The notes beneath the pieces are model-generated. The model searched no databases, had not been told where the DNA came from, and saw only the letters and a list, made by a program, of their open reading frames with translations. This document shows, piece by piece, positions 1 through 64,000 of a DNA stretch of 64,000 bases (positions are counted from its first letter, which is position 1; each line of letters opens with the position of its first letter). The DNA lies in NCBI RefSeq assembly GCF_000422405.1, contig NZ_AULS01000001.1, positions 186,001-250,000 on the forward strand, given 5' to 3'. The DNA comes from Microbacterium luticocti DSM 19459. Its GTDB lineage: Bacteria > Actinomycetota > Actinomycetes > Actinomycetales > Microbacteriaceae. Position numbers and translations under genes: made by a program.

Positions 1-1834
1 CGTCATGTACGCCTGGGGCGGCAAGCCGTTTCTCACCGGTGCCTGGAGCGAGCTGAGGAGCCGCAAGCCGGGGATGATGCTGCTGATCGCGCTGGCGATC
101 ACCGTGGCGTTCTTCGCGTCCTGGGCCGCCACCCTCGGGCTGGTCGACCACGAGCTGGAGTTCTGGTGGGAGCTGGCGCTGCTGATCGTGATCATGCTGC
201 TGGGGCACTGGATCGAGATGCGCTCCCTGGCCCAGACCACCTCCGCGCTGGACTCCCTGGCCGCGCTCCTGCCCGACGAGGCCGAGCGCGTCGAGGGCGA
301 CGACGTCGTGAAGGTCGCGCCGGCCGAGCTGCGCGTCGGGGACGTCGTCATCGTCCGCCCCGGCGGCAGCATCCCCGCCGACGGCACCGTCGTCGACGGC
401 CGCGCCGACATGGACGAGTCGATGATCACCGGCGAGTCCCGGCCGGTCGCCCGCGGCGAGGGCGACCCGGTCATCGCCGGCACGGTGGCCACCGACTCCG
501 GCCTGCGGGTGGAGATCACGGCCACCGGGGACGACACGGCCCTGGCCGGCATCAACCGGCTCGTCGCCGAGGCGCAGAGCTCGTCTTCCCGTGCCCAGCG
601 CATCGCCGACCGCGCCGCCGCGTGGCTGTTCTGGTTCGCCCTCGGAGCGGCTCTGATCACCGCGACCGTCTGGACGCTGGCCGGGTCCCCCGACGACGCG
701 GTCGTGCGCACCATCACCGTCCTCGTGATCGCCTGCCCCCACGCCCTCGGCCTGGCGATCCCGCTGGTCGTCTCCATCGCCACCGAGCGCGCCGCCCGCG
801 GCGGCGTCCTGGTCAAGGACCGGCTGGCGCTGGAGTCCATGCGTCAGGTCGACGCCGTGCTGTTCGACAAGACCGGCACCCTGACCAGGGGCGAGCCCAC
901 CGTCACCGGCGTCGAGCCGACCGGAGACCTGGACGCCGACCAGGTGCTCGCCCTGGCAGCCTCGGCCGAGGCCGACAGCGAGCACCCGCTCGCCCGGGCC
1001 ATCGTCGCCGCCGCCAAGGACCGCAGCCTCGCGTTCGAGCCCGGCAGCGGCTTCACTTCCTCGCCCGCCGTAGGCGTCACCGCGACCGTGGCCGGCCACG
1101 AGGTCCGCGTCGGCGGGCCCCGGCTGCTCGAGGAGACCGGACAGTCCGAGATCGACGCGGCCGACGCCTGGCGCGGCGAGGGCGCGATCATCCTGCACGT
1201 CCTGCGCGACGGGCAGGTGGTCGGCGGGCTGAAGTTGGCCGACGAGGTCCGTCCGGAGTCCCGCGACGCCGTCGACGCCCTGCACCGGCTCGGCGTCGAG
1301 GTCGTCATGATCACCGGCGACGCCGAGGCCGTGGCGAACGAGGTCGGACGGGAACTCGGCATCGACCGCGTCTTCTCCGGCGTCCGTCCCGAGGACAAGT
1401 CGGCGAAGGTCGCCCAGCTGCAGCACGAGGGCAAGAAGGTGGCCATGGTCGGCGACGGCGTCAACGACGCCCCGGCGCTGGCCCAGGCCGACGTCGGCAT
1501 CGCTATCGGCGCGGGCACCGACGTCGCCATCGCCTCGGCCGGGGTCATCCTGGCCAGCTCCGACCCGCGCTCGGTGCTCTCGGTCATCCAGCTGTCGAAG
1601 GCCGCCTACCGGAAGATGAAGCAGAACCTGTGGTGGGCCGCCGGCTACAACCTCGTCTCCGTGCCGCTGGCAGCCGGCGTCCTCGCACCTGTCGGATTCG
1701 TGCTGCCGATGTCGGTCGGGGCGATCCTGATGTCGCTGTCCACCGTCGTCGTCGCCCTCAACGCCCAGCTGCTGCGGCGCATCGACCTCACCCCCGAAGC
1801 CAGCACCCGCTCCGTCCTGGAGCGCCAGAAGTGA
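1..1834 (+). CDS. copB: CopB-type copper-exporting P-type ATPase (5' partial)
   Basis: P1B-type ATPase that would pump copper out across the membrane. The gene is cut by the left edge: the frame is open to base 2, and the first visible residues (MYAWGGKPFLTGAW) match the stretch just before the transmembrane core, so the His-rich N-terminus of CopB proteins lies outside. Seen in order: an ITGES actuator loop, a CPH ion-binding motif at visible residues 244-246, the DKTGTLT phosphorylation site with Asp at residue 288, and a GDGVNDAPA hinge. CPH instead of CPC is typical of CopB rather than CopA. The stop overlaps a possible GTG start for csoR, and this linkage supports copper as the substrate. 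Silver remains possible. Confidence 0.9.
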   Translation, partial: VMYAWGGKPFLTGAWSELRSRKPGMMLLIALAITVAFFASWAATLGLVDHELEFWWELALLIVIMLLGHWIEMRSLAQTTSALDSLAALLPDEAERVEGDDVVKVAPAELRVGDVVIVRPGGSIPADGTVVDGRADMDESMITGESRPVARGEGDPVIAGTVATDSGLRVEITATGDDTALAGINRLVAEAQSSSSRAQRIADRAAAWLFWFALGAALITATVWTLAGSPDDAVVRTITVLVIACPHALGLAIPLVVSIATERAARGGVLVKDRLALESMRQVDAVLFDKTGTLTRGEPTVTGVEPTGDLDADQVLALAASAEADSEHPLARAIVAAAKDRSLAFEPGSGFTSSPAVGVTATVAGHEVRVGGPRLLEETGQSEIDAADAWRGEGAIILHVLRDGQVVGGLKLADEVRPESRDAVDALHRLGVEVVMITGDAEAVANEVGRELGIDRVFSGVRPEDKSAKVAQLQHEGKKVAMVGDGVNDAPALAQADVGIAIGAGTDVAIASAGVILASSDPRSVLSVIQLSKAAYRKMKQNLWWAAGYNLVSVPLAAGVLAPVGFVLPMSVGAILMSLSTVVVALNAQLLRRIDLTPEASTRSVLERQK

Positions 1835-1845
1835 AGGACACGCCC

Positions 1846-2202
1846 ATGACACTCGACACCACCACAGACGGCATCGGCACCGTCAGCCCCGCCACCGGGG
1901 CCGACGCCGGTGCACACCAGCACGGCTACATCAGCGACAAGGACCGCTACCTGGCGCGCATGAAGCGCATCGAGGGCCAGGCCCGCGGCATCGCCAAGAT
2001 GATCGACGAGGAGAAGTACTGCATCGACATCCTCACCCAGGTCTCGGCGCTCACCCGAGCTCTGCAGGGCGTCGCGACCGGATTGCTCGACGACCACCTC
2101 AAGCACTGCGTCCTCGACGCCGCCAAGCTCGGCGACGACGGCGCGGCCATCGCCAAGATCCAGGAAGCCACCGACGCGATCAACCGGCTCGTCCGGTCCT
2201 GA
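1846..2202 (+). CDS. csoR: CsoR copper-sensing repressor
   Basis: Cu(I)-responsive DNA-binding repressor, 118 residues from ATG 1846. A GTG at 1831 overlapping the copB stop is an alternative start that adds five residues. The family's three Cu(I) ligands are present: C59 (KYCIDIL) and the H84-x3-C88 pair (DDHLKHC). The helical core begins around residue 31 (DKDRYLARMKRIEGQ), so the first 30 residues are a nonconserved tail. CsoR releases DNA when it binds Cu(I). It sits directly after copB and so probably controls that operon. The copB promoter is outside the window; a CsoR-like dyad is visible at 15,331-15,343. Confidence 0.93.
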   Translation: MTLDTTTDGIGTVSPATGADAGAHQHGYISDKDRYLARMKRIEGQARGIAKMIDEEKYCIDILTQVSALTRALQGVATGLLDDHLKHCVLDAAKLGDDGAAIAKIQEATDAINRLVRS

Positions 2203-2246
2203 GGCTCGACGAGCAGCGCACCCGCGCACACCAAGGAGAGGGACCC

Positions 2247-2771
2247 ATGCCCCGTTTCGACCCGCTGACCGCCGAGACCGCCGTCGGCTCGTCCCGGGAC
2301 CTGCTCGGCGAGCTCGTCGAGCGCCACGGCACCGTGGGCGACATGGTCTCCACGATGGCCCACTCCCCGGCCGTCCTCGGCGGCTACCTGCAGCTGAGCC
2401 GGGCCATGCGCCGCGCCAAGCTCGACCGGAGGATCAGCGAGCTGATCTCCATCGCCGTGCAGGCGCAGCAGGGCTGCGGCCTGTGCCTCGACGCCCACGT
2501 CGCGGCCGCCCGCTCCCTGGGCGTCGCCGAGGAGGAGATCAGCCTCGCCCACCAGGGCACGTCGAGCGATCCCGCCATCTCGGCGATCATCCGGCTCGGG
2601 CTGCAGGTCTATCGGGAACCGACCTCCGTCACCGACGAGCAGATCGCCGAGCTCCGCGCGTTCGGCTACAGCGACCGCGCGATCGCCGACGTCGTCGGCG
2701 TCGTCGCGCTCAACATCCTCACCGGCGCGTTCAACCTCGTCGCCGGGCTGGGACCCGAGGACCAGCACTGA
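2247..2771 (+). CDS. AhpD/carboxymuconolactone decarboxylase family protein
   Basis: All-helical AhpD-like protein of 174 residues with a CxxC redox motif and trailing His (C77, C80, H84 in CGLCLDAH), the pattern of alkylhydroperoxidase-type members of the CMD family. Such proteins reduce peroxides or act as thiol oxidoreductases in the cytoplasm. A good ribosome site (AAGGAGAG) precedes ATG 2247. It lies 44 bases after csoR and is probably in the same transcript. A role in coping with copper-driven peroxide stress is an inference from context; the substrate is unknown. Confidence 0.75.
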   Translation: MPRFDPLTAETAVGSSRDLLGELVERHGTVGDMVSTMAHSPAVLGGYLQLSRAMRRAKLDRRISELISIAVQAQQGCGLCLDAHVAAARSLGVAEEEISLAHQGTSSDPAISAIIRLGLQVYREPTSVTDEQIAELRAFGYSDRAIADVVGVVALNILTGAFNLVAGLGPEDQH

Positions 2772-3039
2772 CGCCCGAGGGCATTCTCTTCGGCGACCCG
2801 ACTGTGCACGGGGCCTTTCGACCGGCGGGTGCGGGCCGCGTCGTCGGCCTCGCACCGGCTGGCCTGGCAGCGGGAGCCGTGCTCGCAGCAGTCGCACTGG
2901 CCTCGGCCAGAGCGGGGTCTGGCGGTCAGCTCCCGGGTCGGATTGGCATGTCGCCGGTGTTTGCCGAATACTTGTCCGGGGCCGCGGCGTGCTCCGCGGC
3001 ACTCTGGGGCCACCGAATCGAGCGGAAGGCGGGAAGGCA

Positions 3040-3588
3040 GTGCAGCGTTTCCTGAGCATCGCGCGCCGCTTCTCGCCGGTGCTCGCGGTCCTCACCGTCG
3101 CAGCTCTGCTGATGCTGCAGCCGCCGGCTCGCGCCGCTGACCATTTCTCGATGTCTGCGTCACTGGGCACCGTCGCCGCCGGTGCGGGCGCTGCCGAGAT
3201 GGCGACCGGTCATTCCCCGGCGAACAGCGCTCCCATTGTGGTCCACGGCCAGTTCTCGACCAAGAACGTCGGTGACCAGCAGGCGGCCGCGGCCGCCGAC
3301 CCCCTGTCCATGGGGACCGTGTCCTCCGGGATGGGCATGGCGTCGGGCTGCGGCGCGGACTGCGGCTCGCCGGCGAGCCCGTCCCCGGGGCCGATGGACT
3401 GCGTCGCAGCGGGCTGCCTGATCCTGCTGGTGCTGCTGGTCGGGATCGGAAGCCTGCGGCCGGCAGCCCGCGGAGGCGGCTGGTCGCTTCCGCGCCCAGC
3501 ACGGCGCACTCTCATTGAATCGTTGGTCCTCCGCTGCTGGGCTCGCCCTCCGCTGAGCCTCGCCGAGCTGTCGATCAGTCGCACCTGA
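3040..3588 (+). CDS. DUF6153-like small membrane protein (copy 1)
   Basis: Protein of 182 residues from GTG 3040, chosen for the GGCGGGAAGG ribosome site just upstream. It has an N-terminal signal or membrane segment (about residues 10-33), a Gly/Ala/Met-rich external stretch and a second hydrophobic segment (VAAGCLILLVLLVGIGS) preceded by Cys residues. It ends in PPLSLAELSISRT. That ending resembles the C-terminal signature of the actinobacterial DUF6153 family (PPDL-x-LxxLRI), whose function is not known. Two relatives lie at 5,450 and 11,125. The repeated link with copper genes suggests an envelope role in metal handling, which is an inference. Confidence 0.55.
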   Translation: MQRFLSIARRFSPVLAVLTVAALLMLQPPARAADHFSMSASLGTVAAGAGAAEMATGHSPANSAPIVVHGQFSTKNVGDQQAAAAADPLSMGTVSSGMGMASGCGADCGSPASPSPGPMDCVAAGCLILLVLLVGIGSLRPAARGGGWSLPRPARRTLIESLVLRCWARPPLSLAELSISRT

Positions 3589-3660
3589 GCCGGTCGCAGG
3601 TCCATCCGCGCCCGTTTCGGGGCAGCAGACATGCAGCCGTGGCCGTTCCCAGCCGGAGAA

Positions 3661-3697
3661 CCGGCAAGTAACCACGGACCCGGCAAGTAACCACGGA
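3661..3697. repeat. Two-copy 19-bp-period direct repeat
   Basis: The 18-base unit starting CCGGCAAGTAACCACGGA occurs at 3661-3678 and again at 3680-3697. It lies in the 285-base gap between the first DUF6153-like gene and the His-rich protein gene. No gene, clear promoter or terminator is visible in this gap otherwise. The pair could be a regulatory site or a trace of local duplication. Confidence 0.7.
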
Positions 3698-3873
3698 ACC
3701 TGTGGGCGGGTGTGCCGACCCGCGACGCTCGCGACGCCCCGGAGTCCATTCTCTGACGACTCCTTTGACAACTCGCGACGACCCCACCGGCTGGAGTTGA
3801 GCGGTCCATGCATCCTCGGCGACGTCGGGCACGTCTTCCCCGGTGGCCGTCGACCATCCCAGCTGAGAGACCC

Positions 3874-4632
3874 ATGACCAAGAACCAGAAATCATCCACT
3901 AAGTCTTCGAAATCGTTGCCATCGCAGCGCTCGACCGGCGGGCGTACGGCCAGCAGCCGGTCCGCGCGGGACCGGCTGCGGCAGATGCAGCTCCAGGAGG
4001 CCAAGGCCCGCCGGACTCGACGGCTGATCACGGGTGCCGCGATCGCCGTCGTGGTGCTGGCCGTCGCCGCCGGAGCGGTGGTCATCGCCAGCCTCCAAGG
4101 CGGAGGATCCGGCGACCCCTCCGGCGGGTCGGCCGCCGCCGCGGGGCGTCGGGACCTGCCGCCATGGTCGCTGCCCGCCAACACCTCTGACGCGGCGAAG
4201 GCCGCCGGCCTCCGAGTCGGCCCGATGGAGGGAACGGCGGCCCACTTCCACTCCCACCTCGACATCAGCGTCAACGGGCAGCCCATCGCCGTGCCGGCCA
4301 ACATCGGCGTCGACCCCGCTAGCGGCCAGATGTCGGAGCTCCACACCCACGACGAACGCGGCGTGCTGCACGTCGAGGCCCCCACCGCCGACGGCCGCTA
4401 CACCCTCGGCCAGGTCTTCACCGAGTGGCAGGTCCGCCTCGACGCCGAAGGCATCGGCGGACTGGACAACAGCAACACCGACAGCCTGCGCGCCTACGTC
4501 GACGGGAAGCGATTCCAGGGAGACCCCGCCACGATCCAGCTCACCGCCCACCGGCAGATCTCACTGGTCTACGGGCCGCGAGACGCCACCGACGACCCGG
4601 CGGCCAGCTACGCCTTCGAGCAGGGCGAGTAG
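3874..4632 (+). CDS. Membrane-anchored His-rich protein, HFHSH/HTHD family (copy 1)
   Basis: Uncharacterised protein of 252 residues from ATG 3874; an in-frame upstream start at 3808 has no support. Layout: a basic, low-complexity cytoplasmic N-terminus, one transmembrane helix at about 51-73, then an extracytoplasmic domain. The domain carries two conserved His clusters, HFHSHLD (H124, H126, H128, D130) and ELHTHDERGVLHVE (H157, H159, D160, H166). This density of His/Asp suggests a metal-binding site, probably copper given the neighbours. A paralogue lies at 11,739 with the same clusters. No enzyme activity can be assigned. Only 3 bases separate it from the thioredoxin gene downstream. Confidence 0.75.
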   Translation: MTKNQKSSTKSSKSLPSQRSTGGRTASSRSARDRLRQMQLQEAKARRTRRLITGAAIAVVVLAVAAGAVVIASLQGGGSGDPSGGSAAAAGRRDLPPWSLPANTSDAAKAAGLRVGPMEGTAAHFHSHLDISVNGQPIAVPANIGVDPASGQMSELHTHDERGVLHVEAPTADGRYTLGQVFTEWQVRLDAEGIGGLDNSNTDSLRAYVDGKRFQGDPATIQLTAHRQISLVYGPRDATDDPAASYAFEQGE

Positions 4633-4635
4633 ACG

Positions 4636-5232
4636 ATGCCAGCGAGAGGACCACAGACCGCGGCCCGGACCGTTGCGCTGGCCGCCGTCGTGCTGAGCGT
4701 GACGCTGGCCGCGGGCTGCACGAAGTCCATCGACTCCGCCTCGCCGTCGAAGGACGGCGGCTCCGCCGGGCCGGCCTCCGGTGTGCAGCTCTATCAACCC
4801 GGCCAGCGCAAGCCCGCCTCGACCGCCGGAGGGCCGGACGTCATGACCGGCGAGAACGTGACCACCGACCATCCCGGCAAGGTGGTCGTGGTCAACGTGT
4901 GGGCGTCCTGGTGCGGGCCCTGCCGCAAGGAGGCTCCCGACCTCGCCGCCGCGAGCCGTGACACGGCCAAGACGGCCCGGTTCGTCGGCCTCAACATCCG
5001 CGACGACCGCGAAGCCGCGCAGGCCTTCACCCGCGCCTTCAAGACCCCCTACCCGAGCATCTTCGACCCCGAGGGCAAGCAGCTCGTCAGGTTCTCCGGC
5101 CAGCTGTCGACCACAGCGATCCCGACCACCCTGGTGATCGACCGCGACCGGCGCAGCGCAGCCCGGATCACCGGCCCGGTCGACCGCGACACCCTCGTCG
5201 CGCTCATCACCGACACCGCCAACGGCAAATAG
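4636..5232 (+). CDS. TlpA/ResA-type thioredoxin lipoprotein (copy 1)
   Basis: Extracytoplasmic thiol-disulfide oxidoreductase of 198 residues. A lipoprotein signal peptide ends in LAAGC (lipidated Cys 28), and a thioredoxin fold carries WCGPC (C93, C96) in the AhpC-TSA/TlpA context (VVVVNVWASWCGPCRKE). A cis-Pro loop is visible (AIPTTLVID). Proteins of this type reduce cysteines of apocytochromes or copper-binding proteins outside the membrane and are re-reduced by CcdA. It follows the His-rich protein gene by 3 bases. The paralogue at 6,161 is closely similar over the whole mature domain. Confidence 0.88.
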   Translation: MPARGPQTAARTVALAAVVLSVTLAAGCTKSIDSASPSKDGGSAGPASGVQLYQPGQRKPASTAGGPDVMTGENVTTDHPGKVVVVNVWASWCGPCRKEAPDLAAASRDTAKTARFVGLNIRDDREAAQAFTRAFKTPYPSIFDPEGKQLVRFSGQLSTTAIPTTLVIDRDRRSAARITGPVDRDTLVALITDTANGK

Positions 5233-5299
5233 CCGACGCCCCGATGAGTGCCGGACGGGCAAGGGAGGTGCTGGAATCGAACGGAGGCTGGAGCCCCGG

Positions 5300-5345
5300 C
5301 GGTGAGCGGGGACATGCCCGTGGCGCTGCCGGTGGCCTTCTTCTC
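5300..5345 (+). pseudogene. Remnant of a ccdA 5' region
   Basis: About 45 bases here match the start of the intact ccdA around 6,807-6,850. Both encode SG-x-MPVALPVAF, after which this copy runs into unrelated sequence (FFSRARPDGH) and the CcdA reading frame is lost. It follows the first thioredoxin gene, just as intact ccdA follows the second. It is best read as the scar of a duplicated thioredoxin-ccdA unit whose second half was deleted. Confidence 0.7.
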
Positions 5346-5449
5346 CCGGGCACGTCCCGATGGACACCCTGCCGCTGCTCCTACACTCAGCTTGCGTTTA
5401 GCTCGGCCTCGCCGCAGCGCGACTGATTAGTCTCCATCTGAGGTACGGT

Positions 5450-5956
5450 GTGCCTGTGCGCGTGCGCCCGAGCCTGACATCCAGCCGATTCCTGGGCTGG
5501 ATCGTCGTCCTCGTCGCTGCCGTCGCAATCGTGTTCGGGGCGGCAGTCACCGTTCAATCCGGCCAGAAGTCGGCGACGCCGCATGTCGAAGCTGTCAGCC
5601 CGGCGGTGCATCGGCAAGTCCTGACCGAGGAAGGCCAAGCGGTTGATCACGGCTGGCAGACCGTGGGGGTGGCGTCCGTGTCGCCGCCTGTTCCCGCAGC
5701 CCAGGTGAGCGGCGGTTTCTCGATGACGCCGTCCTCCGGCTCCGACCACGGACCCGGCGACGGCAGCTGCCCACTTCTCGCCGCGGCATGCATGATCGCC
5801 CTGATGGTAGTCCTGGTGAGCTGGAGGCTCCGTCGACCCGGCACATCGGTGATCCGCATCCTGCCGCGGATGGCGACCCAGGTCCCGCAGGTCTCCTCCG
5901 TGCGCTACATGCCAGCGGCTCGATCTCCACTCATGTTCGGGATCAGTCTGACCTGA
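5450..5956 (+). CDS. DUF6153-like small membrane protein (copy 2)
   Basis: Protein of 168 residues from GTG 5450. It has an N-terminal membrane segment (FLGWIVVLVAAVAIVFGAA), an external linker, a second hydrophobic helix with flanking Cys (CPLLAAACMIALMVVLVSW) and a C-terminus (SPLMFGISLT) that is a weaker version of the xxLxxLRI ending in copies 1 and 3. Family assignment rests mainly on this shared layout and on position before a thioredoxin lipoprotein gene. Function unknown. Confidence 0.45.
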   Translation: MPVRVRPSLTSSRFLGWIVVLVAAVAIVFGAAVTVQSGQKSATPHVEAVSPAVHRQVLTEEGQAVDHGWQTVGVASVSPPVPAAQVSGGFSMTPSSGSDHGPGDGSCPLLAAACMIALMVVLVSWRLRRPGTSVIRILPRMATQVPQVSSVRYMPAARSPLMFGISLT

Positions 5957-6160
5957 TCGATGAAGGGGAGGCACAGCCTCTCCCGCTGCGGTTGACTTCC
6001 ATAGCGCGACCCTCTACCGCCCATGTCGCGGCGAGACGCCCGCGCTGTTCCCTGCGTGCATCGCCACGTTCAGCTGGCGCACCGTCGGCTGCCCCTTGTT
6101 CGCGCGAACCCGCTCGCGTTCGGTGTTCGGCATCGGTGTGCCCGTATTCGGAGATCCCAA

Positions 6161-6766
6161 ATGCTTCATCTCGTCAAGCCCGGCCCGGTAAAGGCCCGGC
6201 GTGTCGTTGTCGCGGCCGCCTCGGCCGCTCTTCTTCTCGTTACTTCGGCCTGCAGCACTGGTGCCGGTGCATCCCCGACTGGTGGCACCAGTCGCGGAGC
6301 AGTCCCCGATCCGGGACTGGTTCTGTTCAAGCCGTCCGACCGGCAACGAACCGCCGTTGCTGAAGGGCCCAAGGTCATGGGATCGGGGACCGCGACCACG
6401 AGGCATCCGGGCAGGGTCGTGGTGATCAATGTCTGGGCCTCTTGGTGCGGCCCCTGCCGCAAGGAGGCACCCGACCTGGCCGCTGCCAGCCGCAGCACGG
6501 ACGAGGTCGCCCGCTTCGTCGGTCTCAACATCAGGGACCAGCGCGATGCCGCGCGGGCGTTCAGCCGTGCCGTCAAGATGCCGTATCCGAGCATTTTCGA
6601 CCCCGAGGGGCAGCAGCTGGTCAAGTTCTCCGGGCAACTGTCGACCACCGCCATCCCGACAACGTTGGTGATCGACGAGCAACAGCGCAGCGCGGCCCGA
6701 ATCACGGGCCCTGTCGATCGCGACACCCTGATCCAATTGGTCAACGACACCGCCGACGGCAGGTGA
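6161..6766 (+). CDS. TlpA/ResA-type thioredoxin lipoprotein (copy 2)
   Basis: Second extracytoplasmic thioredoxin, 201 residues from ATG 6161. The longer in-frame start at 6023 would bury the signal peptide and is rejected. The lipobox is LLVTSAC (Cys 31) and the active site WCGPC (C96, C99). The mature domain is nearly the same as copy 1 (for example GPVDRDTL near the end). It lies 6 bases before ccdA, the membrane protein expected to supply it with electrons, so the pair forms a working thiol-reducing branch. Confidence 0.88.
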   Translation: MLHLVKPGPVKARRVVVAAASAALLLVTSACSTGAGASPTGGTSRGAVPDPGLVLFKPSDRQRTAVAEGPKVMGSGTATTRHPGRVVVINVWASWCGPCRKEAPDLAAASRSTDEVARFVGLNIRDQRDAARAFSRAVKMPYPSIFDPEGQQLVKFSGQLSTTAIPTTLVIDEQQRSAARITGPVDRDTLIQLVNDTADGR

Positions 6767-6772
6767 GCGGCA

Positions 6773-7540
6773 ATGCTTGATCAACTGGCCGCATGGGCGA
6801 CACAGTCGGTGAGCGGGTCGATGCCGGTGGCCCTCCCGGTCGCCTTCCTCGCCGGTTTGGTGTCGTTCTTCTCCCCCTGCGTCATCCCGCTGTTGCCTGG
6901 CTACATCTCCTACGCCACTGGCATGTCTGCCGCCGACCTCGTCGCCGGCGGCTCACGGATGCGTCTGGGACGGACCTTGATGGGCAGCAGCCTGTTCGTC
7001 GCCGGGTTCGGCGTGGTCTTCGTTGCGAGCGCGTCACTGGCCGGGCTGCTGGGCAGCAGGTTCATCACCTGGCAGGACCCGCTCACCCGCGTCATGGGCG
7101 TGATCATGATCGGGCTCGGACTGGCCTTCACTGGCCTCCTCCGCTTCGCCCAGCGCGACCTGCGACTCAGTTGGCTGCCTCGCTTCGGGCTTCTCGCGGC
7201 CCCGCTGATCGGCTTCGTGTTCGGGCTGGGCTGGACGCCGTGCATCGGGCCGACCCTCGGGGTCGTGTTGACCATGGCGATGAGTCAGGCGACCGCAGCC
7301 AAAGGGGCGTGGCTGGCCATCGCCTACACGCTCGGACTCGGCATCCCGTTCATCGCCGCGGCGATCGCGTTCAACAAGATCAGCACGGCCGCCCGCGCCC
7401 TGCGGAACCGGCAGCAGTTGATCATGCGCATCGGCGGTATCTCCATGATCATAGTCGGCCTGCTGATGGCCACCGGCCTGTGGACCAACGTGATCGGTGC
7501 GCTCCGACAATCCATCAGCGGATTCGTGACGGTGATCTGA
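6773..7540 (+). CDS. ccdA: CcdA cytochrome c biogenesis / thiol-electron transporter
   Basis: Polytopic membrane protein of 255 residues in the CcdA/DsbD-core family, which carries electrons from cytoplasmic thioredoxin to extracytoplasmic thioredoxins such as the lipoprotein upstream. Seen: about six hydrophobic helices, the first Cys in VSFFSPCVIPLLPGY (C36) and the second in GWTPCIGPTLG. These are the two redox cysteines of the family. The stop overlaps the next ATG (TGATG). Together with resB and ccsB downstream it makes a system II cytochrome c biogenesis set. Confidence 0.92.
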   Translation: MLDQLAAWATQSVSGSMPVALPVAFLAGLVSFFSPCVIPLLPGYISYATGMSAADLVAGGSRMRLGRTLMGSSLFVAGFGVVFVASASLAGLLGSRFITWQDPLTRVMGVIMIGLGLAFTGLLRFAQRDLRLSWLPRFGLLAAPLIGFVFGLGWTPCIGPTLGVVLTMAMSQATAAKGAWLAIAYTLGLGIPFIAAAIAFNKISTAARALRNRQQLIMRIGGISMIIVGLLMATGLWTNVIGALRQSISGFVTVI

Positions 7541-7848
7541 TGAAGCAACCAGGCAGCAACAGCACTCCCGAAGAACGTCGTCGAAAGCAACGCCAACGCG
7601 AGATGAACCGCCAACTGCGCGTGTGGACTCCGCGCCGCGTCGTCGGGTGGATCCTCGTCGTGCTAGCGGTGGTGATGGGCATCACGCACTGGCTCGCGCA
7701 CCTGGGATGGCGACCGATCCCACTGGCCATGGGCTGGCAGGATCTGCTGCTCGGCTACCCAGCCGCAGGCCTTCTCGCCATTGCCGGCGGGGTCGTCATC
7801 GGCGCGCGCACCCACCGGCCTGGATCCGGGAACCGTGGCCATCACTGA
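7540..7848 (+). CDS. Small two-helix membrane protein
   Basis: Unrecognised 102-residue protein whose ATG overlaps the ccdA stop (TGATG), so translation is probably coupled. It has a highly charged N-terminus (EERRRKQRQREMNRQLR) followed by two hydrophobic segments (VVGWILVVLAVVMGI and GLLAIAGGVVIGA) and a short basic tail. The position next to ccdA and before lgt suggests an accessory part of the redox or lipoprotein machinery. No family was recognised. Confidence 0.6.
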   Translation: MKQPGSNSTPEERRRKQRQREMNRQLRVWTPRRVVGWILVVLAVVMGITHWLAHLGWRPIPLAMGWQDLLLGYPAAGLLAIAGGVVIGARTHRPGSGNRGHH

Positions 7849-8079
7849 TCCCGCTCACAGATTGCCGCACCACATGTCCCGAAACCGGCACTGACAGCAA
7901 GGCAGAAGTATGCACCCCCACACGCCAACGGCAATGCCCTTGACATCGGTACGCATCCACGGGCACCGGGACACCGGGTCCGTCCGTCTTCGGACGATGC
8001 ACGACAGCGGTCCAAGCCGGCACCACGTCCTGCTCGCATGCGTGCAGGGCTGCAGCGACATCGGGGAGGCATCGGCTCA
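7849..8079. other. Intergenic region before lgt
   Basis: A 231-base gap with no convincing gene. It contains TTGACATCGGTAC at 7940-7952, nearly the same as the start of the CsoR-like site at 15,321 (TTGACATCGATAC) but without its GGGGTA half. It may be a -35 element for the lgt-lnt part of the run. No clear -10 is visible. Confidence 0.35.
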
Positions 8080-9090
8080 ATGATCGGTCACACGCTCCCG
8101 TTGTTCTTCATTCCGAGCCCTCCGTGGAGGGAATGGTTGCTGTTCGGGCGACTCCCGATCCGGGCATACGCGCTGTGCATCATCGCGGGCGTGATCATCG
8201 GCACGATCGTCGCCACCCGACGGTGGATCGCCCGAGGCGGCAGCCGCGACGCGGTCGAGACCGTCGCCCTGGTTTCGGTTCCGTTCGGCATCGTCGGAGC
8301 CCGCCTCTACCACGTGATCACCGACTACCAGCTCTACTTCGGACCGGGCCGCACCTGGTATCGAGCGTTCTTCATCTGGGACGGCGGCCTGGGCATCTGG
8401 GGCGGTGTCGCGCTCGGAGCGTTCGGCGGCTACCTGGTCGCGCGCCGACGCCGGATCAGATTCTGGGCGCTCGCCGACGCTCTCGCCCCGGGGGTGGCCA
8501 TCGCGCAGGCCGTCGGCCGACTGGGCAACTGGTTCAACCAGGAACTCTTCGGTCGGCCGAGCACCCTGCCATGGGCGCTGAAGATCGACCCGCAGTACCG
8601 GCCCGTCGGCTACGAGCAGTACGCCACCTTCCACCCGACGTTCCTGTACGAGCTGATCTGGGACGTCGCGGTGGCGATCGCGGTGATTGCGCTCGACCGT
8701 CGGTTCCGGCTGGGCCACGGCAAGGCGTTCATGCTCTACGTGATGTTCTACACCGCCGGCAGAGCATGGGTGGAGAGCCTGCGCATCGACCCCGCGCATC
8801 ACCTCGGCCCGTTCCGGCTCAACGACTACGTCTCGGGCATCGTCTTCCTGGCCGCCCTGCTCTGCTTGCTCTGGCTGCTCCGCAACAAGCCCGGCCGGGA
8901 GCTGGTCGTCGAGGGTGACCGGTCGGTCGTCGGCGAGCGGCCGGGCAGCAGAGCTGGTGAAACGCCGCCCGTCCCCGCTTCCGATTCCTTCGCTGCGTTG
9001 GACCAATCAGAGCCATCCGCGCTCGATCACCCCACCACGCCGGAGCACGACTCCGGCACAGCCGAGCGTGCCGGCGGGGGTCCGCGGTGA
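8080..9090 (+). CDS. lgt: Lgt prolipoprotein diacylglyceryl transferase
   Basis: Membrane enzyme that attaches diacylglycerol to the lipobox Cys of prolipoproteins, the first step of lipoprotein maturation. It has 336 residues from ATG 8080, supported by GGGGAGG upstream. The family signature GRLGNWFNQELFG is at residues 147-159, and the RLYHVI and PTFLYE segments also fit Lgt. The C-terminal tail after about residue 285 is polar and nonconserved. A second lgt is expected on the chromosome, so this copy is accessory. Its likely clients are the lipoprotein thioredoxins of the same cluster. The stop overlaps the lnt GTG. Confidence 0.92.
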   Translation: MIGHTLPLFFIPSPPWREWLLFGRLPIRAYALCIIAGVIIGTIVATRRWIARGGSRDAVETVALVSVPFGIVGARLYHVITDYQLYFGPGRTWYRAFFIWDGGLGIWGGVALGAFGGYLVARRRRIRFWALADALAPGVAIAQAVGRLGNWFNQELFGRPSTLPWALKIDPQYRPVGYEQYATFHPTFLYELIWDVAVAIAVIALDRRFRLGHGKAFMLYVMFYTAGRAWVESLRIDPAHHLGPFRLNDYVSGIVFLAALLCLLWLLRNKPGRELVVEGDRSVVGERPGSRAGETPPVPASDSFAALDQSEPSALDHPTTPEHDSGTAERAGGGPR

Positions 9091-10814
9091 TCTACCGACG
9101 CGATGACGCGACTTCCACCCGCGGTGCCGCCTGTCACGTTGACGATGCTGCTACCGACATTTCTGTGACCTGCGTGGATTCCTCATCCACCCGGGGCCGC
9201 GGCGGTCAGATAATTCAGTCGCTGGGTCGGCTGGTCTTGGCCGCGTTGTCCGGGTTGGCAGTCGGGTTCGCGTTTCAGCCGTACGCACTGTGGCCGCTGG
9301 GCTTCCTCGGCGTCGCGGGACTGTCGGTGGCTGTTCACGCGGTTCCGCCTCGGCGCGGGTTCGCGGTCGGATACGTGTTCGGGGTGGCGCTGCTCCTGGT
9401 GGCGATCGGCTGGGTCCGGGTGATCGTCGGCGGCGGCGCGGCCGCCTACCTGGGTGTGGTGGGCCTGATCGGATTCGAGGCCGTCTTCTTCGGGCTGCTC
9501 GGCCTCGCGCTGGCGATCATCGGGCGGCTCCGGTCCTGGCCGGTGATCGCCGCTGCTGCCTGGGTCGGCGTCGAGTACGTCTACGCGCGCTATCCGTTCG
9601 GCGGCTTCGGCTGGACCCGTCTGGCCTACACCGCAGTGGATGCCCCGCTGGCCGGACTGCTGCCCTTCATCGGCACCGTAGGTGTGTCGTTCGCGGTGGC
9701 TCTGCTGGCCCAGTGCGTCGGCTGGCTGGCGATCGAGATCATCCGGGCACGGCGGTCGCACGGACCGCTGACACGCAGCATGGTGGCCCGGACAGCGCTA
9801 CCGGCATTGGCGACCTGGTCGATCGTGATGGGCACGGGTTTGGCCCTGTCCGGGTGGAATCCCGGCCCGCCGGCCCCTGCACAGAAGGCTCGTGTGGGCA
9901 TAGTCCAGGGCAACGTTCCGGGGAAAGGGATCGAAGCGCTGGGCCGGATGCGCACCGTGACCGCGAACCATGTCCGGGAGACCCGCCGACTGATCAACGC
10001 CGCAGACCAGGGACGGATCGCCCGGCCCGACTTCGTTCTGTGGCCGGAGAACTCCACCGACATCGACCCGACCGTTGACCCGATCACGCGCGACCAGCTG
10101 CAGTCCGCGACCGAGCTTGCCGGGGTTCCCATCTTCGCCGGGGCGGTGATGGCCGGCCCCGGCGTCGACCAGCGGCAGACCAGCGGCCTGTGGTGGGACC
10201 CCCGCCGGGGCATCGTGGCCCGCTACGACAAGCGCAACCTGGTCCCGTTCGGCGAGTGGATCCCCTTCCGTGACCGACTGCTGCCGTTGTTCCCGATCTT
10301 GAAGCTGGTCGGAGCACAGTCGGTGCCAGGCACCCGGCCCGGCGCACTCCCGGTCCCCCTCCGCCTGGCCGGCGGCCCGGAGCAGCCGGTCATCGTGGGG
10401 GATGCGATCTGTTTCGAGCTGGCCTACGACGACACGATCTACGACGTGATCACCGGCGGTGCGCAGCTCTTCCTGGTCCAGAGCAACAATGCGACCTACG
10501 TCGGGACCGGCCAGGTCGACCAGCAGTTCGCCATCACCCGGGCACGAGCGATGGAGACCCGCCGCGAGATCGCCGTCGCCACCACCAACGGAGTCTCCGG
10601 CTTCATCGGCCGGGACGGCCGTGCGCAGTGGAAGTCCCGTGAGCGCACCGCCGCCTCGACCGTGGTGACGATGCCGCTGCGCACCAACATCACCCCGGCG
10701 GTGCGGATCGCCCCCTGGCTGGAGCGTGGCCTCGCACTCCTCGCGCTGAGCGGCTGCCTCACGGCGACGGTCGGGCGTGGCCGCGCCCGCCGGTCGAGAG
10801 CGGCAGGAGCGTGA
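9087..10814 (+). CDS. lnt: Lnt apolipoprotein N-acyltransferase
   Basis: Membrane enzyme that N-acylates the lipidated Cys of apolipoproteins, the third maturation step. It has 575 residues from GTG 9087, overlapping the lgt stop; a start nearer residue 40 is possible because the first residues are not conserved. Several N-terminal membrane helices precede a nitrilase-type domain with the expected catalytic elements: Glu in VLWPENS, Lys in YDKRNLVPFGEW and Cys in GDAICFELAYDD. Linkage with lgt here, and lspA at 19,043, gives a full lipoprotein pathway on one island. Confidence 0.92.
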   Translation: MIYRRDDATSTRGAACHVDDAATDISVTCVDSSSTRGRGGQIIQSLGRLVLAALSGLAVGFAFQPYALWPLGFLGVAGLSVAVHAVPPRRGFAVGYVFGVALLLVAIGWVRVIVGGGAAAYLGVVGLIGFEAVFFGLLGLALAIIGRLRSWPVIAAAAWVGVEYVYARYPFGGFGWTRLAYTAVDAPLAGLLPFIGTVGVSFAVALLAQCVGWLAIEIIRARRSHGPLTRSMVARTALPALATWSIVMGTGLALSGWNPGPPAPAQKARVGIVQGNVPGKGIEALGRMRTVTANHVRETRRLINAADQGRIARPDFVLWPENSTDIDPTVDPITRDQLQSATELAGVPIFAGAVMAGPGVDQRQTSGLWWDPRRGIVARYDKRNLVPFGEWIPFRDRLLPLFPILKLVGAQSVPGTRPGALPVPLRLAGGPEQPVIVGDAICFELAYDDTIYDVITGGAQLFLVQSNNATYVGTGQVDQQFAITRARAMETRREIAVATTNGVSGFIGRDGRAQWKSRERTAASTVVTMPLRTNITPAVRIAPWLERGLALLALSGCLTATVGRGRARRSRAAGA

Positions 10815-11128
10815 TGATGATCGTGAGTAGCCTGATCTGCACCGCGGTTCTGATGGTGGCGACCGGCCTGGGCTGCGTACGGACGCGCCCTTCTGCACGA
10901 GTGTTTCCCGGGTTGCTCCAGGTGGCCGGAGCCTGGAGCGCCTGCCTGCTACTTGTGGACCTTTGGCGTCGCGGTGCCGTCACTGTGGCGTCGATCGCGA
11001 CGCTGTTGACCGTCTGCGCCGTGTCGATGATCTGGTTGCGGAGGGCGGATGGCAGCACCGAAGACACCTCTGACGACTTCCAGCTCTGGGAAAGCGAGCT
11101 CGCCAGCCCGGAGGTGTCGGAGGAATGA
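10811..11128 (+). CDS. Small membrane protein
   Basis: Unrecognised 105-residue protein starting at GTG 10811 inside the end of lnt, with GGCAGGAG upstream. It has two or three hydrophobic segments (SLICTAVLMVATGLGCV, VAGAWSACLLLV, VASIATLLTVCAVSMIW), some containing Cys, and an acidic tail. Its stop overlaps the next ATG, so it is embedded in the run and probably co-translated. Confidence 0.6.
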   Translation: MMMIVSSLICTAVLMVATGLGCVRTRPSARVFPGLLQVAGAWSACLLLVDLWRRGAVTVASIATLLTVCAVSMIWLRRADGSTEDTSDDFQLWESELASPEVSEE

Positions 11129-11583
11129 GCGTCTCCCGCGCGACCGGCCTCGCCCTGCTGGTCAGCCTCGCGCTGATGCACCCGATGGTGTTGACGTCAG
11201 CCGAACCCGTGCCGCCGAGCAATTCGTCGGTGCACCGCGTGCCACCCGACGCGCAGCCGATTCATGCTCCAGTCACGGCAAGCAACCCACCCGGTCGACA
11301 TCCAGCAACTCGACAACCGTTGAGCGGCTGTCCCAGCTGCGCGCCCCCTTCGTTGGCGGCTTCATCGCATGACCGACCGACCGGTCCGATGGGCTGCATC
11401 GCCGCCGCTGGCTGCGTCATGACCATCGTCTTGCTGGCGGTGGCCGTGATCGTTCGTGGGCGAACCCCCGGTCGATGGTGGCATTGCCGAGCCCGCAGCA
11501 TCGGATCGGCCATCGGAGCCGTCGCACATTGGCGTCGCCGACCGGCTCCCAGTCTCATAGAGCTGTCGATTCTTCGGATCTGA
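11125..11583 (+). CDS. DUF6153-like small membrane protein (copy 3)
   Basis: Protein of 152 residues whose ATG overlaps the preceding stop (ATGA). It has an N-terminal signal-like segment (GLALLVSLALMHPMVL), a Pro/Ser-rich external region with a CPSC motif, and a second membrane helix (GCIAAAGCVMTIVLLAVAVIV). The C-terminus PAPSLIELSILRI is the clearest match of the three copies to the DUF6153 ending. As with copy 1, the next gene is a His-rich HFHSH/HTHD protein, which repeats the gene pairing. Confidence 0.58.
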   Translation: MSVSRATGLALLVSLALMHPMVLTSAEPVPPSNSSVHRVPPDAQPIHAPVTASNPPGRHPATRQPLSGCPSCAPPSLAASSHDRPTGPMGCIAAAGCVMTIVLLAVAVIVRGRTPGRWWHCRARSIGSAIGAVAHWRRRPAPSLIELSILRI

Positions 11584-11738
11584 CCCCACCCGCCCGGGCC
11601 ATGAGCAGGCTGCGGTGAGCCCCAGCAATTCGTCCCGCTCCTCGGCCCATCAATTGCACACCCGGCTTGATCACTGCGCGCCCGGTTGAGCAGTCAGACA
11701 AGCTCCTCAGACTCTCCAGCACGACAGGAAACAGGAAC

Positions 11739-12473
11739 GTGAATCAGAAGCGATCGAAGAACAAGCATCGACACGGTGCATCGACCAATCGCGAACCCGG
11801 ATCCGCGCGCGCCCGCGCCCGGTTGGCAGAGATGAAACGGCAGGAGGCCCGCGCCCGAACGCGGCGGCGTTTCCTGGTCGGGGTCACCGCGGTCATCGTC
11901 GCCGGTGCCCTCGGCATCGGCATTTGGCTGGTGGCCCGGCAAGTATCAGCACCCAACGCCGCTGGGCCGGTGGCCGGCACCAAGGGGCGAAGCGATCTGC
12001 CGCCGTGGGGGCTCCCGGCCGATCCGGGCCGCCTGGCCGAGGCCGCCGGTCTGCAGGCATCGAACATGGAAGGCACCGCCGCGCACTTCCACTCCCATCT
12101 GGACATCACCGTCAACGGCCAGCCGCTCGCGTTACCGGGAGCAATCGGCGTCGACGCGAAGACCGGCTCGATGTCGGAGCTGCACACCCACGACGAACGC
12201 GGCGTCCTGCACGTCGAGTCACACAAGACCGACGGCAAATACACCCTCGGACAGCTGTTCGCCGAGTGGGACGTGCGACTCGACGGCCAAGGCATCGGCG
12301 GCCTGACCAACAACAAGACCGACAGCCTGCGCGCCTACGTGGACGGCAAACCGTTCACCGGCGACCCCGCCACGATCGAACTCGGCGAGCGACGCCAGAT
12401 CTCACTGATCTACGGCCCCCGGAACGCGACCGACAATCCGCCCTCGAGCTTCGCCTTCGACGCCAATGAATGA
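11739..12473 (+). CDS. Membrane-anchored His-rich protein, HFHSH/HTHD family (copy 2)
   Basis: Paralogue of the protein at 3,874, 244 residues from GTG 11739 (ACAGGAAC upstream). Same layout: basic N-terminus, one membrane helix (FLVGVTAVIVAGALGIGIW) and an extracytoplasmic domain with HFHSHLDITVNG and HTHDERGVLHVE clusters. The C-terminal half is nearly the same as copy 1, while the N-terminal cytoplasmic parts differ. That indicates an old duplication with selection on the external domain. The stop overlaps the ATG of resB, linking it physically to cytochrome c assembly. Metal binding is inferred, not shown. Confidence 0.75.
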   Translation: MNQKRSKNKHRHGASTNREPGSARARARLAEMKRQEARARTRRRFLVGVTAVIVAGALGIGIWLVARQVSAPNAAGPVAGTKGRSDLPPWGLPADPGRLAEAAGLQASNMEGTAAHFHSHLDITVNGQPLALPGAIGVDAKTGSMSELHTHDERGVLHVESHKTDGKYTLGQLFAEWDVRLDGQGIGGLTNNKTDSLRAYVDGKPFTGDPATIELGERRQISLIYGPRNATDNPPSSFAFDANE

Positions 12474-14226
12474 TCTCCGCCCCACCAGCAGATCCGATGC
12501 CGCACCTGGCCCGCGAGCCGATCCCGACGCGGCGGGCATCGCAACCACCGAACCCGCCACTCGCAGGACTTCCTCCAATGCGCCGGTGATCGGATTCCTC
12601 GGCGGGCTGCGGTTCCTGTGGACGCAGTTGATCACCATGCGGACGGCGCTGGCGTTGCTGTTCCTGCTGGCACTGGCCGCGGTGCCCGGATCGTTGGTGC
12701 CGCAGCAGAACATATCGCCGGTGCGAGTCAAGTCCTTCCTCGACCAGCACAAGACGCTGGGACCGATCTATGACAAGGTCGGACTCTTCAACGTCTACAC
12801 CTCGCCCTGGTTCTCCGCGATCTACATCCTGCTGTTCATCAGCCTGATCGGCTGCATCATCCCCCGGGCCGGGGTCTATCTCCGGGCCGTGCGAGCACAG
12901 CCGCCCCGCACACCGCGATACCTGCATCGTCTGCCCGCCTACGCCTCCGCCGACCTGACCGCAGCCGAAGCCGGCGACAGCGCGGCCCCGACCGATGCTG
13001 CCATCCTGCGCCGGCTGCGCGACAACCTGCGAAGCAGGCGGTACCGGGTCACCCAGCACCCCGACGGGTCACTGGCGGCCGAGCGGGGCTACCTGCGAGA
13101 GGCGGGCAACCTCGCCTTCCACATCAGCCTGGTCTTCTTGCTGCTCGGCGTGGCCGTGGTCTGGCTGACCAGCTTCCGCGGCGACCGGGCGCTGGTCGTG
13201 GGAGGCGAAAGCTTCACCAATGACCTGGTGCAATACGACGACTTCAAGGCCGGCCCGCTGTTCCGGCAATCGTCTCTGACCCCCTTCAGCATCAAGGTCG
13301 ACAGCTTCGACGTGAAGTTCGAGACCGGCAACGTCCAGCGAGGGGCCGCGCGGGAGTTCAACGCCGCAGTCACTGTCACCGACCGTCCAGGAGACAAGCC
13401 CCGCCAGGAAACCTTGCGGGTCAACCATCCGCTCAACCTGGCCGGCGGCGAAAAGGTCCACCTGATCGCCTGGGGATACGCACCGATCGTGACGGTGAAG
13501 GACGGCGACGGCAACGTCGTCTCCTCCGGTCCTGTCATCTTCCTGCCGCAGGACGGCAACTTCACCTCCGCTGGGGCGATCAGTGCGCCCGACGCCAGGC
13601 CTCGCAAACTCGGCTTTGAAGGGTTCTTCCTGCCCAGCGCCTACGTGGACGGCTCCGGGCCCCGCTCGGTGTTCCCCGACGCGTTGAATCCCCAACTGTT
13701 CCTGAACGCCTGGTCGGGCAAGCCCACCGCCGAGACCGGCCAACCCCAGAGCGTCTACTCGCTCGACACCCGCGGCATGACCCAGATCATGAACCCGAAG
13801 GACCCCAAACAGCCGCTGCGGTTCATCCTCCGACCCGGATACATCCAAAAGCTGCCCAACGGGCAAGGATCCATCCAGCTGGACGGGGTGCAGCGCTGGA
13901 TCAAGATCCAGGTCGGCGACTCCCCCGGCGCACCCATCACGATCGTCGCTATCGGAACCGCCGTGCTGGGGCTCAGCTTCTCGCTGTTCATCCGGCCCCG
14001 GCGGATCTGGGCACGGATCCGACGGGTCGACGGCCACAACCTCCTCGAGATCGCCGGACTCGACCGGGCCGACGCCCGAACGGGACTCACCGAAGACGTC
14101 GAAGCCCTCGTCAACAGCCTCGACCTGCAAACGAGCTCACGCAACCAGACCCCACCCGGGCACGGGAACGAACCGGCAGAGCCTGATCCGACCACCGACA
14201 ACCAATCACCGAAGGAGACGGCATGA
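12466..14226 (+). CDS. resB: ResB cytochrome c biogenesis protein
   Basis: ResB/Ccs1 subunit of the system II haem-handling and cytochrome c synthetase complex, 586 residues. After a variable N-terminus come membrane helices (ALALLFLLALAAVPGSLVPQ, FSAIYILLFISLIGCII, FHISLVFLLLGVAVVWL), a large extracytoplasmic domain and a last helix before a polar C-terminus. The motif MRTALALLF...PGSLVPQ is typical of actinobacterial ResB. ATG 12466 overlaps the end of the His-rich protein gene, and the stop overlaps ccsB. Confidence 0.92.
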   Translation: MNDLRPTSRSDAAPGPRADPDAAGIATTEPATRRTSSNAPVIGFLGGLRFLWTQLITMRTALALLFLLALAAVPGSLVPQQNISPVRVKSFLDQHKTLGPIYDKVGLFNVYTSPWFSAIYILLFISLIGCIIPRAGVYLRAVRAQPPRTPRYLHRLPAYASADLTAAEAGDSAAPTDAAILRRLRDNLRSRRYRVTQHPDGSLAAERGYLREAGNLAFHISLVFLLLGVAVVWLTSFRGDRALVVGGESFTNDLVQYDDFKAGPLFRQSSLTPFSIKVDSFDVKFETGNVQRGAAREFNAAVTVTDRPGDKPRQETLRVNHPLNLAGGEKVHLIAWGYAPIVTVKDGDGNVVSSGPVIFLPQDGNFTSAGAISAPDARPRKLGFEGFFLPSAYVDGSGPRSVFPDALNPQLFLNAWSGKPTAETGQPQSVYSLDTRGMTQIMNPKDPKQPLRFILRPGYIQKLPNGQGSIQLDGVQRWIKIQVGDSPGAPITIVAIGTAVLGLSFSLFIRPRRIWARIRRVDGHNLLEIAGLDRADARTGLTEDVEALVNSLDLQTSSRNQTPPGHGNEPAEPDPTTDNQSPKETA

Positions 14227-15305
14227 CGATCGACTACTTCTCCAACCTCGCTCTGGTCACCGCGACCGTGATCTACGCCCTGGCCCTCACCATGCACAGC
14301 ATCGAATGGGCAGCCGCACGAAAAATTACCGCCGCCCGAAGCACCACCGGCAAGCGGAAGGGCGAGGCAGCGGACGACATCGAGACCAGAACCCGCCCCG
14401 ACGCACGCGCAACGACCAGCCGCGCATCAGAGGCCTCAGCGTCCACCCTGACGATCACCCGGACCGCCGCCCAAGCCACGCCTGACTCACCGACCCTCGA
14501 GCCCGAAGGCGACGTCGACGTCGACGATGAACCCTTTGACGGAGACCCGATTCCGCAGCAGAAGACCGAGATGTTCGGTCGGATGGGCATCTCCTTCACC
14601 CTGATCGGGCTGGCCTGCGCGATCGCAGGCATTACCGCCCGGGGCATCGCCGCTCACCGCTGGCCGCTGGGCAACATGTTCGAGTTCACCACCATGGCGA
14701 TGGTGATCATCGTCGCCGGCTACCTGGTCCTGGCCAAGATGGGGATGCGCTGGCTCGGCCTGCCCATCACCATGGTCGCCACCGTCGGCAACGGCCTGGC
14801 AGTGACCGTGTTCTACGTCGCAGTCGCCGGGTTGGTGCCGTCGCTGAACTCCTACTGGTTCATCATCCACATCACTGCCGCGACGATCAGCGGAGCAGCG
14901 TTCAACATCGGCGGAGCCATCTCGATCCTGTACCTGATCAAGAAGCGGGCCGAGGACAAGGGAACCGAGAAGGGCTACCTCCTCCGACTCCCCGATTCGC
15001 GCCGCATAGACGTGATCGCCTACCGGCTCTTCGCCTTCGCCTTCCCGCTGTGGACGTTCACCATCGCCGCCGGAGCAGTTTGGGCCGAGTACGCCTGGGG
15101 CCGCTACTGGGGATGGGACCCCAAGGAGGTCTGGGCGCTGGTCACCTGGGTGATCTTCGCCTGTTACCTCCACGCCCGATCGACCGCCGGCTGGAAGGGT
15201 GGACGGGCCGCCGTCATCGCCCTGCTCGGGCTTGCCGTCTTCTGGTTCAACTTCATCGGAGTGAACCTGCTCCTCTCCGGGCTCCACTCCTACGCAGGCA
15301 TCTAA
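14223..15305 (+). CDS. ccsB: CcsB/ResC cytochrome c biogenesis protein
   Basis: Haem-binding membrane partner of ResB, 360 residues. It carries the family's tryptophan-rich WWD-type signature (WGRYWGWDPKEVWAL) and conserved His residues in membrane helices (HRWPLGNMFEF, HITAATISG, LLSGLHSY). A long polar insert (about residues 28-110) follows the first helix, as in other actinobacterial CcsB proteins. ATG 14223 overlaps the resB stop. With CcdA and the thioredoxins it completes a system II set, although no apocytochrome gene is visible on the island. Confidence 0.93.
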   Translation: MTIDYFSNLALVTATVIYALALTMHSIEWAAARKITAARSTTGKRKGEAADDIETRTRPDARATTSRASEASASTLTITRTAAQATPDSPTLEPEGDVDVDDEPFDGDPIPQQKTEMFGRMGISFTLIGLACAIAGITARGIAAHRWPLGNMFEFTTMAMVIIVAGYLVLAKMGMRWLGLPITMVATVGNGLAVTVFYVAVAGLVPSLNSYWFIIHITAATISGAAFNIGGAISILYLIKKRAEDKGTEKGYLLRLPDSRRIDVIAYRLFAFAFPLWTFTIAAGAVWAEYAWGRYWGWDPKEVWALVTWVIFACYLHARSTAGWKGGRAAVIALLGLAVFWFNFIGVNLLLSGLHSYAGI

Positions 15306-15320
15306 CCAAGAAGCGAACGG

Positions 15321-15349
15321 TTGACATCGATACCCCTGGGGTACGACAG
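15321..15349 (+). promoter_or_regulatory. CsoR-like operator in a promoter-like context
   Basis: A consensus -35 (TTGACA, 15321-15326) is followed by the dyad TACCCC-T-GGGGTA (15331-15343), the arrangement of CsoR operators in actinobacterial copper promoters. The -10 is weak (around 15344-15349). It points rightward into a gap where the only gene, the M23 peptidase, is on the other strand. It may be the leftover promoter of a lost copper gene or a source of antisense transcript. Confidence 0.5.
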
Positions 15350-15423
15350 CGACTCAGCCGTTACCGCGGCACCACCAGCGAGCTCGACCCGTCTCAAAAC
15401 GACACCCGGCCGCTTCAGGGCCC

Positions 15424-16590
15424 CTACGGCTTCAAGCCTTTCGCAGTGAACCAAGGCAGTGGATTCACCGTCCGGTAGACATCGCCGGGAGTGACGCCAG
15501 CGGGGTACAGCTCCAGGTGTGTGTGCGGGCCGAACGTCCGGCCGGTCATGCCCACCCGGCCGATGACCTGACCGGCGGCAACCCGCTGCCCGGTGCGGAC
15601 CGCGGCCGACGCCATGTGCGCCATCAGCATCTGCTTCCCGTCGGGGAACTTGATGCTGACGTAGATGCCCGCCCAACCGCTGGCCGGACCGGTACCGCCG
15701 TTGGTGACGACCCCATCGGCTGTCGCTCTGATCGGTGTCCCGATCGGGGCAGCGAAGTCCACGCCAGTGTGATAGCGCGACCAGGATCCGACCTGCCCGA
15801 ACGTGGCGACGATGTTGTAACTTCCCTTGGCGATCGGCAATGCCCCGCCCCCGCTGCTCGTGCCGCCTGCAGTGTCTGAACTGCCGAGATCGGCAGTACC
15901 GCTGTCGGAGCCGTTGTCGCTCGATGCCGAGTCGGTCCGGCCGACCGCCGTGCTACCGGAGGATGCATTGCCCTTGCCCGCGTCAGCTTCTTGGGCCGCT
16001 CGCATCTGCTGTTGACGCTGCTCCTTGCTGAGCGTTCCCGATAGTTTGCGGCTCTTCTCGGCGTCGGATTTCAACGCCTCTGATCGTTGCCGGGCAGCCT
16101 CCTCCGCCCGCGTGTCCTCCTGGCCGGTGTCGACAACCTTGCTGTTCTTCTGGGCTGCCCGGCGCGCCGCCATGTCGACGGTGCCGTCGAGAGGCTGGCC
16201 CGTGCTCTGCTCCTCGCTACTGCCGCTGCCTTGGGTATCGCTGCGCTGACCACTGCGTGTTGCCTCCCGAAGGCCCGCGCGCGACCGGCCAGAGGTGTCG
16301 GCCCGGTGCCCGGTGGAGCCCGCGTCATCGGGCGCGCCAGCCGTACTGGAGATTCCGGTGACCGCAGGGTTCGCCTCATGGGCAACGCCGGTCATGGCGA
16401 CCGCGCCAGCGCCGGCAAGGCCGAGTCCTGCGATGGCGGCCGCGGCAATGCCGTGGCGGATCCAGCTGCGTCTGTCCCGTCCGATGTGATCCAGGGCTCG
16501 GCCAGCTCTTGCTGCGGTGCCCGCGCGCAACTCGCCGACGCGGGTTCGCAGCTGACCGAGGCTTCGCCGCTGGCGACCGTCGGGACTCAT
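15424..16590 (-). CDS. M23-family metallopeptidase, membrane-anchored
   Basis: Predicted zinc endopeptidase of the LytM/M23 type that would cleave peptidoglycan cross-bridges, 388 residues. It has an N-terminal basic cytoplasmic part, a membrane segment near residues 48-68 (GIAAAAIAGLGLAGAGAVAM), a long Ser/Gly- and Gln/Ala-rich linker with a short coiled-coil-like stretch, then the M23 domain. The zinc-site elements are present: HTGVDFAAP (HxxxD), MAHMA and GPHTHLELYP (HxH). It converges on ccsB. A role in making room for envelope complexes is possible but not shown. Confidence 0.85.
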   Translation of the reverse strand: MSPDGRQRRSLGQLRTRVGELRAGTAARAGRALDHIGRDRRSWIRHGIAAAAIAGLGLAGAGAVAMTGVAHEANPAVTGISSTAGAPDDAGSTGHRADTSGRSRAGLREATRSGQRSDTQGSGSSEEQSTGQPLDGTVDMAARRAAQKNSKVVDTGQEDTRAEEAARQRSEALKSDAEKSRKLSGTLSKEQRQQQMRAAQEADAGKGNASSGSTAVGRTDSASSDNGSDSGTADLGSSDTAGGTSSGGGALPIAKGSYNIVATFGQVGSWSRYHTGVDFAAPIGTPIRATADGVVTNGGTGPASGWAGIYVSIKFPDGKQMLMAHMASAAVRTGQRVAAGQVIGRVGMTGRTFGPHTHLELYPAGVTPGDVYRTVNPLPWFTAKGLKP

Positions 16591-16735
16591 TCGGCTAGAA
16601 CTCCTCGTGGGATGGGAATGACCGGACCGCTAGAGAATAACGGTTCGATAACATCGATGAATGCTGGCTTGGCCAGACTTGAGGAAATGCTCACGCCTTC
16701 GGTGGCGGTCAACGACCGCTCCAGGCCATGATAGG

Positions 16736-16768
16736 TCAGCCACTGCTGTATAGTTCAGTGGATGCTGA
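16736..16768 (+). promoter_or_regulatory. cmtR promoter with overlapping imperfect dyad
   Basis: TCAGCCACTG (16736-16745) and CAGTGGATGCTGA (16756-16768) form an imperfect inverted repeat around a -10 hexamer TATAGT (16749-16754). The start codon ATG 16762 lies inside the right arm, about 8 bases after the -10, and no ribosome site is visible, so cmtR may be translated from a leaderless mRNA. The dyad is the obvious CmtR operator candidate. Confidence 0.55.
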
Positions 16769-17130
16769 CCATTGCTTCGCGCCTTGACGTCATGAACCGG
16801 CTCGGCCGGGCGATGGCGGACCCGACGCGCTCCCGGATCCTGATGTCCTTGCTCGGCGGCCCGAGCCACCCGGCCGTGCTGTCGCGCGAGCTCGACCTGA
16901 CGCGCTCGAACGTGTCGAACCACCTGACCTGCCTGCGCGACTGCGGGATCGTGGTCGCCGAGCCGCACGGCCGGCAGACCCGCTACGAGATCGCCGACCC
17001 GCACCTGGCCGCGGCGCTGACGACGCTGGTGGACGTGACGCTGGCGGTGGACGAGAGCGCGCCGTGCATCGACCCGCACTGCTCGGTGCCGGGCTGCTGC
17101 GCCGTGACCGGCTCGGGGGACGCCTCGTGA
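16762..17130 (+). CDS. cmtR: CmtR-type Cd/Pb-sensing ArsR-family repressor
   Basis: Winged-helix repressor of 122 residues. The three metal ligands known for mycobacterial CmtR are at the same positions: C57 and C61 in the recognition-helix segment NHLTCLRDCG, and C102 in the C-terminal tail (APCIDPHC). The start of the protein (MLTIASRLDVMNRLGRAMADPTRSRIL) also follows CmtR. Extra cysteines C107, C112 and C113 in the tail are unusual. Cd(II) or Pb(II) binding would release the repressor from its promoter and switch on the ATPase gene, whose start overlaps the cmtR stop. Confidence 0.92.
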   Translation: MLTIASRLDVMNRLGRAMADPTRSRILMSLLGGPSHPAVLSRELDLTRSNVSNHLTCLRDCGIVVAEPHGRQTRYEIADPHLAAALTTLVDVTLAVDESAPCIDPHCSVPGCCAVTGSGDAS

Positions 17131-19043
17131 GCGCCGCCTGCGGCTGCGACGAGCCGACCACCAGCCCATCCGAGGAGGCCGAGGAGACCGAGCGCTCGTG
17201 GTGGCGCGACCCGGGACTGGTGGTGCCGATCCTCTCCGGCGTCGCGTTCGGCACCGGCCTGGTGCTGGAGTGGTCGGGGATGCACATCGCGGCACTGGCC
17301 GCGTTCTGGGCGGGTCTGCTGCTGGGCGCGTACACGTTCGTGCCCGGCGCTCTGCAGAACCTGTTCGTCAGGCGGAAGCTGGGGATCGCGCTGCTGATGA
17401 CGATCAGCGCCGTCGGCGCGGTGATCCTCGGCTACGTGGAGGAGGCCGCCGCGCTGGCGTTCCTCTACTCGATCGCCGAGGCCCTGGAGGACAAGGCGAT
17501 GGACCGCGCCCGCGGCGGCCTGCGCGCGCTGCTGAACCTCGTGCCGGAGACCGCGACCGTGCTGCGCGACAGCGCCTCGGTCGAGATCCCGGCGAAGGAG
17601 ATCGCCGTCGGCGACGTGCTGCTGGTCCGCCCCGGCGAGCGGGTCGCGACCGACGGGCTGGTCCGCGCGGGCCGCTCCAGCCTGGACACCTCGGCGATCA
17701 CTGGCGAGTCGATCCCGGTCGAGGTCGCCCCCGATGACGCGGTCTCCGCCGGCGCGATCAACACCGCCGGTGTGCTGGAGGTCGAGGCGACCGCGGCGGG
17801 CACCGACAACTCGCTGACCACCATCGTGGAGCTGGTCGAGCAGGCCCAGGCCGAGAAGGGCGAGCGTGCGCGGATCGCCGACCGGATCGCCCGCCCGCTG
17901 GTGCCCGGGGTGATGGTCCTCGCCGTCCTGGTTGGCGTGCTCGGATCGCTGCTCGGCGACCCCGAGACCTGGATCACCCGCGCCCTGGTCGTCCTCGTCG
18001 CCGCCAGCCCGTGCGCGCTGGCGATCGCGGTGCCCGTCACCGTGGTCTCCGCGATCGGGGCGGCGACGAAGTTCGGCGTCGTCATCAAGAGCGGGGCAGC
18101 CTTCGAGCGCCTCGGTGGCATCCGCCACCTCGCCGTGGACAAGACCGGCACCCTGACCCGCAACCGGCCCGAGGTCACCGCCGTCGTCGCCGCCGACGGC
18201 TTCGACGACGCCCAGGTGCTGGCCTGGGCCGCGGCCGTGGAGCAGCACTCGACGCACCCTCTCGCCGCCGCCATCGCCACCGCGGGCCAGGGAGCCCCCG
18301 CCGCGCAGGACGTCGCCGAGGAGGCCGGGCACGGCATCGGCGGCCTGGTGGACGGCCGCCGGGTGACGGTGGGCAGCCCCCGCTGGATCGACGCGGGGCC
18401 GCTCAAGGCCCGGGTCGAGGAGCTGGAGGCCGAGGCCCAGACCTGCGTGCTCGTGGCCGTCGACGGCCGGCTGGCCGGGGCGATCGGCGTCCGCGACGAG
18501 CTGCGCCCCGAGGTCCCCGACGTCGTGCACACGCTGCGGGCCCAGGGCGTCGAGGTGAGCATGCTCACCGGCGACAACGCCCGCACCGCGCACGCGCTAG
18601 CGCAGCTCGCCGGGATCGGCGACGTGCACGCCGAGCTCCGGCCCGAGGACAAGGCCCGCATCGTCGCCCAGCTCTCCGAGGCCTCGCCCACGGCGATGAT
18701 CGGCGACGGCATCAACGACGCCCCCGCCCTGGCCGGGGCGACCGTCGGCATCGCGATGGGCGCGACCGGCTCCGACGCCGCGATCGAGTCTGCCGACGTC
18801 GCCTTCACCGGCCACGACCTCGGCCTCATCCCGCAGGCGCTGCGCCACGCCCGCCGCGGCCGGGCGATCATGAACCAGAACATCGTGCTGTCCCTGGCGA
18901 TCATCACCGTGCTGCTGCCGCTGGCCATCACCGGCGTGCTGGGCCTGGCCGCGGTCGTCCTCGTCCACGAGGTCGCCGAGGTCGTCGTCATCGCTAACGG
19001 GCTGCGCGCCGCGCGTGCCCGCAAGCCTCAGGCAGCGGGCTGA
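17127..19043 (+). CDS. ctpG: CtpG-like Cd/heavy-metal P-type ATPase
   Basis: P1B-type metal efflux ATPase, 638 residues from GTG 17127, which overlaps the cmtR stop. It has a short Cys-containing N-terminus (ACGCDEP) without a full HMA domain, the ITGES loop, an SPC transmembrane motif (residues 294-296) in place of CPC, DKTGTLT with Asp 338, and GDGINDAPA. SPC is the mark of the P1B-4 group. The last helix carries HEVAEVVVIANG. The cmtR-ctpG pairing is as in mycobacteria, but the small PacL-type gene found there between the two is absent. Substrate Cd, perhaps Pb or Zn. Confidence 0.9.
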   Translation: MSAACGCDEPTTSPSEEAEETERSWWRDPGLVVPILSGVAFGTGLVLEWSGMHIAALAAFWAGLLLGAYTFVPGALQNLFVRRKLGIALLMTISAVGAVILGYVEEAAALAFLYSIAEALEDKAMDRARGGLRALLNLVPETATVLRDSASVEIPAKEIAVGDVLLVRPGERVATDGLVRAGRSSLDTSAITGESIPVEVAPDDAVSAGAINTAGVLEVEATAAGTDNSLTTIVELVEQAQAEKGERARIADRIARPLVPGVMVLAVLVGVLGSLLGDPETWITRALVVLVAASPCALAIAVPVTVVSAIGAATKFGVVIKSGAAFERLGGIRHLAVDKTGTLTRNRPEVTAVVAADGFDDAQVLAWAAAVEQHSTHPLAAAIATAGQGAPAAQDVAEEAGHGIGGLVDGRRVTVGSPRWIDAGPLKARVEELEAEAQTCVLVAVDGRLAGAIGVRDELRPEVPDVVHTLRAQGVEVSMLTGDNARTAHALAQLAGIGDVHAELRPEDKARIVAQLSEASPTAMIGDGINDAPALAGATVGIAMGATGSDAAIESADVAFTGHDLGLIPQALRHARRGRAIMNQNIVLSLAIITVLLPLAITGVLGLAAVVLVHEVAEVVVIANGLRAARARKPQAAG

Positions 19044-19624
19044 TGCGGGCGAAGGACGCGGTCCGCGGGTCCACTGCCCGGATCGCTCATGGTCCGAGGC
19101 GGACGCTCCTGGTAGCGGGGACCTTCCTGCTCGGCGGTTTGGTCGTCCTGGTCGACCAAGGGACCAAGGCATGGGCTGAGGCCACCCTCTCGACGCAGGA
19201 GCGCATCCCGCTCGTCGGCGAGCTGCTGGGACTCCAGCTGGCGTACAACCCCGGTGCGGCGTTCTCCTTCGGCGAGGGCTCGACCTGGGTGTTCGCGCTG
19301 GTCGCTGTCGCGGCCGCGGTCGCCGCGGTCGTCTTCGCGTTCCGTGTCCGGCGTCTTCGGTGGGCGGTCGTGATCGGTGCCGTCGGCGGTGCGGCGGCCT
19401 CGCACGCCGGGGACCGGCTCTTCCGCGCCCCCGGCTTCGCCCGCGGCCACGTCGTGGACTTCCTGGCCTACGGCGACTGGTTCATCGGGAACGTCGCCGA
19501 CATCGTCATCGTCGTGGGCGCGGTCACCGGGGCGTTCCTGATGCTCCACGACGGCTCATCGCCAGAAGACTCCCCGAGTTCTTCGGCACGGCTCAGTTCC
19601 GAAGAGGCTGGCGAGCGGAGCTGA
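19043..19624 (+). CDS. lspA: LspA lipoprotein signal peptidase II
   Basis: Membrane aspartyl protease that removes the signal peptide from diacylated prolipoproteins, the second maturation step. It has 193 residues and its ATG overlaps the ATPase stop (TGATG). The catalytic Asp pair sits in HAGDRLFRAPGF (D124) and GNVADIVIV (D153), with GHVVDF between, as in LspA. The usual GGAxGN before the first Asp is altered here to GGAAASHAGD. lspA coupled to Cd/Zn ATPase genes is a known pattern on mobile metal islands. With lgt and lnt upstream it completes the lipoprotein pathway. Confidence 0.88.
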   Translation: MRAKDAVRGSTARIAHGPRRTLLVAGTFLLGGLVVLVDQGTKAWAEATLSTQERIPLVGELLGLQLAYNPGAAFSFGEGSTWVFALVAVAAAVAAVVFAFRVRRLRWAVVIGAVGGAAASHAGDRLFRAPGFARGHVVDFLAYGDWFIGNVADIVIVVGAVTGAFLMLHDGSSPEDSPSSSARLSSEEAGERS

Positions 19625-19663
19625 CGACGGCTGCCGAGCCGCAGACAGGATTGAGAGGAGAAG

Positions 19664-20296
19664 ATGTTGGAGATCACGCTGCAGTACTTCGACGGGTGCC
19701 CGAATTGGGAGGTGATCGACCGGCGGCTCGCCGAGGCCCTCGACGGCCGATCGGACGTCCGCGTCGCGCATCAGCGAGTCGAGACCGCCGACGACGCCGC
19801 CCGCCTCGAGTTCCACGGGTCCCCGACCGTCCTCGTCGACGGCGTCGACCCCTTCGCCGACGAGCACACACCGGTCGGGCTCGCCTGCCGGGTGTTCCGC
19901 ACTCCTGCCGGGCTGGCCGGGTCGCCGACCGTCGATCAGCTGCGCGCAGCCATCGGTCGCGCGCCGACGTCGGCGGTGACGGGGCTCGAGTCGCCGGTCG
20001 GACCGCTGGGCGGGCTGCCGATCGCCTGCGCGCTCGCGCCGACCGCGGGCAAGCAGCAGCTCGAGAGGTGGCGAGCCTTCGACGACGACTACCTCCTCGA
20101 GGTCGAGCGCGGAGAGGCCAGACTGGTCGTGCACTACGCCCGGACCGACGACTCAGCGCGGCGGCTGCGCGACCTGGTCGCGACCGAGAGCGCCTGCTGC
20201 TCGTTCGTCGACTGGCAGATCGACGACGACCACGCCGACCTGCGCCTTGTCGTCACCGGCACCCCTGAGCAGCTCGCTGGTCTCAGTATCGGCTAG
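19664..20296 (+). CDS. Thioredoxin-like / mercury-associated two-domain protein
   Basis: Fusion of 210 residues. The N-terminal half is a thioredoxin-like fold (LQYFDGCPNWEV with Cys 12; FHGSPTVLVDGVDPF as the cis-Pro region). The C-terminal half (from about residue 130) resembles small proteins found beside merR genes, with an ESACCSFVDWQI motif carrying a Cys pair. A strong GAGAGGAG ribosome site precedes the ATG. Similar N-terminal domains are sometimes labelled alkylmercury-lyase-related, but the MerB active-site pattern is absent. A role in binding or passing on Hg(II) is an inference. Confidence 0.55.
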   Translation: MLEITLQYFDGCPNWEVIDRRLAEALDGRSDVRVAHQRVETADDAARLEFHGSPTVLVDGVDPFADEHTPVGLACRVFRTPAGLAGSPTVDQLRAAIGRAPTSAVTGLESPVGPLGGLPIACALAPTAGKQQLERWRAFDDDYLLEVERGEARLVVHYARTDDSARRLRDLVATESACCSFVDWQIDDDHADLRLVVTGTPEQLAGLSIG

Positions 20297-20467
20297 GTAG
20301 GTGTTCGGGGCCAGCCGCTGGCCGCGGCGACGCCGATGCGCCACCAGCATCGTCGTCCCGGTTTCTCAGGCAGCTCGGCGCAATCCGCGCGTGGACGGGC
20401 CGCGTCCGGGTACGGGACCGGATGGCCGAACAGTCGCTGACCGTGTTGCCGGGAGGAAGGAATCCGG

Positions 20468-21631
20468 ATGGACGTCCTGAGCGCAGTCGTCGACGCGCTG
20501 GCGATGGCCGGCTCGATGGGCTGGCAGATCCTCTGGCCCCTCGTGCTCGGTTTCATGCTGTCCGGCGTCATCCAGGCGGTGGTGCGCAAGGAGCGCGTCA
20601 CGCAGCTGATGGCCGACGACTCGCCGAGATCGATCGCGGTCTCCGCGCTGTTCGGCGCGGCGTCCTCGTCCTGCTCCTACGCCGCGGTCGCGCTGGCCCG
20701 GGCGCTGTTTCGCAAGGGCGCGGACTTCGCGGCGGCGATGGCCTTCGAGATCGCCTCGACCAACCTGGTGCTCGAGCTCGGGCTGGTCCTGTGGTTCGTG
20801 ATGGGCTGGCAGTTCACCGCCGCGGAGTTCGTCGGCGGCCCGATCATGATCGTGCTGGTCGCGCTCGGATTCAGGCTCTGGATGCGCGGCCGGATCGTCG
20901 AGGCGGCGCGGCGGCAGGCCGAGCAGGGGCTCGCCGGGTCGATGGAGGGCCACGCCGCCATGGACATGTCCGTCCAGGGCGACGCCGGATTCTGGGCCCG
21001 GCTGCTCTCCCGGGACGGCGTGACCGCGGTCTCGCGCTACTTCGTGATGGACTGGGCGGCCGTGCTCCGCGACATCGTGCTGGGCCTGCTGATCGCCGGC
21101 GCGTTCGCCGCATGGGTGCCCAAGGCCTGGCTGCAGGCAGTGTTCTTCACCGAAGACCCGGTCGCCTCGTTCGTGCTGGGCCCGCTGATCGGGCCACTGC
21201 TGGCCGTGGTCAGCTTCGTCTGCTCGGTCGGGAACGTGCCGCTGGCGGCGGTGCTGTGGAACGGCGGGATCAGCTTCGGCGGCGTGGTCAGCTTCCTGTT
21301 CGCCGACCTGATCATCATCCCGATCATCCTCATCTACAAGAAGTACTACGGCTGGAAGGCCACGTCCCGGATCTGCCTGGTCTTCTACGCCGCGATGGTC
21401 GTCGCCGGATACCTCGTCGAATTGATCTTCGGCCCGCTCGGCATGGTCCCGCACGACCGGAACCTGGCAGTCGCCGAGACCGGCATCAGCTGGAACTACA
21501 CCACCTGGCTGAACATCGCCTTCCTGGCACTCGCCGCCGCCCTGCTGACCGTGTTCCTCCGCACCGGCAGTACCGGCATGCTCCGCATGATGGGCGGCTC
21601 CCCGGAGCCGGCAGAGCGCGGACACCACTGA
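20468..21631 (+). CDS. ArsP/DUF318-type permease
   Basis: Polytopic membrane protein of 387 residues with about eight to ten helices. The motifs ASSSCSYAA and CSVGNVPLAAVLWNGG are the paired half-motifs of the DUF318/ArsP_1 permease family. Some members export organoarsenicals; the substrate of this branch is unknown. A hydrophilic loop with a few His and Met residues (GHAAMDMSVQGD) lies mid-protein. A good ribosome site (GGGAGGAAGG) precedes ATG 20468. Position between the thioredoxin-like fusion and the mer genes hints at mercury or organomercury, but arsenic is also possible. Confidence 0.75.
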   Translation: MDVLSAVVDALAMAGSMGWQILWPLVLGFMLSGVIQAVVRKERVTQLMADDSPRSIAVSALFGAASSSCSYAAVALARALFRKGADFAAAMAFEIASTNLVLELGLVLWFVMGWQFTAAEFVGGPIMIVLVALGFRLWMRGRIVEAARRQAEQGLAGSMEGHAAMDMSVQGDAGFWARLLSRDGVTAVSRYFVMDWAAVLRDIVLGLLIAGAFAAWVPKAWLQAVFFTEDPVASFVLGPLIGPLLAVVSFVCSVGNVPLAAVLWNGGISFGGVVSFLFADLIIIPIILIYKKYYGWKATSRICLVFYAAMVVAGYLVELIFGPLGMVPHDRNLAVAETGISWNYTTWLNIAFLALAAALLTVFLRTGSTGMLRMMGGSPEPAERGHH

Positions 21632-21793
21632 CCGGCTCTCCGCCGCGGACGGCTCAGCCCGCGACGCACGAGGACGATGAAGCCTCGGCTGGCGGCGAGT
21701 CGGATGGTTCACCGAGATCGTCCATCTCCAGTGCCTGCCGGCCCGATCGGCACGGTGGTCCGGCCGGCGACGACGGCGAGATCGGCGCAGCAC

Positions 21794-22183
21794 TCACAGA
21801 TACCGGCAGACCTGGTCCGGGCTGCACGAGTCGAGGTCGGGCTTCGCGGCGTCGTTCCTGAGCCCGGCGATGGTGTCTCGGAGCGCCGCGAGCTGGGCGA
21901 TCTGCTGCTCGATCTCGGCCAGGCGTGCATCGAGGAGGTCGCGCACGTGCTCGCAGGGCGCGTGGCCGCCGTCCCGGATGTCGAGGATCTGGCGGATCTG
22001 GGCGAGGGTGAGGCCCGCGGCCTGGCCGCGGTGGACGAAGTCGATCCGGGCGACCGTCTCGGGCGCGTAGTCGCGGTATCCGGACGGCGTCCGCTCGGCC
22101 GGGGGAAGCAGTCCCTGCTCCTCGTAGAAGCGCAGCGTCTTCGCCGTCGTGCCCGCCCGCTCTGCGAGTTCCCCGATGCGCAT
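21794..22183 (-). CDS. merR: MerR-family divalent-metal regulator
   Basis: Winged-helix activator-repressor of 129 residues from ATG 22183, supported by GAGGGG eight bases upstream; an in-frame extension to 22249 would cover its own operator. Seen: the MerR DNA-binding domain (MRIGELAERAGTTAKTLRFY), a coiled-coil dimer helix and three cysteines at C77 (GHAPCEHV), C120 and C126 (DSCSPDQVC). Cys at position 77 is the ZntR/CadR/MerR type of divalent sensor, while CueR has Ser there. It is divergent from merA and most likely senses Hg(II). Confidence 0.85.
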   Translation of the reverse strand: MRIGELAERAGTTAKTLRFYEEQGLLPPAERTPSGYRDYAPETVARIDFVHRGQAAGLTLAQIRQILDIRDGGHAPCEHVRDLLDARLAEIEQQIAQLAALRDTIAGLRNDAAKPDLDSCSPDQVCRYL

Positions 22184-22217
22184 CTCGCATCCCCTCTTCG
22201 ATCGGCGGAAAGTCCTC

Positions 22218-22249
22218 TTGACCTTCCCCTGCACTGGAAGGTCCAGCAT
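22218..22249 (+). promoter_or_regulatory. merA promoter with MerR-family dyad
   Basis: The -35 TTGACC (22218-22223) overlaps a perfect inverted repeat GACCTTCC-N8-GGAAGGTC (22220-22243). A weak -10 (CAGCAT, 22244-22249) would give a spacer of about 20 bases, the overlong spacing that MerR proteins correct. The CCTTCC/GGAAGG core is that of CueR and ZntR-like sites, not the GTAC core of classical Tn501/Tn21 mer operators. Confidence 0.8.
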
Positions 22250-22293
22250 GGCTGAGCAGGGACCAGAAGTCCAAGCATCGACAGGGAGCCGGG

Positions 22294-23718
22294 ATGACCA
22301 CCATGTACGACCTCGCCATCATCGGATCGGGCGGCGGGGCGTTCGCCGCCGCGATCCGCGCGACCACGCTCGGCAAGTCGGTGGTGATGATCGAGCGCGG
22401 GACCTTCGGCGGCACCTGCGTGAACACCGGCTGCGTGCCGTCGAAGGCCCTCATCGCCGCGGCCGACGCACGGCACTCCGCGGCCGACGCCGCCGACCGG
22501 TTCCCGGGGATCGAAACGACGGCGGGGCCGGTGGACATGCCCGCCCTGATCGCCGGGAAGCAGGCGCTGGTCGAGTCGCTGCGGGGCGAGAAGTACGCCG
22601 ACGTCGCCGACTCCTACGGGTGGGCCGTCCGCCGCGGCGACGCCGCGTTCGCCGGCACCCCCGACGCACCGGTCCTCCAGGTCGCCGGGGACGACGGGAG
22701 CACCGAGACGATCGAGGCCGGGCACTACCTGGTCGCGACCGGCGCTCGGCCGTGGGCCCCGCCGATCGACGGTCTGGACGAGACCGGGTACCTGACCTCG
22801 ACCACGGCGATGGAGCTGACGGAGGTCCCTGAGTCGCTGCTGGTGATCGGCGGCGGCTACGTCGCCCTGGAGCAGGCGCAGCTGTTTGCCCGGCTCGGCT
22901 CCGAGGTCACCGTGCTGGTGCGGTCCCGGCTGGCGTCGAAGGAGGAGCCGGAGGTGTCCAGGACGCTGCAGGAGGTGTTCGCCGACGAGGGCATCCGGGT
23001 GGTCCGCCGTGCGCTGCCGACGCGGGTGTCGCGGGACGCCGCGACCGGGCAGGCCTTCGTCACCGCCGACGTCGCCGGCGGCCGGGAGGAGTTCCGCGCC
23101 GACCAAGTGCTCCTCGCCCTCGGGCGACGACCAGCCACCGACGGGCTCGGCCTCGACGCGGTCGGGGTCGAGACCGGGGACCTCGGCGAGGTGGTCGTCT
23201 CCGACCGGATGCAGTCCTCCCACCCGCGGATCTGGGCCGCGGGCGACGTGACCGGCCACCCCGAGTTCGTCTACGTCGCCGCCCAGCACGGCACCCTCGT
23301 CGCCGAGAACGCGTTCGCCGACGCCGACCGGGCCGTGGACTACGCCCGGCTGCCGAGGGTCACGTTCACCGGCCCTGCGATCGGCGCGGTCGGGATGACC
23401 GAGAAGGACGTCGTCGCCGCAGGGATCCGCTGCGACTGCCGCGTCCTGCCCCTGCATCATGTTCCCCGCGCACTGGTCAACCGCGACAGCCGCGGCTTCG
23501 TCAAGATCGTTGTGGACGCCGACACCGGGAAGATCCTCGGCATCACCGCCGTCGCCAAGGACGCCGGCGAGCTCGCCGCCGCAGGGGTCCACGTGCTCGG
23601 CAAGACCGTCGCCGAGGTCGCCGACGCCTGGGCCCCCTACCTGACCATGGCCGAGGGCATCCGGATCGCCGCCAGGGCCTTCACCACCGATCCGTCGCTC
23701 CTGTCGTGCTGCGCGTGA
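22294..23718 (+). CDS. merA: Mercuric reductase
   Basis: FAD- and NADPH-dependent flavoprotein that reduces Hg(II) to volatile Hg(0) in the cytoplasm, 474 residues. Seen: the FAD-binding GSGGGAFAAAIRA, the redox-active CVNTGC (C42, C47), the NADPH-binding GGGYVALEQAQ and the C-terminal vicinal cysteines SCC (C472, C473) that deliver Hg(II) to the active site. There is no N-terminal HMA (MerP-like) domain. It is expressed from the MerR-controlled promoter, with merB 47 bases downstream. Confidence 0.95.
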   Translation: MTTMYDLAIIGSGGGAFAAAIRATTLGKSVVMIERGTFGGTCVNTGCVPSKALIAAADARHSAADAADRFPGIETTAGPVDMPALIAGKQALVESLRGEKYADVADSYGWAVRRGDAAFAGTPDAPVLQVAGDDGSTETIEAGHYLVATGARPWAPPIDGLDETGYLTSTTAMELTEVPESLLVIGGGYVALEQAQLFARLGSEVTVLVRSRLASKEEPEVSRTLQEVFADEGIRVVRRALPTRVSRDAATGQAFVTADVAGGREEFRADQVLLALGRRPATDGLGLDAVGVETGDLGEVVVSDRMQSSHPRIWAAGDVTGHPEFVYVAAQHGTLVAENAFADADRAVDYARLPRVTFTGPAIGAVGMTEKDVVAAGIRCDCRVLPLHHVPRALVNRDSRGFVKIVVDADTGKILGITAVAKDAGELAAAGVHVLGKTVAEVADAWAPYLTMAEGIRIAARAFTTDPSLLSCCA

Positions 23719-23765
23719 GCGCGCACGGGGCCCAGCCCACCGATCACAGATCCGAGGAGATCGCG

Positions 23766-24432
23766 ATGACCGACCGCACCACCGACCTGGCAGGAGGCCT
23801 GGCCGACCGGCTCGTCCGCACCGAGGAGTCCGGGCTCGACGCCGGCCTGCTCGTGCCGCTGCTGAGGCTGCTCGTCGAAGGGCATCCACTCGCGGTGGAG
23901 GACCTCGCCGACGCGGCCGGCCGCAGCGAGGACGACGTGCGCGCAGGCCTGGCGCTCGTCCCCGACACCGAGTACGACGAACAGGACCGGATCGTCGGCC
24001 AGGGCCTCACCCTGCGCCCCACCGTCCACCGGTTCGCCGTCGACGGGAACGACCTGTACACCTGGTGCGCCCTGGACACCCTGGCCTTCCCAGCCCTGCT
24101 CGCACGCCCGGCGCGAGTCGACCTCGCCGACCAGCGGCCAGACCGTCCGGGTGACTGTCGACCCCGCCGCAGGCGTCACCCGCGTCGAGCCCGCCACCGC
24201 CGTGGTGTCCCTCATCGACCCCGAGCGCTTCGCCTCGATCCGCTCCTCCTTCTGCAACCAGGTGCACTACTTCGCCTCGCCCGAGGACGCCGAGGAATGG
24301 CTCGCCGAGCACCCCGACGGCCAGGTCGTCACCGTCGCAGAAGCCCACTGGCTCGGCTCCGCACTCGCCTCCGCTTTCCTGGACGGCCCCGAAAGGGCCA
24401 CCGGCGGACGCAACGTCCACCCATGCTGTTGA
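23766..24432 (+). pseudogene. merB: merB organomercurial lyase, frameshifted
   Basis: Organomercurial lyase breaks the C-Hg bond and hands Hg(II) to MerA. The gene is split over two frames. The first part from ATG 23766 holds the helical N-terminus and the first catalytic segment TWCALDT (C101, D104). The second part, in frame +1, runs to 24432 and holds FCNQVHYF with the second catalytic Cys (codon at 24253) and ends in NVHPCC. The break lies at about 24,111-24,122 (GCGCGAGTCGACC), where loss of two bases or gain of one would rejoin the frames into a normal MerB of about 220 residues. Either a recent inactivation or a sequencing error. Confidence 0.85.
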
Positions 24433-24462
24433 TCACGACCCAGCCACGAGAATGCAAGACAA

Positions 24463-24768
24463 ATGCGCCGACCGGATGATCGACCGGGCGGCGGGCTGCT
24501 GATGGCGGACGGCGCGGTTCTCTTCGTGGTGCTCTGCTGCGGACTGCCGCTCGTCCTCGCCGGAGGGGCGCTCGCCGGGATCGGCGGCCACCTGCGCAGC
24601 CCCTGGACCGTCGCCGCGGGGATCGCAGTCGTCCTGGCCGTCGCCGCGGCCGCAATAGCCGGGGCGCACCGCCGAACCCAGGACGCCGACTGCCGTCCGT
24701 CCCGGACCACGCGGGCCGCACAGGACCCAGCGGCACACCGACGCCGAGCAGCCGGCGCGGATCGATGA
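24463..24768 (+). CDS. MerF-like small membrane protein
   Basis: Small protein of 101 residues (a start at ATG 24502 would give 88). It has two hydrophobic helices: the first carries a vicinal Cys pair (FVVLCCGLPLVLAGGAL; C25, C26), the second is AAGIAVVLAVAAAAIA. A third Cys follows in the polar tail. A CC pair in the first membrane helix is the hallmark of MerT/MerF mercury importers, and the gene lies directly after merA-merB. The polar Arg-rich tail is unlike MerF, so the call is from layout and context. Confidence 0.5.
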   Translation: MRRPDDRPGGGLLMADGAVLFVVLCCGLPLVLAGGALAGIGGHLRSPWTVAAGIAVVLAVAAAAIAGAHRRTQDADCRPSRTTRAAQDPAAHRRRAAGADR

Positions 24769-24927
24769 CCGCCCGCGTCTCGCCGAGACGCCGCTCGGGA
24801 ACGGCGCTGGCGGACACGACGAGCCGGCGCGGACACGGCAGCCGGCCACACGCCCACGAGGATGCCGTCACCAGATGCCCTGCCGCTCCACGCGCAAGGC
24901 AGATTGCCGACCAGAACGCGCAGCGAT

Positions 24928-24962
24928 TTGCCATTTGATTCGACGCGCTTCAATATAGAGGC
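24928..24962 (+). promoter_or_regulatory. Probable arsenic-operon promoter (acr3)
   Basis: TTGCCA (24928-24933) and CAATAT (24951-24956) are 17 bases apart and lie directly before the acr3 ATG at 24963, so the mRNA could be leaderless. A TTGA...TCAA pair (24935-24938 and 24950-24953 region) overlaps the -10 and may be an ArsR site. The rest of the 194-base gap (24769-24962) shows no gene. Confidence 0.4.
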
Positions 24963-26057
24963 ATGTCTAATCAAGCAGTGACCGCTGCGTCCCCGGCGAC
25001 CCGACGGCTCTCGACCTTGGATCGGTGGCTGCCCGCCTGGATTGGCCTGGCGATGGTCGCCGGCCTGCTGCTGGGCCGTCTTGTCCCGGGGCTGTCCGGG
25101 CTGCTGTCCCGGATGGAGGTCGGCGGGATCTCGGTGCCGATCGCGCTGGGGCTGCTGGTGATGATGTACCCGGTGCTCGCGAAGGTCCGCTACGACCGGG
25201 TCGCCGCCGTCACCGGCGACAGGAAGCTGCTGGTCTCCTCGCTGGTGCTGAACTGGCTCGTCGGCCCGGCGGTCATGTTCGCCCTCGCCTGGGTCTTGCT
25301 GCCGGATCTGCCCGAGTACAGGACCGGGCTGATCATCGTCGGCCTGGCCCGGTGCATCGCGATGGTCGTGATCTGGAACGACTTGGCCTGCGGGGATCGC
25401 GAGGCCACCGCGGTGCTGGTGGCGATCAACTCGGTTTTCCAGGTCGTGATGTTCTCCGTCCTGGGCTGGTTCTACCTCACTGTCCTGCCCGGCTGGCTGG
25501 GCCTGGACACGCAGGGGCTGGACGTGTCGGTGGGGCAGATCGCGCTCAACGTGCTGGTGTTCCTCGGCGTCCCGCTCGTCGCCGGGTTCGCGTCGCGGTG
25601 GATCGGCGAGAAGCGCCGCGGACGGGACTGGTACGAGGAGAAGTTCCTGCCGGTGATCGGGCCGTGGGCGCTCTACGGCCTGCTGTTCACGATCGTGCTG
25701 CTGTTCGCCCTGCAAGGGAAGGCGATCACCTCCAACCCGCTGGACGTCGCCCGGATCGCGCTGCCGTTGCTGGCCTACTTCGCGATCATGTGGCTGGCCG
25801 GGATGCTGCTCGGCCGCGGCCTCGGCCTGGGCTACGCCCGGTCGACCACGCTCGCGTTCACCGCGGCGGGCAACAACTTCGAGCTCGCCATCGCCGTCGC
25901 CATCGGCACGTTCGGTGCCACGTCCGGGCAGGCGCTGGCCGGCGTCGTTGGGCCCCTGATCGAGGTGCCGGTGCTCGTCGGCCTCGTCTACGTGTCCCTC
26001 TGGGGCGCAAAGGCCTGGTTCCGCACCGACCCCTACGCCGAATCGAGTGCATCATGA
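24963..26057 (+). CDS. acr3: Acr3-type arsenite efflux permease
   Basis: Ten-helix As(III) exporter of the Acr3/BASS family, 364 residues. The conserved Cys needed for arsenite transport lies in GLARCIAMVVIWN. Other family segments are MYPVLAKVRYD, VAINSVFQVVMFS and FTAAGNNFELAIAVAI. It works with the arsenate reductases encoded next: arsenate is reduced to arsenite and then exported. The stop overlaps the ATG of the ArsR-ArsC fusion, so the genes form a coupled operon. Confidence 0.95.
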   Translation: MSNQAVTAASPATRRLSTLDRWLPAWIGLAMVAGLLLGRLVPGLSGLLSRMEVGGISVPIALGLLVMMYPVLAKVRYDRVAAVTGDRKLLVSSLVLNWLVGPAVMFALAWVLLPDLPEYRTGLIIVGLARCIAMVVIWNDLACGDREATAVLVAINSVFQVVMFSVLGWFYLTVLPGWLGLDTQGLDVSVGQIALNVLVFLGVPLVAGFASRWIGEKRRGRDWYEEKFLPVIGPWALYGLLFTIVLLFALQGKAITSNPLDVARIALPLLAYFAIMWLAGMLLGRGLGLGYARSTTLAFTAAGNNFELAIAVAIGTFGATSGQALAGVVGPLIEVPVLVGLVYVSLWGAKAWFRTDPYAESSAS

Positions 26058-27055
26058 CCACCGCCGAAGCCGTCACCGGTTCCGAGGCTTGCGCGCCGTC
26101 CACGACGCACGCGATCGGCCAGGAAGCCGCGACGACCGTGGCCGGCGCGCTGAAGGCGCTGGCGGAGCCGCTGCGGCTGCGGATGCTGTCCGCTATCGCG
26201 ACCGATCCCCGCGGCGAGTCCTGTGTGTGCGATCTCGCCGAGCTCGCCGACGTGTCCCAGCCGACGGTCTCCCATCACCTGAAGGTGCTCAAGGAGACCG
26301 GGCTGCTGCTGTCGGAGCGCCGTGGCACCTGGGTCTGGTACCGGATCGCCCCGGCGAGGCGGCGCGCCGTCTCCGCGCTGCTCGACGCGTTCGCCCCCGC
26401 CGCGGTCGCCGACGCCCCCGAGAATGCGGAGGCCCGCGCTCAGACGCTGCCGGACATGGACGGCCGGGTCACCCGCCTGGGCGAGGAGCTGGCCGACGAG
26501 ACGGCCGGCCTGGACCGCGACCTCGTGATCGCGATCGTGCGCGAGTCCTACGCGGGCCTCGCCCGCTCGGCCAAGCTCACCCAGCACATGATCCCGCTCA
26601 CCGAGCGCTTCGCCCGCCAGCGCCTGGCCGACCTGACGCGAGACCGGGAGGCAGGCCGGCCGCAGGTGCTGTTCGTGTGCGTCGCCAACGCCGGCCGCTC
26701 CCAACTGGCCGCGGCGATCGTCAACCGGCTCGCCGGAGGCAGGGTGATCGCGCGCTCGGCGGGGTCGACGCCGGCGGCGGACGTGCACCCGCACGTCCGG
26801 TCGCTGCTCGCCGAGATCGAGGGCGGGCAGGAAGCCGACCGAGCCTTCCCGAAGCCCCTCACCGACGACGCCGTCCGCGCCGCCGACGTGGTCGTCACCA
26901 TGGGCTGCGGCGACGTCTGCCCGATCATCCCCGGCGTCCGCTACGAGGACTGGGCCGTCGGCGACCCCGCCCTGGCCTCGCCCGAAGGAGTCGAAGCGAT
27001 CCGCGACGACATCGAGCGCCGCGTCCGCACGCTCATCGCCGCCCTCACCGACTGA
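26054..27055 (+). CDS. ArsR-ArsC fusion: arsenic repressor plus arsenate reductase
   Basis: Two-function protein of 333 residues from ATG 26054. Residues about 20-115 are an ArsR winged helix with the As(III)-binding CVCD (C57, C59) and SQPTVSHHLKVLK recognition helix. Residues about 133-195 are a helical linker typical of the N-terminus of actinobacterial arsenate reductases. Residues 203-333 are a low-molecular-weight phosphatase-type ArsC domain with the CX5R loop (C209...R215, VCVANAGRSQ) and two further cysteines (C285, C289; TMGCGDVCP). The substrate sensor and the enzyme are thus covalently linked. It can repress the operon and reduce arsenate. Confidence 0.92.
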   Translation: MTTAEAVTGSEACAPSTTHAIGQEAATTVAGALKALAEPLRLRMLSAIATDPRGESCVCDLAELADVSQPTVSHHLKVLKETGLLLSERRGTWVWYRIAPARRRAVSALLDAFAPAAVADAPENAEARAQTLPDMDGRVTRLGEELADETAGLDRDLVIAIVRESYAGLARSAKLTQHMIPLTERFARQRLADLTRDREAGRPQVLFVCVANAGRSQLAAAIVNRLAGGRVIARSAGSTPAADVHPHVRSLLAEIEGGQEADRAFPKPLTDDAVRAADVVVTMGCGDVCPIIPGVRYEDWAVGDPALASPEGVEAIRDDIERRVRTLIAALTD

Positions 27056-27071
27056 AAGAACAGGACCGAAC

Positions 27072-27920
27072 ATGACCGATCCGAAGCCCTCCGTCCTCTT
27101 CGTCTGCGTCCACAACGCCGGCCGCTCCCAGATGGCCGCCGGCTGGCTCCGCCGCCTCGCCGGCGACCGCATCGAGGTCCGATCGGCGGGCTCGATGCCC
27201 GCCGATCAGATCAACCCGGTCGCCGTCGAAGCGATGGCCGAGGTGGGCATCGACATCGCCGCGGAGCAGCCCAAGATCCTCACCACCGAAGCGGTGCAGG
27301 ACTCCGACGTCGTGATCACCATGGGCTGCGGCGACACCTGCCCCTTCTACCCCGGCAAGCGCTACGAGGACTGGACCCTCGACGACCCCGCCGGCCAGGG
27401 CATCGACGCCGTCCGCCCGATCCGAGACGAGATCCGCGCCCGCATCGAGAAGCTGGTCGACGAACTGCTCGCGCCCGCCGAGCAGGAGGAACGCGGGCAG
27501 GTGCCGGCGGTGCTGTTCGTCTGCAAGAAGAACGGCGGGAAGTCGCAGATGGCCGCCGCCCTCATGCGCCAGATCGCCGGCGACGCCGTCGAGGTCTACT
27601 CCGCGGGCACGGCCCCAGGGGCGTCGCTCAATGCGCTGTCCGCTGCTTCGGTCGCGGAGGTCGGGGCGAGCATGGCCGGCGAGCACCCCAAGCCGATCGA
27701 CCCGGCCCTGCTGCGCACCGTGGACCGCGTCGTCGTCATCGGCGACGAGGCCGTCGTCGAGCCCGCGCCGGGGATGGCCGGGACCATCGAGACCTGGAGC
27801 ATCCACGAGCCGTCAGACCGCGGGATCGAGGGCGAGGAGCGGATGCGTCTGATCCGCGACGAACTCGCCGAGAAGGCCCGCGGCCTCCTCTCAGATCTGG
27901 TCGTCTCGTCGAAGGCCTGA
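27072..27920 (+). CDS. arsC: Tandem ArsC-ArsC arsenate reductase
   Basis: Two low-molecular-weight phosphatase-type domains in one chain of 282 residues. Domain 1 (residues 6-130) has the thioredoxin-type ArsC pattern: C12-X5-R18 (FVCVHNAGRSQ), and C86 and C90 in MGCGDTCP. Domain 2 (146-278) has C151 with Lys in place of the loop Arg (FVCKKNGGKSQ) and lacks the second cysteine pair. That pattern is seen in corynebacterial arsenate-mycothiol transferases. The chain may combine a multi-cysteine reductase with a mycothiol-linked one. It lies 16 bases after the ArsR-ArsC fusion. Confidence 0.9.
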   Translation: MTDPKPSVLFVCVHNAGRSQMAAGWLRRLAGDRIEVRSAGSMPADQINPVAVEAMAEVGIDIAAEQPKILTTEAVQDSDVVITMGCGDTCPFYPGKRYEDWTLDDPAGQGIDAVRPIRDEIRARIEKLVDELLAPAEQEERGQVPAVLFVCKKNGGKSQMAAALMRQIAGDAVEVYSAGTAPGASLNALSAASVAEVGASMAGEHPKPIDPALLRTVDRVVVIGDEAVVEPAPGMAGTIETWSIHEPSDRGIEGEERMRLIRDELAEKARGLLSDLVVSSKA

Positions 27921-27927
27921 ACCCGGG

Positions 27928-29166
27928 TCACGCCGTCTGCTCGGCCGTGGCCTCCGCCCGGCGGGGAGCCTGGGTGCGTGAGCTGGCGATCATGAGCACC
28001 GTCCCGACCGCTGCCAGGGCGGCGAGGACGAGGAACGCGTGCGCGTAGCCGCCGGTCGCCTCGGCCAGCACCGCGCCGGCGAACGGGGCGAGGGCTGTGG
28101 CCAGCAGCACCGGCAGGCCCAGGACGCCGGAGAGGTGGCCGTAGGCGCGCGGGCCCCAGCGGTCGGTGATCGCGGTCGCCTGCAGCAGCGTCGCGATCCC
28201 GCGCCCGATCCCGGCGGCCATCGCCGCCGCGACCAGCAGGCCGACCGGGCCCGGTACGACGGCGAGGGCGAGCGTGCTCGCCGACACCAGGACGAACACC
28301 GTCGCGGTGCGCGCGGTCAGCGGGACGCGGCGCGCCAGACCGGTGTAGACGAGGCGGCCGGCGACCTGGCCAATGCCGCCGAGGCCGAACACCCATGCCG
28401 CGGACTGCGCGGTCAGGCCGCGCTCGAGCATGAGCGGGACCAGGGCGAGCAGTCCGGAGTACATCGCCAGCGACACCAGGGTGAGTCCCGCTGCGAGCAG
28501 CCGGAACCGTGCGCTGCGCAGGACCTCCGTTGCGTGGGCGCGGTCGACGGCGGGTTCCTCGGGGTGCTGCTTCGCGGGCCAGGGCCGACGCAGGAGGAAC
28601 CAGTGAGCCGGGACCGTGAGCACGGCGAGGACGACCGACGCCCACAGGTAGGTCGCCCGCCAGCCCACGTGCGCGCCGACGGTCGCGGTCAGCGGAGCGA
28701 ACACCGTGCTGGCCAGGCCAGCGACCAGGGTGAGCGTCGCCAGCGCACCCAGGCGTCGACCCGAGAACCAGCCGGTGATCGCGGCGAAAGCCGGCGGGTA
28801 GAGCACCCCGGCCATCGCGGCCCCGGCCAGCACCCAGCCGCCGATGAAGACCGGCAGTTCCGGCGAGACGGCGATCACCACGAGGGCGAGGACGCCGAGG
28901 ATCGAGCCGGCGGACATGATGCGGCGCGGCCCGTGCTGGTCGATGACCCGGCCGACCGGCACCCCGGCCAGCGCCGAGACGACCAGCGCGGCCGAGAATG
29001 CCGAGGCGACGACGACCGGCGACCAGCCAGTGTCGGCGCTGATCCGCGGGGCGAGGACGGGGAAGGCGTAGTAGAGCAGGCCCCAGGAGGCGATCTCGGT
29101 CACGCACAGCGCCGCCAGCACCGTCCCCAGCGCTGGGCGCGTCGCCAGCTCAGGCAACGGCGGCAC
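27928..29166 (-). CDS. MFS transporter of the arsenic cluster
   Basis: Twelve-helix major facilitator protein of about 412 residues. The start is taken at GTG 29166, which overlaps the end of the upstream flavoprotein gene by 17 bases and sits right before the conserved first helix (LGTVLAALCVTEIASWGLLYYAFP). The family loop between helices 2 and 3 is visible (GVPVGRVIDQHGPRR). It forms a minus-strand operon with two flavin monooxygenase genes. Export of an oxidised or organic arsenic compound is plausible; there is no neighbouring GAPDH gene as would be expected for ArsJ. Confidence 0.8.
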   Translation of the reverse strand: MPPLPELATRPALGTVLAALCVTEIASWGLLYYAFPVLAPRISADTGWSPVVVASAFSAALVVSALAGVPVGRVIDQHGPRRIMSAGSILGVLALVVIAVSPELPVFIGGWVLAGAAMAGVLYPPAFAAITGWFSGRRLGALATLTLVAGLASTVFAPLTATVGAHVGWRATYLWASVVLAVLTVPAHWFLLRRPWPAKQHPEEPAVDRAHATEVLRSARFRLLAAGLTLVSLAMYSGLLALVPLMLERGLTAQSAAWVFGLGGIGQVAGRLVYTGLARRVPLTARTATVFVLVSASTLALAVVPGPVGLLVAAAMAAGIGRGIATLLQATAITDRWGPRAYGHLSGVLGLPVLLATALAPFAGAVLAEATGGYAHAFLVLAALAAVGTVLMIASSRTQAPRRAEATAEQTA

Positions 29167-30214
29167 CCCGCGGCTGCCCGGCCAGAGCCGTGACCACGTA
29201 GTCGGCGTCGCGGTGGACCCCGCGCAGCGTGTTCGAGGAGAACGAGCGCTGGAACTCCAGACCGAGGAAACCCACACCCGGCAGGCCGGTCGCGACCCCA
29301 CGGTCATGTCTCGGCATGCCGGCTTCGTCGAGGACGCCGAGGGAACGCAGGTACGGCAGATGCGGCCGGTAACCGGTCGCGAACACCACCGCGTCGACCT
29401 GCTCCCGCGAGCCGTCCGGCCACACGACACCGTCGGAGGCGAACTCGGCGAACATGGGCCGCTGGTCGGGGCGTCCCGCCTCCAGCGCCTTCCGGTACTT
29501 GTCGGTGCCGATCACTGGGGTGCCGGTGACGATCCGGGCGAGGACCGACGGCGGCAGCAGGTCGGCGCGGGTCACCTTCAACCACCAGTGCAGATCCTTT
29601 CCGGCGATGACCTGCGGCGCGAACCGGACCCGGTCCCGCACCGCCAGCGACGTCCTGGCGTGGTCGGCGAGCTCGTGGGCGACCTGGACGGCGGAGTTGC
29701 CCGCGCCGACGACCACGACCCGCTGGTCCGAGAACTCCTCCGGGGACCGGTAGTCGGCCACGTGCAGGACCCGGCCGCCGAAGGCTCTCTGACCGGGGAT
29801 CGTCGGCACGTGCGGGTTGCCGAACGAGCCCGAGGCGGCGATCAGCGCGGACCCCTCGAACCTGCTCCCGTCGGCCAGCTCGACCATGAACGAGAGGCCG
29901 TCCGCGGCCACGCCGACGACCCGAGCCCCGGTTCGGATCTCGACATCAAGACTGCGGGCATAGCCGCGGAGGTAGTCGACGACCTCGTCGCGGCCCGGGT
30001 AGCCGTCCGGGTCGCCGGGAAATGGGTGGCCGGGGAAGGCGCTGTAGCCGCGCGGGGAGAACAGGCGCAGACTGTCGTAGTAGCGCGGCCAGGACCCGAC
30101 CGGCTCCGGCCCGGCCTCCATGAGGACCGGCTCCCAGCCGTTCACGAGCCCGGCACGGGCGGCGGCCAGCCCGGACTGGCCGCCGCCGACGACGATCAGG
30201 CGGCCGCGGCTCAT
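29150..30214 (-). CDS. arsO: ArsO-like flavin monooxygenase
   Basis: Class B-type flavoprotein monooxygenase of 354 residues. The start at ATG 30214 overlaps the upstream stop (ATGA). Seen: the FAD-binding GGGQSGLAAARAG near the N-terminus, the NADPH-binding GAGNSAVQVAHE, an FxGxxxH-like segment (FGGRVLHVADYRSP) and ATGYRPHLPYL. ArsO proteins are common in actinobacterial and pseudomonad ars operons; their reaction is thought to be oxidation of trivalent arsenicals but is not well defined. Coupled to the MFS gene downstream. Confidence 0.82.
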   Translation of the reverse strand: MSRGRLIVVGGGQSGLAAARAGLVNGWEPVLMEAGPEPVGSWPRYYDSLRLFSPRGYSAFPGHPFPGDPDGYPGRDEVVDYLRGYARSLDVEIRTGARVVGVAADGLSFMVELADGSRFEGSALIAASGSFGNPHVPTIPGQRAFGGRVLHVADYRSPEEFSDQRVVVVGAGNSAVQVAHELADHARTSLAVRDRVRFAPQVIAGKDLHWWLKVTRADLLPPSVLARIVTGTPVIGTDKYRKALEAGRPDQRPMFAEFASDGVVWPDGSREQVDAVVFATGYRPHLPYLRSLGVLDEAGMPRHDRGVATGLPGVGFLGLEFQRSFSSNTLRGVHRDADYVVTALAGQPRGAAVA

Positions 30215-31527
30215 CCCGCCGTCCTCGTGCCGAGCTGGATCAGCTGCGGCGCGGGCGCGCAGCAGCCGCCGGACGACGCCTCTTCGGGCGCGTCGAACAG
30301 GCCCGACCCGCCGCACACCCCGGTGTCGGGCAGCTCCAGCTCCACCCGCGACGCGGCGTCGTGGTCACCGGCGAGCTCGGCGGCCACGCTGCGGACCTGC
30401 TCGTACCCGGTCATCGCCAGGAACGTCGGAGCGCGGCCGTAGGACTTCGCTCCGACGATGTAGAAGCCGGGCTCCGGGTGGGCGAGGTCGGCCGCGCCCG
30501 TGGCGCGCACCGAGCCGCAGGAGTGGACGTTCGGGTCGACCTCGGCGGCGAGCTTCGCCGGGGCCTGCAGCCGCACGTCCAGGTCCAGGCGCACCTCGGA
30601 CAGGAACGACAGGTCCGGGCGGAACCCGGTCGCGACGACCACCCGGTCCGCGGGAGCGAGCCGGCGGCCGTCCTCGGCGACCAGGACCGCCCGGCCGTCC
30701 TCGATCCGCACTTCCTCGGTGCGGAACCCGGTGACCAGGTCGACGAGGCCGTCCTCGACGGCCTTCCTCGCCCGCTGGCCCAGGGCACCGCGCTCGGGCA
30801 GCTCGTCGGCGGGCCCGCCGCCGAACGCGTTGCCGACGGAGCCGCGGCGCAGCGCCCACGTCACCCGGGTGCCCGGCTCGCGGCGCACCACCGCCGCGAG
30901 GTCACCGATGGCGGTCGCTGCCGAGTGCCCGCTGCCGACGACCACGACGTGCTTCCCGGCGAGGGCTGCAGCCTCATCCCGGCTCGGCGTGCGATGGCCG
31001 AGCAGACCGGCCTCGACCGCGTCGACCTCGCCCAGGGCAGGCAGCCCGTCCGCGCCCGCCGGGCTCGGGGCCCGCCAGGTGCCCGAGGCATCGATCACCG
31101 CACGCGCCTCGAACCGCTCCTGGCTCCCGTCGGCGCGGCGGACGTGGACGACGAACGGCTGCTCGGCCCGACCGGCGTCGACCGAGAGGTCGCGGCCCTT
31201 CCGGCCCACCCCGACCACGCGCGAGCCGTACCGGACGCGGTCGCCCAGCGCCTCGGCGAGCGGAGCGAGGTAGCCCTCGACCCACTGCGCGCCCGTCGGG
31301 TAGTCCTTGTCAGGCGTGCTCCAGCCGGAGGGCTCGAGCAGGCGGCGGGCCGCGGGATCGGTGAGCTCCGACCACGGCGAGAACAGGCGCACATGGCCCC
31401 ACTCCGTGACAGCCGACGCCGGGGTGTCGCCCGATTCCAGGACCAGCGGCTCCAGCCCGCGCTCGAGCAGGTGGGCGGCGGCGGCCAGACCCTGCGGGCC
31501 GGCTCCGATGACGATGACGGGATTCAC
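30211..31527 (-). CDS. FAD/NAD(P)-binding flavoprotein of ars operons
   Basis: Flavoprotein of 438 residues from GTG 31527, with GGAGGT six bases upstream. It has an N-terminal FAD site (VIVIGAGPQGLAAAAHLL), a second nucleotide site (HVVVVGSGHSAATAIGD), an ATGFRPDLSFL motif and a C-terminal extension with cysteines (DTGVCGGSG and GGCCAP). It is related to, but distinct from, the ArsO-like protein encoded next. A C-terminal Cys pair may hold a trivalent arsenical or metal; that is an inference. It is transcribed away from arsR across the palindrome at 31,567-31,604. Confidence 0.75.
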   Translation of the reverse strand: MNPVIVIGAGPQGLAAAAHLLERGLEPLVLESGDTPASAVTEWGHVRLFSPWSELTDPAARRLLEPSGWSTPDKDYPTGAQWVEGYLAPLAEALGDRVRYGSRVVGVGRKGRDLSVDAGRAEQPFVVHVRRADGSQERFEARAVIDASGTWRAPSPAGADGLPALGEVDAVEAGLLGHRTPSRDEAAALAGKHVVVVGSGHSAATAIGDLAAVVRREPGTRVTWALRRGSVGNAFGGGPADELPERGALGQRARKAVEDGLVDLVTGFRTEEVRIEDGRAVLVAEDGRRLAPADRVVVATGFRPDLSFLSEVRLDLDVRLQAPAKLAAEVDPNVHSCGSVRATGAADLAHPEPGFYIVGAKSYGRAPTFLAMTGYEQVRSVAAELAGDHDAASRVELELPDTGVCGGSGLFDAPEEASSGGCCAPAPQLIQLGTRTAG

Positions 31528-31566
31528 TGCAACCTCCACGTATTGACGTTCTTCGATGTGTCGAGC

Positions 31567-31604
31567 CTGCCTCACGTATCGACAGATGTCAATACGTGAG
31601 GCAG
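31567..31604. promoter_or_regulatory. Long palindrome between arsR and the flavoprotein operon
   Basis: An 18-base arm (31567-31584) and its complement (31587-31604) are separated by two bases, with a single mismatch (31580/31591). The centre reads TATCGACA-GA-TGTCAATA, the TTGACA/TGTCAA-like core of ArsR operators. It lies in the 86-base divergent gap, 10 bases before the arsR ATG and 40 bases from the flavoprotein start. It could control both directions and would fold into a strong hairpin in either leader mRNA. Confidence 0.8.
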
Positions 31605-31613
31605 AATGGAGGC

Positions 31614-31958
31614 ATGAGCACTCCTCCCGCCACCGAGGCCACGGCCGACGTCGCGCCCTGCTGCGTCCTCGGCGAGACGATCGACGACGGCCTCGCCCAC
31701 GACCTCGCGAAGGTGTTCAAGGCCCTCGGCGACCCCACCCGGGTCAAGCTCATGTCCCTCATCGCCGGCAGCAGCGACGGCGAGATGTGCGTCTGCGACC
31801 TCACCGAGCCCGTCGGGCTCTCCCAGCCCACCGTCTCCCACCACATGAAGCTGCTCGTCGAGGCCGGGCTCGTCGCCCGCGAGCAGCGCGGCCGCTGGGC
31901 CTACTACCGCCCCACCATCGACACCCTCGCCGCCGCAGCCAAGGCGCTCAACGCCTGA
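31614..31958 (+). CDS. arsR: ArsR arsenic-responsive repressor
   Basis: Stand-alone ArsR-family repressor of 114 residues. The As(III)-binding CVCD motif is at C59 and C61 (MCVCDLTEP), with SQPTVSHHMKLL as recognition helix and an N-terminal vicinal pair C16-C17. Such an N-terminal pair plus one helix Cys forms the site in corynebacterial ArsR, so both types of site are present here. The GGAGG before ATG 31614 is only one base away, so initiation may depend on GAGG at 31598 or on a leaderless mRNA; GTG 31596 is an alternative start. The stop overlaps the next ATG. Confidence 0.92.
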   Translation: MSTPPATEATADVAPCCVLGETIDDGLAHDLAKVFKALGDPTRVKLMSLIAGSSDGEMCVCDLTEPVGLSQPTVSHHMKLLVEAGLVAREQRGRWAYYRPTIDTLAAAAKALNA

Positions 31959-32476
31959 TGGAGCCGCTGGCGACCAGGCCCATGACGCCGGCCGACTGGC
32001 CCGCCGTCGAGGCCATCTACCGCGCAGGCATCGCCACCGGCCACGCCACCTTCGAAGCCGAGCCCCCGCCGGACTGGCACGCGTTCGCGTCCGGCAAGCG
32101 TCCCGACCTCATGCTCGTCGCCGTCGACGGTGATGACCGCGTGCTCGGCTGGGCCGCCGCCGGACCCGTCTCGGCCCGCCCCGTCTACCGGGGCGTCGTC
32201 GAGCACTCGGTCTACGTCGCCCCTCACGCGGCCGGGCGCGGCGTCGGATCGCAGCTGCTCGGAGACCTCCTCGCCGTCGCCGACCGATCAGGCGTCTGGA
32301 CGGTCCAGTCTTCGATCTTCCCCGAGAACGCCGCCAGCCTGAAACTCCACCAGAGCGCCGGATTCAGGGTCGTCGGACGCCGCGAGCGGATCGGGCTGAT
32401 GCCGTGCGGGCCGCTCGCCGGCCAGTGGCGGGACACCGTGCTCATCGAGCGGCGCGCACCCGCGACGACTTCTTGA
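31958..32476 (+). CDS. arsN: ArsN-type GNAT N-acetyltransferase
   Basis: Acetyltransferase of 172 residues similar to phosphinothricin/arsinothricin acetyltransferases. It has the opening AIYRAGIATGHATFEAEPP, the acetyl-CoA loop (PHAAGRGVGSQLLG) and the family segment SSIFPENAASLKLHQSAGFR. ArsN1 enzymes acetylate the arsenic-containing antibiotic arsinothricin, and their genes are found in ars operons. The ATG overlaps the arsR stop, so it should be induced by arsenic. Methionine sulfone or phosphinothricin as substrate cannot be excluded. Confidence 0.85.
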   Translation: MEPLATRPMTPADWPAVEAIYRAGIATGHATFEAEPPPDWHAFASGKRPDLMLVAVDGDDRVLGWAAAGPVSARPVYRGVVEHSVYVAPHAAGRGVGSQLLGDLLAVADRSGVWTVQSSIFPENAASLKLHQSAGFRVVGRRERIGLMPCGPLAGQWRDTVLIERRAPATTS

Positions 32477-32543
32477 ACCTCACGACTCCGGCTACGCACC
32501 GGGCCGCAAGGTGGTGGTGCTCGTCGGCCGACAGACGCGCACG

Positions 32544-32645
32544 GTCGACGCCTCGACCCGTCCGTGGTAGCCTGAGGGCACTACATCCCCCACGCCTCTC
32601 CACGATGCGCACTTGGGGGATTTTCTCTGCCCGCATAGAGGAGGG
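32544..32645 (+). ncRNA. Candidate structured leader (possible pseudoknot) before the Abi_2 gene
   Basis: A promoter-like pair GTCGAC (32544-32549) and TAGCCT (32568-32573) gives a start near 32,580. The RNA could form stem 1, ATCCCCCA (32585-32592) with TGGGGGAT (32614-32621), followed by TTTCTCT. The loop of stem 1 holds CCTCT (32595-32599) and ATGCG (32605-32609), complementary to CGCAT (32632-32636) and AGAGG (32637-32641), the latter being part of the Abi ribosome site. Together these make an H-type pseudoknot that would hide the ribosome site. Conserved RNAs have been described next to abiF-type genes; whether this is one needs a covariance test. Confidence 0.4.
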
Positions 32646-32652
32646 AGCGTCG

Positions 32653-33648
32653 ATGCCGCAGCCGCGCCGCGCGCCCCGCCCGCGCGGAACGCTGAGCTAC
32701 GACAAGCCGCCAATGGAGCTGGAAGATCTCGTCGACCGCCTCGCCGACCGCGGACTGGTCATCGTCAACCGGGACCGGGCGCTGCGGCACCTGCGCCACA
32801 TCGGATACTACCGCCTCTCCCCCTACACGATCCCGTTTCAGACGGCCGGACCGGAGCATCGCCTGCGAGATGGGACGTCGTTCGACGACGTGCTCGACCT
32901 CTACGTTTTCGACCGGGCGCTGCGCTCGGTGGTCATCGACGCCCTCGAGCGCGTCGAGGTCGCCGTGCGCGCGGCGCTGACCGATCACATGTCGACGGTC
33001 TACGACGACCCGCACTGGTACATGGACGCCTCACACTTCCGCGACCGCGGCAAGCATGCGGGACTTCTGAAGATCGTCAGGGACACCTGCGACGAGCGGC
33101 TCCGCGGCACCCCGGACGCCGGGGAGGACTCGCTGGTCCACCGCTCGGCGCTCGAGCACTACCTCACCACCTACGGCTCACCCGAGCTGCCGCCGTCCTG
33201 GCTCATGGTCGAGACCCTCACCGTCGGACAGCTCACTAGCGGGTACCGGAATCTGAAGCGCCGCTCTGATCGGACCGCCGTCGCCCGGAGCATCGGCCTG
33301 ACAGCGCCCGTGCTCGAGTCTTGGATGCAGACCTACGTCCGCGTTCGCAACGTCTGCGCCCACCACGGCCGACTGTGGAACGTCGGCCTCGGCGTCTACC
33401 CGGCGATCCCGAACTCGCCCATCGTGTCCTGGCTCGAAGGAACCGAAGCGCTGCCCGAGAGATCGAGGAAGCGGCTCTACCCCGTCCTCGTCTCCCTGCA
33501 GACGGTCCTGGAAACGATCTCCCCGCGCAGCGGCTGGGCGCGGCGACTTCACGAACTGGTCGACTCCCGCCCCGCGATGAACCTGCGTGGCATGGGCATC
33601 CCCGACGACTGGGCAGACGACCCGTTCTGGCGTCGACAGCTCGACTGA
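32653..33648 (+). CDS. Abi_2 (AbiD/AbiF) family HEPN protein
   Basis: Predicted abortive-infection protein of 331 residues from ATG 32653 with AGGAGGG seven bases upstream. It belongs to the Abi_2 family: KPPMELEDLVDRL near the start, RHIGYYRLSPYTIPF, YVFDRALRSVVIDALERVEV, and the HEPN-type motif RNVCAHHGRLWN (R232-x4-H237). A second R-x5-H occurs at R106...H112 (RAALTDH). HEPN proteins are metal-independent RNases, so this is probably an RNA-cleaving toxin triggered by phage. It stands alone at the right end of the island, with a possible RNA antitoxin or leader upstream. Confidence 0.88.
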   Translation: MPQPRRAPRPRGTLSYDKPPMELEDLVDRLADRGLVIVNRDRALRHLRHIGYYRLSPYTIPFQTAGPEHRLRDGTSFDDVLDLYVFDRALRSVVIDALERVEVAVRAALTDHMSTVYDDPHWYMDASHFRDRGKHAGLLKIVRDTCDERLRGTPDAGEDSLVHRSALEHYLTTYGSPELPPSWLMVETLTVGQLTSGYRNLKRRSDRTAVARSIGLTAPVLESWMQTYVRVRNVCAHHGRLWNVGLGVYPAIPNSPIVSWLEGTEALPERSRKRLYPVLVSLQTVLETISPRSGWARRLHELVDSRPAMNLRGMGIPDDWADDPFWRRQLD

Positions 33649-33717
33649 GCCGCCTGACGATCCGTCATGACAGAGGTCGGATTATCACTCGTGGTTGGGT
33701 TGAACGCGAGCGTTCGG

Positions 33718-34605
33718 CTAGCGTTTCCGCTGGCAGACTGGGCAAAAGTGGCTGGAGCGGTTCATGAATCGCTCGCGCACGATCGGGGTGCCGCAGCGCT
33801 TGCACGGGCGACCTTCCCGCCCGTATACATCCAATGTCATTCGTCCGGCCTGGCCGTTGACGTTGACGTATTGGGCATCGAAGCTCGTACCACCCTCGGC
33901 CAGCGCTTTGAGAAGCACCGCGCGCACCTCGGCGAGCAGTCGGTGCACGGCCCGCGTCGACAGCGCCCGGGCGGGCGTCTCTGGGTGGATGCGGGCGGCC
34001 CAGAGTGCCTCGTCGGCGTAGATGTTGCCGATGCCGCTGACCACGGTCTGGTCCAGCAGCACGCGCTTGATCGCCGAGTCCTTGCGGGCCAGGCGATGCC
34101 GGAAGAGCGCGTCGTCGAAGGCGGGATCCAGCACATCGCGCGCGATGTGCGCGACCTGCGCGGGCACGAGCGGTGCCGCATCCCCTCGCCCACCCGCAGC
34201 TTTGTCCGACGTCGGCACCAGCGGATCGATCGCGAGCGAGCCGAACGTGCGTTGGTCGGCGAACACCACCGCCAGCTCGCCATGATCGGGATGCTGGATG
34301 TCTAGGCGGATGCGCTCGAACCGTTGAACGGGTGCTCCGGATTCGCGCAGCAACAGTTGACCGCTCATACCCAGGTGTCCGATCACGGCCTCGCCCGTGC
34401 CCACGATCGGCAGCCACAGGAACTTGCCCCGACGCACTGCGGCACGCAGCGTCATGCCGGTCAGCCGACGCTCGAAGTCGGCGGCGCCGCCGACATGGCG
34501 GGTCAGTGCGCGCTCGTCGTGCACCGTCACCGCGGTCACGTGCGCAGCGCTGACGGCAGGCGCCAGGCCGAGGCGCACCACCTCGACCTCGGGGAGTTCG
34601 GGCAT
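33718..34605 (-). CDS. mutM: Formamidopyrimidine-DNA glycosylase (Fpg/MutM)
   Basis: Base-excision repair enzyme that removes 8-oxoguanine and nicks the DNA, 295 residues. The start at ATG 34605 gives the catalytic N-terminus PELPEVE (Pro1 after Met removal, Glu2). Lys in VRRGKFLWL, the helix-two-turn-helix ending in GIGNIYADEALW and the C-terminal zinc finger (CKRCG...CPVCQ) are all present. It follows rnc by 4 bases. The end of the gene is the last core chromosomal sequence before the metal island. Confidence 0.96.
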   Translation of the reverse strand: MPELPEVEVVRLGLAPAVSAAHVTAVTVHDERALTRHVGGAADFERRLTGMTLRAAVRRGKFLWLPIVGTGEAVIGHLGMSGQLLLRESGAPVQRFERIRLDIQHPDHGELAVVFADQRTFGSLAIDPLVPTSDKAAGGRGDAAPLVPAQVAHIARDVLDPAFDDALFRHRLARKDSAIKRVLLDQTVVSGIGNIYADEALWAARIHPETPARALSTRAVHRLLAEVRAVLLKALAEGGTSFDAQYVNVNGQAGRMTLDVYGREGRPCKRCGTPIVRERFMNRSSHFCPVCQRKR

Positions 34606-34609
34606 CGGC

Positions 34610-35302
34610 TCAGTCCTGCGCCGACAGCTCCCGCCACAGCTGCAGCGCGGCGGCCATCTCGGAGTGCTTCTTGCTGGTGCCGGTGCCGGTGCCGCTGACC
34701 TCGCCCACAACGACGGTGGCAGTGAACACACGGTCGTGGTCGGGGCCGGTCGCCTCGACGCTGTACACCGGTGGCGAAAAGCCCCGCCGCGCGGCCAGTT
34801 CCTGCAGGCTCGTCTTGGGGTCGACAGCCGCGCCGTACCGGTCGGGATCGGCCAGCAGCGGCTCCACCAACCGGTGCACCAGCTCGGTGGCCGCGTCGGG
34901 GCCGGCCGACAGGTAGGTGGCGCCGATCACCGCTTCCATGGTGTCGGCCAGGATGGAGTCCTTGTCGCGTCCGCCGGTCTGGTCCTCGCCGCGGCCGAGC
35001 CGCAGGTGCGCACCCAGGTCGATGCCGCGGGCCACCTCGGCGAGGGCGACCGTGGACACGACGCTGGCGCGCCGCTTGGCGAGCGCGCCCTCGTCGAGTT
35101 CCGGATGCCGGGTGTACAGCAGCACGGTGACCGCCTGACCGAGCACGGAGTCACCCAGGAACTCCAGACGCTCGTTGTGCGGCAGGTGGCCGTGCTCGTA
35201 CGCGTAGGACCGGTGGGTGAGAGCCAACGACAGAAGCTCGGGGTCGATCTCGACCCCGAGCTTGTCGGTCAACGGAGCGTGCTCGCCCCCCGGCTGCGCC
35301 AC
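34610..35302 (-). CDS. rnc: Ribonuclease III
   Basis: Double-stranded RNA endonuclease for rRNA and mRNA processing, 230 residues from GTG 35302. The RNase III signature [12 protein letters not shown], the second acidic site ([12 protein letters not shown]) and a C-terminal dsRNA-binding domain ([14 protein letters not shown]...[14 protein letters not shown]) are present. It lies between rpmF and mutM, as in other Microbacteriaceae. Confidence 0.97.
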
Positions 35303-35312
35303 GGAACGCCGA

Positions 35313-35522
35313 TCAGACGTCGGCGACCTTGCGGCCCTTGTACTCGAGGAACAGCTCGGTGCCCTGCGAGTCGGTGACGACCTTCGCCTGGTGCGGGCGG
35401 CTGTAGACGACCTTGCCGTTCTCGACGGTCTTCACCAGGGCGGGCGCGGTGGCCTTCCACTGTGCGCGACGCGAACGGGTGTTGGAGCGGGAGACCTTCC
35501 GCTTGGGGGGGTTACCTGCCAT
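35313..35522 (-). CDS. rpmF: 50S ribosomal protein L32
   Basis: Ribosomal protein L32 of 69 residues beginning [20 protein letters not shown], the actinobacterial form of this protein. There is no CxxC zinc ribbon, so it is the C-minus type. It lies 6 bases after yceD and 10 bases before rnc; the yceD-rpmF pair is conserved in bacteria. Confidence 0.97.
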
Positions 35523-35528
35523 GGCTGT

Positions 35529-36101
35529 TCATCCTTCGTTGTCTGGGTCTGCGTGCGGGGCGCTGTCGTTCTCGCCCTCGACCGGTTCCGATGCCCATCC
35601 CGCAAGCGCCGACCAGCGCGGATCGACGCTCGGGCGGGGTGTGGCATCCGGCTCGTCGGCCAGACGCGCGCCCGTGATCGGGTCCAATCCCGGGCAGTCC
35701 GGCCGGCACACCGGCTGAAACGGAAGCGCCAGGACGATGGCGTCCCGAACAAGAGTTTCAAGATCCACGTGGTCGTCTTGAACCTCGAAGTCGTTCGCTT
35801 CCCGTCCAGGATACGCGAAAAGCTCCTGGAACTCGACTTCGACAGGCGCGTCGATGGCGATCAGGCACCGTCCGCACTCCCCCGTATAGCGGGTGCGCGC
35901 CGTTCCGGAGGCGAGGATGCCCTCGTGCACGGACTCGAGCCGCACGTCGACGGCGACGTCTTCTCCGGCCGGCACCGAGACCAGTCCTTCACCCCATCGG
36001 GTGTCGGCGGGAACGTCGAAGGATGCCTCGCGCATCTCGCCAGGGTGATGCACGAGGTCGCGCACGAGCACGCTGAAGGCGCCGGGACGGGGGTTTCTCA
36101 C
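35529..36101 (-). CDS. yceD: YceD/DUF177 family protein
   Basis: DUF177 protein of 190 residues from GTG 36101. It has the conserved GECGRCLI and CRPDCPGL motifs (two Cys pairs that may bind zinc) and an acidic C-terminal tail. The family is tied to 23S rRNA and 50S subunit accumulation and is always next to rpmF, as here. The exact molecular function is still open. Confidence 0.9.
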   Translation of the reverse strand: MRNPRPGAFSVLVRDLVHHPGEMREASFDVPADTRWGEGLVSVPAGEDVAVDVRLESVHEGILASGTARTRYTGECGRCLIAIDAPVEVEFQELFAYPGREANDFEVQDDHVDLETLVRDAIVLALPFQPVCRPDCPGLDPITGARLADEPDATPRPSVDPRWSALAGWASEPVEGENDSAPHADPDNEG

Positions 36102-36119
36102 CCCGGAAGTCTAGCCGGG

Positions 36120-36617
36120 TCAGATCCCGCGGGCGCCGGTGTCGAGGAACCGCGCCACCGGACCGGGCACGTACGGCGTGACATCGCCGCCCAGACCCGC
36201 GACCTGACGCACCAGGGAACTGGACACGAGGGTGTGCGCGGGGTCGGGAAGCAGGAACACGGTCTCGATACCGGCGAGGTTGCGGTTCACGATCGCCATC
36301 GGCGTCTCGTAGGCCACGTCGGCCTGCGAACGGATGCCCTTCACGAGCACCCCCGCGTTCACGTCCGCGGCATAGTCGACGAGCAGGCCCATGCTCCATG
36401 ACGCCACCACGATGTCGCCGGAGATCTGCTGCTCTGAGATCGACTGCTCCAGCAGCGACAGCCGCTGCGCGATGGGCAGCATCGCCTGCTTGTCGGGGTT
36501 GTGCACCACGACCACGTGCACGGTGTCGTACAGGGCGGCGGCGCGGCGGATCACATCGAGGTGACCGAGGGTGGGCGGGTCGAACGACCCCGGGACGACG
36601 GCGATCCGGTTGCTCAC
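36120..36617 (-). CDS. coaD: Phosphopantetheine adenylyltransferase
   Basis: CoaD catalyses the fourth step of coenzyme A synthesis: phosphopantetheine plus ATP to dephospho-CoA. It has 165 residues from GTG 36617. The nucleotidyltransferase signature [13 protein letters not shown] and the later motif [14 protein letters not shown] are visible. It lies between recG and yceD on the same strand. Confidence 0.97.
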
Positions 36618-36663
36618 CCCACCAGCCTACCGGGCGCGCCGCCGCCGCCCGGCCCGTGCACGG

Positions 36664-38826
36664 TCAGTTCTTGGCGAGCGCCGCCCGCTCGGTGGCATCC
36701 AGTCGTCGCTCGATGGCACGGGCCAGCCCGGGGTGTCGCAGCAGGGCCGGGTCGTCGTCGAGGATCGCCTCGGCCTCTTGCCGCGCAAGCGCGATGAGGT
36801 CGGCGTCCTTGACCACGCGCAGCATGCGCAGCGACGACCGCGCCCCGGACTGCGCGTCGCCGAGCACGTCTCCTTCGCCACGCAGCTCGAGGTCTTTCTC
36901 GGCCAGCTCGAACCCGTCTGCGGTGGCAGCGACCGCCTCGACACGCTCGCGCCCCGGCGTGTCGGGGCCCGCCTCGGTGACCAGCAGACACAGCCCGGGC
37001 ACGCTCCCCCGCCCGACCCGGCCGCGCAACTGGTGCAGCTGCGACACGCCGAAACGGTCGGCCTCGAGGATCACCATCGTGGACGCATTCGGCACGTCGA
37101 CGCCGACCTCGATGACAGTGGTCGCCACCAGCACATCGATGTCGCCGTCCGCGAACGCGCGCATCACGGCGTCCTTCTCGTCGCCGGGCATGCGTCCGTG
37201 CAGAATCTGCACCCGCACCCGGGCGAACGCGGGATGCCGTTCCAACAGCTGCGCCGCCTGCACCACCCCCCAGCGCGCCGGGCGGGCGGACTGGTCGACC
37301 GGCAGCGGGTCGCCGTCGTCGGTGCGGGTGGATGCCGCGCCCTCCGCATCGATCGCAGGGCACACCACGAACGCCTGACGACCCTGGGCGACCTCTTCGG
37401 CGATCCGATCCCAGACGCGGCCGAACCACAACGGTTTCTCGCCGACCGGCGCCACGAAGGTCTGGACGCCGGCACGGCCGGGTGGCATGGCACGGATCGT
37501 GGACACGTCCAGATCGCCGAACACGGTCATCGCCACGGTGCGCGGGATGGGCGTCGCGGTGAGCACCAGGGCGTGCGGACTGCTGCCTTTCGCCCGCAGC
37601 GTCTCACGCTGTTCGACCCCGAACCTGTGCTGCTCGTCGACCACCACCAGACCCAGGTCGGCGAACGTCGTGCTCTCGCTGAGCAGGGCGTGCGTGCCGA
37701 CCACGATCAGCGCCTGCCCGCTGGCCACCCGCAGCGCCGCCTTGCGTCGCTCGGCCGCGCTCAGCTGCCCGGTCAGCAGGGTCGGCATCACCTGGGGGGC
37801 CAGCCGGGGCCCCAGCATCCGGGTGATCGAGCGCAGGTGCTGGCCGGCGAGCACCTCGGTGGGCGCGATCAGCGCCGACTGCCCGCCGCTTTCGGCCACC
37901 TGCAGCATGGCCCGCAGCGCGACCAGGGTCTTGCCCGAGCCGACCTCGCCCTGCACCAGCCGGTTCATCGGCCATCCGGCCACCAGATCGGCGGTGATCC
38001 GCTCGCCGACGGCGACCTGGTCGTCGGTGCGCGAGAACGGCAGCGCCGCGTCGAAGGCGGCCAGCAGATCACCGGCCGGTCGGGGTGTGGCCGACATGGC
38101 GCGTACGAACTGGCGCTGCTGCAGCAGTGCGGTCTGCAGGACGAGTGCCTCATGCATGCGCAGGGTGCGCTTGGCGTCGGGGATCTGGTCTTCGAAATCG
38201 GGGCGATGGATGCGCTCGAGCGCGGTGCGGGCATCCAGCAGTCGATGCCGCTGTCGCAACGCGGCCGGCAACGGATCGTCGACCTCACCGAGCCCGTCGA
38301 GCACCAGCGCGACGATGCGGCGCAGCTGCCAGGTGGCGACGGTGGAGGTGGCCGGGTAGATCGGGATCGGCTCATGCGCCCGCGCCTCGGCGTGCATGCG
38401 TGCGGTGTCGGCATCGTCGAGCAGCTCGTACTCGGGGTGCGTGAACTGCTTGTCCCTGCCGTAGACGCCGACCTTGCCCGAGAACATCCCCTGCCGCCCG
38501 GGAACGAGCTCGCCCATGCGCCAGCGTTGGTTGAAGAACGTCAACTGCAGCCGCCCGCGGCCGTCGGTGAGCACGACCTCCAGCAGCGACCCCCGGCGAT
38601 TGCGCATGGGCCGTTCGTTCACGCTGAGGATCTCGGCGACGATCGTCGCCTGCTCGCCCGGCACCAGTGAGTCGATGGGGGTGAGCTCGCCGTGGCGGGC
38701 GTACCGCCGCGGATAGTGGCCGAGAAGGTCGGCCACCGTGCGCATGCCGAAGGCGCGGTTCAGCGCGTTCGCGGTCTTGCCGCCCAGCGCGCCGTCCAGC
38801 CGCGTCTCGAGCGTGAAGGCCGACAT
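36664..38826 (-). CDS. recG: ATP-dependent DNA helicase RecG
   Basis: Helicase that remodels stalled replication forks and Holliday junctions, 720 residues. The start is ATG 38826; an open frame continues far upstream but overlaps rsmD and is not coding. It has an N-terminal wedge/OB domain (RYARHGELTPIDSL), Walker A GEVGSGKT, a DEQHRFGV box, TATPIPRT, and the helicase C motifs (QLRGRVGRG). It is divergent from rsmD with a 49-base shared promoter region. Confidence 0.96.
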   Translation of the reverse strand: MSAFTLETRLDGALGGKTANALNRAFGMRTVADLLGHYPRRYARHGELTPIDSLVPGEQATIVAEILSVNERPMRNRRGSLLEVVLTDGRGRLQLTFFNQRWRMGELVPGRQGMFSGKVGVYGRDKQFTHPEYELLDDADTARMHAEARAHEPIPIYPATSTVATWQLRRIVALVLDGLGEVDDPLPAALRQRHRLLDARTALERIHRPDFEDQIPDAKRTLRMHEALVLQTALLQQRQFVRAMSATPRPAGDLLAAFDAALPFSRTDDQVAVGERITADLVAGWPMNRLVQGEVGSGKTLVALRAMLQVAESGGQSALIAPTEVLAGQHLRSITRMLGPRLAPQVMPTLLTGQLSAAERRKAALRVASGQALIVVGTHALLSESTTFADLGLVVVDEQHRFGVEQRETLRAKGSSPHALVLTATPIPRTVAMTVFGDLDVSTIRAMPPGRAGVQTFVAPVGEKPLWFGRVWDRIAEEVAQGRQAFVVCPAIDAEGAASTRTDDGDPLPVDQSARPARWGVVQAAQLLERHPAFARVRVQILHGRMPGDEKDAVMRAFADGDIDVLVATTVIEVGVDVPNASTMVILEADRFGVSQLHQLRGRVGRGSVPGLCLLVTEAGPDTPGRERVEAVAATADGFELAEKDLELRGEGDVLGDAQSGARSSLRMLRVVKDADLIALARQEAEAILDDDPALLRHPGLARAIERRLDATERAALAKN

Positions 38827-38875
38827 GTCTTCGAGTCTAGGCACCGCCGGCGACAGTGGTTTGTAGGGTGGAACC

Positions 38876-39433
38876 GTGACGCGCATCATCGCCGGCGCCG
38901 CCCGCGGCATCCGTCTCGACGTGCCCGCGGCGGGCACCCGCCCGACCAGCGACCGGGTGCGCGAGTCGCTGTTCGCCGCACTCGAGTCCGCCGATGCGAT
39001 CGCCGGGGCGCGGGTGCTCGACCTGTACGCGGGCACCGGCGCGCTGGGTCTGGAGGCGCTCAGCCGCGGGGCGAGTTCGGCCGACCTGGTCGAGCACGCG
39101 GCGGGCGCCGCCCAGGTGGCCCGGGCCAACGCGGCACGGGTCGCGAAGGCTGCGGCATCCACCCCCGCCCGCGTGCACCGCGCGAGCGTGACCTCGTTCG
39201 TGCGCGGCGGTGCCGGACCGTACGATCTGGTCTTCGCCGACCCGCCGTACGATCTCGCCGACGAGGCGATCGGGGTCGTGCTGGCCGGCTGCGTGACGCT
39301 GATGGCCGAGGACGGGCTGTTCGTGCTGGAACGCGCCGCGCGCGACGGGCTGCCGCCGCTGCCGGGAAGGCTCGTGCTCGACCGCGAGAAGCGGTACGGC
39401 GATACCGGAGTGTGGTGGTTGCGCCGCCGGTGA
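38876..39433 (+). CDS. rsmD: 16S rRNA (guanine966-N2)-methyltransferase
   Basis: RsmD methylates G966 of 16S rRNA using S-adenosylmethionine, 185 residues from GTG 38876. It has the conserved start TRIIAGAARGIRLDVP, RPTSDRVRESLFAAL, the SAM-binding LDLYAGTGALGLEALSRG and the catalytic DPPYDL. It converges on thiL, with only 4 bases between the stop codons. Confidence 0.95.
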   Translation: MTRIIAGAARGIRLDVPAAGTRPTSDRVRESLFAALESADAIAGARVLDLYAGTGALGLEALSRGASSADLVEHAAGAAQVARANAARVAKAAASTPARVHRASVTSFVRGGAGPYDLVFADPPYDLADEAIGVVLAGCVTLMAEDGLFVLERAARDGLPPLPGRLVLDREKRYGDTGVWWLRRR

Positions 39434-39437
39434 CCGC

Positions 39438-40439
39438 TCACCCGCGGGCGCTGTCCCAGTCCTGATACGGATCCCATCCGCCGCGTTCGGTGTACGGCGT
39501 ACCGGCGACGGTGAGCGGGTACGGGCCGCCGGGCAGCACCCGGCCGATCGGACGGAACCCGTCCGGCAGCGCCGCGGAGGGCCCGAACGCGGCCAGCAGG
39601 GCGTGGTCCTCTCCCCCGGCCAGCGCGGTCGGCACGTCGGGCCCGAGCGTGGTCGGGTCGAGGTCGAGGGTGACGCCGGATGCCGCGGCCAACCGGGACG
39701 CGTCCAGGCCGAGTCCGTCCGACACGTCCATCATCGCGACCGCGCCCGCGCGCGCTGCAGCGACGCCGGCGGCGATCGGCGGGTGCGGGCGCAGTTGGGC
39801 GTCGACGGCGGCGGCCTCGTCAGCGTCGAGCAGGCCGCGGTCGACCGGCACGGGCGTGCCGGTGTGGTCGCGGAAGCGGGTGAACAGCAGGCGCAGACCG
39901 GTGGCCGCACGCCCGAGGTCGCCGGCGAGGGCGAGGACGTCGCCGGGCCGGGCGCCGGCGCGGGTGACGAAGCGACCGGCATCCAGCACGCCCAGGGCGG
40001 TCACCGCGATGGTGAGCGTGTCTGAGACGGTGAGGTCGCCACCCTCGACCGCGCAGCCGGGCGCGAGCGCCTCGCAGGCGCTGCGCAGCCCGTCGGCGAT
40101 GCCGGTCAGCATCGAGAGCCGGGTCGCGTCGGGTACGGTCAGCGCCACCAGCAGAGCGGTGGGCCGGGCGCCCATGGCGGCGATGTCGGCGAGGTTCACG
40201 GCCGCGGCCTTCCAACCGAGGTCGCGGCCGTCGGTCCAGGCCAGCCGGAAGTCGGGCCCGTGCACGAGCGTGTCGACCGAGGCGACGATGCGCCCGCCGG
40301 GGGCGGCGATCACGGCCGCGTCGTCGCCGGGCCCGAGTTCGGCGCTCGACGGGCCGAACCGGGCGAGCACCGCCTGGAGCACCTGAGCCTCACCGAGTTC
40401 GCCGATCGACGGATCGTCGTGTGGATCGCTGGAGGTCAC
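39438..40439 (-). CDS. thiL: Thiamine-monophosphate kinase
   Basis: ThiL phosphorylates thiamine monophosphate to the active cofactor thiamine diphosphate, 333 residues from GTG 40439 (GGAAGGGG upstream). Family motifs: GPGDDAAVI, NLADIAAMGARPTALLV, VEGGDLTVSD and MDVSDGLGLDASRLA. It is divergent from the DUF3515 lipoprotein gene. Confidence 0.95.
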   Translation of the reverse strand: MTSSDPHDDPSIGELGEAQVLQAVLARFGPSSAELGPGDDAAVIAAPGGRIVASVDTLVHGPDFRLAWTDGRDLGWKAAAVNLADIAAMGARPTALLVALTVPDATRLSMLTGIADGLRSACEALAPGCAVEGGDLTVSDTLTIAVTALGVLDAGRFVTRAGARPGDVLALAGDLGRAATGLRLLFTRFRDHTGTPVPVDRGLLDADEAAAVDAQLRPHPPIAAGVAAARAGAVAMMDVSDGLGLDASRLAAASGVTLDLDPTTLGPDVPTALAGGEDHALLAAFGPSAALPDGFRPIGRVLPGGPYPLTVAGTPYTERGGWDPYQDWDSARG

Positions 40440-40504
40440 CGCAGCCCCTTCCCTGGCCTTCCATTCTGGCCGACCGGCGGCCGCGCCGCGGGTAGCCTGG
40501 AGGG

Positions 40505-41041
40505 GTGCCCCGCCTTCCCCGTGTGTTCGTCGCGCTCGCCGCCCTCGGGGTCGCACTGACCGGATGTTCGGCCACGGTGAGCCTCGAGCCGGGGCCGCAT
40601 GCGAACGACCCTGCCTGTGCGGCGATCATGGTGAGACTTCCCGACACGCTGGCCGATCAGCAGCGGGTATGGACCGATGCCCAGTCGACCGCCGCATGGG
40701 GCACCCCCACCCGCGTCATCTTCGCGTGCGGGGTGACCCCGCCGGGGCCGAGCACGCTGAAGTGCGTCTCGCTGGGCGGGGTCGACTGGCTGGTCGATGA
40801 GTCGAAGCAACCGAACTTCCGCATCACCAGCTACGGCCGCACCCCGGCCGTGCAGCTGTACCTCGACGGCAGCGACGCACGCGTCGACCCGAACGCCGTG
40901 CTCACCCAGATGGGACGTCTGGTGTCGGCGGACACGCATCAGACCGCGCAGTGCACCGCGCCGGCCACTCCCGATGACACCCCCGCGCCGACACCGGTGC
41001 CCACCCCCGCGACGACCCCGGCGGGCACACCGGCGGGATGA
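40505..41041 (+). CDS. DUF3515 lipoprotein
   Basis: Predicted lipoprotein of 178 residues with signal peptide and lipobox (VALTGC). The DUF3515 domain has conserved WGTPTRVIFACGV and Cys residues that may form disulfides, followed by a Thr/Pro-rich C-terminal tail. Function unknown. It is found beside thiL and ddl in many Microbacteriaceae, so this is conserved core. Converges on ddl. Confidence 0.88.
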   Translation: MPRLPRVFVALAALGVALTGCSATVSLEPGPHANDPACAAIMVRLPDTLADQQRVWTDAQSTAAWGTPTRVIFACGVTPPGPSTLKCVSLGGVDWLVDESKQPNFRITSYGRTPAVQLYLDGSDARVDPNAVLTQMGRLVSADTHQTAQCTAPATPDDTPAPTPVPTPATTPAGTPAG

Positions 41042-41044
41042 CAC

Positions 41045-42130
41045 TCAGCCCCGCGTGAGCGCGGTGTCGATCACGTCGGTGATCAGTTCGGTGTAGGTCA
41101 TGCCACTGGCGATCCAGCAGGTCGGGAACATCGAGATCGGGGTGAACCCGGGCATGGTGTTCACCTCGTTGACGTAGAACTCGGTGCCGGTGAAGAAGAA
41201 GTCCACCCGCGCCAGGCCCTGCCCGCCCACCGCCTCGAAGGCACGTGCGGCGATCCGCTGCATCTCGCGCAACTCGCCCGCCTGCAGGTCGGCCGGGCAG
41301 ACCAGGTCGATGCCGGGGGCGTCCAGGTACTTGGCGGCGAAGTCGTAGAAGTCTCGCCCCGAGATCACCACTTCGCCGGCGACGCTCACGCGGGGTTCGC
41401 CGCCGTCCCGTCCCTCGAGCACACCGCACTCGAGTTCCCGCCCGGCCACGGCCTGCTCGACCAGCACGGTGTCGTCCTCGGCGAACGCGACCTCGAACGC
41501 GGCGTCCAGTCCGTCCCACGCGTCGACCTTCGACACCCCGACGCTCGATCCGGCACGCGCCGGCTTCACGAACACCGGCAGACCGAGCGCGCGGATCCGC
41601 TGCTCCCACAGCCGGCGGTCGCGAGCGAGCCCGGTGCGCGTGACCGAGACCCACGGCACCACCGGCACCCCCGCCGCCCGCAGCACGTTCTTGGTGGTGT
41701 GCTTGTCCATGCCGATCGCCGACATCAGCAGCCCGGCACCCGCATAGGGCATGTCGAGCAGTTCCAGAAAGCCCTGGATCGTCCCGTCTTCACCGAACCG
41801 GCCGTGCAGGATGGGCAGCACCACGTCGACCTCGCCGAGCGAGCGCGTGCCCGTGGCATCCGTCACCCGCAGTTCGCGGCTGCGGGTCGAATCGGGCCAG
41901 ATCACCCGGGTGCCGTTGTCGACCACCTCGGGCAGGTGATGCGGGTCGAGCGTGAACTTGTCGGGGTCGTCGTCCTCGAGCACGAACGCGCCCTCGCGGG
42001 TGATGCCGATCGGGATCACCTCGAAGCGGTCACGGTCGATCGCGCGCAGCACTCCCCCCGCCGTCGCGGAGCTGATCGAATGCTCGCTGGATCGACCGCC
42101 AAAGAGCACCGCCACCGCGCGCTTGTCCAT
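41045..42130 (-). CDS. ddl: D-alanine-D-alanine ligase
   Basis: ATP-grasp enzyme that makes the D-Ala-D-Ala dipeptide for peptidoglycan, 361 residues. The start is fixed near 42130 because the essential GGRSSEHSIS motif is at residues 11-20. Other motifs: LHGRFGEDGTIQG, FVKPARAGSSVGVSK and NEVNTMPGFTPISMFP. Its first 101 bases overlap the 3' end of gpsA in another frame, which is unusually long. Confidence 0.96.
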   Translation of the reverse strand: MDKRAVAVLFGGRSSEHSISSATAGGVLRAIDRDRFEVIPIGITREGAFVLEDDDPDKFTLDPHHLPEVVDNGTRVIWPDSTRSRELRVTDATGTRSLGEVDVVLPILHGRFGEDGTIQGFLELLDMPYAGAGLLMSAIGMDKHTTKNVLRAAGVPVVPWVSVTRTGLARDRRLWEQRIRALGLPVFVKPARAGSSVGVSKVDAWDGLDAAFEVAFAEDDTVLVEQAVAGRELECGVLEGRDGGEPRVSVAGEVVISGRDFYDFAAKYLDAPGIDLVCPADLQAGELREMQRIAARAFEAVGGQGLARVDFFFTGTEFYVNEVNTMPGFTPISMFPTCWIASGMTYTELITDVIDTALTRG

Positions 42131-43172
42131 TCTGCGTCCTCTCACCGGTCGGTGTGTCGTCGTCCGTGGTCAGGTGCGGGGCGATGTCCCGCGGGTCCAT
42201 CGTGCCGTCCAGCACCCGTTTGACCTGCTCGACGATCGGCATCTCCACGTGCGCGGCCCGTGCCAGCTGCAGCACGGGCGCCACCGACGCCAGCCCCTCG
42301 GCGGTCTGCTGCATCTGCTTGACCACGTCCTGCAGCTTGTAGCCCTGACCGAGCAGGCGACCGGCGGTGTTGTTGCGGCTCAGCGGTGACTGGCAGGTGG
42401 CGATCAGGTCGCCGAGCCCGGCCAGTCCCTGCAGCGTCTCGGGCTGCGCGCCCTGCGCGACCGCGAAGTCGGTCATCTCGACGAGCCCCCGGGTGATGAT
42501 CGACGCCTTGGTGTTCTCGCCGTAGCCGACGCCGTCGACGATGCCGATGGCCACGGCGATGAGGTTCTTGAGCACCCCGCCGAACTCGGTGCCGATCACG
42601 TCGGTGTTCACATACGTGCGGAAGTACCGGTTGCGCGCTCGTCGCGCGACCGCCTCGGCCGTGGTCTGACTGGTGGATGCCACGACGGCGGCGGTCGGCT
42701 GCTCCCGGGCGATCTCCAGTGCCAGGTTGGGTCCGGATGCCACGGCGATACGGTCGGGGTCGCAGTCGAGCACCTGGTGCAGCACCTGACTCATCCGCAG
42801 GCCGGTGCGCTTCTCGATGCCCTTCATCAGCGACACGATCGGCACGTCGGTGTGCGCGACCAACGCCCGCACCGGTGTGAGGTTCTCACGCGCGGACTGG
42901 CTGGGGACGCACACGTACACCTGCTGTGCCCCGTCGAGGGCGGCGGCGAGGTCGGTGGTGGCCGTCATGCTGCGCGGCAGGTTGATGCCGGGCAGGTACT
43001 GGCTGTTGCGCTTGGCCTCGCTGATCTCATGGGCCAGCTCCGGTCGCCGCGCCCACATGGTCACGTGGGCGCCGCCGTCGGCGAGGATCTTGCCGAACGT
43101 GGTGCCCCAGTTGCCCGCACCCAGCACGGCGACGTGGCCTGCCTCGCGGCCGCGTTCATGTTTAGGAGTCAA
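42030..43172 (-). CDS. gpsA: Glycerol-3-phosphate dehydrogenase [NAD(P)+]
   Basis: GpsA makes sn-glycerol 3-phosphate from dihydroxyacetone phosphate for phospholipids, 380 residues. It starts at TTG 43172, overlapping the plsC end by 11 bases, with AAGGAG 12 bases upstream. NAD site VLGAGNWGTTFGKIL, catalytic GVLKNLIAVAIG and GLAGLGDLIATCQSPLSRN are present. The last roughly 35 residues (GERTQNGQARGGG... to the end) extend past the usual GpsA end and are encoded inside the 5' part of ddl. Confidence 0.95.
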   Translation of the reverse strand: MTPKHERGREAGHVAVLGAGNWGTTFGKILADGGAHVTMWARRPELAHEISEAKRNSQYLPGINLPRSMTATTDLAAALDGAQQVYVCVPSQSARENLTPVRALVAHTDVPIVSLMKGIEKRTGLRMSQVLHQVLDCDPDRIAVASGPNLALEIAREQPTAAVVASTSQTTAEAVARRARNRYFRTYVNTDVIGTEFGGVLKNLIAVAIGIVDGVGYGENTKASIITRGLVEMTDFAVAQGAQPETLQGLAGLGDLIATCQSPLSRNNTAGRLLGQGYKLQDVVKQMQQTAEGLASVAPVLQLARAAHVEMPIVEQVKRVLDGTMDPRDIAPHLTTDDDTPTGERTQNGQARGGGALWRSIQRAFDQLRDGGGSAARDRP

Positions 43173-43923
43173 GACGACCGGTCTCCTTCTGGCCGTGCTC
43201 GGCCGGGTTCCACCGGCGGGCGGGGGCGGGGATGCCGCGGAGCTCGGCGAGCATCTCGGCCAGCCGGTCCATGACGGCCGTGGTCGCGGCGGTCAGCGTC
43301 GCGTTCTGTGTGCCGTGGTAGGCGCTGAGGTCGATGGGGTCCCCGACGACGACCACGACCCGCTTGCGCAGCGGCCACAGCCGCAGCTTGCCGTAGCGGG
43401 GCAGGATCTCCTGCTCGCCCCAGTGCACGAGCGGGATGACCGGGATGTCCCCGCTCATCGCCAAGCGCACGGCACCGGTCTTTCCGCGCATGGGCCACAG
43501 GTCGGGGTCGCGGGTGAGGGTTCCCTCGGGGTAGACGATGACGCCGCGCCCGTGCTCGACGAGCGCACGTGAGGTCTCGAGCGTGTGCCGCGCCGCGGCG
43601 GACGACGACGCGCGCGCGACCGGCACCATTCCGGTGGCGCGCAGGGCCCAGCCGAGCACCGGTACGCGGAACAGGCTCTCTTTCGCCATGAACCGGGGGG
43701 CGCGCCCCAGCCGCCACACCGACGCGGCGACGGTGAGCGGGTCGATCTCGCTGTGATGATTGGTCACCAGCACGTAGGCGCCGGCGCGCGGCAGCTTTTC
43801 GCCGCCCCGGATCTCGATGCGCACGAAGATCCCCAGCACCGGCACGATGATCGCACCGAGCAGCCAGAACACGCTCGGCCGGGTCTTCTCCGCGGACGCG
43901 CGCGGGCGTGTGCGGGCGCCCAT
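43162..43923 (-). CDS. plsC: 1-acyl-sn-glycerol-3-phosphate acyltransferase
   Basis: Lysophosphatidic acid acyltransferase family member of 253 residues that acylates the second position of glycerol phosphate in phospholipid synthesis. It has an N-terminal membrane helix (FWLLGAIIVPVLGIFV), the catalytic NHHSEID (HX4D), FMAKESLFRVPVLGW and the YPEGTLTRD motif. It is followed directly by gpsA, which supplies the glycerol phosphate backbone. Confidence 0.93.
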   Translation of the reverse strand: MGARTRPRASAEKTRPSVFWLLGAIIVPVLGIFVRIEIRGGEKLPRAGAYVLVTNHHSEIDPLTVAASVWRLGRAPRFMAKESLFRVPVLGWALRATGMVPVARASSSAAARHTLETSRALVEHGRGVIVYPEGTLTRDPDLWPMRGKTGAVRLAMSGDIPVIPLVHWGEQEILPRYGKLRLWPLRKRVVVVVGDPIDLSAYHGTQNATLTAATTAVMDRLAEMLAELRGIPAPARRWNPAEHGQKETGRLDS

Positions 43924-43924
43924 G

Positions 43925-45289
43925 TCAGTCCAGGACGTCGAAGTCGGCGCCGAGGGCGGCGAGCTTGTCGAAGAACTTCTCGTAGCCGCGGCTGATGATG
44001 CCGACGTTGCGCACCGTCGACTCCCCTGCCGCCGTCAATGCGGCGATGACGTGGCTGTAGCCGCCGCGCAGGTCGGGCACGGTGATGTCGGCGCCGGTCA
44101 GCGGCGTCGGACCGTTGATGACGGCGGCCTGTTCGAGGTTGCGGCGCGGCACACGGCGCGGGCCGTCCTGCAGCCCGTGCGGGTGCACGACGATGTCGGC
44201 GCCCATCTTCACGAGTGCGTCGGTGAAGCCGAAGCGGTTCTCATAGACCGTCTCGTGCACGATCGATTCGCCGTGCGCCTGCGTGAGGGCCACGATGAGC
44301 GGCTGCTGCCAGTCGGTCATGAACCCGGGGTGCACGTCGGTCTCGACGGTGACCGGGCGCATGTCGCCGCCGCGCCGGAACAGGATGCCGTCTTCGCGGA
44401 TCTGGAAATCGCCGCCGACCTTGCGCAGCACGTTCAGGAACGTGAGCATCTCGGGCTGACGGGCCCCGCCGACGAAGATCTCGCCGTCGGTGGCCAATGC
44501 CGCGCTCGCCCAGCTGGCGGCCTCGTTGCGGTCGAAGATCGCCCGGTGCTCGTAGCCGTCGAGCCGGTCGACGCCCTCGATGAGGATGACCCGGTTCGGC
44601 TCGTACGAGATGATGGCGCCCATCTTCTGCAGCACGGCGATCAGGTCCATGATCTCGGGCTCGATCGCGGCGTTGCGCAGCTCGGTGACACCGGCCGCGC
44701 GCACCGCGGTCAACAGCACCTGCTCGGTCGCGCCGACACTCGGGTAGGGCAGATGGATGCTCGCCCCGTGCAGTCCGTTCGGCGCCGAGAGGCGGATGCC
44801 GGTCGGCAGCTTTTCGACGGCGGCGCCGAACTTGCGCAGCGCGTCGAGGTGGAAATCGATCGGCCGGTCGCCGATACGGCAGCCGCCGAGGTCGGGGATG
44901 AACGCCTGGCCGAGCTGGTGCAGCAGCGGCCCGCAGAACAGGATCGGGATGCGGCTGGCCCCGGCGTGCGCGTCGATCTCCTCCATGTGCGCCGAGGCCA
45001 CATCCGCGGGATCGAGCACGAAGCTGCCTTCATGCTCGCCGTCGGTGACCCGCACACCGTGCACCTCGAGCAGCGACCGCACCACGGCCACGTCGCTGAT
45101 GTCGGGCACGTCGTGCAGGATGCTCGGGCTCTCGCCCAGGAGCGCGGCGACCATGGCCTTGGTGACCAGGTTCTTGGCGCCCTTGACATCCACACGTCCG
45201 CGCAGCGGACGGCCGCCGCGGATGGCGAGGACTTCGCCTGACCCTCCTGTGCGACCGCCGGGGTGCGTGGTGCCGTTCAGGAGTGTCAT
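43925..45289 (-). CDS. murA: UDP-N-acetylglucosamine 1-carboxyvinyltransferase
   Basis: MurA transfers enolpyruvate to UDP-GlcNAc, the first committed step of peptidoglycan synthesis, 454 residues. It has GAKNLVTKAMVAALL near the start, the catalytic Cys in DLGGCRIGDRPIDFH and DLRGGYSHVIAALTA near the end. The stop is 1 base before plsC. The active-site Cys implies normal fosfomycin sensitivity of the enzyme itself. Confidence 0.96.
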   Translation of the reverse strand: MTLLNGTTHPGGRTGGSGEVLAIRGGRPLRGRVDVKGAKNLVTKAMVAALLGESPSILHDVPDISDVAVVRSLLEVHGVRVTDGEHEGSFVLDPADVASAHMEEIDAHAGASRIPILFCGPLLHQLGQAFIPDLGGCRIGDRPIDFHLDALRKFGAAVEKLPTGIRLSAPNGLHGASIHLPYPSVGATEQVLLTAVRAAGVTELRNAAIEPEIMDLIAVLQKMGAIISYEPNRVILIEGVDRLDGYEHRAIFDRNEAASWASAALATDGEIFVGGARQPEMLTFLNVLRKVGGDFQIREDGILFRRGGDMRPVTVETDVHPGFMTDWQQPLIVALTQAHGESIVHETVYENRFGFTDALVKMGADIVVHPHGLQDGPRRVPRRNLEQAAVINGPTPLTGADITVPDLRGGYSHVIAALTAAGESTVRNVGIISRGYEKFFDKLAALGADFDVLD

Positions 45290-45313
45290 GCGATGTGCCT
45301 CACAATGTCGGTC

Positions 45314-45925
45314 TCAGTCGGCGGTCGGCTGCGGCACCGGGATGGTGCGGGGCCTCCACCTTGCGCGTCGCGCCTCGTAGGCGGCGATCTGCTCGTCGTT
45401 GCGGAGGGTGAGCCCGATGTCGTCGAGGCCCTCCAGGAGCCGCCACCTAGTGTAATCGTCGATCGCGAAGGGCACCTGGATGTCGCCGAGCGTGGCGGTG
45501 CACGCCTGCAGGTCGACGGTCACCGACATGCCGGGCTGTGCGTCGATCGCCGCCCACAGCCGCTCCACGTCGGCTTCGGAGACCACGCCGGTGACCAGCC
45601 CCTGCTTGCCGGCGTTGCCACGGAAGATGTCGGCGAACTTCGGGCTGAGCACGGCCCGGAAGCCGTAGTCGCGCAGCGCCCAGACCGCGTGTTCGCGACT
45701 GGACCCGGTGCCGAAGTCGGGGCCGGCGACGAGCACGGATGCGCGGCGGTAGGGCTCCTGGTTCAGCACGAAGTCGGGGTCTTGCCGCCAGTTCGCGAAC
45801 AAGGCATCCTCAAAGCCGGTCTTGGTCACCCGCTTGAGGTAGACGGCGGGGATGATCTGGTCGGTGTCGACGGCCGAGCGGCGCAGCGGGGCGGCGACAC
45901 CCGTGTGCGTGGTGAACTTCTCCAT
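45314..45925 (-). CDS. leuD: 3-isopropylmalate dehydratase small subunit
   Basis: LeuD pairs with LeuC to isomerise 2-isopropylmalate to 3-isopropylmalate in leucine synthesis, 203 residues. Characteristic segments: [35 protein letters not shown] and [17 protein letters not shown]. It starts 3 bases after leuC ends. Confidence 0.97.
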
Positions 45926-45928
45926 GGC

Positions 45929-47404
45929 TCAGACCCCCTTCGCCTCGTGTGCCACAGCGGCCGAGGCCACCGGTTCCAGGTCTGCCGGGCTCGACAGCGT
46001 GCCGCGCACGGCGGTGGCGGCCGCCACCAGCGGCGAGACCAGGTGCGTACGCCCACCCTTGCCCTGGCGGCCCTCGAAATTGCGGTTGCTGGTCGAGGCG
46101 CATCGCTCCCCCGGCGCGAGCTGGTCGGGGTTCATGCCCAGACACATCGAGCATCCGGCGAACCGCCATTCCGCGCCGAACTGTTCGAAGACCTTGTCCA
46201 GCCCTTCGGCCTCGGCCTGAAGCCGCACCCGTGCCGACCCGGGCACGACCATGACGCGCACCCCGTCGGCCTTGGTGCGCCCGCGCACGATCGAGGCGAA
46301 CTGACGCAGGTCTTCGATGCGGCTGTTGGTGCACGAGCCCATGAACACGGCGTCGACCGGGATCTGCTTCATCGGCGTGCCCGGCTGCAGGTCCATGTAC
46401 TCCAGCGCACGCTGCGCCGCAGCGCGATCGTTGGGGTCGTCGAACTGCTCGGGCGCGGGCACGACGTCGCTCAGCGAGACGCCCTGGCCCGGGTTGGTGC
46501 CCCAGGTCACGAACGGCTCCAGCTCGTTCGCATCGATGAACACCTCGGCGTCGTAGACCGCGCCTTCGTCCGAGGGCAGGGTGCGCCAGTAGGCGACGGC
46601 GTCGTCCCAGTCCTGCCCGGTCGGCGCGTGCGGTCGCCCCTTCAGGTACGCGAACGTGGTCTCGTCGGGGGCGACCATGCCCGCGCGGGCGCCGGCTTCG
46701 ATCGACATGTTGCAGATCGTCATGCGGCCCTCCATCGACAGGGACCGGATGGCGCTGCCGCGGTATTCGAGCACGTAGCCCTGACCGCCGTTGGTGCCGA
46801 TCTTGGCGATCACGGAGAGGATGATGTCTTTCGCGGTGACACCGGGACGCAACTCGCCCTCGACGGTGATGGCCATGGTCTTGAAGGGCTTGAGCGGCAG
46901 CGTCTGCGTGGCCAGCACATGCTCGACCTCGCTGGTGCCGATGCCGAACGCCATGGCGCCGAAGGCACCGTGCGTCGAGGTGTGACTGTCGCCGCAGACC
47001 ACCGTGATGCCGGGCATGGTCAGACCCAGCTGCGGACCGACCACGTGCACGATGCCCTGTTCTTTGTCACCGAGCGAGTGCAGGCGCACGCCGAACTCGG
47101 CGCAGTTGCGGCGCAGCGTCTCGATCTGGGTGCGGCTGGTCAGATCGGCGATCGGCTTGTCGATGTCGATCGTGGGCGTGTTGTGGTCTTCGGTGGCGAT
47201 GGTCAGATCGGTCCGCCGCACCGGCCGGCCTTCGGCGCGCAGTCCGTCGAACGCCTGGGGGCTGGTGACCTCGTGCACCAGGTGCAGGTCGATGTAGATG
47301 AGGTCGGGCCCTCCGCCCTCACCTTTGACGACGACATGGTCGTCCCAGACCTTCTCGGCCAGGGTGCGGGGATGATCGGGGATCGCCGATGCGGGTGTGC
47401 TCAT
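45929..47404 (-). CDS. leuC: 3-isopropylmalate dehydratase large subunit
   Basis: Aconitase-family 4Fe-4S enzyme of 491 residues that forms the heterodimer with LeuD. Cluster cysteines are visible in [12 protein letters not shown] and [11 protein letters not shown] (CxxC), along with [19 protein letters not shown]. Expression is probably controlled by the leader peptide at 47,472-47,516. Confidence 0.97.
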
Positions 47405-47471
47405 GGGTGTTCGTTCTCCTGAAGAAGCGGGTGAAGCCCACGACGAACTCCGCGACGAGCCTGGGCTGAGA

Positions 47472-47516
47472 TCAGAGCCCGCCGCGGCTGCTAAGGAGGA
47501 GCCGGACGATCCGCAC
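47472..47516 (-). CDS. Leucine-rich leader peptide of leuCD (candidate attenuator)
   Basis: A 14-residue ORF, GTG 47516 to TGA 47472, encodes [14 protein letters not shown] with three consecutive Leu codons and a final Leu. A -10 hexamer TAGCCT (47528-47523) lies about seven bases before the GTG, so the leader could be read from a leaderless mRNA. GGGCT and AGCCC flank the leader stop and can pair, followed by further GC-rich sequence up to leuC. This is the layout of leucine-dependent transcription attenuation, with ribosome stalling at Leu codons when charged tRNA is scarce. Confidence 0.65.
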
Positions 47517-47569
47517 CCGCACAGGCTACCACCGCCTTCTGGGCGTGCCGCCCCATGTGACGTGGCCGG

Positions 47570-48568
47570 TCAGGCCGCGGCATCCTTCTTCTTCTCTCGT
47601 CGCGACGCGAGAAGACTGGCGACGGTGGCGACGCCCATGGCGACGACGATGACGACCAGGGATGCCACGGTGGAGATCTCGGGGGCCCATTCGACCGGTT
47701 CGCCGCCGTTCAGGAACGGCAGTTCGTTCACGTGCAGGGCGTGCGCGAACAGCTTGACTCCGATGAACGCGAGGATGAACGCGATGCCGTAGTGCAGGTA
47801 TCGCAGCCGGTCGAGCAGCCCGCCGAGCAGGAAGTAGAGCTGGCGCAGCCCCATCAGCGCGAACAGGTTCGCGGTGAACACGATGAACGGGCTGTGGGTG
47901 ATGCCGAAGATCGCCGGGATCGAGTCGATCGCGAAGATCAGGTCGGTGATGCCGATGGCGATGAACACCAACAGCATCGGCGTGAACACCTTCTTGCCCT
48001 CGACGACGGTGCGCAGCTTGGAGCCGTCGTAGTGGTCGCTGATGTCGACGAACCGACGCAGGAACCGCACCACGCCGGTCTCGGTCTGCGCATCGTCTTC
48101 CTGTTTTCCGGGGAACGCCTGCCGCCAGGCGGTGTACACCAGGAACAGACCGAACAGGTAGAAGATCCAGCTGAAGTTCTCGATGAGCGCGGCGCCGAGC
48201 AGGATGAAGATTCCGCGCAGCACGAGGGCGATGATGATGCCGACCATCAGCACTTCCTGCTGGTAGCGGCGGGGTACCGCGAACTGCGCCATCAGCAGCA
48301 CGAACACGAACAGGTTGTCGACCGACAGGCTGTATTCGGTGAGCCATCCGGCGACGAATTCGCCCGCGGCATCCCCGCTGCCGGTCGCCCACAACAGCAG
48401 CAGCGCGAACACGAGCGCGAGGCCGACGTAGAACGCCACCCACAGGCTCGCCTCTTTCATCGAGGGGATGTGCGGACGCTTGAGGATCAACAGCAGGTCG
48501 GCGGCGAGGATCAGCACCAGCACGATGAGTGCGGTGATCTCGAACCATGCGGGGATCACGAATCCCAT
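47570..48568 (-). CDS. TerC/Alx-family membrane protein
   Basis: Integral membrane protein of 332 residues with about nine helices, from ATG 48568. The TerC half-motifs with membrane Asp residues are clear: EYSLSVDNLFVFVLLM and DLIFAIDSIPAIFGI. A Lys-rich C-terminus ends SRREKKKDAAA. Members export Mn(II) (Alx, MeeF/MeeY) and help metallate secreted enzymes. A manganese riboswitch-like leader upstream supports a Mn role here rather than tellurite resistance. Confidence 0.92.
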   Translation of the reverse strand: MGFVIPAWFEITALIVLVLILAADLLLILKRPHIPSMKEASLWVAFYVGLALVFALLLLWATGSGDAAGEFVAGWLTEYSLSVDNLFVFVLLMAQFAVPRRYQQEVLMVGIIIALVLRGIFILLGAALIENFSWIFYLFGLFLVYTAWRQAFPGKQEDDAQTETGVVRFLRRFVDISDHYDGSKLRTVVEGKKVFTPMLLVFIAIGITDLIFAIDSIPAIFGITHSPFIVFTANLFALMGLRQLYFLLGGLLDRLRYLHYGIAFILAFIGVKLFAHALHVNELPFLNGGEPVEWAPEISTVASLVVIVVAMGVATVASLLASRREKKKDAAA

Positions 48569-48593
48569 GGGGGCCTTTCGAGGGTCGACGGAT

Positions 48594-48692
48594 GCCGAAA
48601 GTCTCTCCCCCGCGTGTCGCGGAGCGCGCCCGGGGATCCGTCGACGGATCCCGTGATGACGAACGCGCAGTGGGTGGGATACTCCCTCTCGC
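48594..48692 (-). promoter_or_regulatory. yybP-ykoY-like (manganese) riboswitch
   Basis: The leader RNA upstream of the TerC gene carries the conserved pieces of the yybP-ykoY class in order: GAGAGGGAGTATCCC at its 5' side (48692-48677), a GTTCGTCATCACG element, a central GATCCGTCGACGGATC hairpin and the 3' element GAGAGACTTTCGGC ending at 48594. A -10-like TAGACT (48704-48699) lies just before the element. Mn(II) binding in this class raises expression of exporters. Identified by eye from the consensus. Confidence 0.72.
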
Positions 48693-48701
48693 CCGGACAG
48701 T

Positions 48702-49355
48702 CTAGCGGTCGGGTCGTGGCCGCAACGGGGAACGGCGCAACGCCGCGTCGAGCGGGATCGCCACCGCCGGCACGACGAGCAGGGACGCCACGACGTCGGT
48801 GGGATGGTGCACCCCCAGGTGCACGCGCGACCAGGCGACCAACAGCACGAAGGCGACACCGACGACCAGGGCGCTCACGCGGCCGCGGTGCCCGGCGAGG
48901 ACGAGCACCACGGCGCAGCACAGTGCGGCCGCGAAGGCGGTGTGTCCGCTCGGAAAGCTGAACGACGCCGGCAGCGGGACGAGCTGCGACGGCAGATCGG
49001 CCGCGTCGGGCCGGGGACGGCGCACGAGCACCTTCATCACCTCGACGACGCCCCACGGGATCGCGAGCAGCAGGCCGGCGCGCACGGCACCGCGCCACGA
49101 GCCGGTGACCAGCATCCCCCAGACCGCGACCAGCAGCCCGATCAACGGCGCCACGGCGGGACCGAGGCCGACGTCGATGATGCGGGCGAGCGCATCGAGC
49201 ACCGGCCCTCCGCCGCCGGCGGCGGCGATCATGCGCAGTTCGGTCGCGTTCCACGCCGGGTCGGCGGCGATCGCCCGGCCGGCGATCAGCACCACGATCA
49301 CGACCAGCACGCCGATCGTCGCGGGTGCGAGAACCCGGGGCCGCGCGGTCGTCAT
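48702..49355 (-). CDS. PAP2-family phosphatase
   Basis: Membrane phosphatase of 217 residues with the three PAP2 motifs: KVLVRRPRP, PSGHTAFA and SRVHLGVHHPTD (catalytic His in motifs 2 and 3). About six helices. Likely acts on a lipid phosphate or undecaprenyl pyrophosphate outside the membrane. The last codons overlap the promoter of the TerC riboswitch leader. Confidence 0.9.
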   Translation of the reverse strand: MTTARPRVLAPATIGVLVVIVVLIAGRAIAADPAWNATELRMIAAAGGGGPVLDALARIIDVGLGPAVAPLIGLLVAVWGMLVTGSWRGAVRAGLLLAIPWGVVEVMKVLVRRPRPDAADLPSQLVPLPASFSFPSGHTAFAAALCCAVVLVLAGHRGRVSALVVGVAFVLLVAWSRVHLGVHHPTDVVASLLVVPAVAIPLDAALRRSPLRPRPDR

Positions 49356-49433
49356 GACCCGAGCCTGTCACATGGACGGGTGCGGGCGGTGCGGCGTGGC
49401 CGACGCGCAGCGGGCGAGGCCGCGCGGATCCGT

Positions 49434-49538
49434 GTCACGGATTCAGGAGATGTCGCGGATTCAGGAGAATTCCGGCGATATCCTCCTGATCCGGTGACAT
49501 CGCCTGATCCGGTGACATCGCCTGATCCGGTGACGTTG
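49434..49538. repeat. 18-bp tandem repeats in two inverted blocks
   Basis: Right block: CCTGATCCGGTGACATCG at 49485-49502 and 49503-49520 (identical) and a degenerate copy at 49521-49538. Left block: CGGATTCAGGAGA at 49438 and 49456, also with an 18-base period, which reads as an imperfect reverse complement of the right unit. The two blocks could fold into a long hairpin around 49,469-49,482. The block lies in the 310-base gap between the PAP2 gene and tRNA-Glu; no gene is credible there. Confidence 0.8.
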
Positions 49539-49634
49539 CCCGAAGGGATGCCGCTGCGCCCGACACGAGAACTGTTGCCGATCAGTTGCCAAAGGCGGCG
49601 TAGAGCGTGCACGGCACCGCGCGGCAGGAATGCG

Positions 49635-49660
49635 AAAACCCCCGGATGACCGGGGGTTTT
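49635..49660. terminator. Intrinsic terminator after tRNA-Glu
   Basis: A perfect 11-base stem (AAAACCCCCGG and CCGGGGGTTTT) with an ATGA loop lies 5 bases beyond the tRNA 3' end on the minus strand and ends in a T run in both directions. It should stop tRNA-Glu transcription and also any rightward transcript. Confidence 0.92.
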
Positions 49661-49665
49661 CTTGT

Positions 49666-49741
49666 TGGTGACCCCAGCGGGATTCGAACCCGCGTTACCG
49701 CCGTGAGAGGGCGGCGTACTAGGCCGCTATACGATGGGGCC
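49666..49741 (-). tRNA. tRNA-Glu (anticodon CTC)
   Basis: A cloverleaf is readable on the minus strand: acceptor GGCCCCA pairs with TGGGGTC, the anticodon stem CCGCC/GGCGG holds loop CTCTCAC (anticodon CTC, codon GAG), the T-loop GTTCGAATC is present, and CCA is encoded at the 3' end. Length 76 bases with CCA. Confidence 0.96.
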
Positions 49742-49856
49742 GTCGCACAACCGTTCAATTATGGCATGCGATCCGGTGCGTGCAAAATCAGCGGAGCCGG
49801 CCGCGGGGCCCCCTCGCGGGTTGCTGCACACCGGCGCGACGCGGTTGACTGGCGCC

Positions 49857-50495
49857 ATGCGAGTGACCAAGCACGAACACGCCGCCCTCGTCGTCGAGAC
49901 CGCCGGAAAGGCCCTCGTGATCGACCCCGGCGTGTATACGAGTCCGATCACCGACATCGGCCATGCCGTCGCCATCGTGATCACTCACCAGCATCCCGAT
50001 CATTGGACACCCGAGCACCTCACCCGCATCCGCCGTGCCGCCGGCGACATTCCGATCTTCGGCCCGGCCGGGGTTGCGGCATCCGCCCCCGGCTTCGAGA
50101 TCACCGTGGTCGCACCCGGTGACACCGTGCGGCTCGCCCCGTTCACCCTGGAGTTCTTCGGCGGGCGTCACGCCGTCATCCACGAGTCGATCCCGGTCAT
50201 CGACAACGTCGGTGTGCTCGTCGACGGCGCGTTCTACTATCCCGGCGACTCGTATGCCGTGCCGCACGGACGGGACGTCGCGCTGCTGGCCGCGCCGGTC
50301 GGAGCCCCGTGGCTGAAGATCGGTGAGGCGATGGACTTCGTGCTCGCCGTCAGACCGCGCCAGGCATTCGGCACCCACGACATGACCCTGTCGACGATCG
50401 GACGCGAAATGGGCCGCGAGCGCCTGAAGTGGGCGGTCGAGCAGCACGGCGGCGAGTTCGTCGTGCTCGAGCCGGGCGAGTCCGCCGACATCTGA
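49857..50495 (+). CDS. MBL-fold metallo-hydrolase (UlaG-like)
   Basis: Metallo-beta-lactamase-fold protein of 212 residues. The ATG at 49857 is chosen because the conserved domain starts at once (MRVTKHEHAALVV). It has the zinc motif THQHPDHWTPEH and later metal ligands in GGRHAVIHE, YYPGDSY and FGTHD, as in small UlaG/RomA-like hydrolases. The substrate is unknown. Its last codons and the next bases are part of a 25-base direct repeat. Confidence 0.85.
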   Translation: MRVTKHEHAALVVETAGKALVIDPGVYTSPITDIGHAVAIVITHQHPDHWTPEHLTRIRRAAGDIPIFGPAGVAASAPGFEITVVAPGDTVRLAPFTLEFFGGRHAVIHESIPVIDNVGVLVDGAFYYPGDSYAVPHGRDVALLAAPVGAPWLKIGEAMDFVLAVRPRQAFGTHDMTLSTIGREMGRERLKWAVEQHGGEFVVLEPGESADI

Positions 50496-50534
50496 CGGCG
50501 TTCATCCCCTCCGCCGACATCTGACGGCGTTCAT
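50481..50534. repeat. 25-bp direct repeat at the end of the MBL gene
   Basis: The 25 bases from 50481 (TCCGCCGACATCTGACGGCG and five more) recur exactly at 50510-50534, with 4 bases between the copies. The first copy contains the MBL-hydrolase stop codon, so the repeat looks like a local slippage duplication of the gene end. Confidence 0.9.
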
Positions 50535-50582
50535 AGCCGGCGCAGGGCGTGCGCTGATGCCGCGCCCCTACCGTCGCATGTC

Positions 50583-52655
50583 ATGAACGACGTCGTCTCG
50601 ACGCGCACCGCGCGCCCGCCGGGCCAGGCAGCCTGGATCGTCGCGCTGGTGCTGCTGGCGGTTCTCGCCGGCGCGTTGACGCTGTGGGATGCCGCGAACG
50701 GCTCACGATCGGACTATTACGCCGCGGTCGCCCTGTCGATGAGCCGGTCGCTGTCGGGGTTCTTCTTCGGAGTGCTCGACCCGGCGGGGACGGTGACGCT
50801 GGACAAGATCCCCGGATCGTTCTGGATCCCCGCTCTGGCAGTGCGGATCTTCGGCTTCTCGACAGCCGCCGTGGTGGTGCCGAACGCACTCGCCGCGGTG
50901 GCGGCGACGCTGGTGACCGCCGTGACCGCCCGCCGCCTGGGCGGGGTCACCGGTGGTGTCGTGGCGGGTGCGGTCGTGGCATCCACCCCGATTCTGGTGG
51001 CCGTGTCGCGCTCGAACCAGCCCGAGTCGTTCTTCGTACTCGCGCTGTCGCTCGCGGCGTGGGCTGCCGTGCACGCCGTGCGGCGCGCGCAGCTGCGCTG
51101 GCTGATGCTCGCCGGGGTGTTCGTGGCAGTGGCGTTCCAGATGTACATGCTCGAGGCGTGGGCGGTGTGGCCGGCGCTGGCGGCGGCGTACCTGTGCACC
51201 CGGCTGCCCGTGTGGCGCCGGGTCTGGCACGTCGCGGTCGCGGGCCTGACCAGCGCGGCACTGTCGGTGGTGTGGGTCGCGATCGTGGCGGCGATCCCGG
51301 CATCCGCCCGCCCCTACATCGGATCGACACTGCACGACGACCCGTGGGAGATGGTGTTCGGGTACAACGGGCTCGGCCGGTTCGGGCAGGCGACCGCGGA
51401 TGCCTCGGCCTACGCCTCGTTCACTCCCCCGTTCTCGGGTGAGCCGGGTGTGCTGCGTCTGTTCAACACGCAGCTGGCCGGTCAGGTCGGGTGGCTGCTG
51501 CCGGCGGCGCTGGTCGCGGTCGTGCTGATGGTGGTGCTGCGGTTCCGGGCCGCGGTGTGGGTGCTCGTGGGCGGCTGGCTGGTCACGTTCGTGGTGATGT
51601 TCAGCGTGGTCGCGGGGATGCATCAGTTCTACACCGCGGCGCTGGCGATCCCGATGGCGCTCGCGATCGGTGCGGTGTTCGGGCGGGCGCGGCGCACCGG
51701 CAGGCGATGGCCGCAGGCGGTGCTGGTCACGGTGGCGGCGGCGACGGCGATCGGGATCGCGCTGATGTACGGCGGCTACTCGGTGCCGGTCGCTCTCGCC
51801 CAGGCGTTCGTGGCGGTGGTCGCGCTGGCACTGCTGGTGCCACGGGCGTGGTCGCGCACGCCGCTGCGGCAGCCCGCCGTCGCGTGTGCGGTGATCGGGA
51901 TGCTGTTGACCCCGGCGGTGTGGTCGGCGACCGCGATCGCACATCCGAGCGCGACGAATCCGGTCGCGGGCGGCGTGAGCGATGTCGGCGGCGGGTTCGG
52001 CGGTTTCGGCGGTGTCAGATTCGGTGGCGGTGCCGCACCGGGAGGCGGGTTCGATGGCGCGGTGCCGGGCGACGGAGCGCCGGGTGGCGGCGCAGTGGCC
52101 GGCGGGATGCCCGGCGACGGAGCGCCGGACGTAAGCGGCGGCACCACGAGTGACGACGGGACGACCGGGGCACCATCGGGTGGTGCCGCACCGGGTGACG
52201 GTGCCGGCGGCGCACGACCCGGCAGCGGCGCACCGGACGGCGGCGCGGACGGCACAGCGCAGACCGCACCCGGGTCGGGCGGACGCTTCGGCGGGGCGCT
52301 CACCGAGTCAGGCGATGATGCCGAGCTGATCTCGTATCTGCGCGCGAACGCCCGTGATGCCCGGTATCTGGTCGCGGTGTTCGGTGCACAGGCAGCTGCA
52401 CCGCTGATCATCGGCTCGGACGGCGGGTCGGTGATGCCCATCGGCGGGTTCAGCGGCAACGATCCGGTGCCCACGCTGGAGGCGTTCGTGGCCATGGTGG
52501 ATGCCGGTGATGTGCCCTACGTGCTGACCTCGGGGCGCGGCGCCGGCCTCGGCGGCGGGGCGGGTGTCTCCGACCAGATCCTCAGCTGGGTGCGTGCGAA
52601 CTGCGTCGACGACACCGATGCGCCGGTGTCAGGGCTGTACGCGTGCGGCGGTTGA
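50583..52655 (+). CDS. GT39/ArnT-type membrane glycosyltransferase
   Basis: Polytopic glycosyltransferase of 690 residues using lipid-linked sugars. The N-terminal region has the GT39-like SDYYAAVALSMSRS and DPAGTVTLDKIPGSFW motifs (acidic residue in the first external loop), then about eleven helices. A long Gly/Ala/Asp-rich insert (about residues 460-575) leads to a C-terminal extracytoplasmic domain (ELISYLRANARDARYLVAVFG, SGLYACGG). Likely decorates a cell-envelope polymer or protein; the acceptor is unknown. Confidence 0.85.
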   Translation: MNDVVSTRTARPPGQAAWIVALVLLAVLAGALTLWDAANGSRSDYYAAVALSMSRSLSGFFFGVLDPAGTVTLDKIPGSFWIPALAVRIFGFSTAAVVVPNALAAVAATLVTAVTARRLGGVTGGVVAGAVVASTPILVAVSRSNQPESFFVLALSLAAWAAVHAVRRAQLRWLMLAGVFVAVAFQMYMLEAWAVWPALAAAYLCTRLPVWRRVWHVAVAGLTSAALSVVWVAIVAAIPASARPYIGSTLHDDPWEMVFGYNGLGRFGQATADASAYASFTPPFSGEPGVLRLFNTQLAGQVGWLLPAALVAVVLMVVLRFRAAVWVLVGGWLVTFVVMFSVVAGMHQFYTAALAIPMALAIGAVFGRARRTGRRWPQAVLVTVAAATAIGIALMYGGYSVPVALAQAFVAVVALALLVPRAWSRTPLRQPAVACAVIGMLLTPAVWSATAIAHPSATNPVAGGVSDVGGGFGGFGGVRFGGGAAPGGGFDGAVPGDGAPGGGAVAGGMPGDGAPDVSGGTTSDDGTTGAPSGGAAPGDGAGGARPGSGAPDGGADGTAQTAPGSGGRFGGALTESGDDAELISYLRANARDARYLVAVFGAQAAAPLIIGSDGGSVMPIGGFSGNDPVPTLEAFVAMVDAGDVPYVLTSGRGAGLGGGAGVSDQILSWVRANCVDDTDAPVSGLYACGG

Positions 52656-52720
52656 GGCGCCCGGCCGGTCCGCGGCGCCCGGGCCGTGGCATCCACCCAC
52701 CGTGGGAGAGGCGCTGGTGG

Positions 52721-53002
52721 TCAGTCCTCGCGGACGCTGAGCAGCTGCCAGCCGGCGGGCACCTGTGCGTACAGGGACTGCATGTCGTCCGCCTCGATGT
52801 CGCGCACGCCGTCGCGTCGGGCCATCTTCACGTTGAGGGTGATGCGGGTCGAGGCCTTCGCCATCGTGGCCGCCGCGTCGGTGAGCACCCACCCCGCGGG
52901 CAGCTCCGCCTCGGCCTGTGCACGGGCGTCGTCGATGCTCTCGGCATCGATCGACAGTTCGCGGGTCTCGATGGGACGGATGCGGCCGCTCAGCATGCTC
53001 AT
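52721..53002 (-). CDS. Small conserved hypothetical protein
   Basis: Protein of 93 residues with no signal peptide or membrane helix and an acidic, soluble composition (DAESIDDARAQAEAELPAGW). The internal repeat of PAGW (PAGWVLTDA and PAGWQLLSV) may mark two related halves. It lies 31 bases after the aminotransferase gene on the same strand. No family recognised. Confidence 0.6.
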   Translation of the reverse strand: MSMLSGRIRPIETRELSIDAESIDDARAQAEAELPAGWVLTDAAATMAKASTRITLNVKMARRDGVRDIEADDMQSLYAQVPAGWQLLSVRED

Positions 53003-53033
53003 AGGCTATCGCCGACGCGGCCGCACCCTGATC

Positions 53034-54407
53034 TCACGCGGTGAGCTCGGCGGCGAGCTCTTCGAACACGGCGATGTAGGCGTCGATGGCCTCGTCGGTG
53101 TGGGTGACCGACAGCGTCCACTCCTCTTCGCGACCCGGCGTCATGAAGATGCCGCGGTTGAGGTTGAACAGCCACGCCAGGTCGGCGAGTTCGGCGTCCT
53201 GGTTCTCTTTGAACGTCTCGTAGTCGACGACCTTCGTGGTCGAGAACGTGACGCACCCCTTCGAGCCGATGCCGACGGCGTAGCCGGGCAGGTCGTACCT
53301 GTCGACGACGGCCTGGCAGCCGGTGACGATGCGGTCATTGAGGTGGTCGAGGTGGGCGTAGGCCTCGGGGGTGAGCACCTGCTCGAGCGACGCGCGCGCG
53401 GCGGCCATCGTCAGCGGGTTGCCGTTGTAGGTGCCGACCTGGTAGACCGAACCGTCTTCGACGACCGACATGACCTCTTCGGTGCCGCCGATGGCGCCCG
53501 AGGGCAGGCCGCCGCCGAGCGCCTTGGCCATGGTGACCATGTCGGGGGTGACGCCGAACTTCTCGGTGGCGCCGCCGGGGGCGATGCACAGGCCGGTCTT
53601 GACCTCGTCGAAGATCAGCACGATGCCGTGGCGGCGGGTGATCTCGCGCACGGCCTGAAGGTAGCCGGGCTCGGGCAGCACGACCCCGAGGTTCATCATG
53701 GCGGCTTCCATGATGACGCAGGCGGGCTTGCGGCCTTCGGCTTCGAGGCGCTCGATGCGACGTTCCATGGCTCCGGCGTCGTTGAAGGGCACGGCGACGG
53801 TCATGTCGACGACGGACTGCGGGATGCCGGCTCCGTAGGGCAACGAGGCGAGGTTCTCGCGGTCGCCGATCTTGTCGTATTCCACGCCGATCGAGACCAT
53901 GACGGTGTCGTGGTGGCCGTGGTACGAGCCGAAGATCTTCATCACGGTGTCACGCCCGGTGTAGGCGCGGGCGATGCGGATGGCATCCATCGTCGCTTCG
54001 GACCCGGAGTTCGTGTACCGCCATTTGGGCAGCCCGAAGCGGGTCGCCAGTTCGTCGGCGACGACGATGTCGTCTTCGGTCGGGCAGCCGAAGTGGGTGC
54101 CCTGCGGGTAGCGCTCGGCGATCGCGGCACCGATGGCCGGGTGTGCGTGTCCCTGGATCATCGAGCCGAAGCCGTTGTGGAAGTCCCACATCTCGTTGCC
54201 GTCGACATCCCACACCTTGGGGCCGGAGCCCTTGGCGATGTAGATGGGCCACGGGTCGCGCAGTTGGTACGACGAGGCCACGCCGCCGGACAGGTGTGCG
54301 CGGGCGCGGTCGTACATGGCACGGGATGCCAGTGTGCGCGCGTCGAGCCGGGCGGCCTCGCGGGCGGTCAGTTCGGCGATGCGGGCGCGGTCGATGACGA
54401 TACTCAT
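53034..54407 (-). CDS. Class III aminotransferase, GSA-aminomutase-like
   Basis: PLP enzyme of 457 residues from ATG 54407, with AGGAGG nine bases upstream. It resembles glutamate-1-semialdehyde aminomutase and related aspartate aminotransferase-family enzymes: GFGSMIQGHAHPAIG, NSGSEATMDAIRIARAYTG, SYHGHHD, DEVKTG and the PLP lysine in TMAKALGGGLPSGAIGG. The C-terminal part is larger than HemL, and there is no haem gene nearby, so it is probably not the haem enzyme. The true substrate is unknown. Confidence 0.8.
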   Translation of the reverse strand: MSIVIDRARIAELTAREAARLDARTLASRAMYDRARAHLSGGVASSYQLRDPWPIYIAKGSGPKVWDVDGNEMWDFHNGFGSMIQGHAHPAIGAAIAERYPQGTHFGCPTEDDIVVADELATRFGLPKWRYTNSGSEATMDAIRIARAYTGRDTVMKIFGSYHGHHDTVMVSIGVEYDKIGDRENLASLPYGAGIPQSVVDMTVAVPFNDAGAMERRIERLEAEGRKPACVIMEAAMMNLGVVLPEPGYLQAVREITRRHGIVLIFDEVKTGLCIAPGGATEKFGVTPDMVTMAKALGGGLPSGAIGGTEEVMSVVEDGSVYQVGTYNGNPLTMAAARASLEQVLTPEAYAHLDHLNDRIVTGCQAVVDRYDLPGYAVGIGSKGCVTFSTTKVVDYETFKENQDAELADLAWLFNLNRGIFMTPGREEEWTLSVTHTDEAIDAYIAVFEELAAELTA

Positions 54408-54896
54408 TGCTTCCTCCTGGGAAACCGAACCGACCGGCCTGGCGTCGGCAACCATCAGGAAGGAAAGCACTCACCGGTCGGCCTGGCGCCGGGAGCGGTC
54501 CGTGGACATCTGCACGATACCAAAGCGCGCCCGGATGCCGCCAGCGGACCGCCGTGGCAATTCGCCCCGTCGGACGGCACCGCGGTGGAACTGTATGGCG
54601 ACCTTGCTCTTGACCCGGCAGCCGACAAGATCGCAGCGTCGAAGTCGGAGTGAGCGACGTGTCGCCGCACGGTCCGGGTGCGCTCCTGCCGAACCTGTAC
54701 GGAATCCTGACTGGTTGCTTCTCGGCCAAGCTCTGGCAGGGATCCTCAACGAGGCGCCGACGGCGGGCTCGGCGACCGCCTGACCGTCATCCTCTCCGGC
54801 GGCCAGCGCCACGAGGTTGATCGGACCAGCCCGGTTCAGCAGAAACCATAACAGGTATGCTGTATCTGTAACAGATTCTGTCGACCGGAGGTGGTG
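54408..54896. other. 489-base gap: aminotransferase leader and possible decayed DNA
   Basis: The left part is the leader of the aminotransferase gene. ACCGACCGGCCTGGCG (from 54428) and ACCGGTCGGCCTGGCG (from 54473) form a direct repeat whose first halves are also inverted and can pair. A -10-like TATCGT lies near 54,520 on the minus strand. The right part (54,650-54,840) has no intact gene. One frame reads ADGGLGDRLTVILSGGQRHE, faintly like a piece of an IS5-type transposase, but too short to call. Confidence 0.4.
54850..54884 (+). promoter_or_regulatory. Promoter/operator of the orphan AbiEi-like gene
   Basis: Two short dyads, ACAG-GTATG-CTGT and ACAG-ATT-CTGT, lie in a TATGCTGTATCTGTAACAG stretch just before the ribosome site GGAGG. 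AbiEi antitoxins repress their own promoters through inverted repeats, so this is a fitting operator. The exact -35 and -10 are uncertain. Confidence 0.4.
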
Positions 54897-55478
54897 ATGG
54901 ATATCGCGACGCTGCCCGATCTCTTGAGCTACGACGATCTGGGCTCAAGGGGTCTCACTCGGCATGGCCTCGACCGGTTGATCGAGAACGGCGAGTTCGA
55001 GCGCATCGCCCCTGGCCTCTTCCTCAGATCCGGACTCACGGACGACACAACGGCAGCGTGGATCGCGGTCGCCACCAAGAGACCCGAGGCCACGCTGTGT
55101 CTGCTGACAGCGCTCTCGCTGCACGAGCTGACCGATGAGATTCCGGCCCGAAGCGACATCGCCATCCCCCGCGGCACACAGCCGGTCACCGTGCATTATG
55201 CGCCGATCGCCTGGCACCGCTTCAACGCCGACACGTTCAGCATCGGCCGCACCGAGCATGCGCTGCCGGACGGATCATCCATCGGTCTCTACTCCCCCGA
55301 GCGGACCCTCATCGATCTATTTCGACTGCGTCACGCGTGGGGTGGCGACCTCGCACTCGGTGCGCTCAAGCAGTGGTTGCGCCAGCGCGGCAACAGCCCC
55401 ACGTCGCTGCTCACGGTGGCCGAGGATTTTCCGAAGGCGCGCGCTGTGATCCAGCAAACCTTGGAGGTTCTCCTGTAG
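54897..55478 (+). CDS. AbiEi-family antitoxin-like protein (orphan)
   Basis: Protein of 193 residues from ATG 54897 (GGAGG upstream). It has an N-terminal winged-helix part (LLSYDDLGSRGLTRHGLDRLIENGEFERIAPGLF) followed by the AbiEi-type region (ATLCLLTALSLHELTDEIPA, DIAIPRGT, YSPERTLIDLFRLRHAWG). These are DNA-binding antitoxins of type IV systems, normally followed by an AbiEii nucleotidyltransferase. Here only a 28-residue ORF follows on the same strand, so the toxin partner is missing. Confidence 0.82.
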   Translation: MDIATLPDLLSYDDLGSRGLTRHGLDRLIENGEFERIAPGLFLRSGLTDDTTAAWIAVATKRPEATLCLLTALSLHELTDEIPARSDIAIPRGTQPVTVHYAPIAWHRFNADTFSIGRTEHALPDGSSIGLYSPERTLIDLFRLRHAWGGDLALGALKQWLRQRGNSPTSLLTVAEDFPKARAVIQQTLEVLL

Positions 55479-55504
55479 GCCCGGAGCAGCAGGATGATAC
55501 TCCG

Positions 55505-55591
55505 ATGGACGAGCCGACCCTTGCCCTTCGAAAGCTCGCCAGACACGGACAGATCTGTGTCTTCAATCGAGAACAGGCGAGGAAGAAATGA
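55505..55591 (+). CDS. Short ORF after the orphan AbiEi gene
   Basis: A 28-codon frame (MDEPTLALRKLARHGQICVF and eight more residues ending in Lys) begins 26 bases after the antitoxin stop. Its tail overlaps, convergently, the last 29 bases of the AbiEii gene. It may be the stub of a lost toxin gene or not a gene at all. Confidence 0.2.
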   Translation: MDEPTLALRKLARHGQICVFNREQARKK

Positions 55592-56483
55592 CCTTGATGA
55601 CCTGCGTCAGCCACTCACGCGCCGTAGCGATGTCGGGCAATACCGGCGTCGTGCCGCCGACCTCAGTCTCTGCCCGCGCGTCGGCGTACGCGAGTTTCCA
55701 GCCGCCCATCGGACGCAATGGGAGCGGCGGCCAGGCTTGCTGATGTCGCCAGTCGAACGTCCGCTCGCACAGTCTCTGCAGGACAGTCAGATCGGGATCA
55801 GCGCCCCATAGCAGTTGCAGGTCGACCAGGTCGTGTGCTCGTTCGTAGGCGGGATCGGTGACAGCGTGGAGCTTCTGCGCGATCTGATACTCCAGATCGA
55901 CCAGTTCAACGGGCTGCAGATCACCAAAGCCGAAGTAGGCTCCGAACTGCACGAGCTCCCCATCGATTTCCTTCCGTGTGTGCGCGTTCGGATCGATCTC
56001 AGGATCGGAGACCTCGACATCGAGCGCACCCCAGGCGTTGCCGAGGAACGCGATCGATACCCGGTACGGGTGCATCACATACTCCGGTCGAGTGAGCCCC
56101 GGGTCATGGAGCTTCACGGCCCGAACGCTCGCGGTGAACGCGACGCGATGCGGCGCATCCGGGTCGCGACGCAGCGCGCCTTTCGATGCCGGGACTGTTC
56201 CCCATCCCTCGGCCAGACGCGTACGGAACGCCTGCTCGAACTCCTCACCGCGGACGCGGGTGGAGACATCGAGGTCGGAGGTGGCGCGCGTGCCACGCTC
56301 CCCGAAGCGCAGCTTCACACCCATGCCGCCCTTGACGGCGACAGCATCGGGAAGCATCTGCGACACGATCAGCGTGCAGAGCATCACCCGCGCACGCGCA
56401 ACCGGGATACCCAGTTCGGCGGCGACCTGGGCGAGCCGAGCATTGAGCTGCGTCACGTTGAGCGGCGGGGTCACTTCGCTCAC
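55563..56483 (-). CDS. abiEii: AbiEii-type nucleotidyltransferase toxin
   Basis: Toxin of a type IV toxin-antitoxin system, 306 residues. The GTG start at 56483 overlaps the antitoxin stop (GTGA). The nucleotidyltransferase core has VAVKGGMGVKLRFGERGTRATSDLDVS, with the GG turn and the DxD metal-binding residues (SDLDVS), plus helical regions (EYQIAQKLHAVTDP, RAHDLVDLQLL). AbiEii-family toxins transfer nucleotides, some to tRNA, and arrest growth during phage infection. Expression is coupled to the antitoxin. Confidence 0.88.
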   Translation of the reverse strand: MSEVTPPLNVTQLNARLAQVAAELGIPVARARVMLCTLIVSQMLPDAVAVKGGMGVKLRFGERGTRATSDLDVSTRVRGEEFEQAFRTRLAEGWGTVPASKGALRRDPDAPHRVAFTASVRAVKLHDPGLTRPEYVMHPYRVSIAFLGNAWGALDVEVSDPEIDPNAHTRKEIDGELVQFGAYFGFGDLQPVELVDLEYQIAQKLHAVTDPAYERAHDLVDLQLLWGADPDLTVLQRLCERTFDWRHQQAWPPLPLRPMGGWKLAYADARAETEVGGTTPVLPDIATAREWLTQVIKVISSSPVLD

Positions 56484-57013
56484 GCCGACACCGCCTTCCA
56501 CACAGCCGTGTCCTGCTCCCCGATCAAGCCTCGCCTGAGCGCCTCATCGGCCACGGCCTCCCATCGGTCTGGCGGCATCCGATCACGCATGTCCTCTAGC
56601 GCCCGCCGAACCGTCGTGGCTAGAACGCCCTCGTAGTTCGTGAGATCCTCATCGGGGACGTCGGGCCGGTTCTCCAACTCCATCCACTCCGGCAGCCTGC
56701 GCCGCACGCGGCGACGCGTGCCCACGCGCACCTTTGGCGGATTGAATTGCCCGAGCCCGAGCAGATCGAGCACGGACTCGCGGTTCAGGAACGCGCCTTC
56801 CCCAGCAAGAGCCACGGCAACCGTCGGCTCGGTGAACGGGGTCGTCGGGACGTCGCGATGCGTGTAGACACCCTGCCCGTATCCGCGGAGAGCACCGCGA
56901 GCAGCGAGCTTTCGCACCTCGACGGCGGGTACGCCCGCGTCCTCCGCCTCGGCGACGGTCACTACACCGTTGCGCGATGCGGCAATCTCCCACAGATCCT
57001 GGCGATAACCCAC
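56480..57013 (-). CDS. abiEi: AbiEi-type antitoxin/regulator
   Basis: Antitoxin of 177 residues from GTG 57013 with an AGGAGGTGA ribosome site; a longer frame upstream lacks support. The N-terminal winged helix (QDLWEIAASRNGVVTVAEAEDAGVPAVEVRKLAARGALRGYGQGVYT) is the typical AbiEi opening, followed by a C-terminal domain needed for neutralisation. It binds inverted repeats in its own promoter; CGTAC-N8-GTACG at 57035-57052 is the likely site. Confidence 0.88.
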   Translation of the reverse strand: MGYRQDLWEIAASRNGVVTVAEAEDAGVPAVEVRKLAARGALRGYGQGVYTHRDVPTTPFTEPTVAVALAGEGAFLNRESVLDLLGLGQFNPPKVRVGTRRRVRRRLPEWMELENRPDVPDEDLTNYEGVLATTVRRALEDMRDRMPPDRWEAVADEALRRGLIGEQDTAVWKAVSA

Positions 57014-57034
57014 GGGGTCACCTCCTGACAATAC

Positions 57035-57052
57035 CGTACTATAAATGGTACG
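57035..57052 (-). promoter_or_regulatory. Probable AbiEi operator
   Basis: CGTAC (57035-57039) and GTACG (57048-57052) form an inverted repeat around a TATAGT-like -10 (CATTTATAGTAC on the minus strand), about 20 bases before the antitoxin GTG. Self-repression by AbiEi through such a site is the family's known mode. Confidence 0.55.
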
Positions 57053-57238
57053 CAATTGGCTTGCATGCACAGCCATGCTAGCGCGAAGCCCGTACACGGG
57101 GGTGAGTGCGTACCTCATCAGCAGAGACGAGGGCGAGACGCACCTCATGAACGTTTCTGGCCAGGAGACGCCAGATCGAGCCAATTGACGGGGGTAAGGA
57201 GGGAGCCGGACTTCCTAGAGAACTCTAGCGACTTGTTG

Positions 57239-57310
57239 CTGGGGTACCTGGACTCGAACCAAGAACAACTGAACCAGAATCAGCCGTGTTGCCAATTACA
57301 CCATACCCCA
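57239..57310 (-). tRNA. tRNA-Gln (anticodon CTG)
   Basis: On the minus strand the acceptor TGGGGTA pairs with TACCCCA. The anticodon arm is GCTGA-TTCTGGT-TCAGT (anticodon CTG, codon CAG), and the T-loop reads GGTTCGAGTCC. CCA is not encoded. Length 72 bases. The AbiE pair lies directly downstream of its 3' end, a common insertion position for mobile DNA. Confidence 0.95.
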
Positions 57311-57425
57311 CCGGTTCCGACCGAAGTCGTACCGAGGATCCAGTCTAGACGACGCCGGCGCGCCCGGCAAAACGCGTGCAACCCGCGCGTGTCAACCGCC
57401 CGCGGCGCGCCCGCACGCCCGCGCC

Positions 57426-58940
57426 TCAGCCCGCCAACCGCTCCACGAGCGCGCCCAGACGCCGGATCGACTCCGCCTTGCCCAGCAGTTCCATCGACTC
57501 GAACAGCGGCGGCGACACCCGGCGACCGGTCACGGCCACGCGCAACGGGCCGTATGCGACCCGCGGCTTCAGGCCCAACCCCTCCACGAGCGCGGTCGAC
57601 AGCGCCTCCTGCACCGCGGCCGCGGTGAACTCCGCCTCGGGCACGTCTTCGAGCGCCGCCACCGACGCCACCAGCACCTCGGCGGCGTTGCCCGGCAGGC
57701 CCTTCATCGCGTCGTCGGCGTACTCGACGGCATCCGTGAACAAGAACCCGACCAGCCCCGGCACCTCCCCCAGCAGCTGCACCCGCTCCTGCACCAGCGG
57801 CGCCACCGCCCGGATCAGCGACTGCTGCTCATCCGAGACATCCGGCCCCACCACCCCCGCCTGCTGCAGGTACGGCACGATCCGCTCGGCGAAGTCCGCG
57901 CCGTCGAGCAACCGGATGTGATCGCCGTTGATCGCCTCGGCCTTCTTCTGATCGAACCGTGCCGGGTTCGGGTTCACATCGGCGATGTCGAACGCCGCGA
58001 TGAACTCCTCGAGTGAGAACACATCACGGTCGGGACCGATCGACCAGCCCAGCAGCGCCAGGTAGTTCAGCAGCCCCTCATGGATGAACCCCTTCTCGCG
58101 CTGCAAGAACAGGTCGGCCTTCGGGTCACGCTTCGACAGCTTCTTGGTACCCGTCTCGCCCAGCACCAGCGGCATGTGCCCGAACCGCGGCATGAACGTC
58201 GTCACGCCCGCGGTGATCAGCGCGTCGTACAGCACCAGCTGCCGCGCCGTGGACGGCATCAGGTCCTCACCGCGGATCACGTGCGTGATGCCCATCAGCG
58301 CGTCATCCACCGGATTCGTGAACGGATACAGCGCCTTGCCACCCGCGCGCACCAGCACGAAGTCGGGGAATGACCCCGCCGGGAACGTCACCTCGCCGCG
58401 GATCAGGTCGACGTAGGTCAGGTCCTCGTCCGGCACCCGCAGCCGCCACGCCGGCTCACGCCCCTCGGTGCGGAACGCCGCCTTCTGCTCGTCGGTCAGG
58501 TCACGGTCGAAGTTGTCGTAGCCGAGCTGCTTCGCCCGCCCGTTCGCCTCGTTGCGGGCGTCGATCTCTTCGGCGGTCGAATAGCTCTCGTACACGAGCC
58601 CCGCGTCGATCAGCTTCGCCAGCACCTCGGCATAGATCTCGGTGCGCTGCGACTGCCGGTACGGCTCGTGCGGTCCGCCCTTCTCGACCCCCTCGTCCCA
58701 GTCGATCCGCAGCCAGGTCAGCGCGTCGACCAGCTGCCGGTAGCTCTCTTCGCTGTCACGTGCGGCATCGGTGTCCTCCACGCGGAAGATCAGCCTGCCG
58801 CCGGTGTGCCGCGCATACGCCCAGTTGTACAGGGCGGTGCGCACCATGCCGACGTGCGGCAGACCCGTCGGCGAGGGGCAGAAGCGAACGCGCACATCGG
58901 CGCCCGAAGCGGTCGTGGTGAGGGGATGAACGGTAGCCAT
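57426..58940 (-). CDS. gltX: Glutamyl-tRNA synthetase
   Basis: Class I aminoacyl-tRNA synthetase of 504 residues. The HIGH-type motif is in [20 protein letters not shown], the KMSKS-type motif is KKLSKRDP, and [22 protein letters not shown] is also typical. In actinobacteria this enzyme charges both tRNA-Glu and tRNA-Gln, the latter being corrected by GatCAB. tRNA-Gln lies directly downstream and tRNA-Glu 7.6 kb away. Confidence 0.97.
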
Positions 58941-58952
58941 ATCCGTTCAAGT

Positions 58953-60212
58953 CTAGGCGGCGGGCTCCGTGCTCCCCCGCCGCGTCACACCCAGCGGCGA
59001 CAGCGCCGCCACCACCGCCACGATCGCCAGCGCGCACAGCGCCAGTCCCCCGTACCCGGTCCACGACAGCACCAGCCCCGCCACGATCGCGCCCACCGCA
59101 CCGACCAGGCTCATCACCAGGTCGTTGCGTCCCTGCCGGCGGGTGCGCACGTGTTCGGCGGATGCCTCGGTCAGAAGTGCCGCCCCGGCCACGGTCGTCG
59201 CACTCCAACCCAGGCCCAACAGCACCAGCGCCACGGTGACCGCCCCGGTGGAGTGCTGCCCGACCGCCGCGGTCACCAGCGAACCGACCAACAGCACCTG
59301 ACCGAGAAGGATCAGCGCCACCCGGCCCAGCCGGTCGGCGAGGATGCCGAACACCGGCGACAGCGCGTACATGCCCGCGATGTGCAGGCTGATGGTGAGC
59401 CCGATGATCTCGAGGGTCGCGCCCGCGTGGACCAGGTGCACCGGAGTCATCGCCATCACCGACACCATCACGCCGTGTGCGCCGGCGATCGCGAGCATCG
59501 CATACCGCGCCACCACGGGCCGATCCGCGTGCGCCACCGCCCGTGCGGCAGCCGCGTGGTGCGCGGTGATCCGCTGCGCCAGCCGCAACGGGTCGGGGCG
59601 CAGCGCCACCAGGTACAGCACGACTCCCAGCCCCTGCGCGGCGACCGTGAACAGGTACGGTCCGGTGAGCGCGGGCATGTGCAGCGCATCGCCGAGCGCC
59701 TCGCCCGGCCCGATCAGGTTGGGTCCGAGCACCGCACCGATCGTCGTGGCCCACACCACCACCGACAGGTCACGCGCCCGCGAGGCGTCGGTGGCCAGGT
59801 CGGCGGCGGCGAACCGCGATTGCAGGTTCGCCGCCTGGCCGGCCCCGATCAGCACGAACCCGGTGATCAGCAGCCAGAACACGTCCAGTCCCACAGCCGC
59901 GACGACGATGCCGACGCCGGCCAGGGCCACCAGCATCCCCGTCGCCAGCGCGGGCCGGCGCCCGCCACGACGGGCGAGGGATGCCAGAGGCACCGCCGTC
60001 AACGCGGTGCCCAGGGTGACCGCGGCCGTCGCCCAGCCGCTGAGCGCCTCGTCACCCGACAGCTTCGCGGCCAGCACGGCGCCCAGCGACACGGTCGCAC
60101 CGAACGCGAGCCCGCCGAGCACCTGCCCCAGCGACAGCACCCAGATGGTGCGGCGGCGGATCGTCTGCAGCCGTTCGGGGTCGGGCAGCGTGTCCAGCGC
60201 GGCGGTGCTCAT
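58953..60212 (-). CDS. MFS transporter
   Basis: Twelve-helix major facilitator of 419 residues. It shows ILSLGQVLGGLAFGATVSLGA-like helices, the A-motif-type loop (ASLARRGGRRPALATG) and its second-half counterpart (GILADRLGRVAL). Substrate unknown; the overall pattern fits drug or metabolite efflux. It lies 7 bases after the FAH-family gene and 12 bases before gltX, so it may share their transcript. Confidence 0.85.
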   Translation of the reverse strand: MSTAALDTLPDPERLQTIRRRTIWVLSLGQVLGGLAFGATVSLGAVLAAKLSGDEALSGWATAAVTLGTALTAVPLASLARRGGRRPALATGMLVALAGVGIVVAAVGLDVFWLLITGFVLIGAGQAANLQSRFAAADLATDASRARDLSVVVWATTIGAVLGPNLIGPGEALGDALHMPALTGPYLFTVAAQGLGVVLYLVALRPDPLRLAQRITAHHAAAARAVAHADRPVVARYAMLAIAGAHGVMVSVMAMTPVHLVHAGATLEIIGLTISLHIAGMYALSPVFGILADRLGRVALILLGQVLLVGSLVTAAVGQHSTGAVTVALVLLGLGWSATTVAGAALLTEASAEHVRTRRQGRNDLVMSLVGAVGAIVAGLVLSWTGYGGLALCALAIVAVVAALSPLGVTRRGSTEPAA

Positions 60213-60219
60213 GCGGCGT

Positions 60220-60987
60220 TCACGCGGAGCGCGCCGGGTTGCGCAGCACGCCCAGTCCGGTGATCTCGACCTCGACGGTCTGCCCCGCGGTGAACGGTCC
60301 GACGCCGGCCGGGGTGCCGGTCAGGATCACGTCGCCGGGCAGCAGCGTGAACGCGGCAGACGCGTACGCGATGATGTCGGCCACCGAGTGGATCATGTCG
60401 GAGATCGGCCCCTGCTGGCGCACCTCGCCGTCGACGCGGGTGGTGATCACGGCGTCGCCGGTCGGGTCGAACTCGGTCTCGATCGCGGGCCCGAGCGGGC
60501 AGAACGTGTCGAAGCCCTTCGCCCGCGACCACTGGCCGTCGGCGCGCTGCAGGTCGCGCGCGGTGACGTCGTCGGCGATGGTGTAGCCGAAGACGTAGTC
60601 GAGGGCGCGCTCGGCGGGCACGTTCTTGGCGATGGTGCCGATGACCGCGGCCAGTTCGCCCTCGAAGTCGACCCGCTGCGACTGCGCCGGCAGCACGATC
60701 GAGTCGCCGGGGCCGATCACCGAGGTGTTGGGCTTGAGGAACAGCATCGGCTCGGGCGGCACCTCGTTGCCCAGTTCGCTGGCGTGATCGCGGTAGTTGC
60801 GTGCGATCGCCACCACCTTCGACCGTGGGATCACCGGTGCCAGCAGCGCGACGTCCGCCAGTGGGATGCGCTCCCCCGTGGTGTCGAACCCGGCGAACAT
60901 CGGGTCGCCGTCCAGCACCACGAGCTCGGTCTCGTCGACGATGCCGTATCGGATGCCGTCCTGATGGCTGAATCGAGCGATTCTCAC
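60220..60987 (-). CDS. Fumarylacetoacetate hydrolase-family protein
   Basis: FAH-fold enzyme of 255 residues: KVVAIARNYRDHASELGN, PMLFLKPNTSVIGPGD, the metal-binding DFEGELAAVIG, GYTIADDVTARDLQ and LLPGDVILTGTPAGVG. Members act as acylpyruvases, oxaloacetate decarboxylases or 2-keto-acid hydratases; which one applies cannot be told from sequence. It is commonly found next to gltX and the branched-chain genes in actinobacteria. Confidence 0.9.
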   Translation of the reverse strand: MRIARFSHQDGIRYGIVDETELVVLDGDPMFAGFDTTGERIPLADVALLAPVIPRSKVVAIARNYRDHASELGNEVPPEPMLFLKPNTSVIGPGDSIVLPAQSQRVDFEGELAAVIGTIAKNVPAERALDYVFGYTIADDVTARDLQRADGQWSRAKGFDTFCPLGPAIETEFDPTGDAVITTRVDGEVRQQGPISDMIHSVADIIAYASAAFTLLPGDVILTGTPAGVGPFTAGQTVEVEITGLGVLRNPARSA

Positions 60988-61122
60988 CGCACAAGCCTAT
61001 CGACCCGGTGCGACAGCGGATGTCGTCGCCGGAAGCCGTTCCGACGCGCTGCGCGCGCGGCGCAACCGAGGTGCGGCGCGGGGCGTCCTAGGCTGCGCTC
61101 GCGGGGCGTGCCACGCCGCGGC

Positions 61123-61152
61123 GCGACGCGACGCGACGCGACGCGACGCGAC
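61123..61152. repeat. GCGAC pentanucleotide repeat (six copies)
   Basis: Six perfect head-to-tail copies of GCGAC fill 61123-61152, in a very GC-rich 203-base gap between ilvE and the FAH-family gene. GGCTGCGC appears on both sides (61091 and 61156). No gene or clear terminator is visible. Such arrays change length by slippage. Confidence 0.95.
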
Positions 61153-61190
61153 CGAGGCTGCGCGCGCGGGACGAGCGGTGCGCGACGCGG

Positions 61191-62282
61191 TCAGGCGTCG
61201 AGGCGCAGCAGCCAGTCGTGCCGGTCTTCGCGACGGCCGTACTGGATGTCGGTGAGTTCCTCACGCAGCGAGAGCGCCAGTGTGCCGGCCGGCTGCTCGA
61301 GCGTGAAGTCGCGGCCCTTGAGCACTCCGATCGGCGCGACCACGGCGGCGGTGCCGCATGCGAACGCCTCGACGATGTCGCCGGATGCCACACCCTCGCG
61401 CCATTCGTCGATCGAGACCGGGCGCTGCTCGACGGCATGCCCGCGATCGCGTGCCAGCTGCAGCAGCGAGGCACGGGTGATGCCCTCGAGGATCGAGTCG
61501 GATGCCGGTGTCACCAGCGTGCCGTCCTTGCGGACGAACACGATGTTCATGCCGCCGAGCTCTTCGACGTTGCGGTCCTGGTCGAGGAACACCACCTGGT
61601 CGCAGCCCTGCTCGTACGCCTCGGCCTGCGGCAGCAGGCTGGCGGCGTAGTTGCCACCGGTCTTGGCCGCCCCAGTGCCCCCCTTGCCGGCCCGCGCGTA
61701 GTCCTCGCTGAGCCAGATCGACACGGGCTTGGCCCCGCCCTTGAAGTAGGCGCCGACCGGACTGGCGATCACGTAGTACGAGACCTCGTGCGCCGGGCGC
61801 ACGCCCAGGAACGGCTCGGACGCGAACATGAACGGCCGCAGGTACAGGCTCTGGTCGGCGCCGGACGGCACCCAGTCGCCGTCGACGGCGATCAGCTCGC
61901 GCAGCGACTGCACGAACACGTCCACCGGCAGCTCGGGCAGGGCCAGGCGCCGAGCGCTGCGCTGGATGCGGGCACCGTTCTGGTCGGGACGGAACGTGTG
62001 CACCGAGCCGTCAGCGTGCCGGTAGGCCTTGATGCCCTCGAAGATCTCCTGCGCGTAGTGCAGCACCGCCGCGGCCGGGTCGAGCGCGAGCGGTCCGTAG
62101 GGCTGCACCCGGGCGTCGTGCCAGCCGTCCTGCTCGGTCCAGGTGATGCCGACCATGTGGTCGGTGAACACGGTGCCGAACGCCGGTTCACGCAGCAACT
62201 CGGCCCGCCGTGCGGGCTCGACGGCGGCCGGGTTGCGGGTCACGGTGAACGCGAGTGAGGCAGTGGAGGTGTCAGCGGTCAT
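61191..62282 (-). CDS. ilvE: Branched-chain amino acid aminotransferase
   Basis: Fold-type IV PLP aminotransferase of 363 residues that makes or breaks down valine, leucine and isoleucine. Family segments: YAQEIFEGIKAYRHADG, PFMFASEPFLGVRPA, the PLP lysine in AKTGGNYAASLLPQ and GTAAVVAPIG. It lies 44 bases after leuB and is probably co-transcribed with it. Confidence 0.96.
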   Translation of the reverse strand: MTADTSTASLAFTVTRNPAAVEPARRAELLREPAFGTVFTDHMVGITWTEQDGWHDARVQPYGPLALDPAAAVLHYAQEIFEGIKAYRHADGSVHTFRPDQNGARIQRSARRLALPELPVDVFVQSLRELIAVDGDWVPSGADQSLYLRPFMFASEPFLGVRPAHEVSYYVIASPVGAYFKGGAKPVSIWLSEDYARAGKGGTGAAKTGGNYAASLLPQAEAYEQGCDQVVFLDQDRNVEELGGMNIVFVRKDGTLVTPASDSILEGITRASLLQLARDRGHAVEQRPVSIDEWREGVASGDIVEAFACGTAAVVAPIGVLKGRDFTLEQPAGTLALSLREELTDIQYGRREDRHDWLLRLDA

Positions 62283-62326
62283 GTCTTTCCCGTCGTCGAT
62301 GAGCGCGAGGCTCGAATTCCTTCAGA

Positions 62327-63379
62327 TTACGCCTGCACCGACGCGGCGATCGCGTCGCCGATCTGCGCGGTGGTGCGGGCCGAGCCGTCCCGGCCGGCGA
62401 TGTCGGCCTCGACCGCACGGGTGATGCGGGCGGCTTCGTCGGTGCGCCCGAGATGCTCGAGCAGCAGGGCGACCGACAGGATCGCGGCGGTGGGGTCGGC
62501 CTTCTGGCTTCCCGCGATGTCGGGCGCCGATCCGTGCACGGGCTCGAACATCGACGGGTACGCGCCGTCGGGGTTGATGTTCCCGGATGCGGCGAGGCCG
62601 ATGCCACCGGTGACGGCGCCGGCAAGGTCGGTGATGATGTCTCCGAAGAGGTTGTCGGTGACGATCACGTCGAACCGCGAGGGGTTCGTGACCAAGAAGA
62701 TGGTCGCGGCGTCGACGTGCAGATAGTCTACGGCGACATCGGGATGCTCGGCGGCCACCTCGTCGACGATGCGCTTCCACAGCGACCCGGCGTTGACCAG
62801 CACGTTCGTCTTGTGCACGAGGGTGAGACGCTTGCGGCGGCGCTCGGCGATCTCGAACGCGTAGCGCACCACCCGCTCCACACCGAAGGCGGTGTTGACG
62901 GATGTCTCGTTGGCGACCTCGTGCGCGGTGCCGCGCCGGATCGAGCCGCCGTTGCCGACGTACGGTCCCTCGGTGCCCTCGCGCACCACGACGAAGTCGA
63001 CCTCGCCGGGGTTCGCGAGCGGCCCGGGTGCGCCCGGGTACAGCTTCGCGGGGCGCAGGTTCACGTAATGGTCGAGCTCGAACCGGAGCCGCAGCAGCAG
63101 CCCGCGCTCGATGTTGGCGTCCTTCAGCCGCTCGTCCCCGGGCATCCCCCCGACCGCGCCGAGCAGGATCGCATCGTGCGCCTTGATCGCGTTCAGGTCG
63201 TCGTCGGTCAGGGTGTCGCCGGTCTGCAGGTAGCGGGCGGCACCGAGCGAGAAGCGGGTCTTGTCGAAGCGGATGTCGGAGCCTGCGGTGACGGCATCCA
63301 GCACCTTCTCGGCCTCGGCGACGACCTCCGGTCCGATGCCGTCTCCGGCGATGACGGCAAGCTTCACGACACGCGACAT
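62327..63379 (-). CDS. leuB: 3-isopropylmalate dehydrogenase
   Basis: LeuB oxidatively decarboxylates 3-isopropylmalate to 2-oxoisocaproate, 350 residues from ATG 63379 (AGGAG upstream). It has [28 protein letters not shown], the catalytic Lys/Asp region ([22 protein letters not shown]) and [13 protein letters not shown]. With leuC-leuD at 46 kb and ilvE next door it covers the last three steps of leucine synthesis. Confidence 0.96.
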
Positions 63380-63395
63380 GTGCACTCCTGACGAC

Positions 63396-64000
63396 TCATT
63401 CGGCGCGGCGGCGACCACCTCCCAGCGTAGTGGCCGCGATCACCCCGGCCACGACGACCAACCCCGCCCCGATCAGGCCCGCGGCGACCACTCCGGTGTC
63501 GAACGCCGACGCCGCCGCCGCGTGCAGCGCGGCACCCAGCTCACCCCCGATGGTGTCGGCGGCGTGCACGGCGCCGGCCAGTGTCTGCCGGGATGCCTCG
63601 GCCAGGTCGGCGGGCACACCCTGCGGGATCGCGAGGGTGCCCCGGTACACCGCCGTGAGCAGCCCGCCGATGATCGACGTGCCGAGCACGGCACCGACCT
63701 CGTAGGCGGTCTCTGAGACGGCACTGGCCGCGCCCGCCTTGTCGGCGGGAGCCGACGAGACGATCAGTTCGTTCGAGACCGTCTCGGCCATGCCCACACC
63801 GATGCCCAGGCTCACTGAGGCCAGGATCGTGGGCCAGAGCGTGTTCGGTCCGGTGGTCAGCGCGATGCCCACGTAGCCGATGACCGAGAACACCAGGGCT
63901 CCGGGCACGATCAGCCGCGCGGGCAGTCGTGACGAGATCGGCACGACGACAAGCCCCGCGACGATCATCGCCGCCAGCGACGGCACCAGCGCGAACCCGG
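63396..64000 (-). CDS. MFS transporter, DHA2-like (5' partial)
   Basis: The C-terminal 200 or so residues of a 14-helix drug:proton antiporter type MFS protein. The frame stays open to the right edge, so the start is outside the window. Visible: [20 protein letters not shown], the characteristic [26 protein letters not shown] (motif C/D-like region of QacA/EmrB relatives), a long loop and a final helix. Substrate unknown. Confidence 0.82.

Follow-up and report, generated by a model that had tools for sequence, protein, structure and literature searches.

Second copies of lipoprotein-maturation and cytochrome c-assembly genes on a predicted metal-resistance island of Microbacterium luticocti

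A predicted metal-resistance island of Microbacterium luticocti DSM 19459 carries additional copies of the lipoprotein-maturation enzymes Lgt, LspA and Lnt beside two lipoprotein thioredoxins, CcdA, ResB and CcsB. The island lies in a stretch of 64,000 nucleotides (contig NZ_AULS01000001.1, positions 186,001 to 250,000), which is referred to as the window. Judged from its genes and with a probability of about 50%, the island provides a back-up set of Lgt/LspA/Lnt and TlpA/CcdA/ResB/CcsB that would keep envelope assembly running under copper or other thiol-binding metals. The features of the island are listed in Table 1.

Table 1. Features of the predicted metal island in window coordinates
Feature	Position	Strand	Basis
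CopB-like copper P-type ATPase	5..1834	+	PF00122/PF00702; TIGR01511 above cut-off; CPH motif as ACPHALG
CsoR-type copper-sensing repressor	1834..2202	+	PF02583, 99 bits
HTHD1, predicted membrane-anchored HxHxH/HTHD protein	3868..4632	+	conserved His; no Pfam match
TlpA1, lipoprotein thioredoxin (TlpA-like)	4636..5232	+	CGPC; lipobox AAGC; Pfam
11.5-kb cassette	5243..16745		blastn of the window against Rothia kristinae (L021); gene map
TlpA2, lipoprotein thioredoxin (TlpA-like)	6161..6766	+	CGPC; lipobox TSAC; Pfam/NCBIfam
CcdA thiol transporter	6773..7540	+	PF02683/PF13386; two Cys, 36 and 157
Small predicted membrane protein	7540..7848	+	1-base overlap with CcdA stop; no Pfam match
Lgt, second copy	8080..9090	+	PF01790; TIGR00544; GRLGN and R..E motifs
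Lnt, second copy	9087..10814	+	PF20154 and PF00795; TIGR00546; catalytic Glu-Lys-Cys present
Small predicted membrane protein, overlaps Lnt	10811..11128	+	no Pfam match
Small protein, weakly DUF6153-like	11125..11583	+	PF19650, E 0.025, under cut-off
HTHD2	11667..12473	+	56% identity to HTHD1
ResB (cytochrome c maturation), second copy	12466..14226	+	PF05140, 414 bits
CcsB (cytochrome c maturation), second copy	14223..15305	+	PF01578; TIGR03144 above cut-off
CsoR-like palindrome TACCCCTGGGGTA behind TTGACA	15331..15343
M23 peptidase	15424..16590	-	PF01551
ArsR/SmtB-type metal regulator	16762..17130	+	PF01022
P1B-type metal ATPase, SPC motif	17127..19043	+	1-base overlap with LspA
LspA, second copy	19043..19624	+	PF01252; both catalytic Asp present

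Families were assigned by Pfam and NCBIfam profiles with their cut-offs. The island Lgt scores 205 bits with PF01790 (cut-off 24.9) and 150.7 with TIGR00544 (cut-off 118.9). Its GR-x-x-N signature is found as GRLGNWFNQE and the C-terminal Arg and Glu residues as GRAWVESLR, both presumably in the functional roles assigned to them in Lgt. The island Lnt reaches 211 bits with TIGR00546 (cut-off 132.9), and its catalytic Glu, Lys and Cys occupy the WPE, YDK and AIC columns of the alignment. LspA is recognized by PF01252 (88.3 bits, cut-off 25), while TIGR00077 gives 56.4, under its own cut-off of 73.95; the catalytic pair of Asp residues is located in VVDF and NVAD. By profile and residues, all three are members of their enzyme families. 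The first-pass annotation had placed these enzymes (Lgt from 8080, Lnt from 9087, LspA from 19043) on a metal island with two lipoprotein thioredoxins, CcdA, ResB and CcsB, and the profiles, CGPC motifs and lipoboxes agree with it. ResB, CcsB, a thioredoxin and CcdA constitute System II of cytochrome c maturation (ResA/CcdA/ResB/CcsB), and all four are present in the window. The window differs in that its set is additional, lies by metal pumps and is without a cytochrome gene.

Overlaps of 1–8 bases connect CcdA with the following frame, Lgt with Lnt, Lnt with the next frame, that frame with a small TM protein, HTHD2 with ResB, ResB with CcsB, ArsR with the ATPase and the ATPase with LspA. A single run of overlapping stops and starts had been described; these eight overlaps exist, but the run is interrupted by 925 bp between TlpA1 and TlpA2, 231 bp 5' of Lgt and 83 bp 5' of HTHD2, and a gap of 1456 bp 5' of ArsR contains the M23 gene on the opposite strand. 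The genes do not form one unbroken operon. LspA belongs to its own ArsR-ATPase-LspA run and the pathway is thus spread over two operons. The ATPase overlapping LspA scores above the NCBIfam cut-off of the cadmium subfamily. Nevertheless, its SPC motif makes the label of a Cd/Zn pump uncertain, so that of the previously noted pairing of lspA with Cd/Zn pumps the adjacency holds and the specificity is doubtful. At the other end of the island, the frame of the CopB-like ATPase begins at the left edge of the window.

Other copies of Lgt (contig C1, 72363), Lnt (C1, 101994), LspA (C3, 118452) and ResB (C2, 54536) are present elsewhere in the genome, and another CcsB adjoins the latter ResB (locus L141). 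Accordingly, the island set is additional, and the question raised at first pass of whether the genome has separate lgt, lspA and lnt genes is answered in the affirmative. Outside the island, Lgt, LspA and Lnt are encoded by open frames. An inactive housekeeping Lnt was considered, as its catalytic Cys motif first seemed to be missing; this was rejected when the alignment showed its Glu, Lys and Cys in position, with AICFD in the host copy where AICFE was expected.

Gene sets that overlap with this one occur repeatedly next to metal pumps, both chromosomal and plasmid-borne. In a sample of the order (109 genomes for the count of two-Lnt genomes), one Lnt lies beside TlpA/CcdA/ResB/CcsB in 7/8 two-Lnt genomes, whereas the Lnt of single-copy controls does so in none of 15, which were picked by hand (15 of 76 fetched). 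Fisher's test gives p = 3.3e-5 for this contrast, computed without regard to kinship. Of 11 genomes with an extra LspA, 10 have one LspA in a metal/thiol neighbourhood, compared with 0/11 for the other copies; the extra Lgt is metal/thiol-linked in only 5/11 genomes. One of the eight two-Lnt genomes of the order sample is without such an island, as are three of the eight inspected from 42 multi-match Lnt genomes in a sample of the class. Plasmid pMYCCH.01 contains Lgt, LspA and Lnt inside 31 kb. The conjugative plasmid 2 of FB24 has Lgt, LspA, ResB/CcsB and MerA, and pRWAY03 has two Lgt-family genes, ccs and Lnt. The full Lgt-LspA-Lnt triple in one stretch is found in the window and on pMYCCH.01 only (LspA was unsearched on pRWAY03 and Lnt on FB24 plasmid 2). 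The suggested recurrence of the neighbourhood in other genomes is thereby borne out, and the related sets adjoin copper and other metal genes.

It is improbable that large actinobacterial plasmids and islands simply acquire core envelope genes by chance, unrelated to metals. Extra copies without metal/thiol neighbours do occur, namely of Lnt in four genomes (G157, G039, G032, G067) and of Lgt in five (G117, G171, G184, G204, G239). However, the same few genes recur with metal pumps and not by the other copies, as the above contrasts for Lnt and LspA demonstrate, and the Lnt tree indicates repeated entry into islands. In the Lnt tree, a quick tree with support by SH-aLRT only, island Lnt proteins are scattered, and the island label requires 10 changes, 9 of which are forced by starred branches. 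A single dedicated family of island Lnt was rejected on the basis of this quick tree, in which the window's row forms a long branch (1.77) of unsure placement. Among 396 genomes of the order, none of the matches to the window Lnt at E <= 1e-60, besides itself, exceeds 41% identity. Island LspA exhibits the opposite pattern with 15/22 rows in one clade, which a dedicated family fits equally well. Island Lnt is not poorer in cysteine (3.25 per 500 residues in 15 proteins) than other Lnt (2.46 in 30 proteins), so that no metal-hardening is visible and the candidate explanation of metal-hardened enzymes was discarded. For LspA, cysteine counts are low in island and other groups alike (0–3).

Rothia kristinae NBRC 15354, which belongs to another family (Micrococcaceae), shares both flanks of the island as judged by blastn. 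CopB-CsoR-CMD-HTHD1-TlpA1 is present with 93.5% DNA identity and ArsR-ATPase-LspA-permease with 97.5%. Where the window has the 11.5-kb cassette, R. kristinae has 3.0 kb with a CcdA of its own, and Lgt, Lnt, HTHD2, ResB and CcsB are missing from the 20 kb examined. The Lgt-Lnt-ResB-CcsB part is thus present or absent as a block with sharp ends between near-identical flanks. Together with the overlapping sets on mobilizable and conjugative plasmids, this supports the idea of a portable system. As the R. kristinae island lacks Lgt, Lnt, ResB and CcsB, these genes are dispensable for persistence of the remaining island.

The closest parallel is the lit2-lgt2 operon, known from Listeria monocytogenes and from mobile elements of Enterococcus. 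It pairs an additional lgt with an enzyme for lipoprotein N-acylation and adjoins copper-resistance genes on plasmids or transposons (PMC7387801, PMC8275575). These papers describe lit2 as copper-induced and located on mobile elements (PMC7387801) and as co-transcribed with lgt2 (PMC8275575). Lgt and Lit (PF07314) are adjacent on pOB050226 and on E. faecium E8927 plasmid 2. A DUF1541 (YdhK-type) protein is encoded near the lgt and copper genes of Listeria, as at the window island. The Firmicutes use the intramolecular Lit, whereas the window has the classical Lnt with LspA, TlpA-CcdA-ResB-CcsB and CsoR/ArsR; no Lit-family PF07314 protein was found among 27 different window proteins scanned and Lnt is in its place. 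Copper induction is reported for lit2-lgt2 and is putative for the island genes. A second Lgt inside a copper-resistance locus is common to both, and by gene content the island is a larger actinobacterial variant of the copper-inducible lit2/lgt2 kind. The ArsR-P1B ATPase-lspA runs of actinobacterial plasmids have ArsR, an SPC-type ATPase and LspA in the identical order. Compared to these the window adds Lgt and Lnt; several of the plasmids also have cytochrome c maturation genes nearby. A genome announcement of Pseudarthrobacter AG30 describes Lgt adjoining copper genes (PMC6256500). A literature search at the level of search results yielded no paper on Lgt-LspA-Lnt with a cytochrome-c-assembly set in actinobacterial metal islands. 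The pattern, previously noted as unrecognised, is unreported among these results as a full actinobacterial set, but has precedents in lit2/lgt2 and AG30.

In the back-up reading, metals would bind the free lipobox cysteine and thereby block the action of Lgt, an effect reported for E. coli, in which copper mimics Lgt depletion (PMC6538781). Metals would likewise bind the CXXCH thiols of apocytochromes; cytochrome c assembly is named as a copper target in the title of a cited paper. TlpA and CcdA could supply the reducing power that frees these thiols, and the extra Lgt would use up the lipobox thiol faster. After cleavage by LspA, the amino terminus thus exposed would be capped by Lnt and would then no longer bind copper. 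CsoR and ArsR may induce the enzyme copies together with the pumps, the reach of CsoR over the gaps to Lgt-Lnt being putative. A CXXCH scan of the window gave a single match in a frame judged spurious (34536-35150), and the Pfam scan of the 27 proteins gave no cytochrome c and no haem-copper oxidase. As no cytochrome c is encoded in the window, ResB and CcsB would serve host cytochromes, and the metallation role suggested at first pass finds no support.

Alternatively, the extra Lgt, LspA and Lnt might mature the copper-handling lipoproteins of the island itself (TlpA1, TlpA2 and DUF1541), which would ensure a matched supply in new hosts. A simple lipobox scan of window positions 1–24 kb found the two TlpA only, plus one spurious frame, and one lipoprotein gene (DUF1541) is located just upstream. 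Such a role is consistent with these three predicted genes and with the DUF1541 protein encoded near lgt and the copper genes in Listeria. Host Lgt, LspA and Lnt should process any lipobox, however, and the other copies are open, Lnt with its catalytic residues. Furthermore, the ResB/CcsB copies are left unexplained, with no cytochrome in the window, and island Lnt is not one specialised family. This explanation is unlikely; the host enzymes should suffice for all three lipoproteins, and the idea that the set serves the maturation of the island's own lipoproteins finds no support.

Full N-acylation could instead remodel the surface, so that the amine and sulfur of the first residue stop binding copper, as proposed for Lit2. 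The lipopeptide amino terminus is reported to bind copper (PMC8275575), Lnt depletion to cause copper accumulation (PMC7387801), and Lit accompanies Lgt in Firmicute copper loci. We regard this as rather improbable, since it leaves ResB/CcsB and LspA unexplained and since a host that already has another Lnt would not change its chemotype in kind. It is highly improbable that the thiol and haem machinery makes a specific redox protein detoxifying copper: CtaD, SURF1 or cytochrome oxidase assembly proteins occur in some islands (Kocuria, Paenarthrobacter, Kineococcus), but no plausible window gene has CXXCH and the Pfam scan was negative.

Tentatively, the back-up reading may extend to a third route of metal resistance besides efflux and detoxification, in which mobile spares of the poisoned targets (the lipoprotein, c-type cytochrome and disulfide lines) would be repeatedly assembled from host genes in Actinobacteria, in parallel to lit2/lgt2 in Firmicutes. 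If so, the genes duplicated on metal islands would mark the envelope processes that metals poison, and Gram-positive envelope failure under copper or cadmium would come with a gene list testable by deletion. Plasmid-borne lgt, lspA, lnt and cytochrome-c-assembly genes, usually regarded as housekeeping, would be accounted for, and two phyla would have converged on one solution, each with an N-acylating enzyme of its own.

A scan for palindromes with a two-base spacer gave nothing relevant within the window. A CsoR-type palindrome with a four-base spacer is located 1053 bases left of the window, 5' of the left operon, and is also present in two relatives. The CsoR-like palindrome behind CcsB is possibly the relic of a junction. 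The M23 peptidase gene is a repeated neighbour in related islands, and the HTHD1 family comprises 128 proteins at E <= 0.001.

Each enzyme named in the first-pass annotation (Lgt, Lnt, LspA, the TlpA pair, CcdA, ResB and CcsB) is found where it had been placed. Lgt and Lnt overlap by four bases, as do ResB and CcsB. LspA overlaps a P-type ATPase gene by one base and is grouped with an ArsR-ATPase pair, and this run lies 1.46 kb past CcsB, on the far side of the M23 gene on the opposite strand. The three lipoprotein enzymes therefore share one island, as proposed, but are distributed over at least two operons, since LspA belongs with ArsR-ATPase beyond CcsB and M23. Further features are collected in the table.

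Features of the island and its surroundings (window positions unless a contig, C1 to C3, is named; negative values lie to the left of the window)
Feature	Position	Remark
Palindrome ATACCCCATAGGGGTAT	1053 bases left of window	before DUF1541 lipoprotein, CopB and CsoR
Left flank	-1052 to 5242	93.5% DNA identity to Rothia kristinae L021 (Micrococcaceae)
Small predicted membrane protein	3031-3588	end SLxELSIxR, similar to that of 11125-11583 (by eye)
HTHD1	3868-4632	HxHxH...HTHD; no Pfam entry
Cassette	5243-16745	11.5 kb: TlpA2, CcdA, small ORFs, Lgt, Lnt, HTHD2, ResB, CcsB, M23
Small predicted membrane protein	5450-5956	
Small predicted membrane protein	11125-11583	weak DUF6153 likeness
HTHD2	11667-12473	HxHxH...HTHD; no Pfam entry
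Shorter palindrome TACCCCTGGGGTA	15331-15343	after TTGACA, between converging CcsB and M23; no gene to serve
Right flank	16746 to 21621	97.5% DNA identity to L021
P-type ATPase	17127-19043	just before lspA
Mercury-type module (mostly by eye)	19664-24479	unnamed protein, ArsP-like permease (PF03773), MerR, MerA, organomercury-lyase-like frame
Likely right edge of island	~32400	rnc, mutM, ddl, gpsA, murA, leuCD, gltX and leuB beyond (by eye); no tRNA found near the edge
Other Lgt	C1:72363	
Other Lnt	C1:101994	
Other LspA	C3:118452	
Other ResB	C2:54536	with its own CcsB, CcdA and TlpA (L141)

The P-type ATPase preceding lspA has an SPC motif in all six cases checked (the window, L011, L012, L016, L196 and L197). 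This motif is a mark of the cobalt/iron ATPase group, not of Cd/Zn pumps. The ATPase-lspA operons may therefore handle a metal other than Cd/Zn.

The island set is additional to copies elsewhere: the host genome (G000; 3.1 Mb in 27 contigs, the window being C1:186001-250000) has one other Lgt, LspA, Lnt and ResB each. When the surroundings of the other Lgt, Lnt and LspA (L138, L139 and L140) were searched in the way used for ResB, neither metal nor thiol genes turned up. The catalytic Glu, Lys and Cys are present in both Lnt copies and the two Asp in both LspA copies; GRxxN and R/E motifs are found in the island Lgt. Across islands, the cysteine content of Lnt is not below that of other Lnt proteins.

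The arrangement recurs in other genomes. Among 109 genomes sampled from the order, the Lnt domain is present in 84. Nine have two Lnt matches among those listed; one of these (G161) is a single split gene, which leaves eight. In seven of the eight (G000, G135, G024, G178, G183, G185 and G191) one copy lies with TlpA, CcdA, ResB or CcsB, and metal regulators or pumps accompany these genes on the same stretch or, in G185, on the following one (L149); G157 has no such neighbourhood. These thiol genes are beside none of the nine other Lnt copies of the two-Lnt genomes, one of which (L099) ends at a contig edge. They are likewise absent around Lnt in 15 single-Lnt controls, hand-picked from the list of 76, one of which has an ArsR-like match. 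The difference (7/8 versus 0/15) corresponds to a Fisher p of 3.3e-5, with kinship between genomes ignored. In a sample of 148 genomes of the class, 42 have at least two Lnt matches listed. Eight of these were examined, three of them also belonging to the order sample; such an island is present in five (G000, G135, G024, G089 and G127) and absent in G039, G032 and G067 (the last two of genus g23). The 25 order-sample genomes with no Lnt-domain match are, among those listed, mostly of family groups f2, f35 and f36, and Lnt may be absent from part of the order.

More than one LspA match is found in 11 of the 109 genomes. The extra copy has metal regulators, pumps or thiol genes nearby in ten (not G072), with TlpA, CcdA, ResB or CcsB in seven of these; the islands of G215 and G240 are alike and counted twice, and in the weakest case (G227) an ArsR gene alone is seen before the contig end. 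Such a neighbourhood surrounds none of 11 other LspA copies (L172-L181 and L140 of the host), with one distant MerA-like match; L169, a 3-kb contig, is uninformative. A second full Lgt match over the cut-off is present in 11 of 109 genomes (G156 and G201, weak or partial, were left out), with metal or thiol genes in five (G000, G024, G158, G185 and G221). The association is thus strong for both LspA and Lnt but weaker in the case of Lgt. In L165, L166 and L171, a single island holds two distinct LspA genes, placed on either side of or next to one TlpA-CcdA-ResB-CcsB block.

The suggestion that the island is portable is supported by the cassette, which is present or absent between near-identical flanks across families. 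Where the window has the cassette, Rothia kristinae has 3.0 kb with another CcdA, and Arsenicicoccus piscis L020 (Intrasporangiaceae) lacks the cassette too. As two relatives are without it, gain of the cassette here is likelier than loss in the relatives. Its G+C content is 66–68%, compared with 70–73% on both sides (2-kb windows). The palindrome TACCCCTGGGGTA is perhaps a relic of cassette exchange. The palindrome ATACCCCATAGGGGTAT, which we take to be a putative CsoR-type operator, is identical in L020 and a close variant in L021, each time before a CopB-CsoR run. Gaps of 925 bp and 231 bp lie between the left-operon promoter and Lgt-Lnt.

Parts of the set are also carried by plasmids. Rhodococcus rhodochrous BX2 has LspA-ATPase-ArsR and TlpA-TlpA-CcdA-ResB-CcsB-Lnt-M23. 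Rhodococcus pRWAY03 has two Lgt-family genes, CcsB-ResB-CcdA-TlpA-TlpA-M23-Lnt and a copper-type ATPase, and the conjugative Arthrobacter FB24 plasmid 2 has CcdA-LspA-ATPase-ArsR, ResB-CcsB-Lgt and MerA. Overlapping parts occur together on Gordonia pYYC01 and Kineococcus pKRAD01, the latter taken as the same replicon as G183:C3 and not independent. On Mycolicibacterium chubuense pMYCCH.01 a single 31-kb stretch holds LspA (367.6 kb), CcsB (391.7), Lgt (394.5; a profile match without a gene-table entry) and Lnt (397.0-398.7). A profile search found LspA on seven and Lgt on two of ten plasmid records, all chosen for matching island genes.

A quick Lnt tree has 57 rows: 16 from islands, 30 called 'housekeeping' for lacking such a neighbourhood, and 11 left unclassified. 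On it, the island label requires 10 changes, and well-supported branches force nine of these. With shuffled labels the mean is 14.0, and 3 of 500 shuffles reach a value as low as the observed one. Several island copies are placed next to non-island ones: for example, L105, L106 and L110 next to L107, the chromosomal copy of Kineococcus, and L010 and L115 next to L112 and L114. The simplest reading of this tree is that Lnt would have entered islands repeatedly, gains or losses both being possible. LspA behaves differently: a single branch with full support unites 15 of the 22 island rows, and the window LspA falls in another, small island group. Both Asp are retained throughout the 34 LspA rows.

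The repeated recruitment of ordinary, active-looking and non-hardened enzymes speaks for an increase in the existing activity under metal, not for a new one. The island copies, probably active and metal-induced, would serve as a back-up for host envelope assembly under metal, including amino-terminal capping of lipoproteins. On the island itself, TlpA1, TlpA2 and the DUF1541 lipoprotein just outside the window are the only candidate Lgt substrates seen. A CXXCH search of the window found no c-type cytochrome, the sole CXXCH lying in a reading frame judged spurious; ResB and CcsB would therefore act on host cytochromes. Cytochrome c assembly is reportedly a copper target, by the title of a published study. 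Excerpts of PMC6538781 and its commentary (PMC6593411) report that copper yields the same lipoprotein forms in E. coli as Lgt depletion. According to sections of PMC7387801, Lnt depletion leads to copper accumulation, and lit2 is copper-induced and located on mobile elements. In Rubrivivax, cytochrome content decreases under cadmium, which part of PMC7283390 ascribes to haem synthesis, a step other than cytochrome c assembly.

The known kind of such a system is the Firmicute copper locus with lgt2 and lit2. A relative of Lgt is found on 199 Enterococcus and 12 Listeria plasmids of a plasmid collection, and in the two examined both Lit (PF07314) and copper genes lie next to it. In contrast, the actinobacterial version uses Lnt and adds LspA and the cytochrome c set. 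A search of paper listings, largely outside the subscription literature, found no description of this combination in actinobacterial metal islands.

The HTHD family is present at 78 other loci (family loci L019-L097), with a BlaI/CopY-type regulator nearby in 22 and an M56 peptidase in 16. A structure model weakly resembles the small putative metal-binding protein 3u7z.
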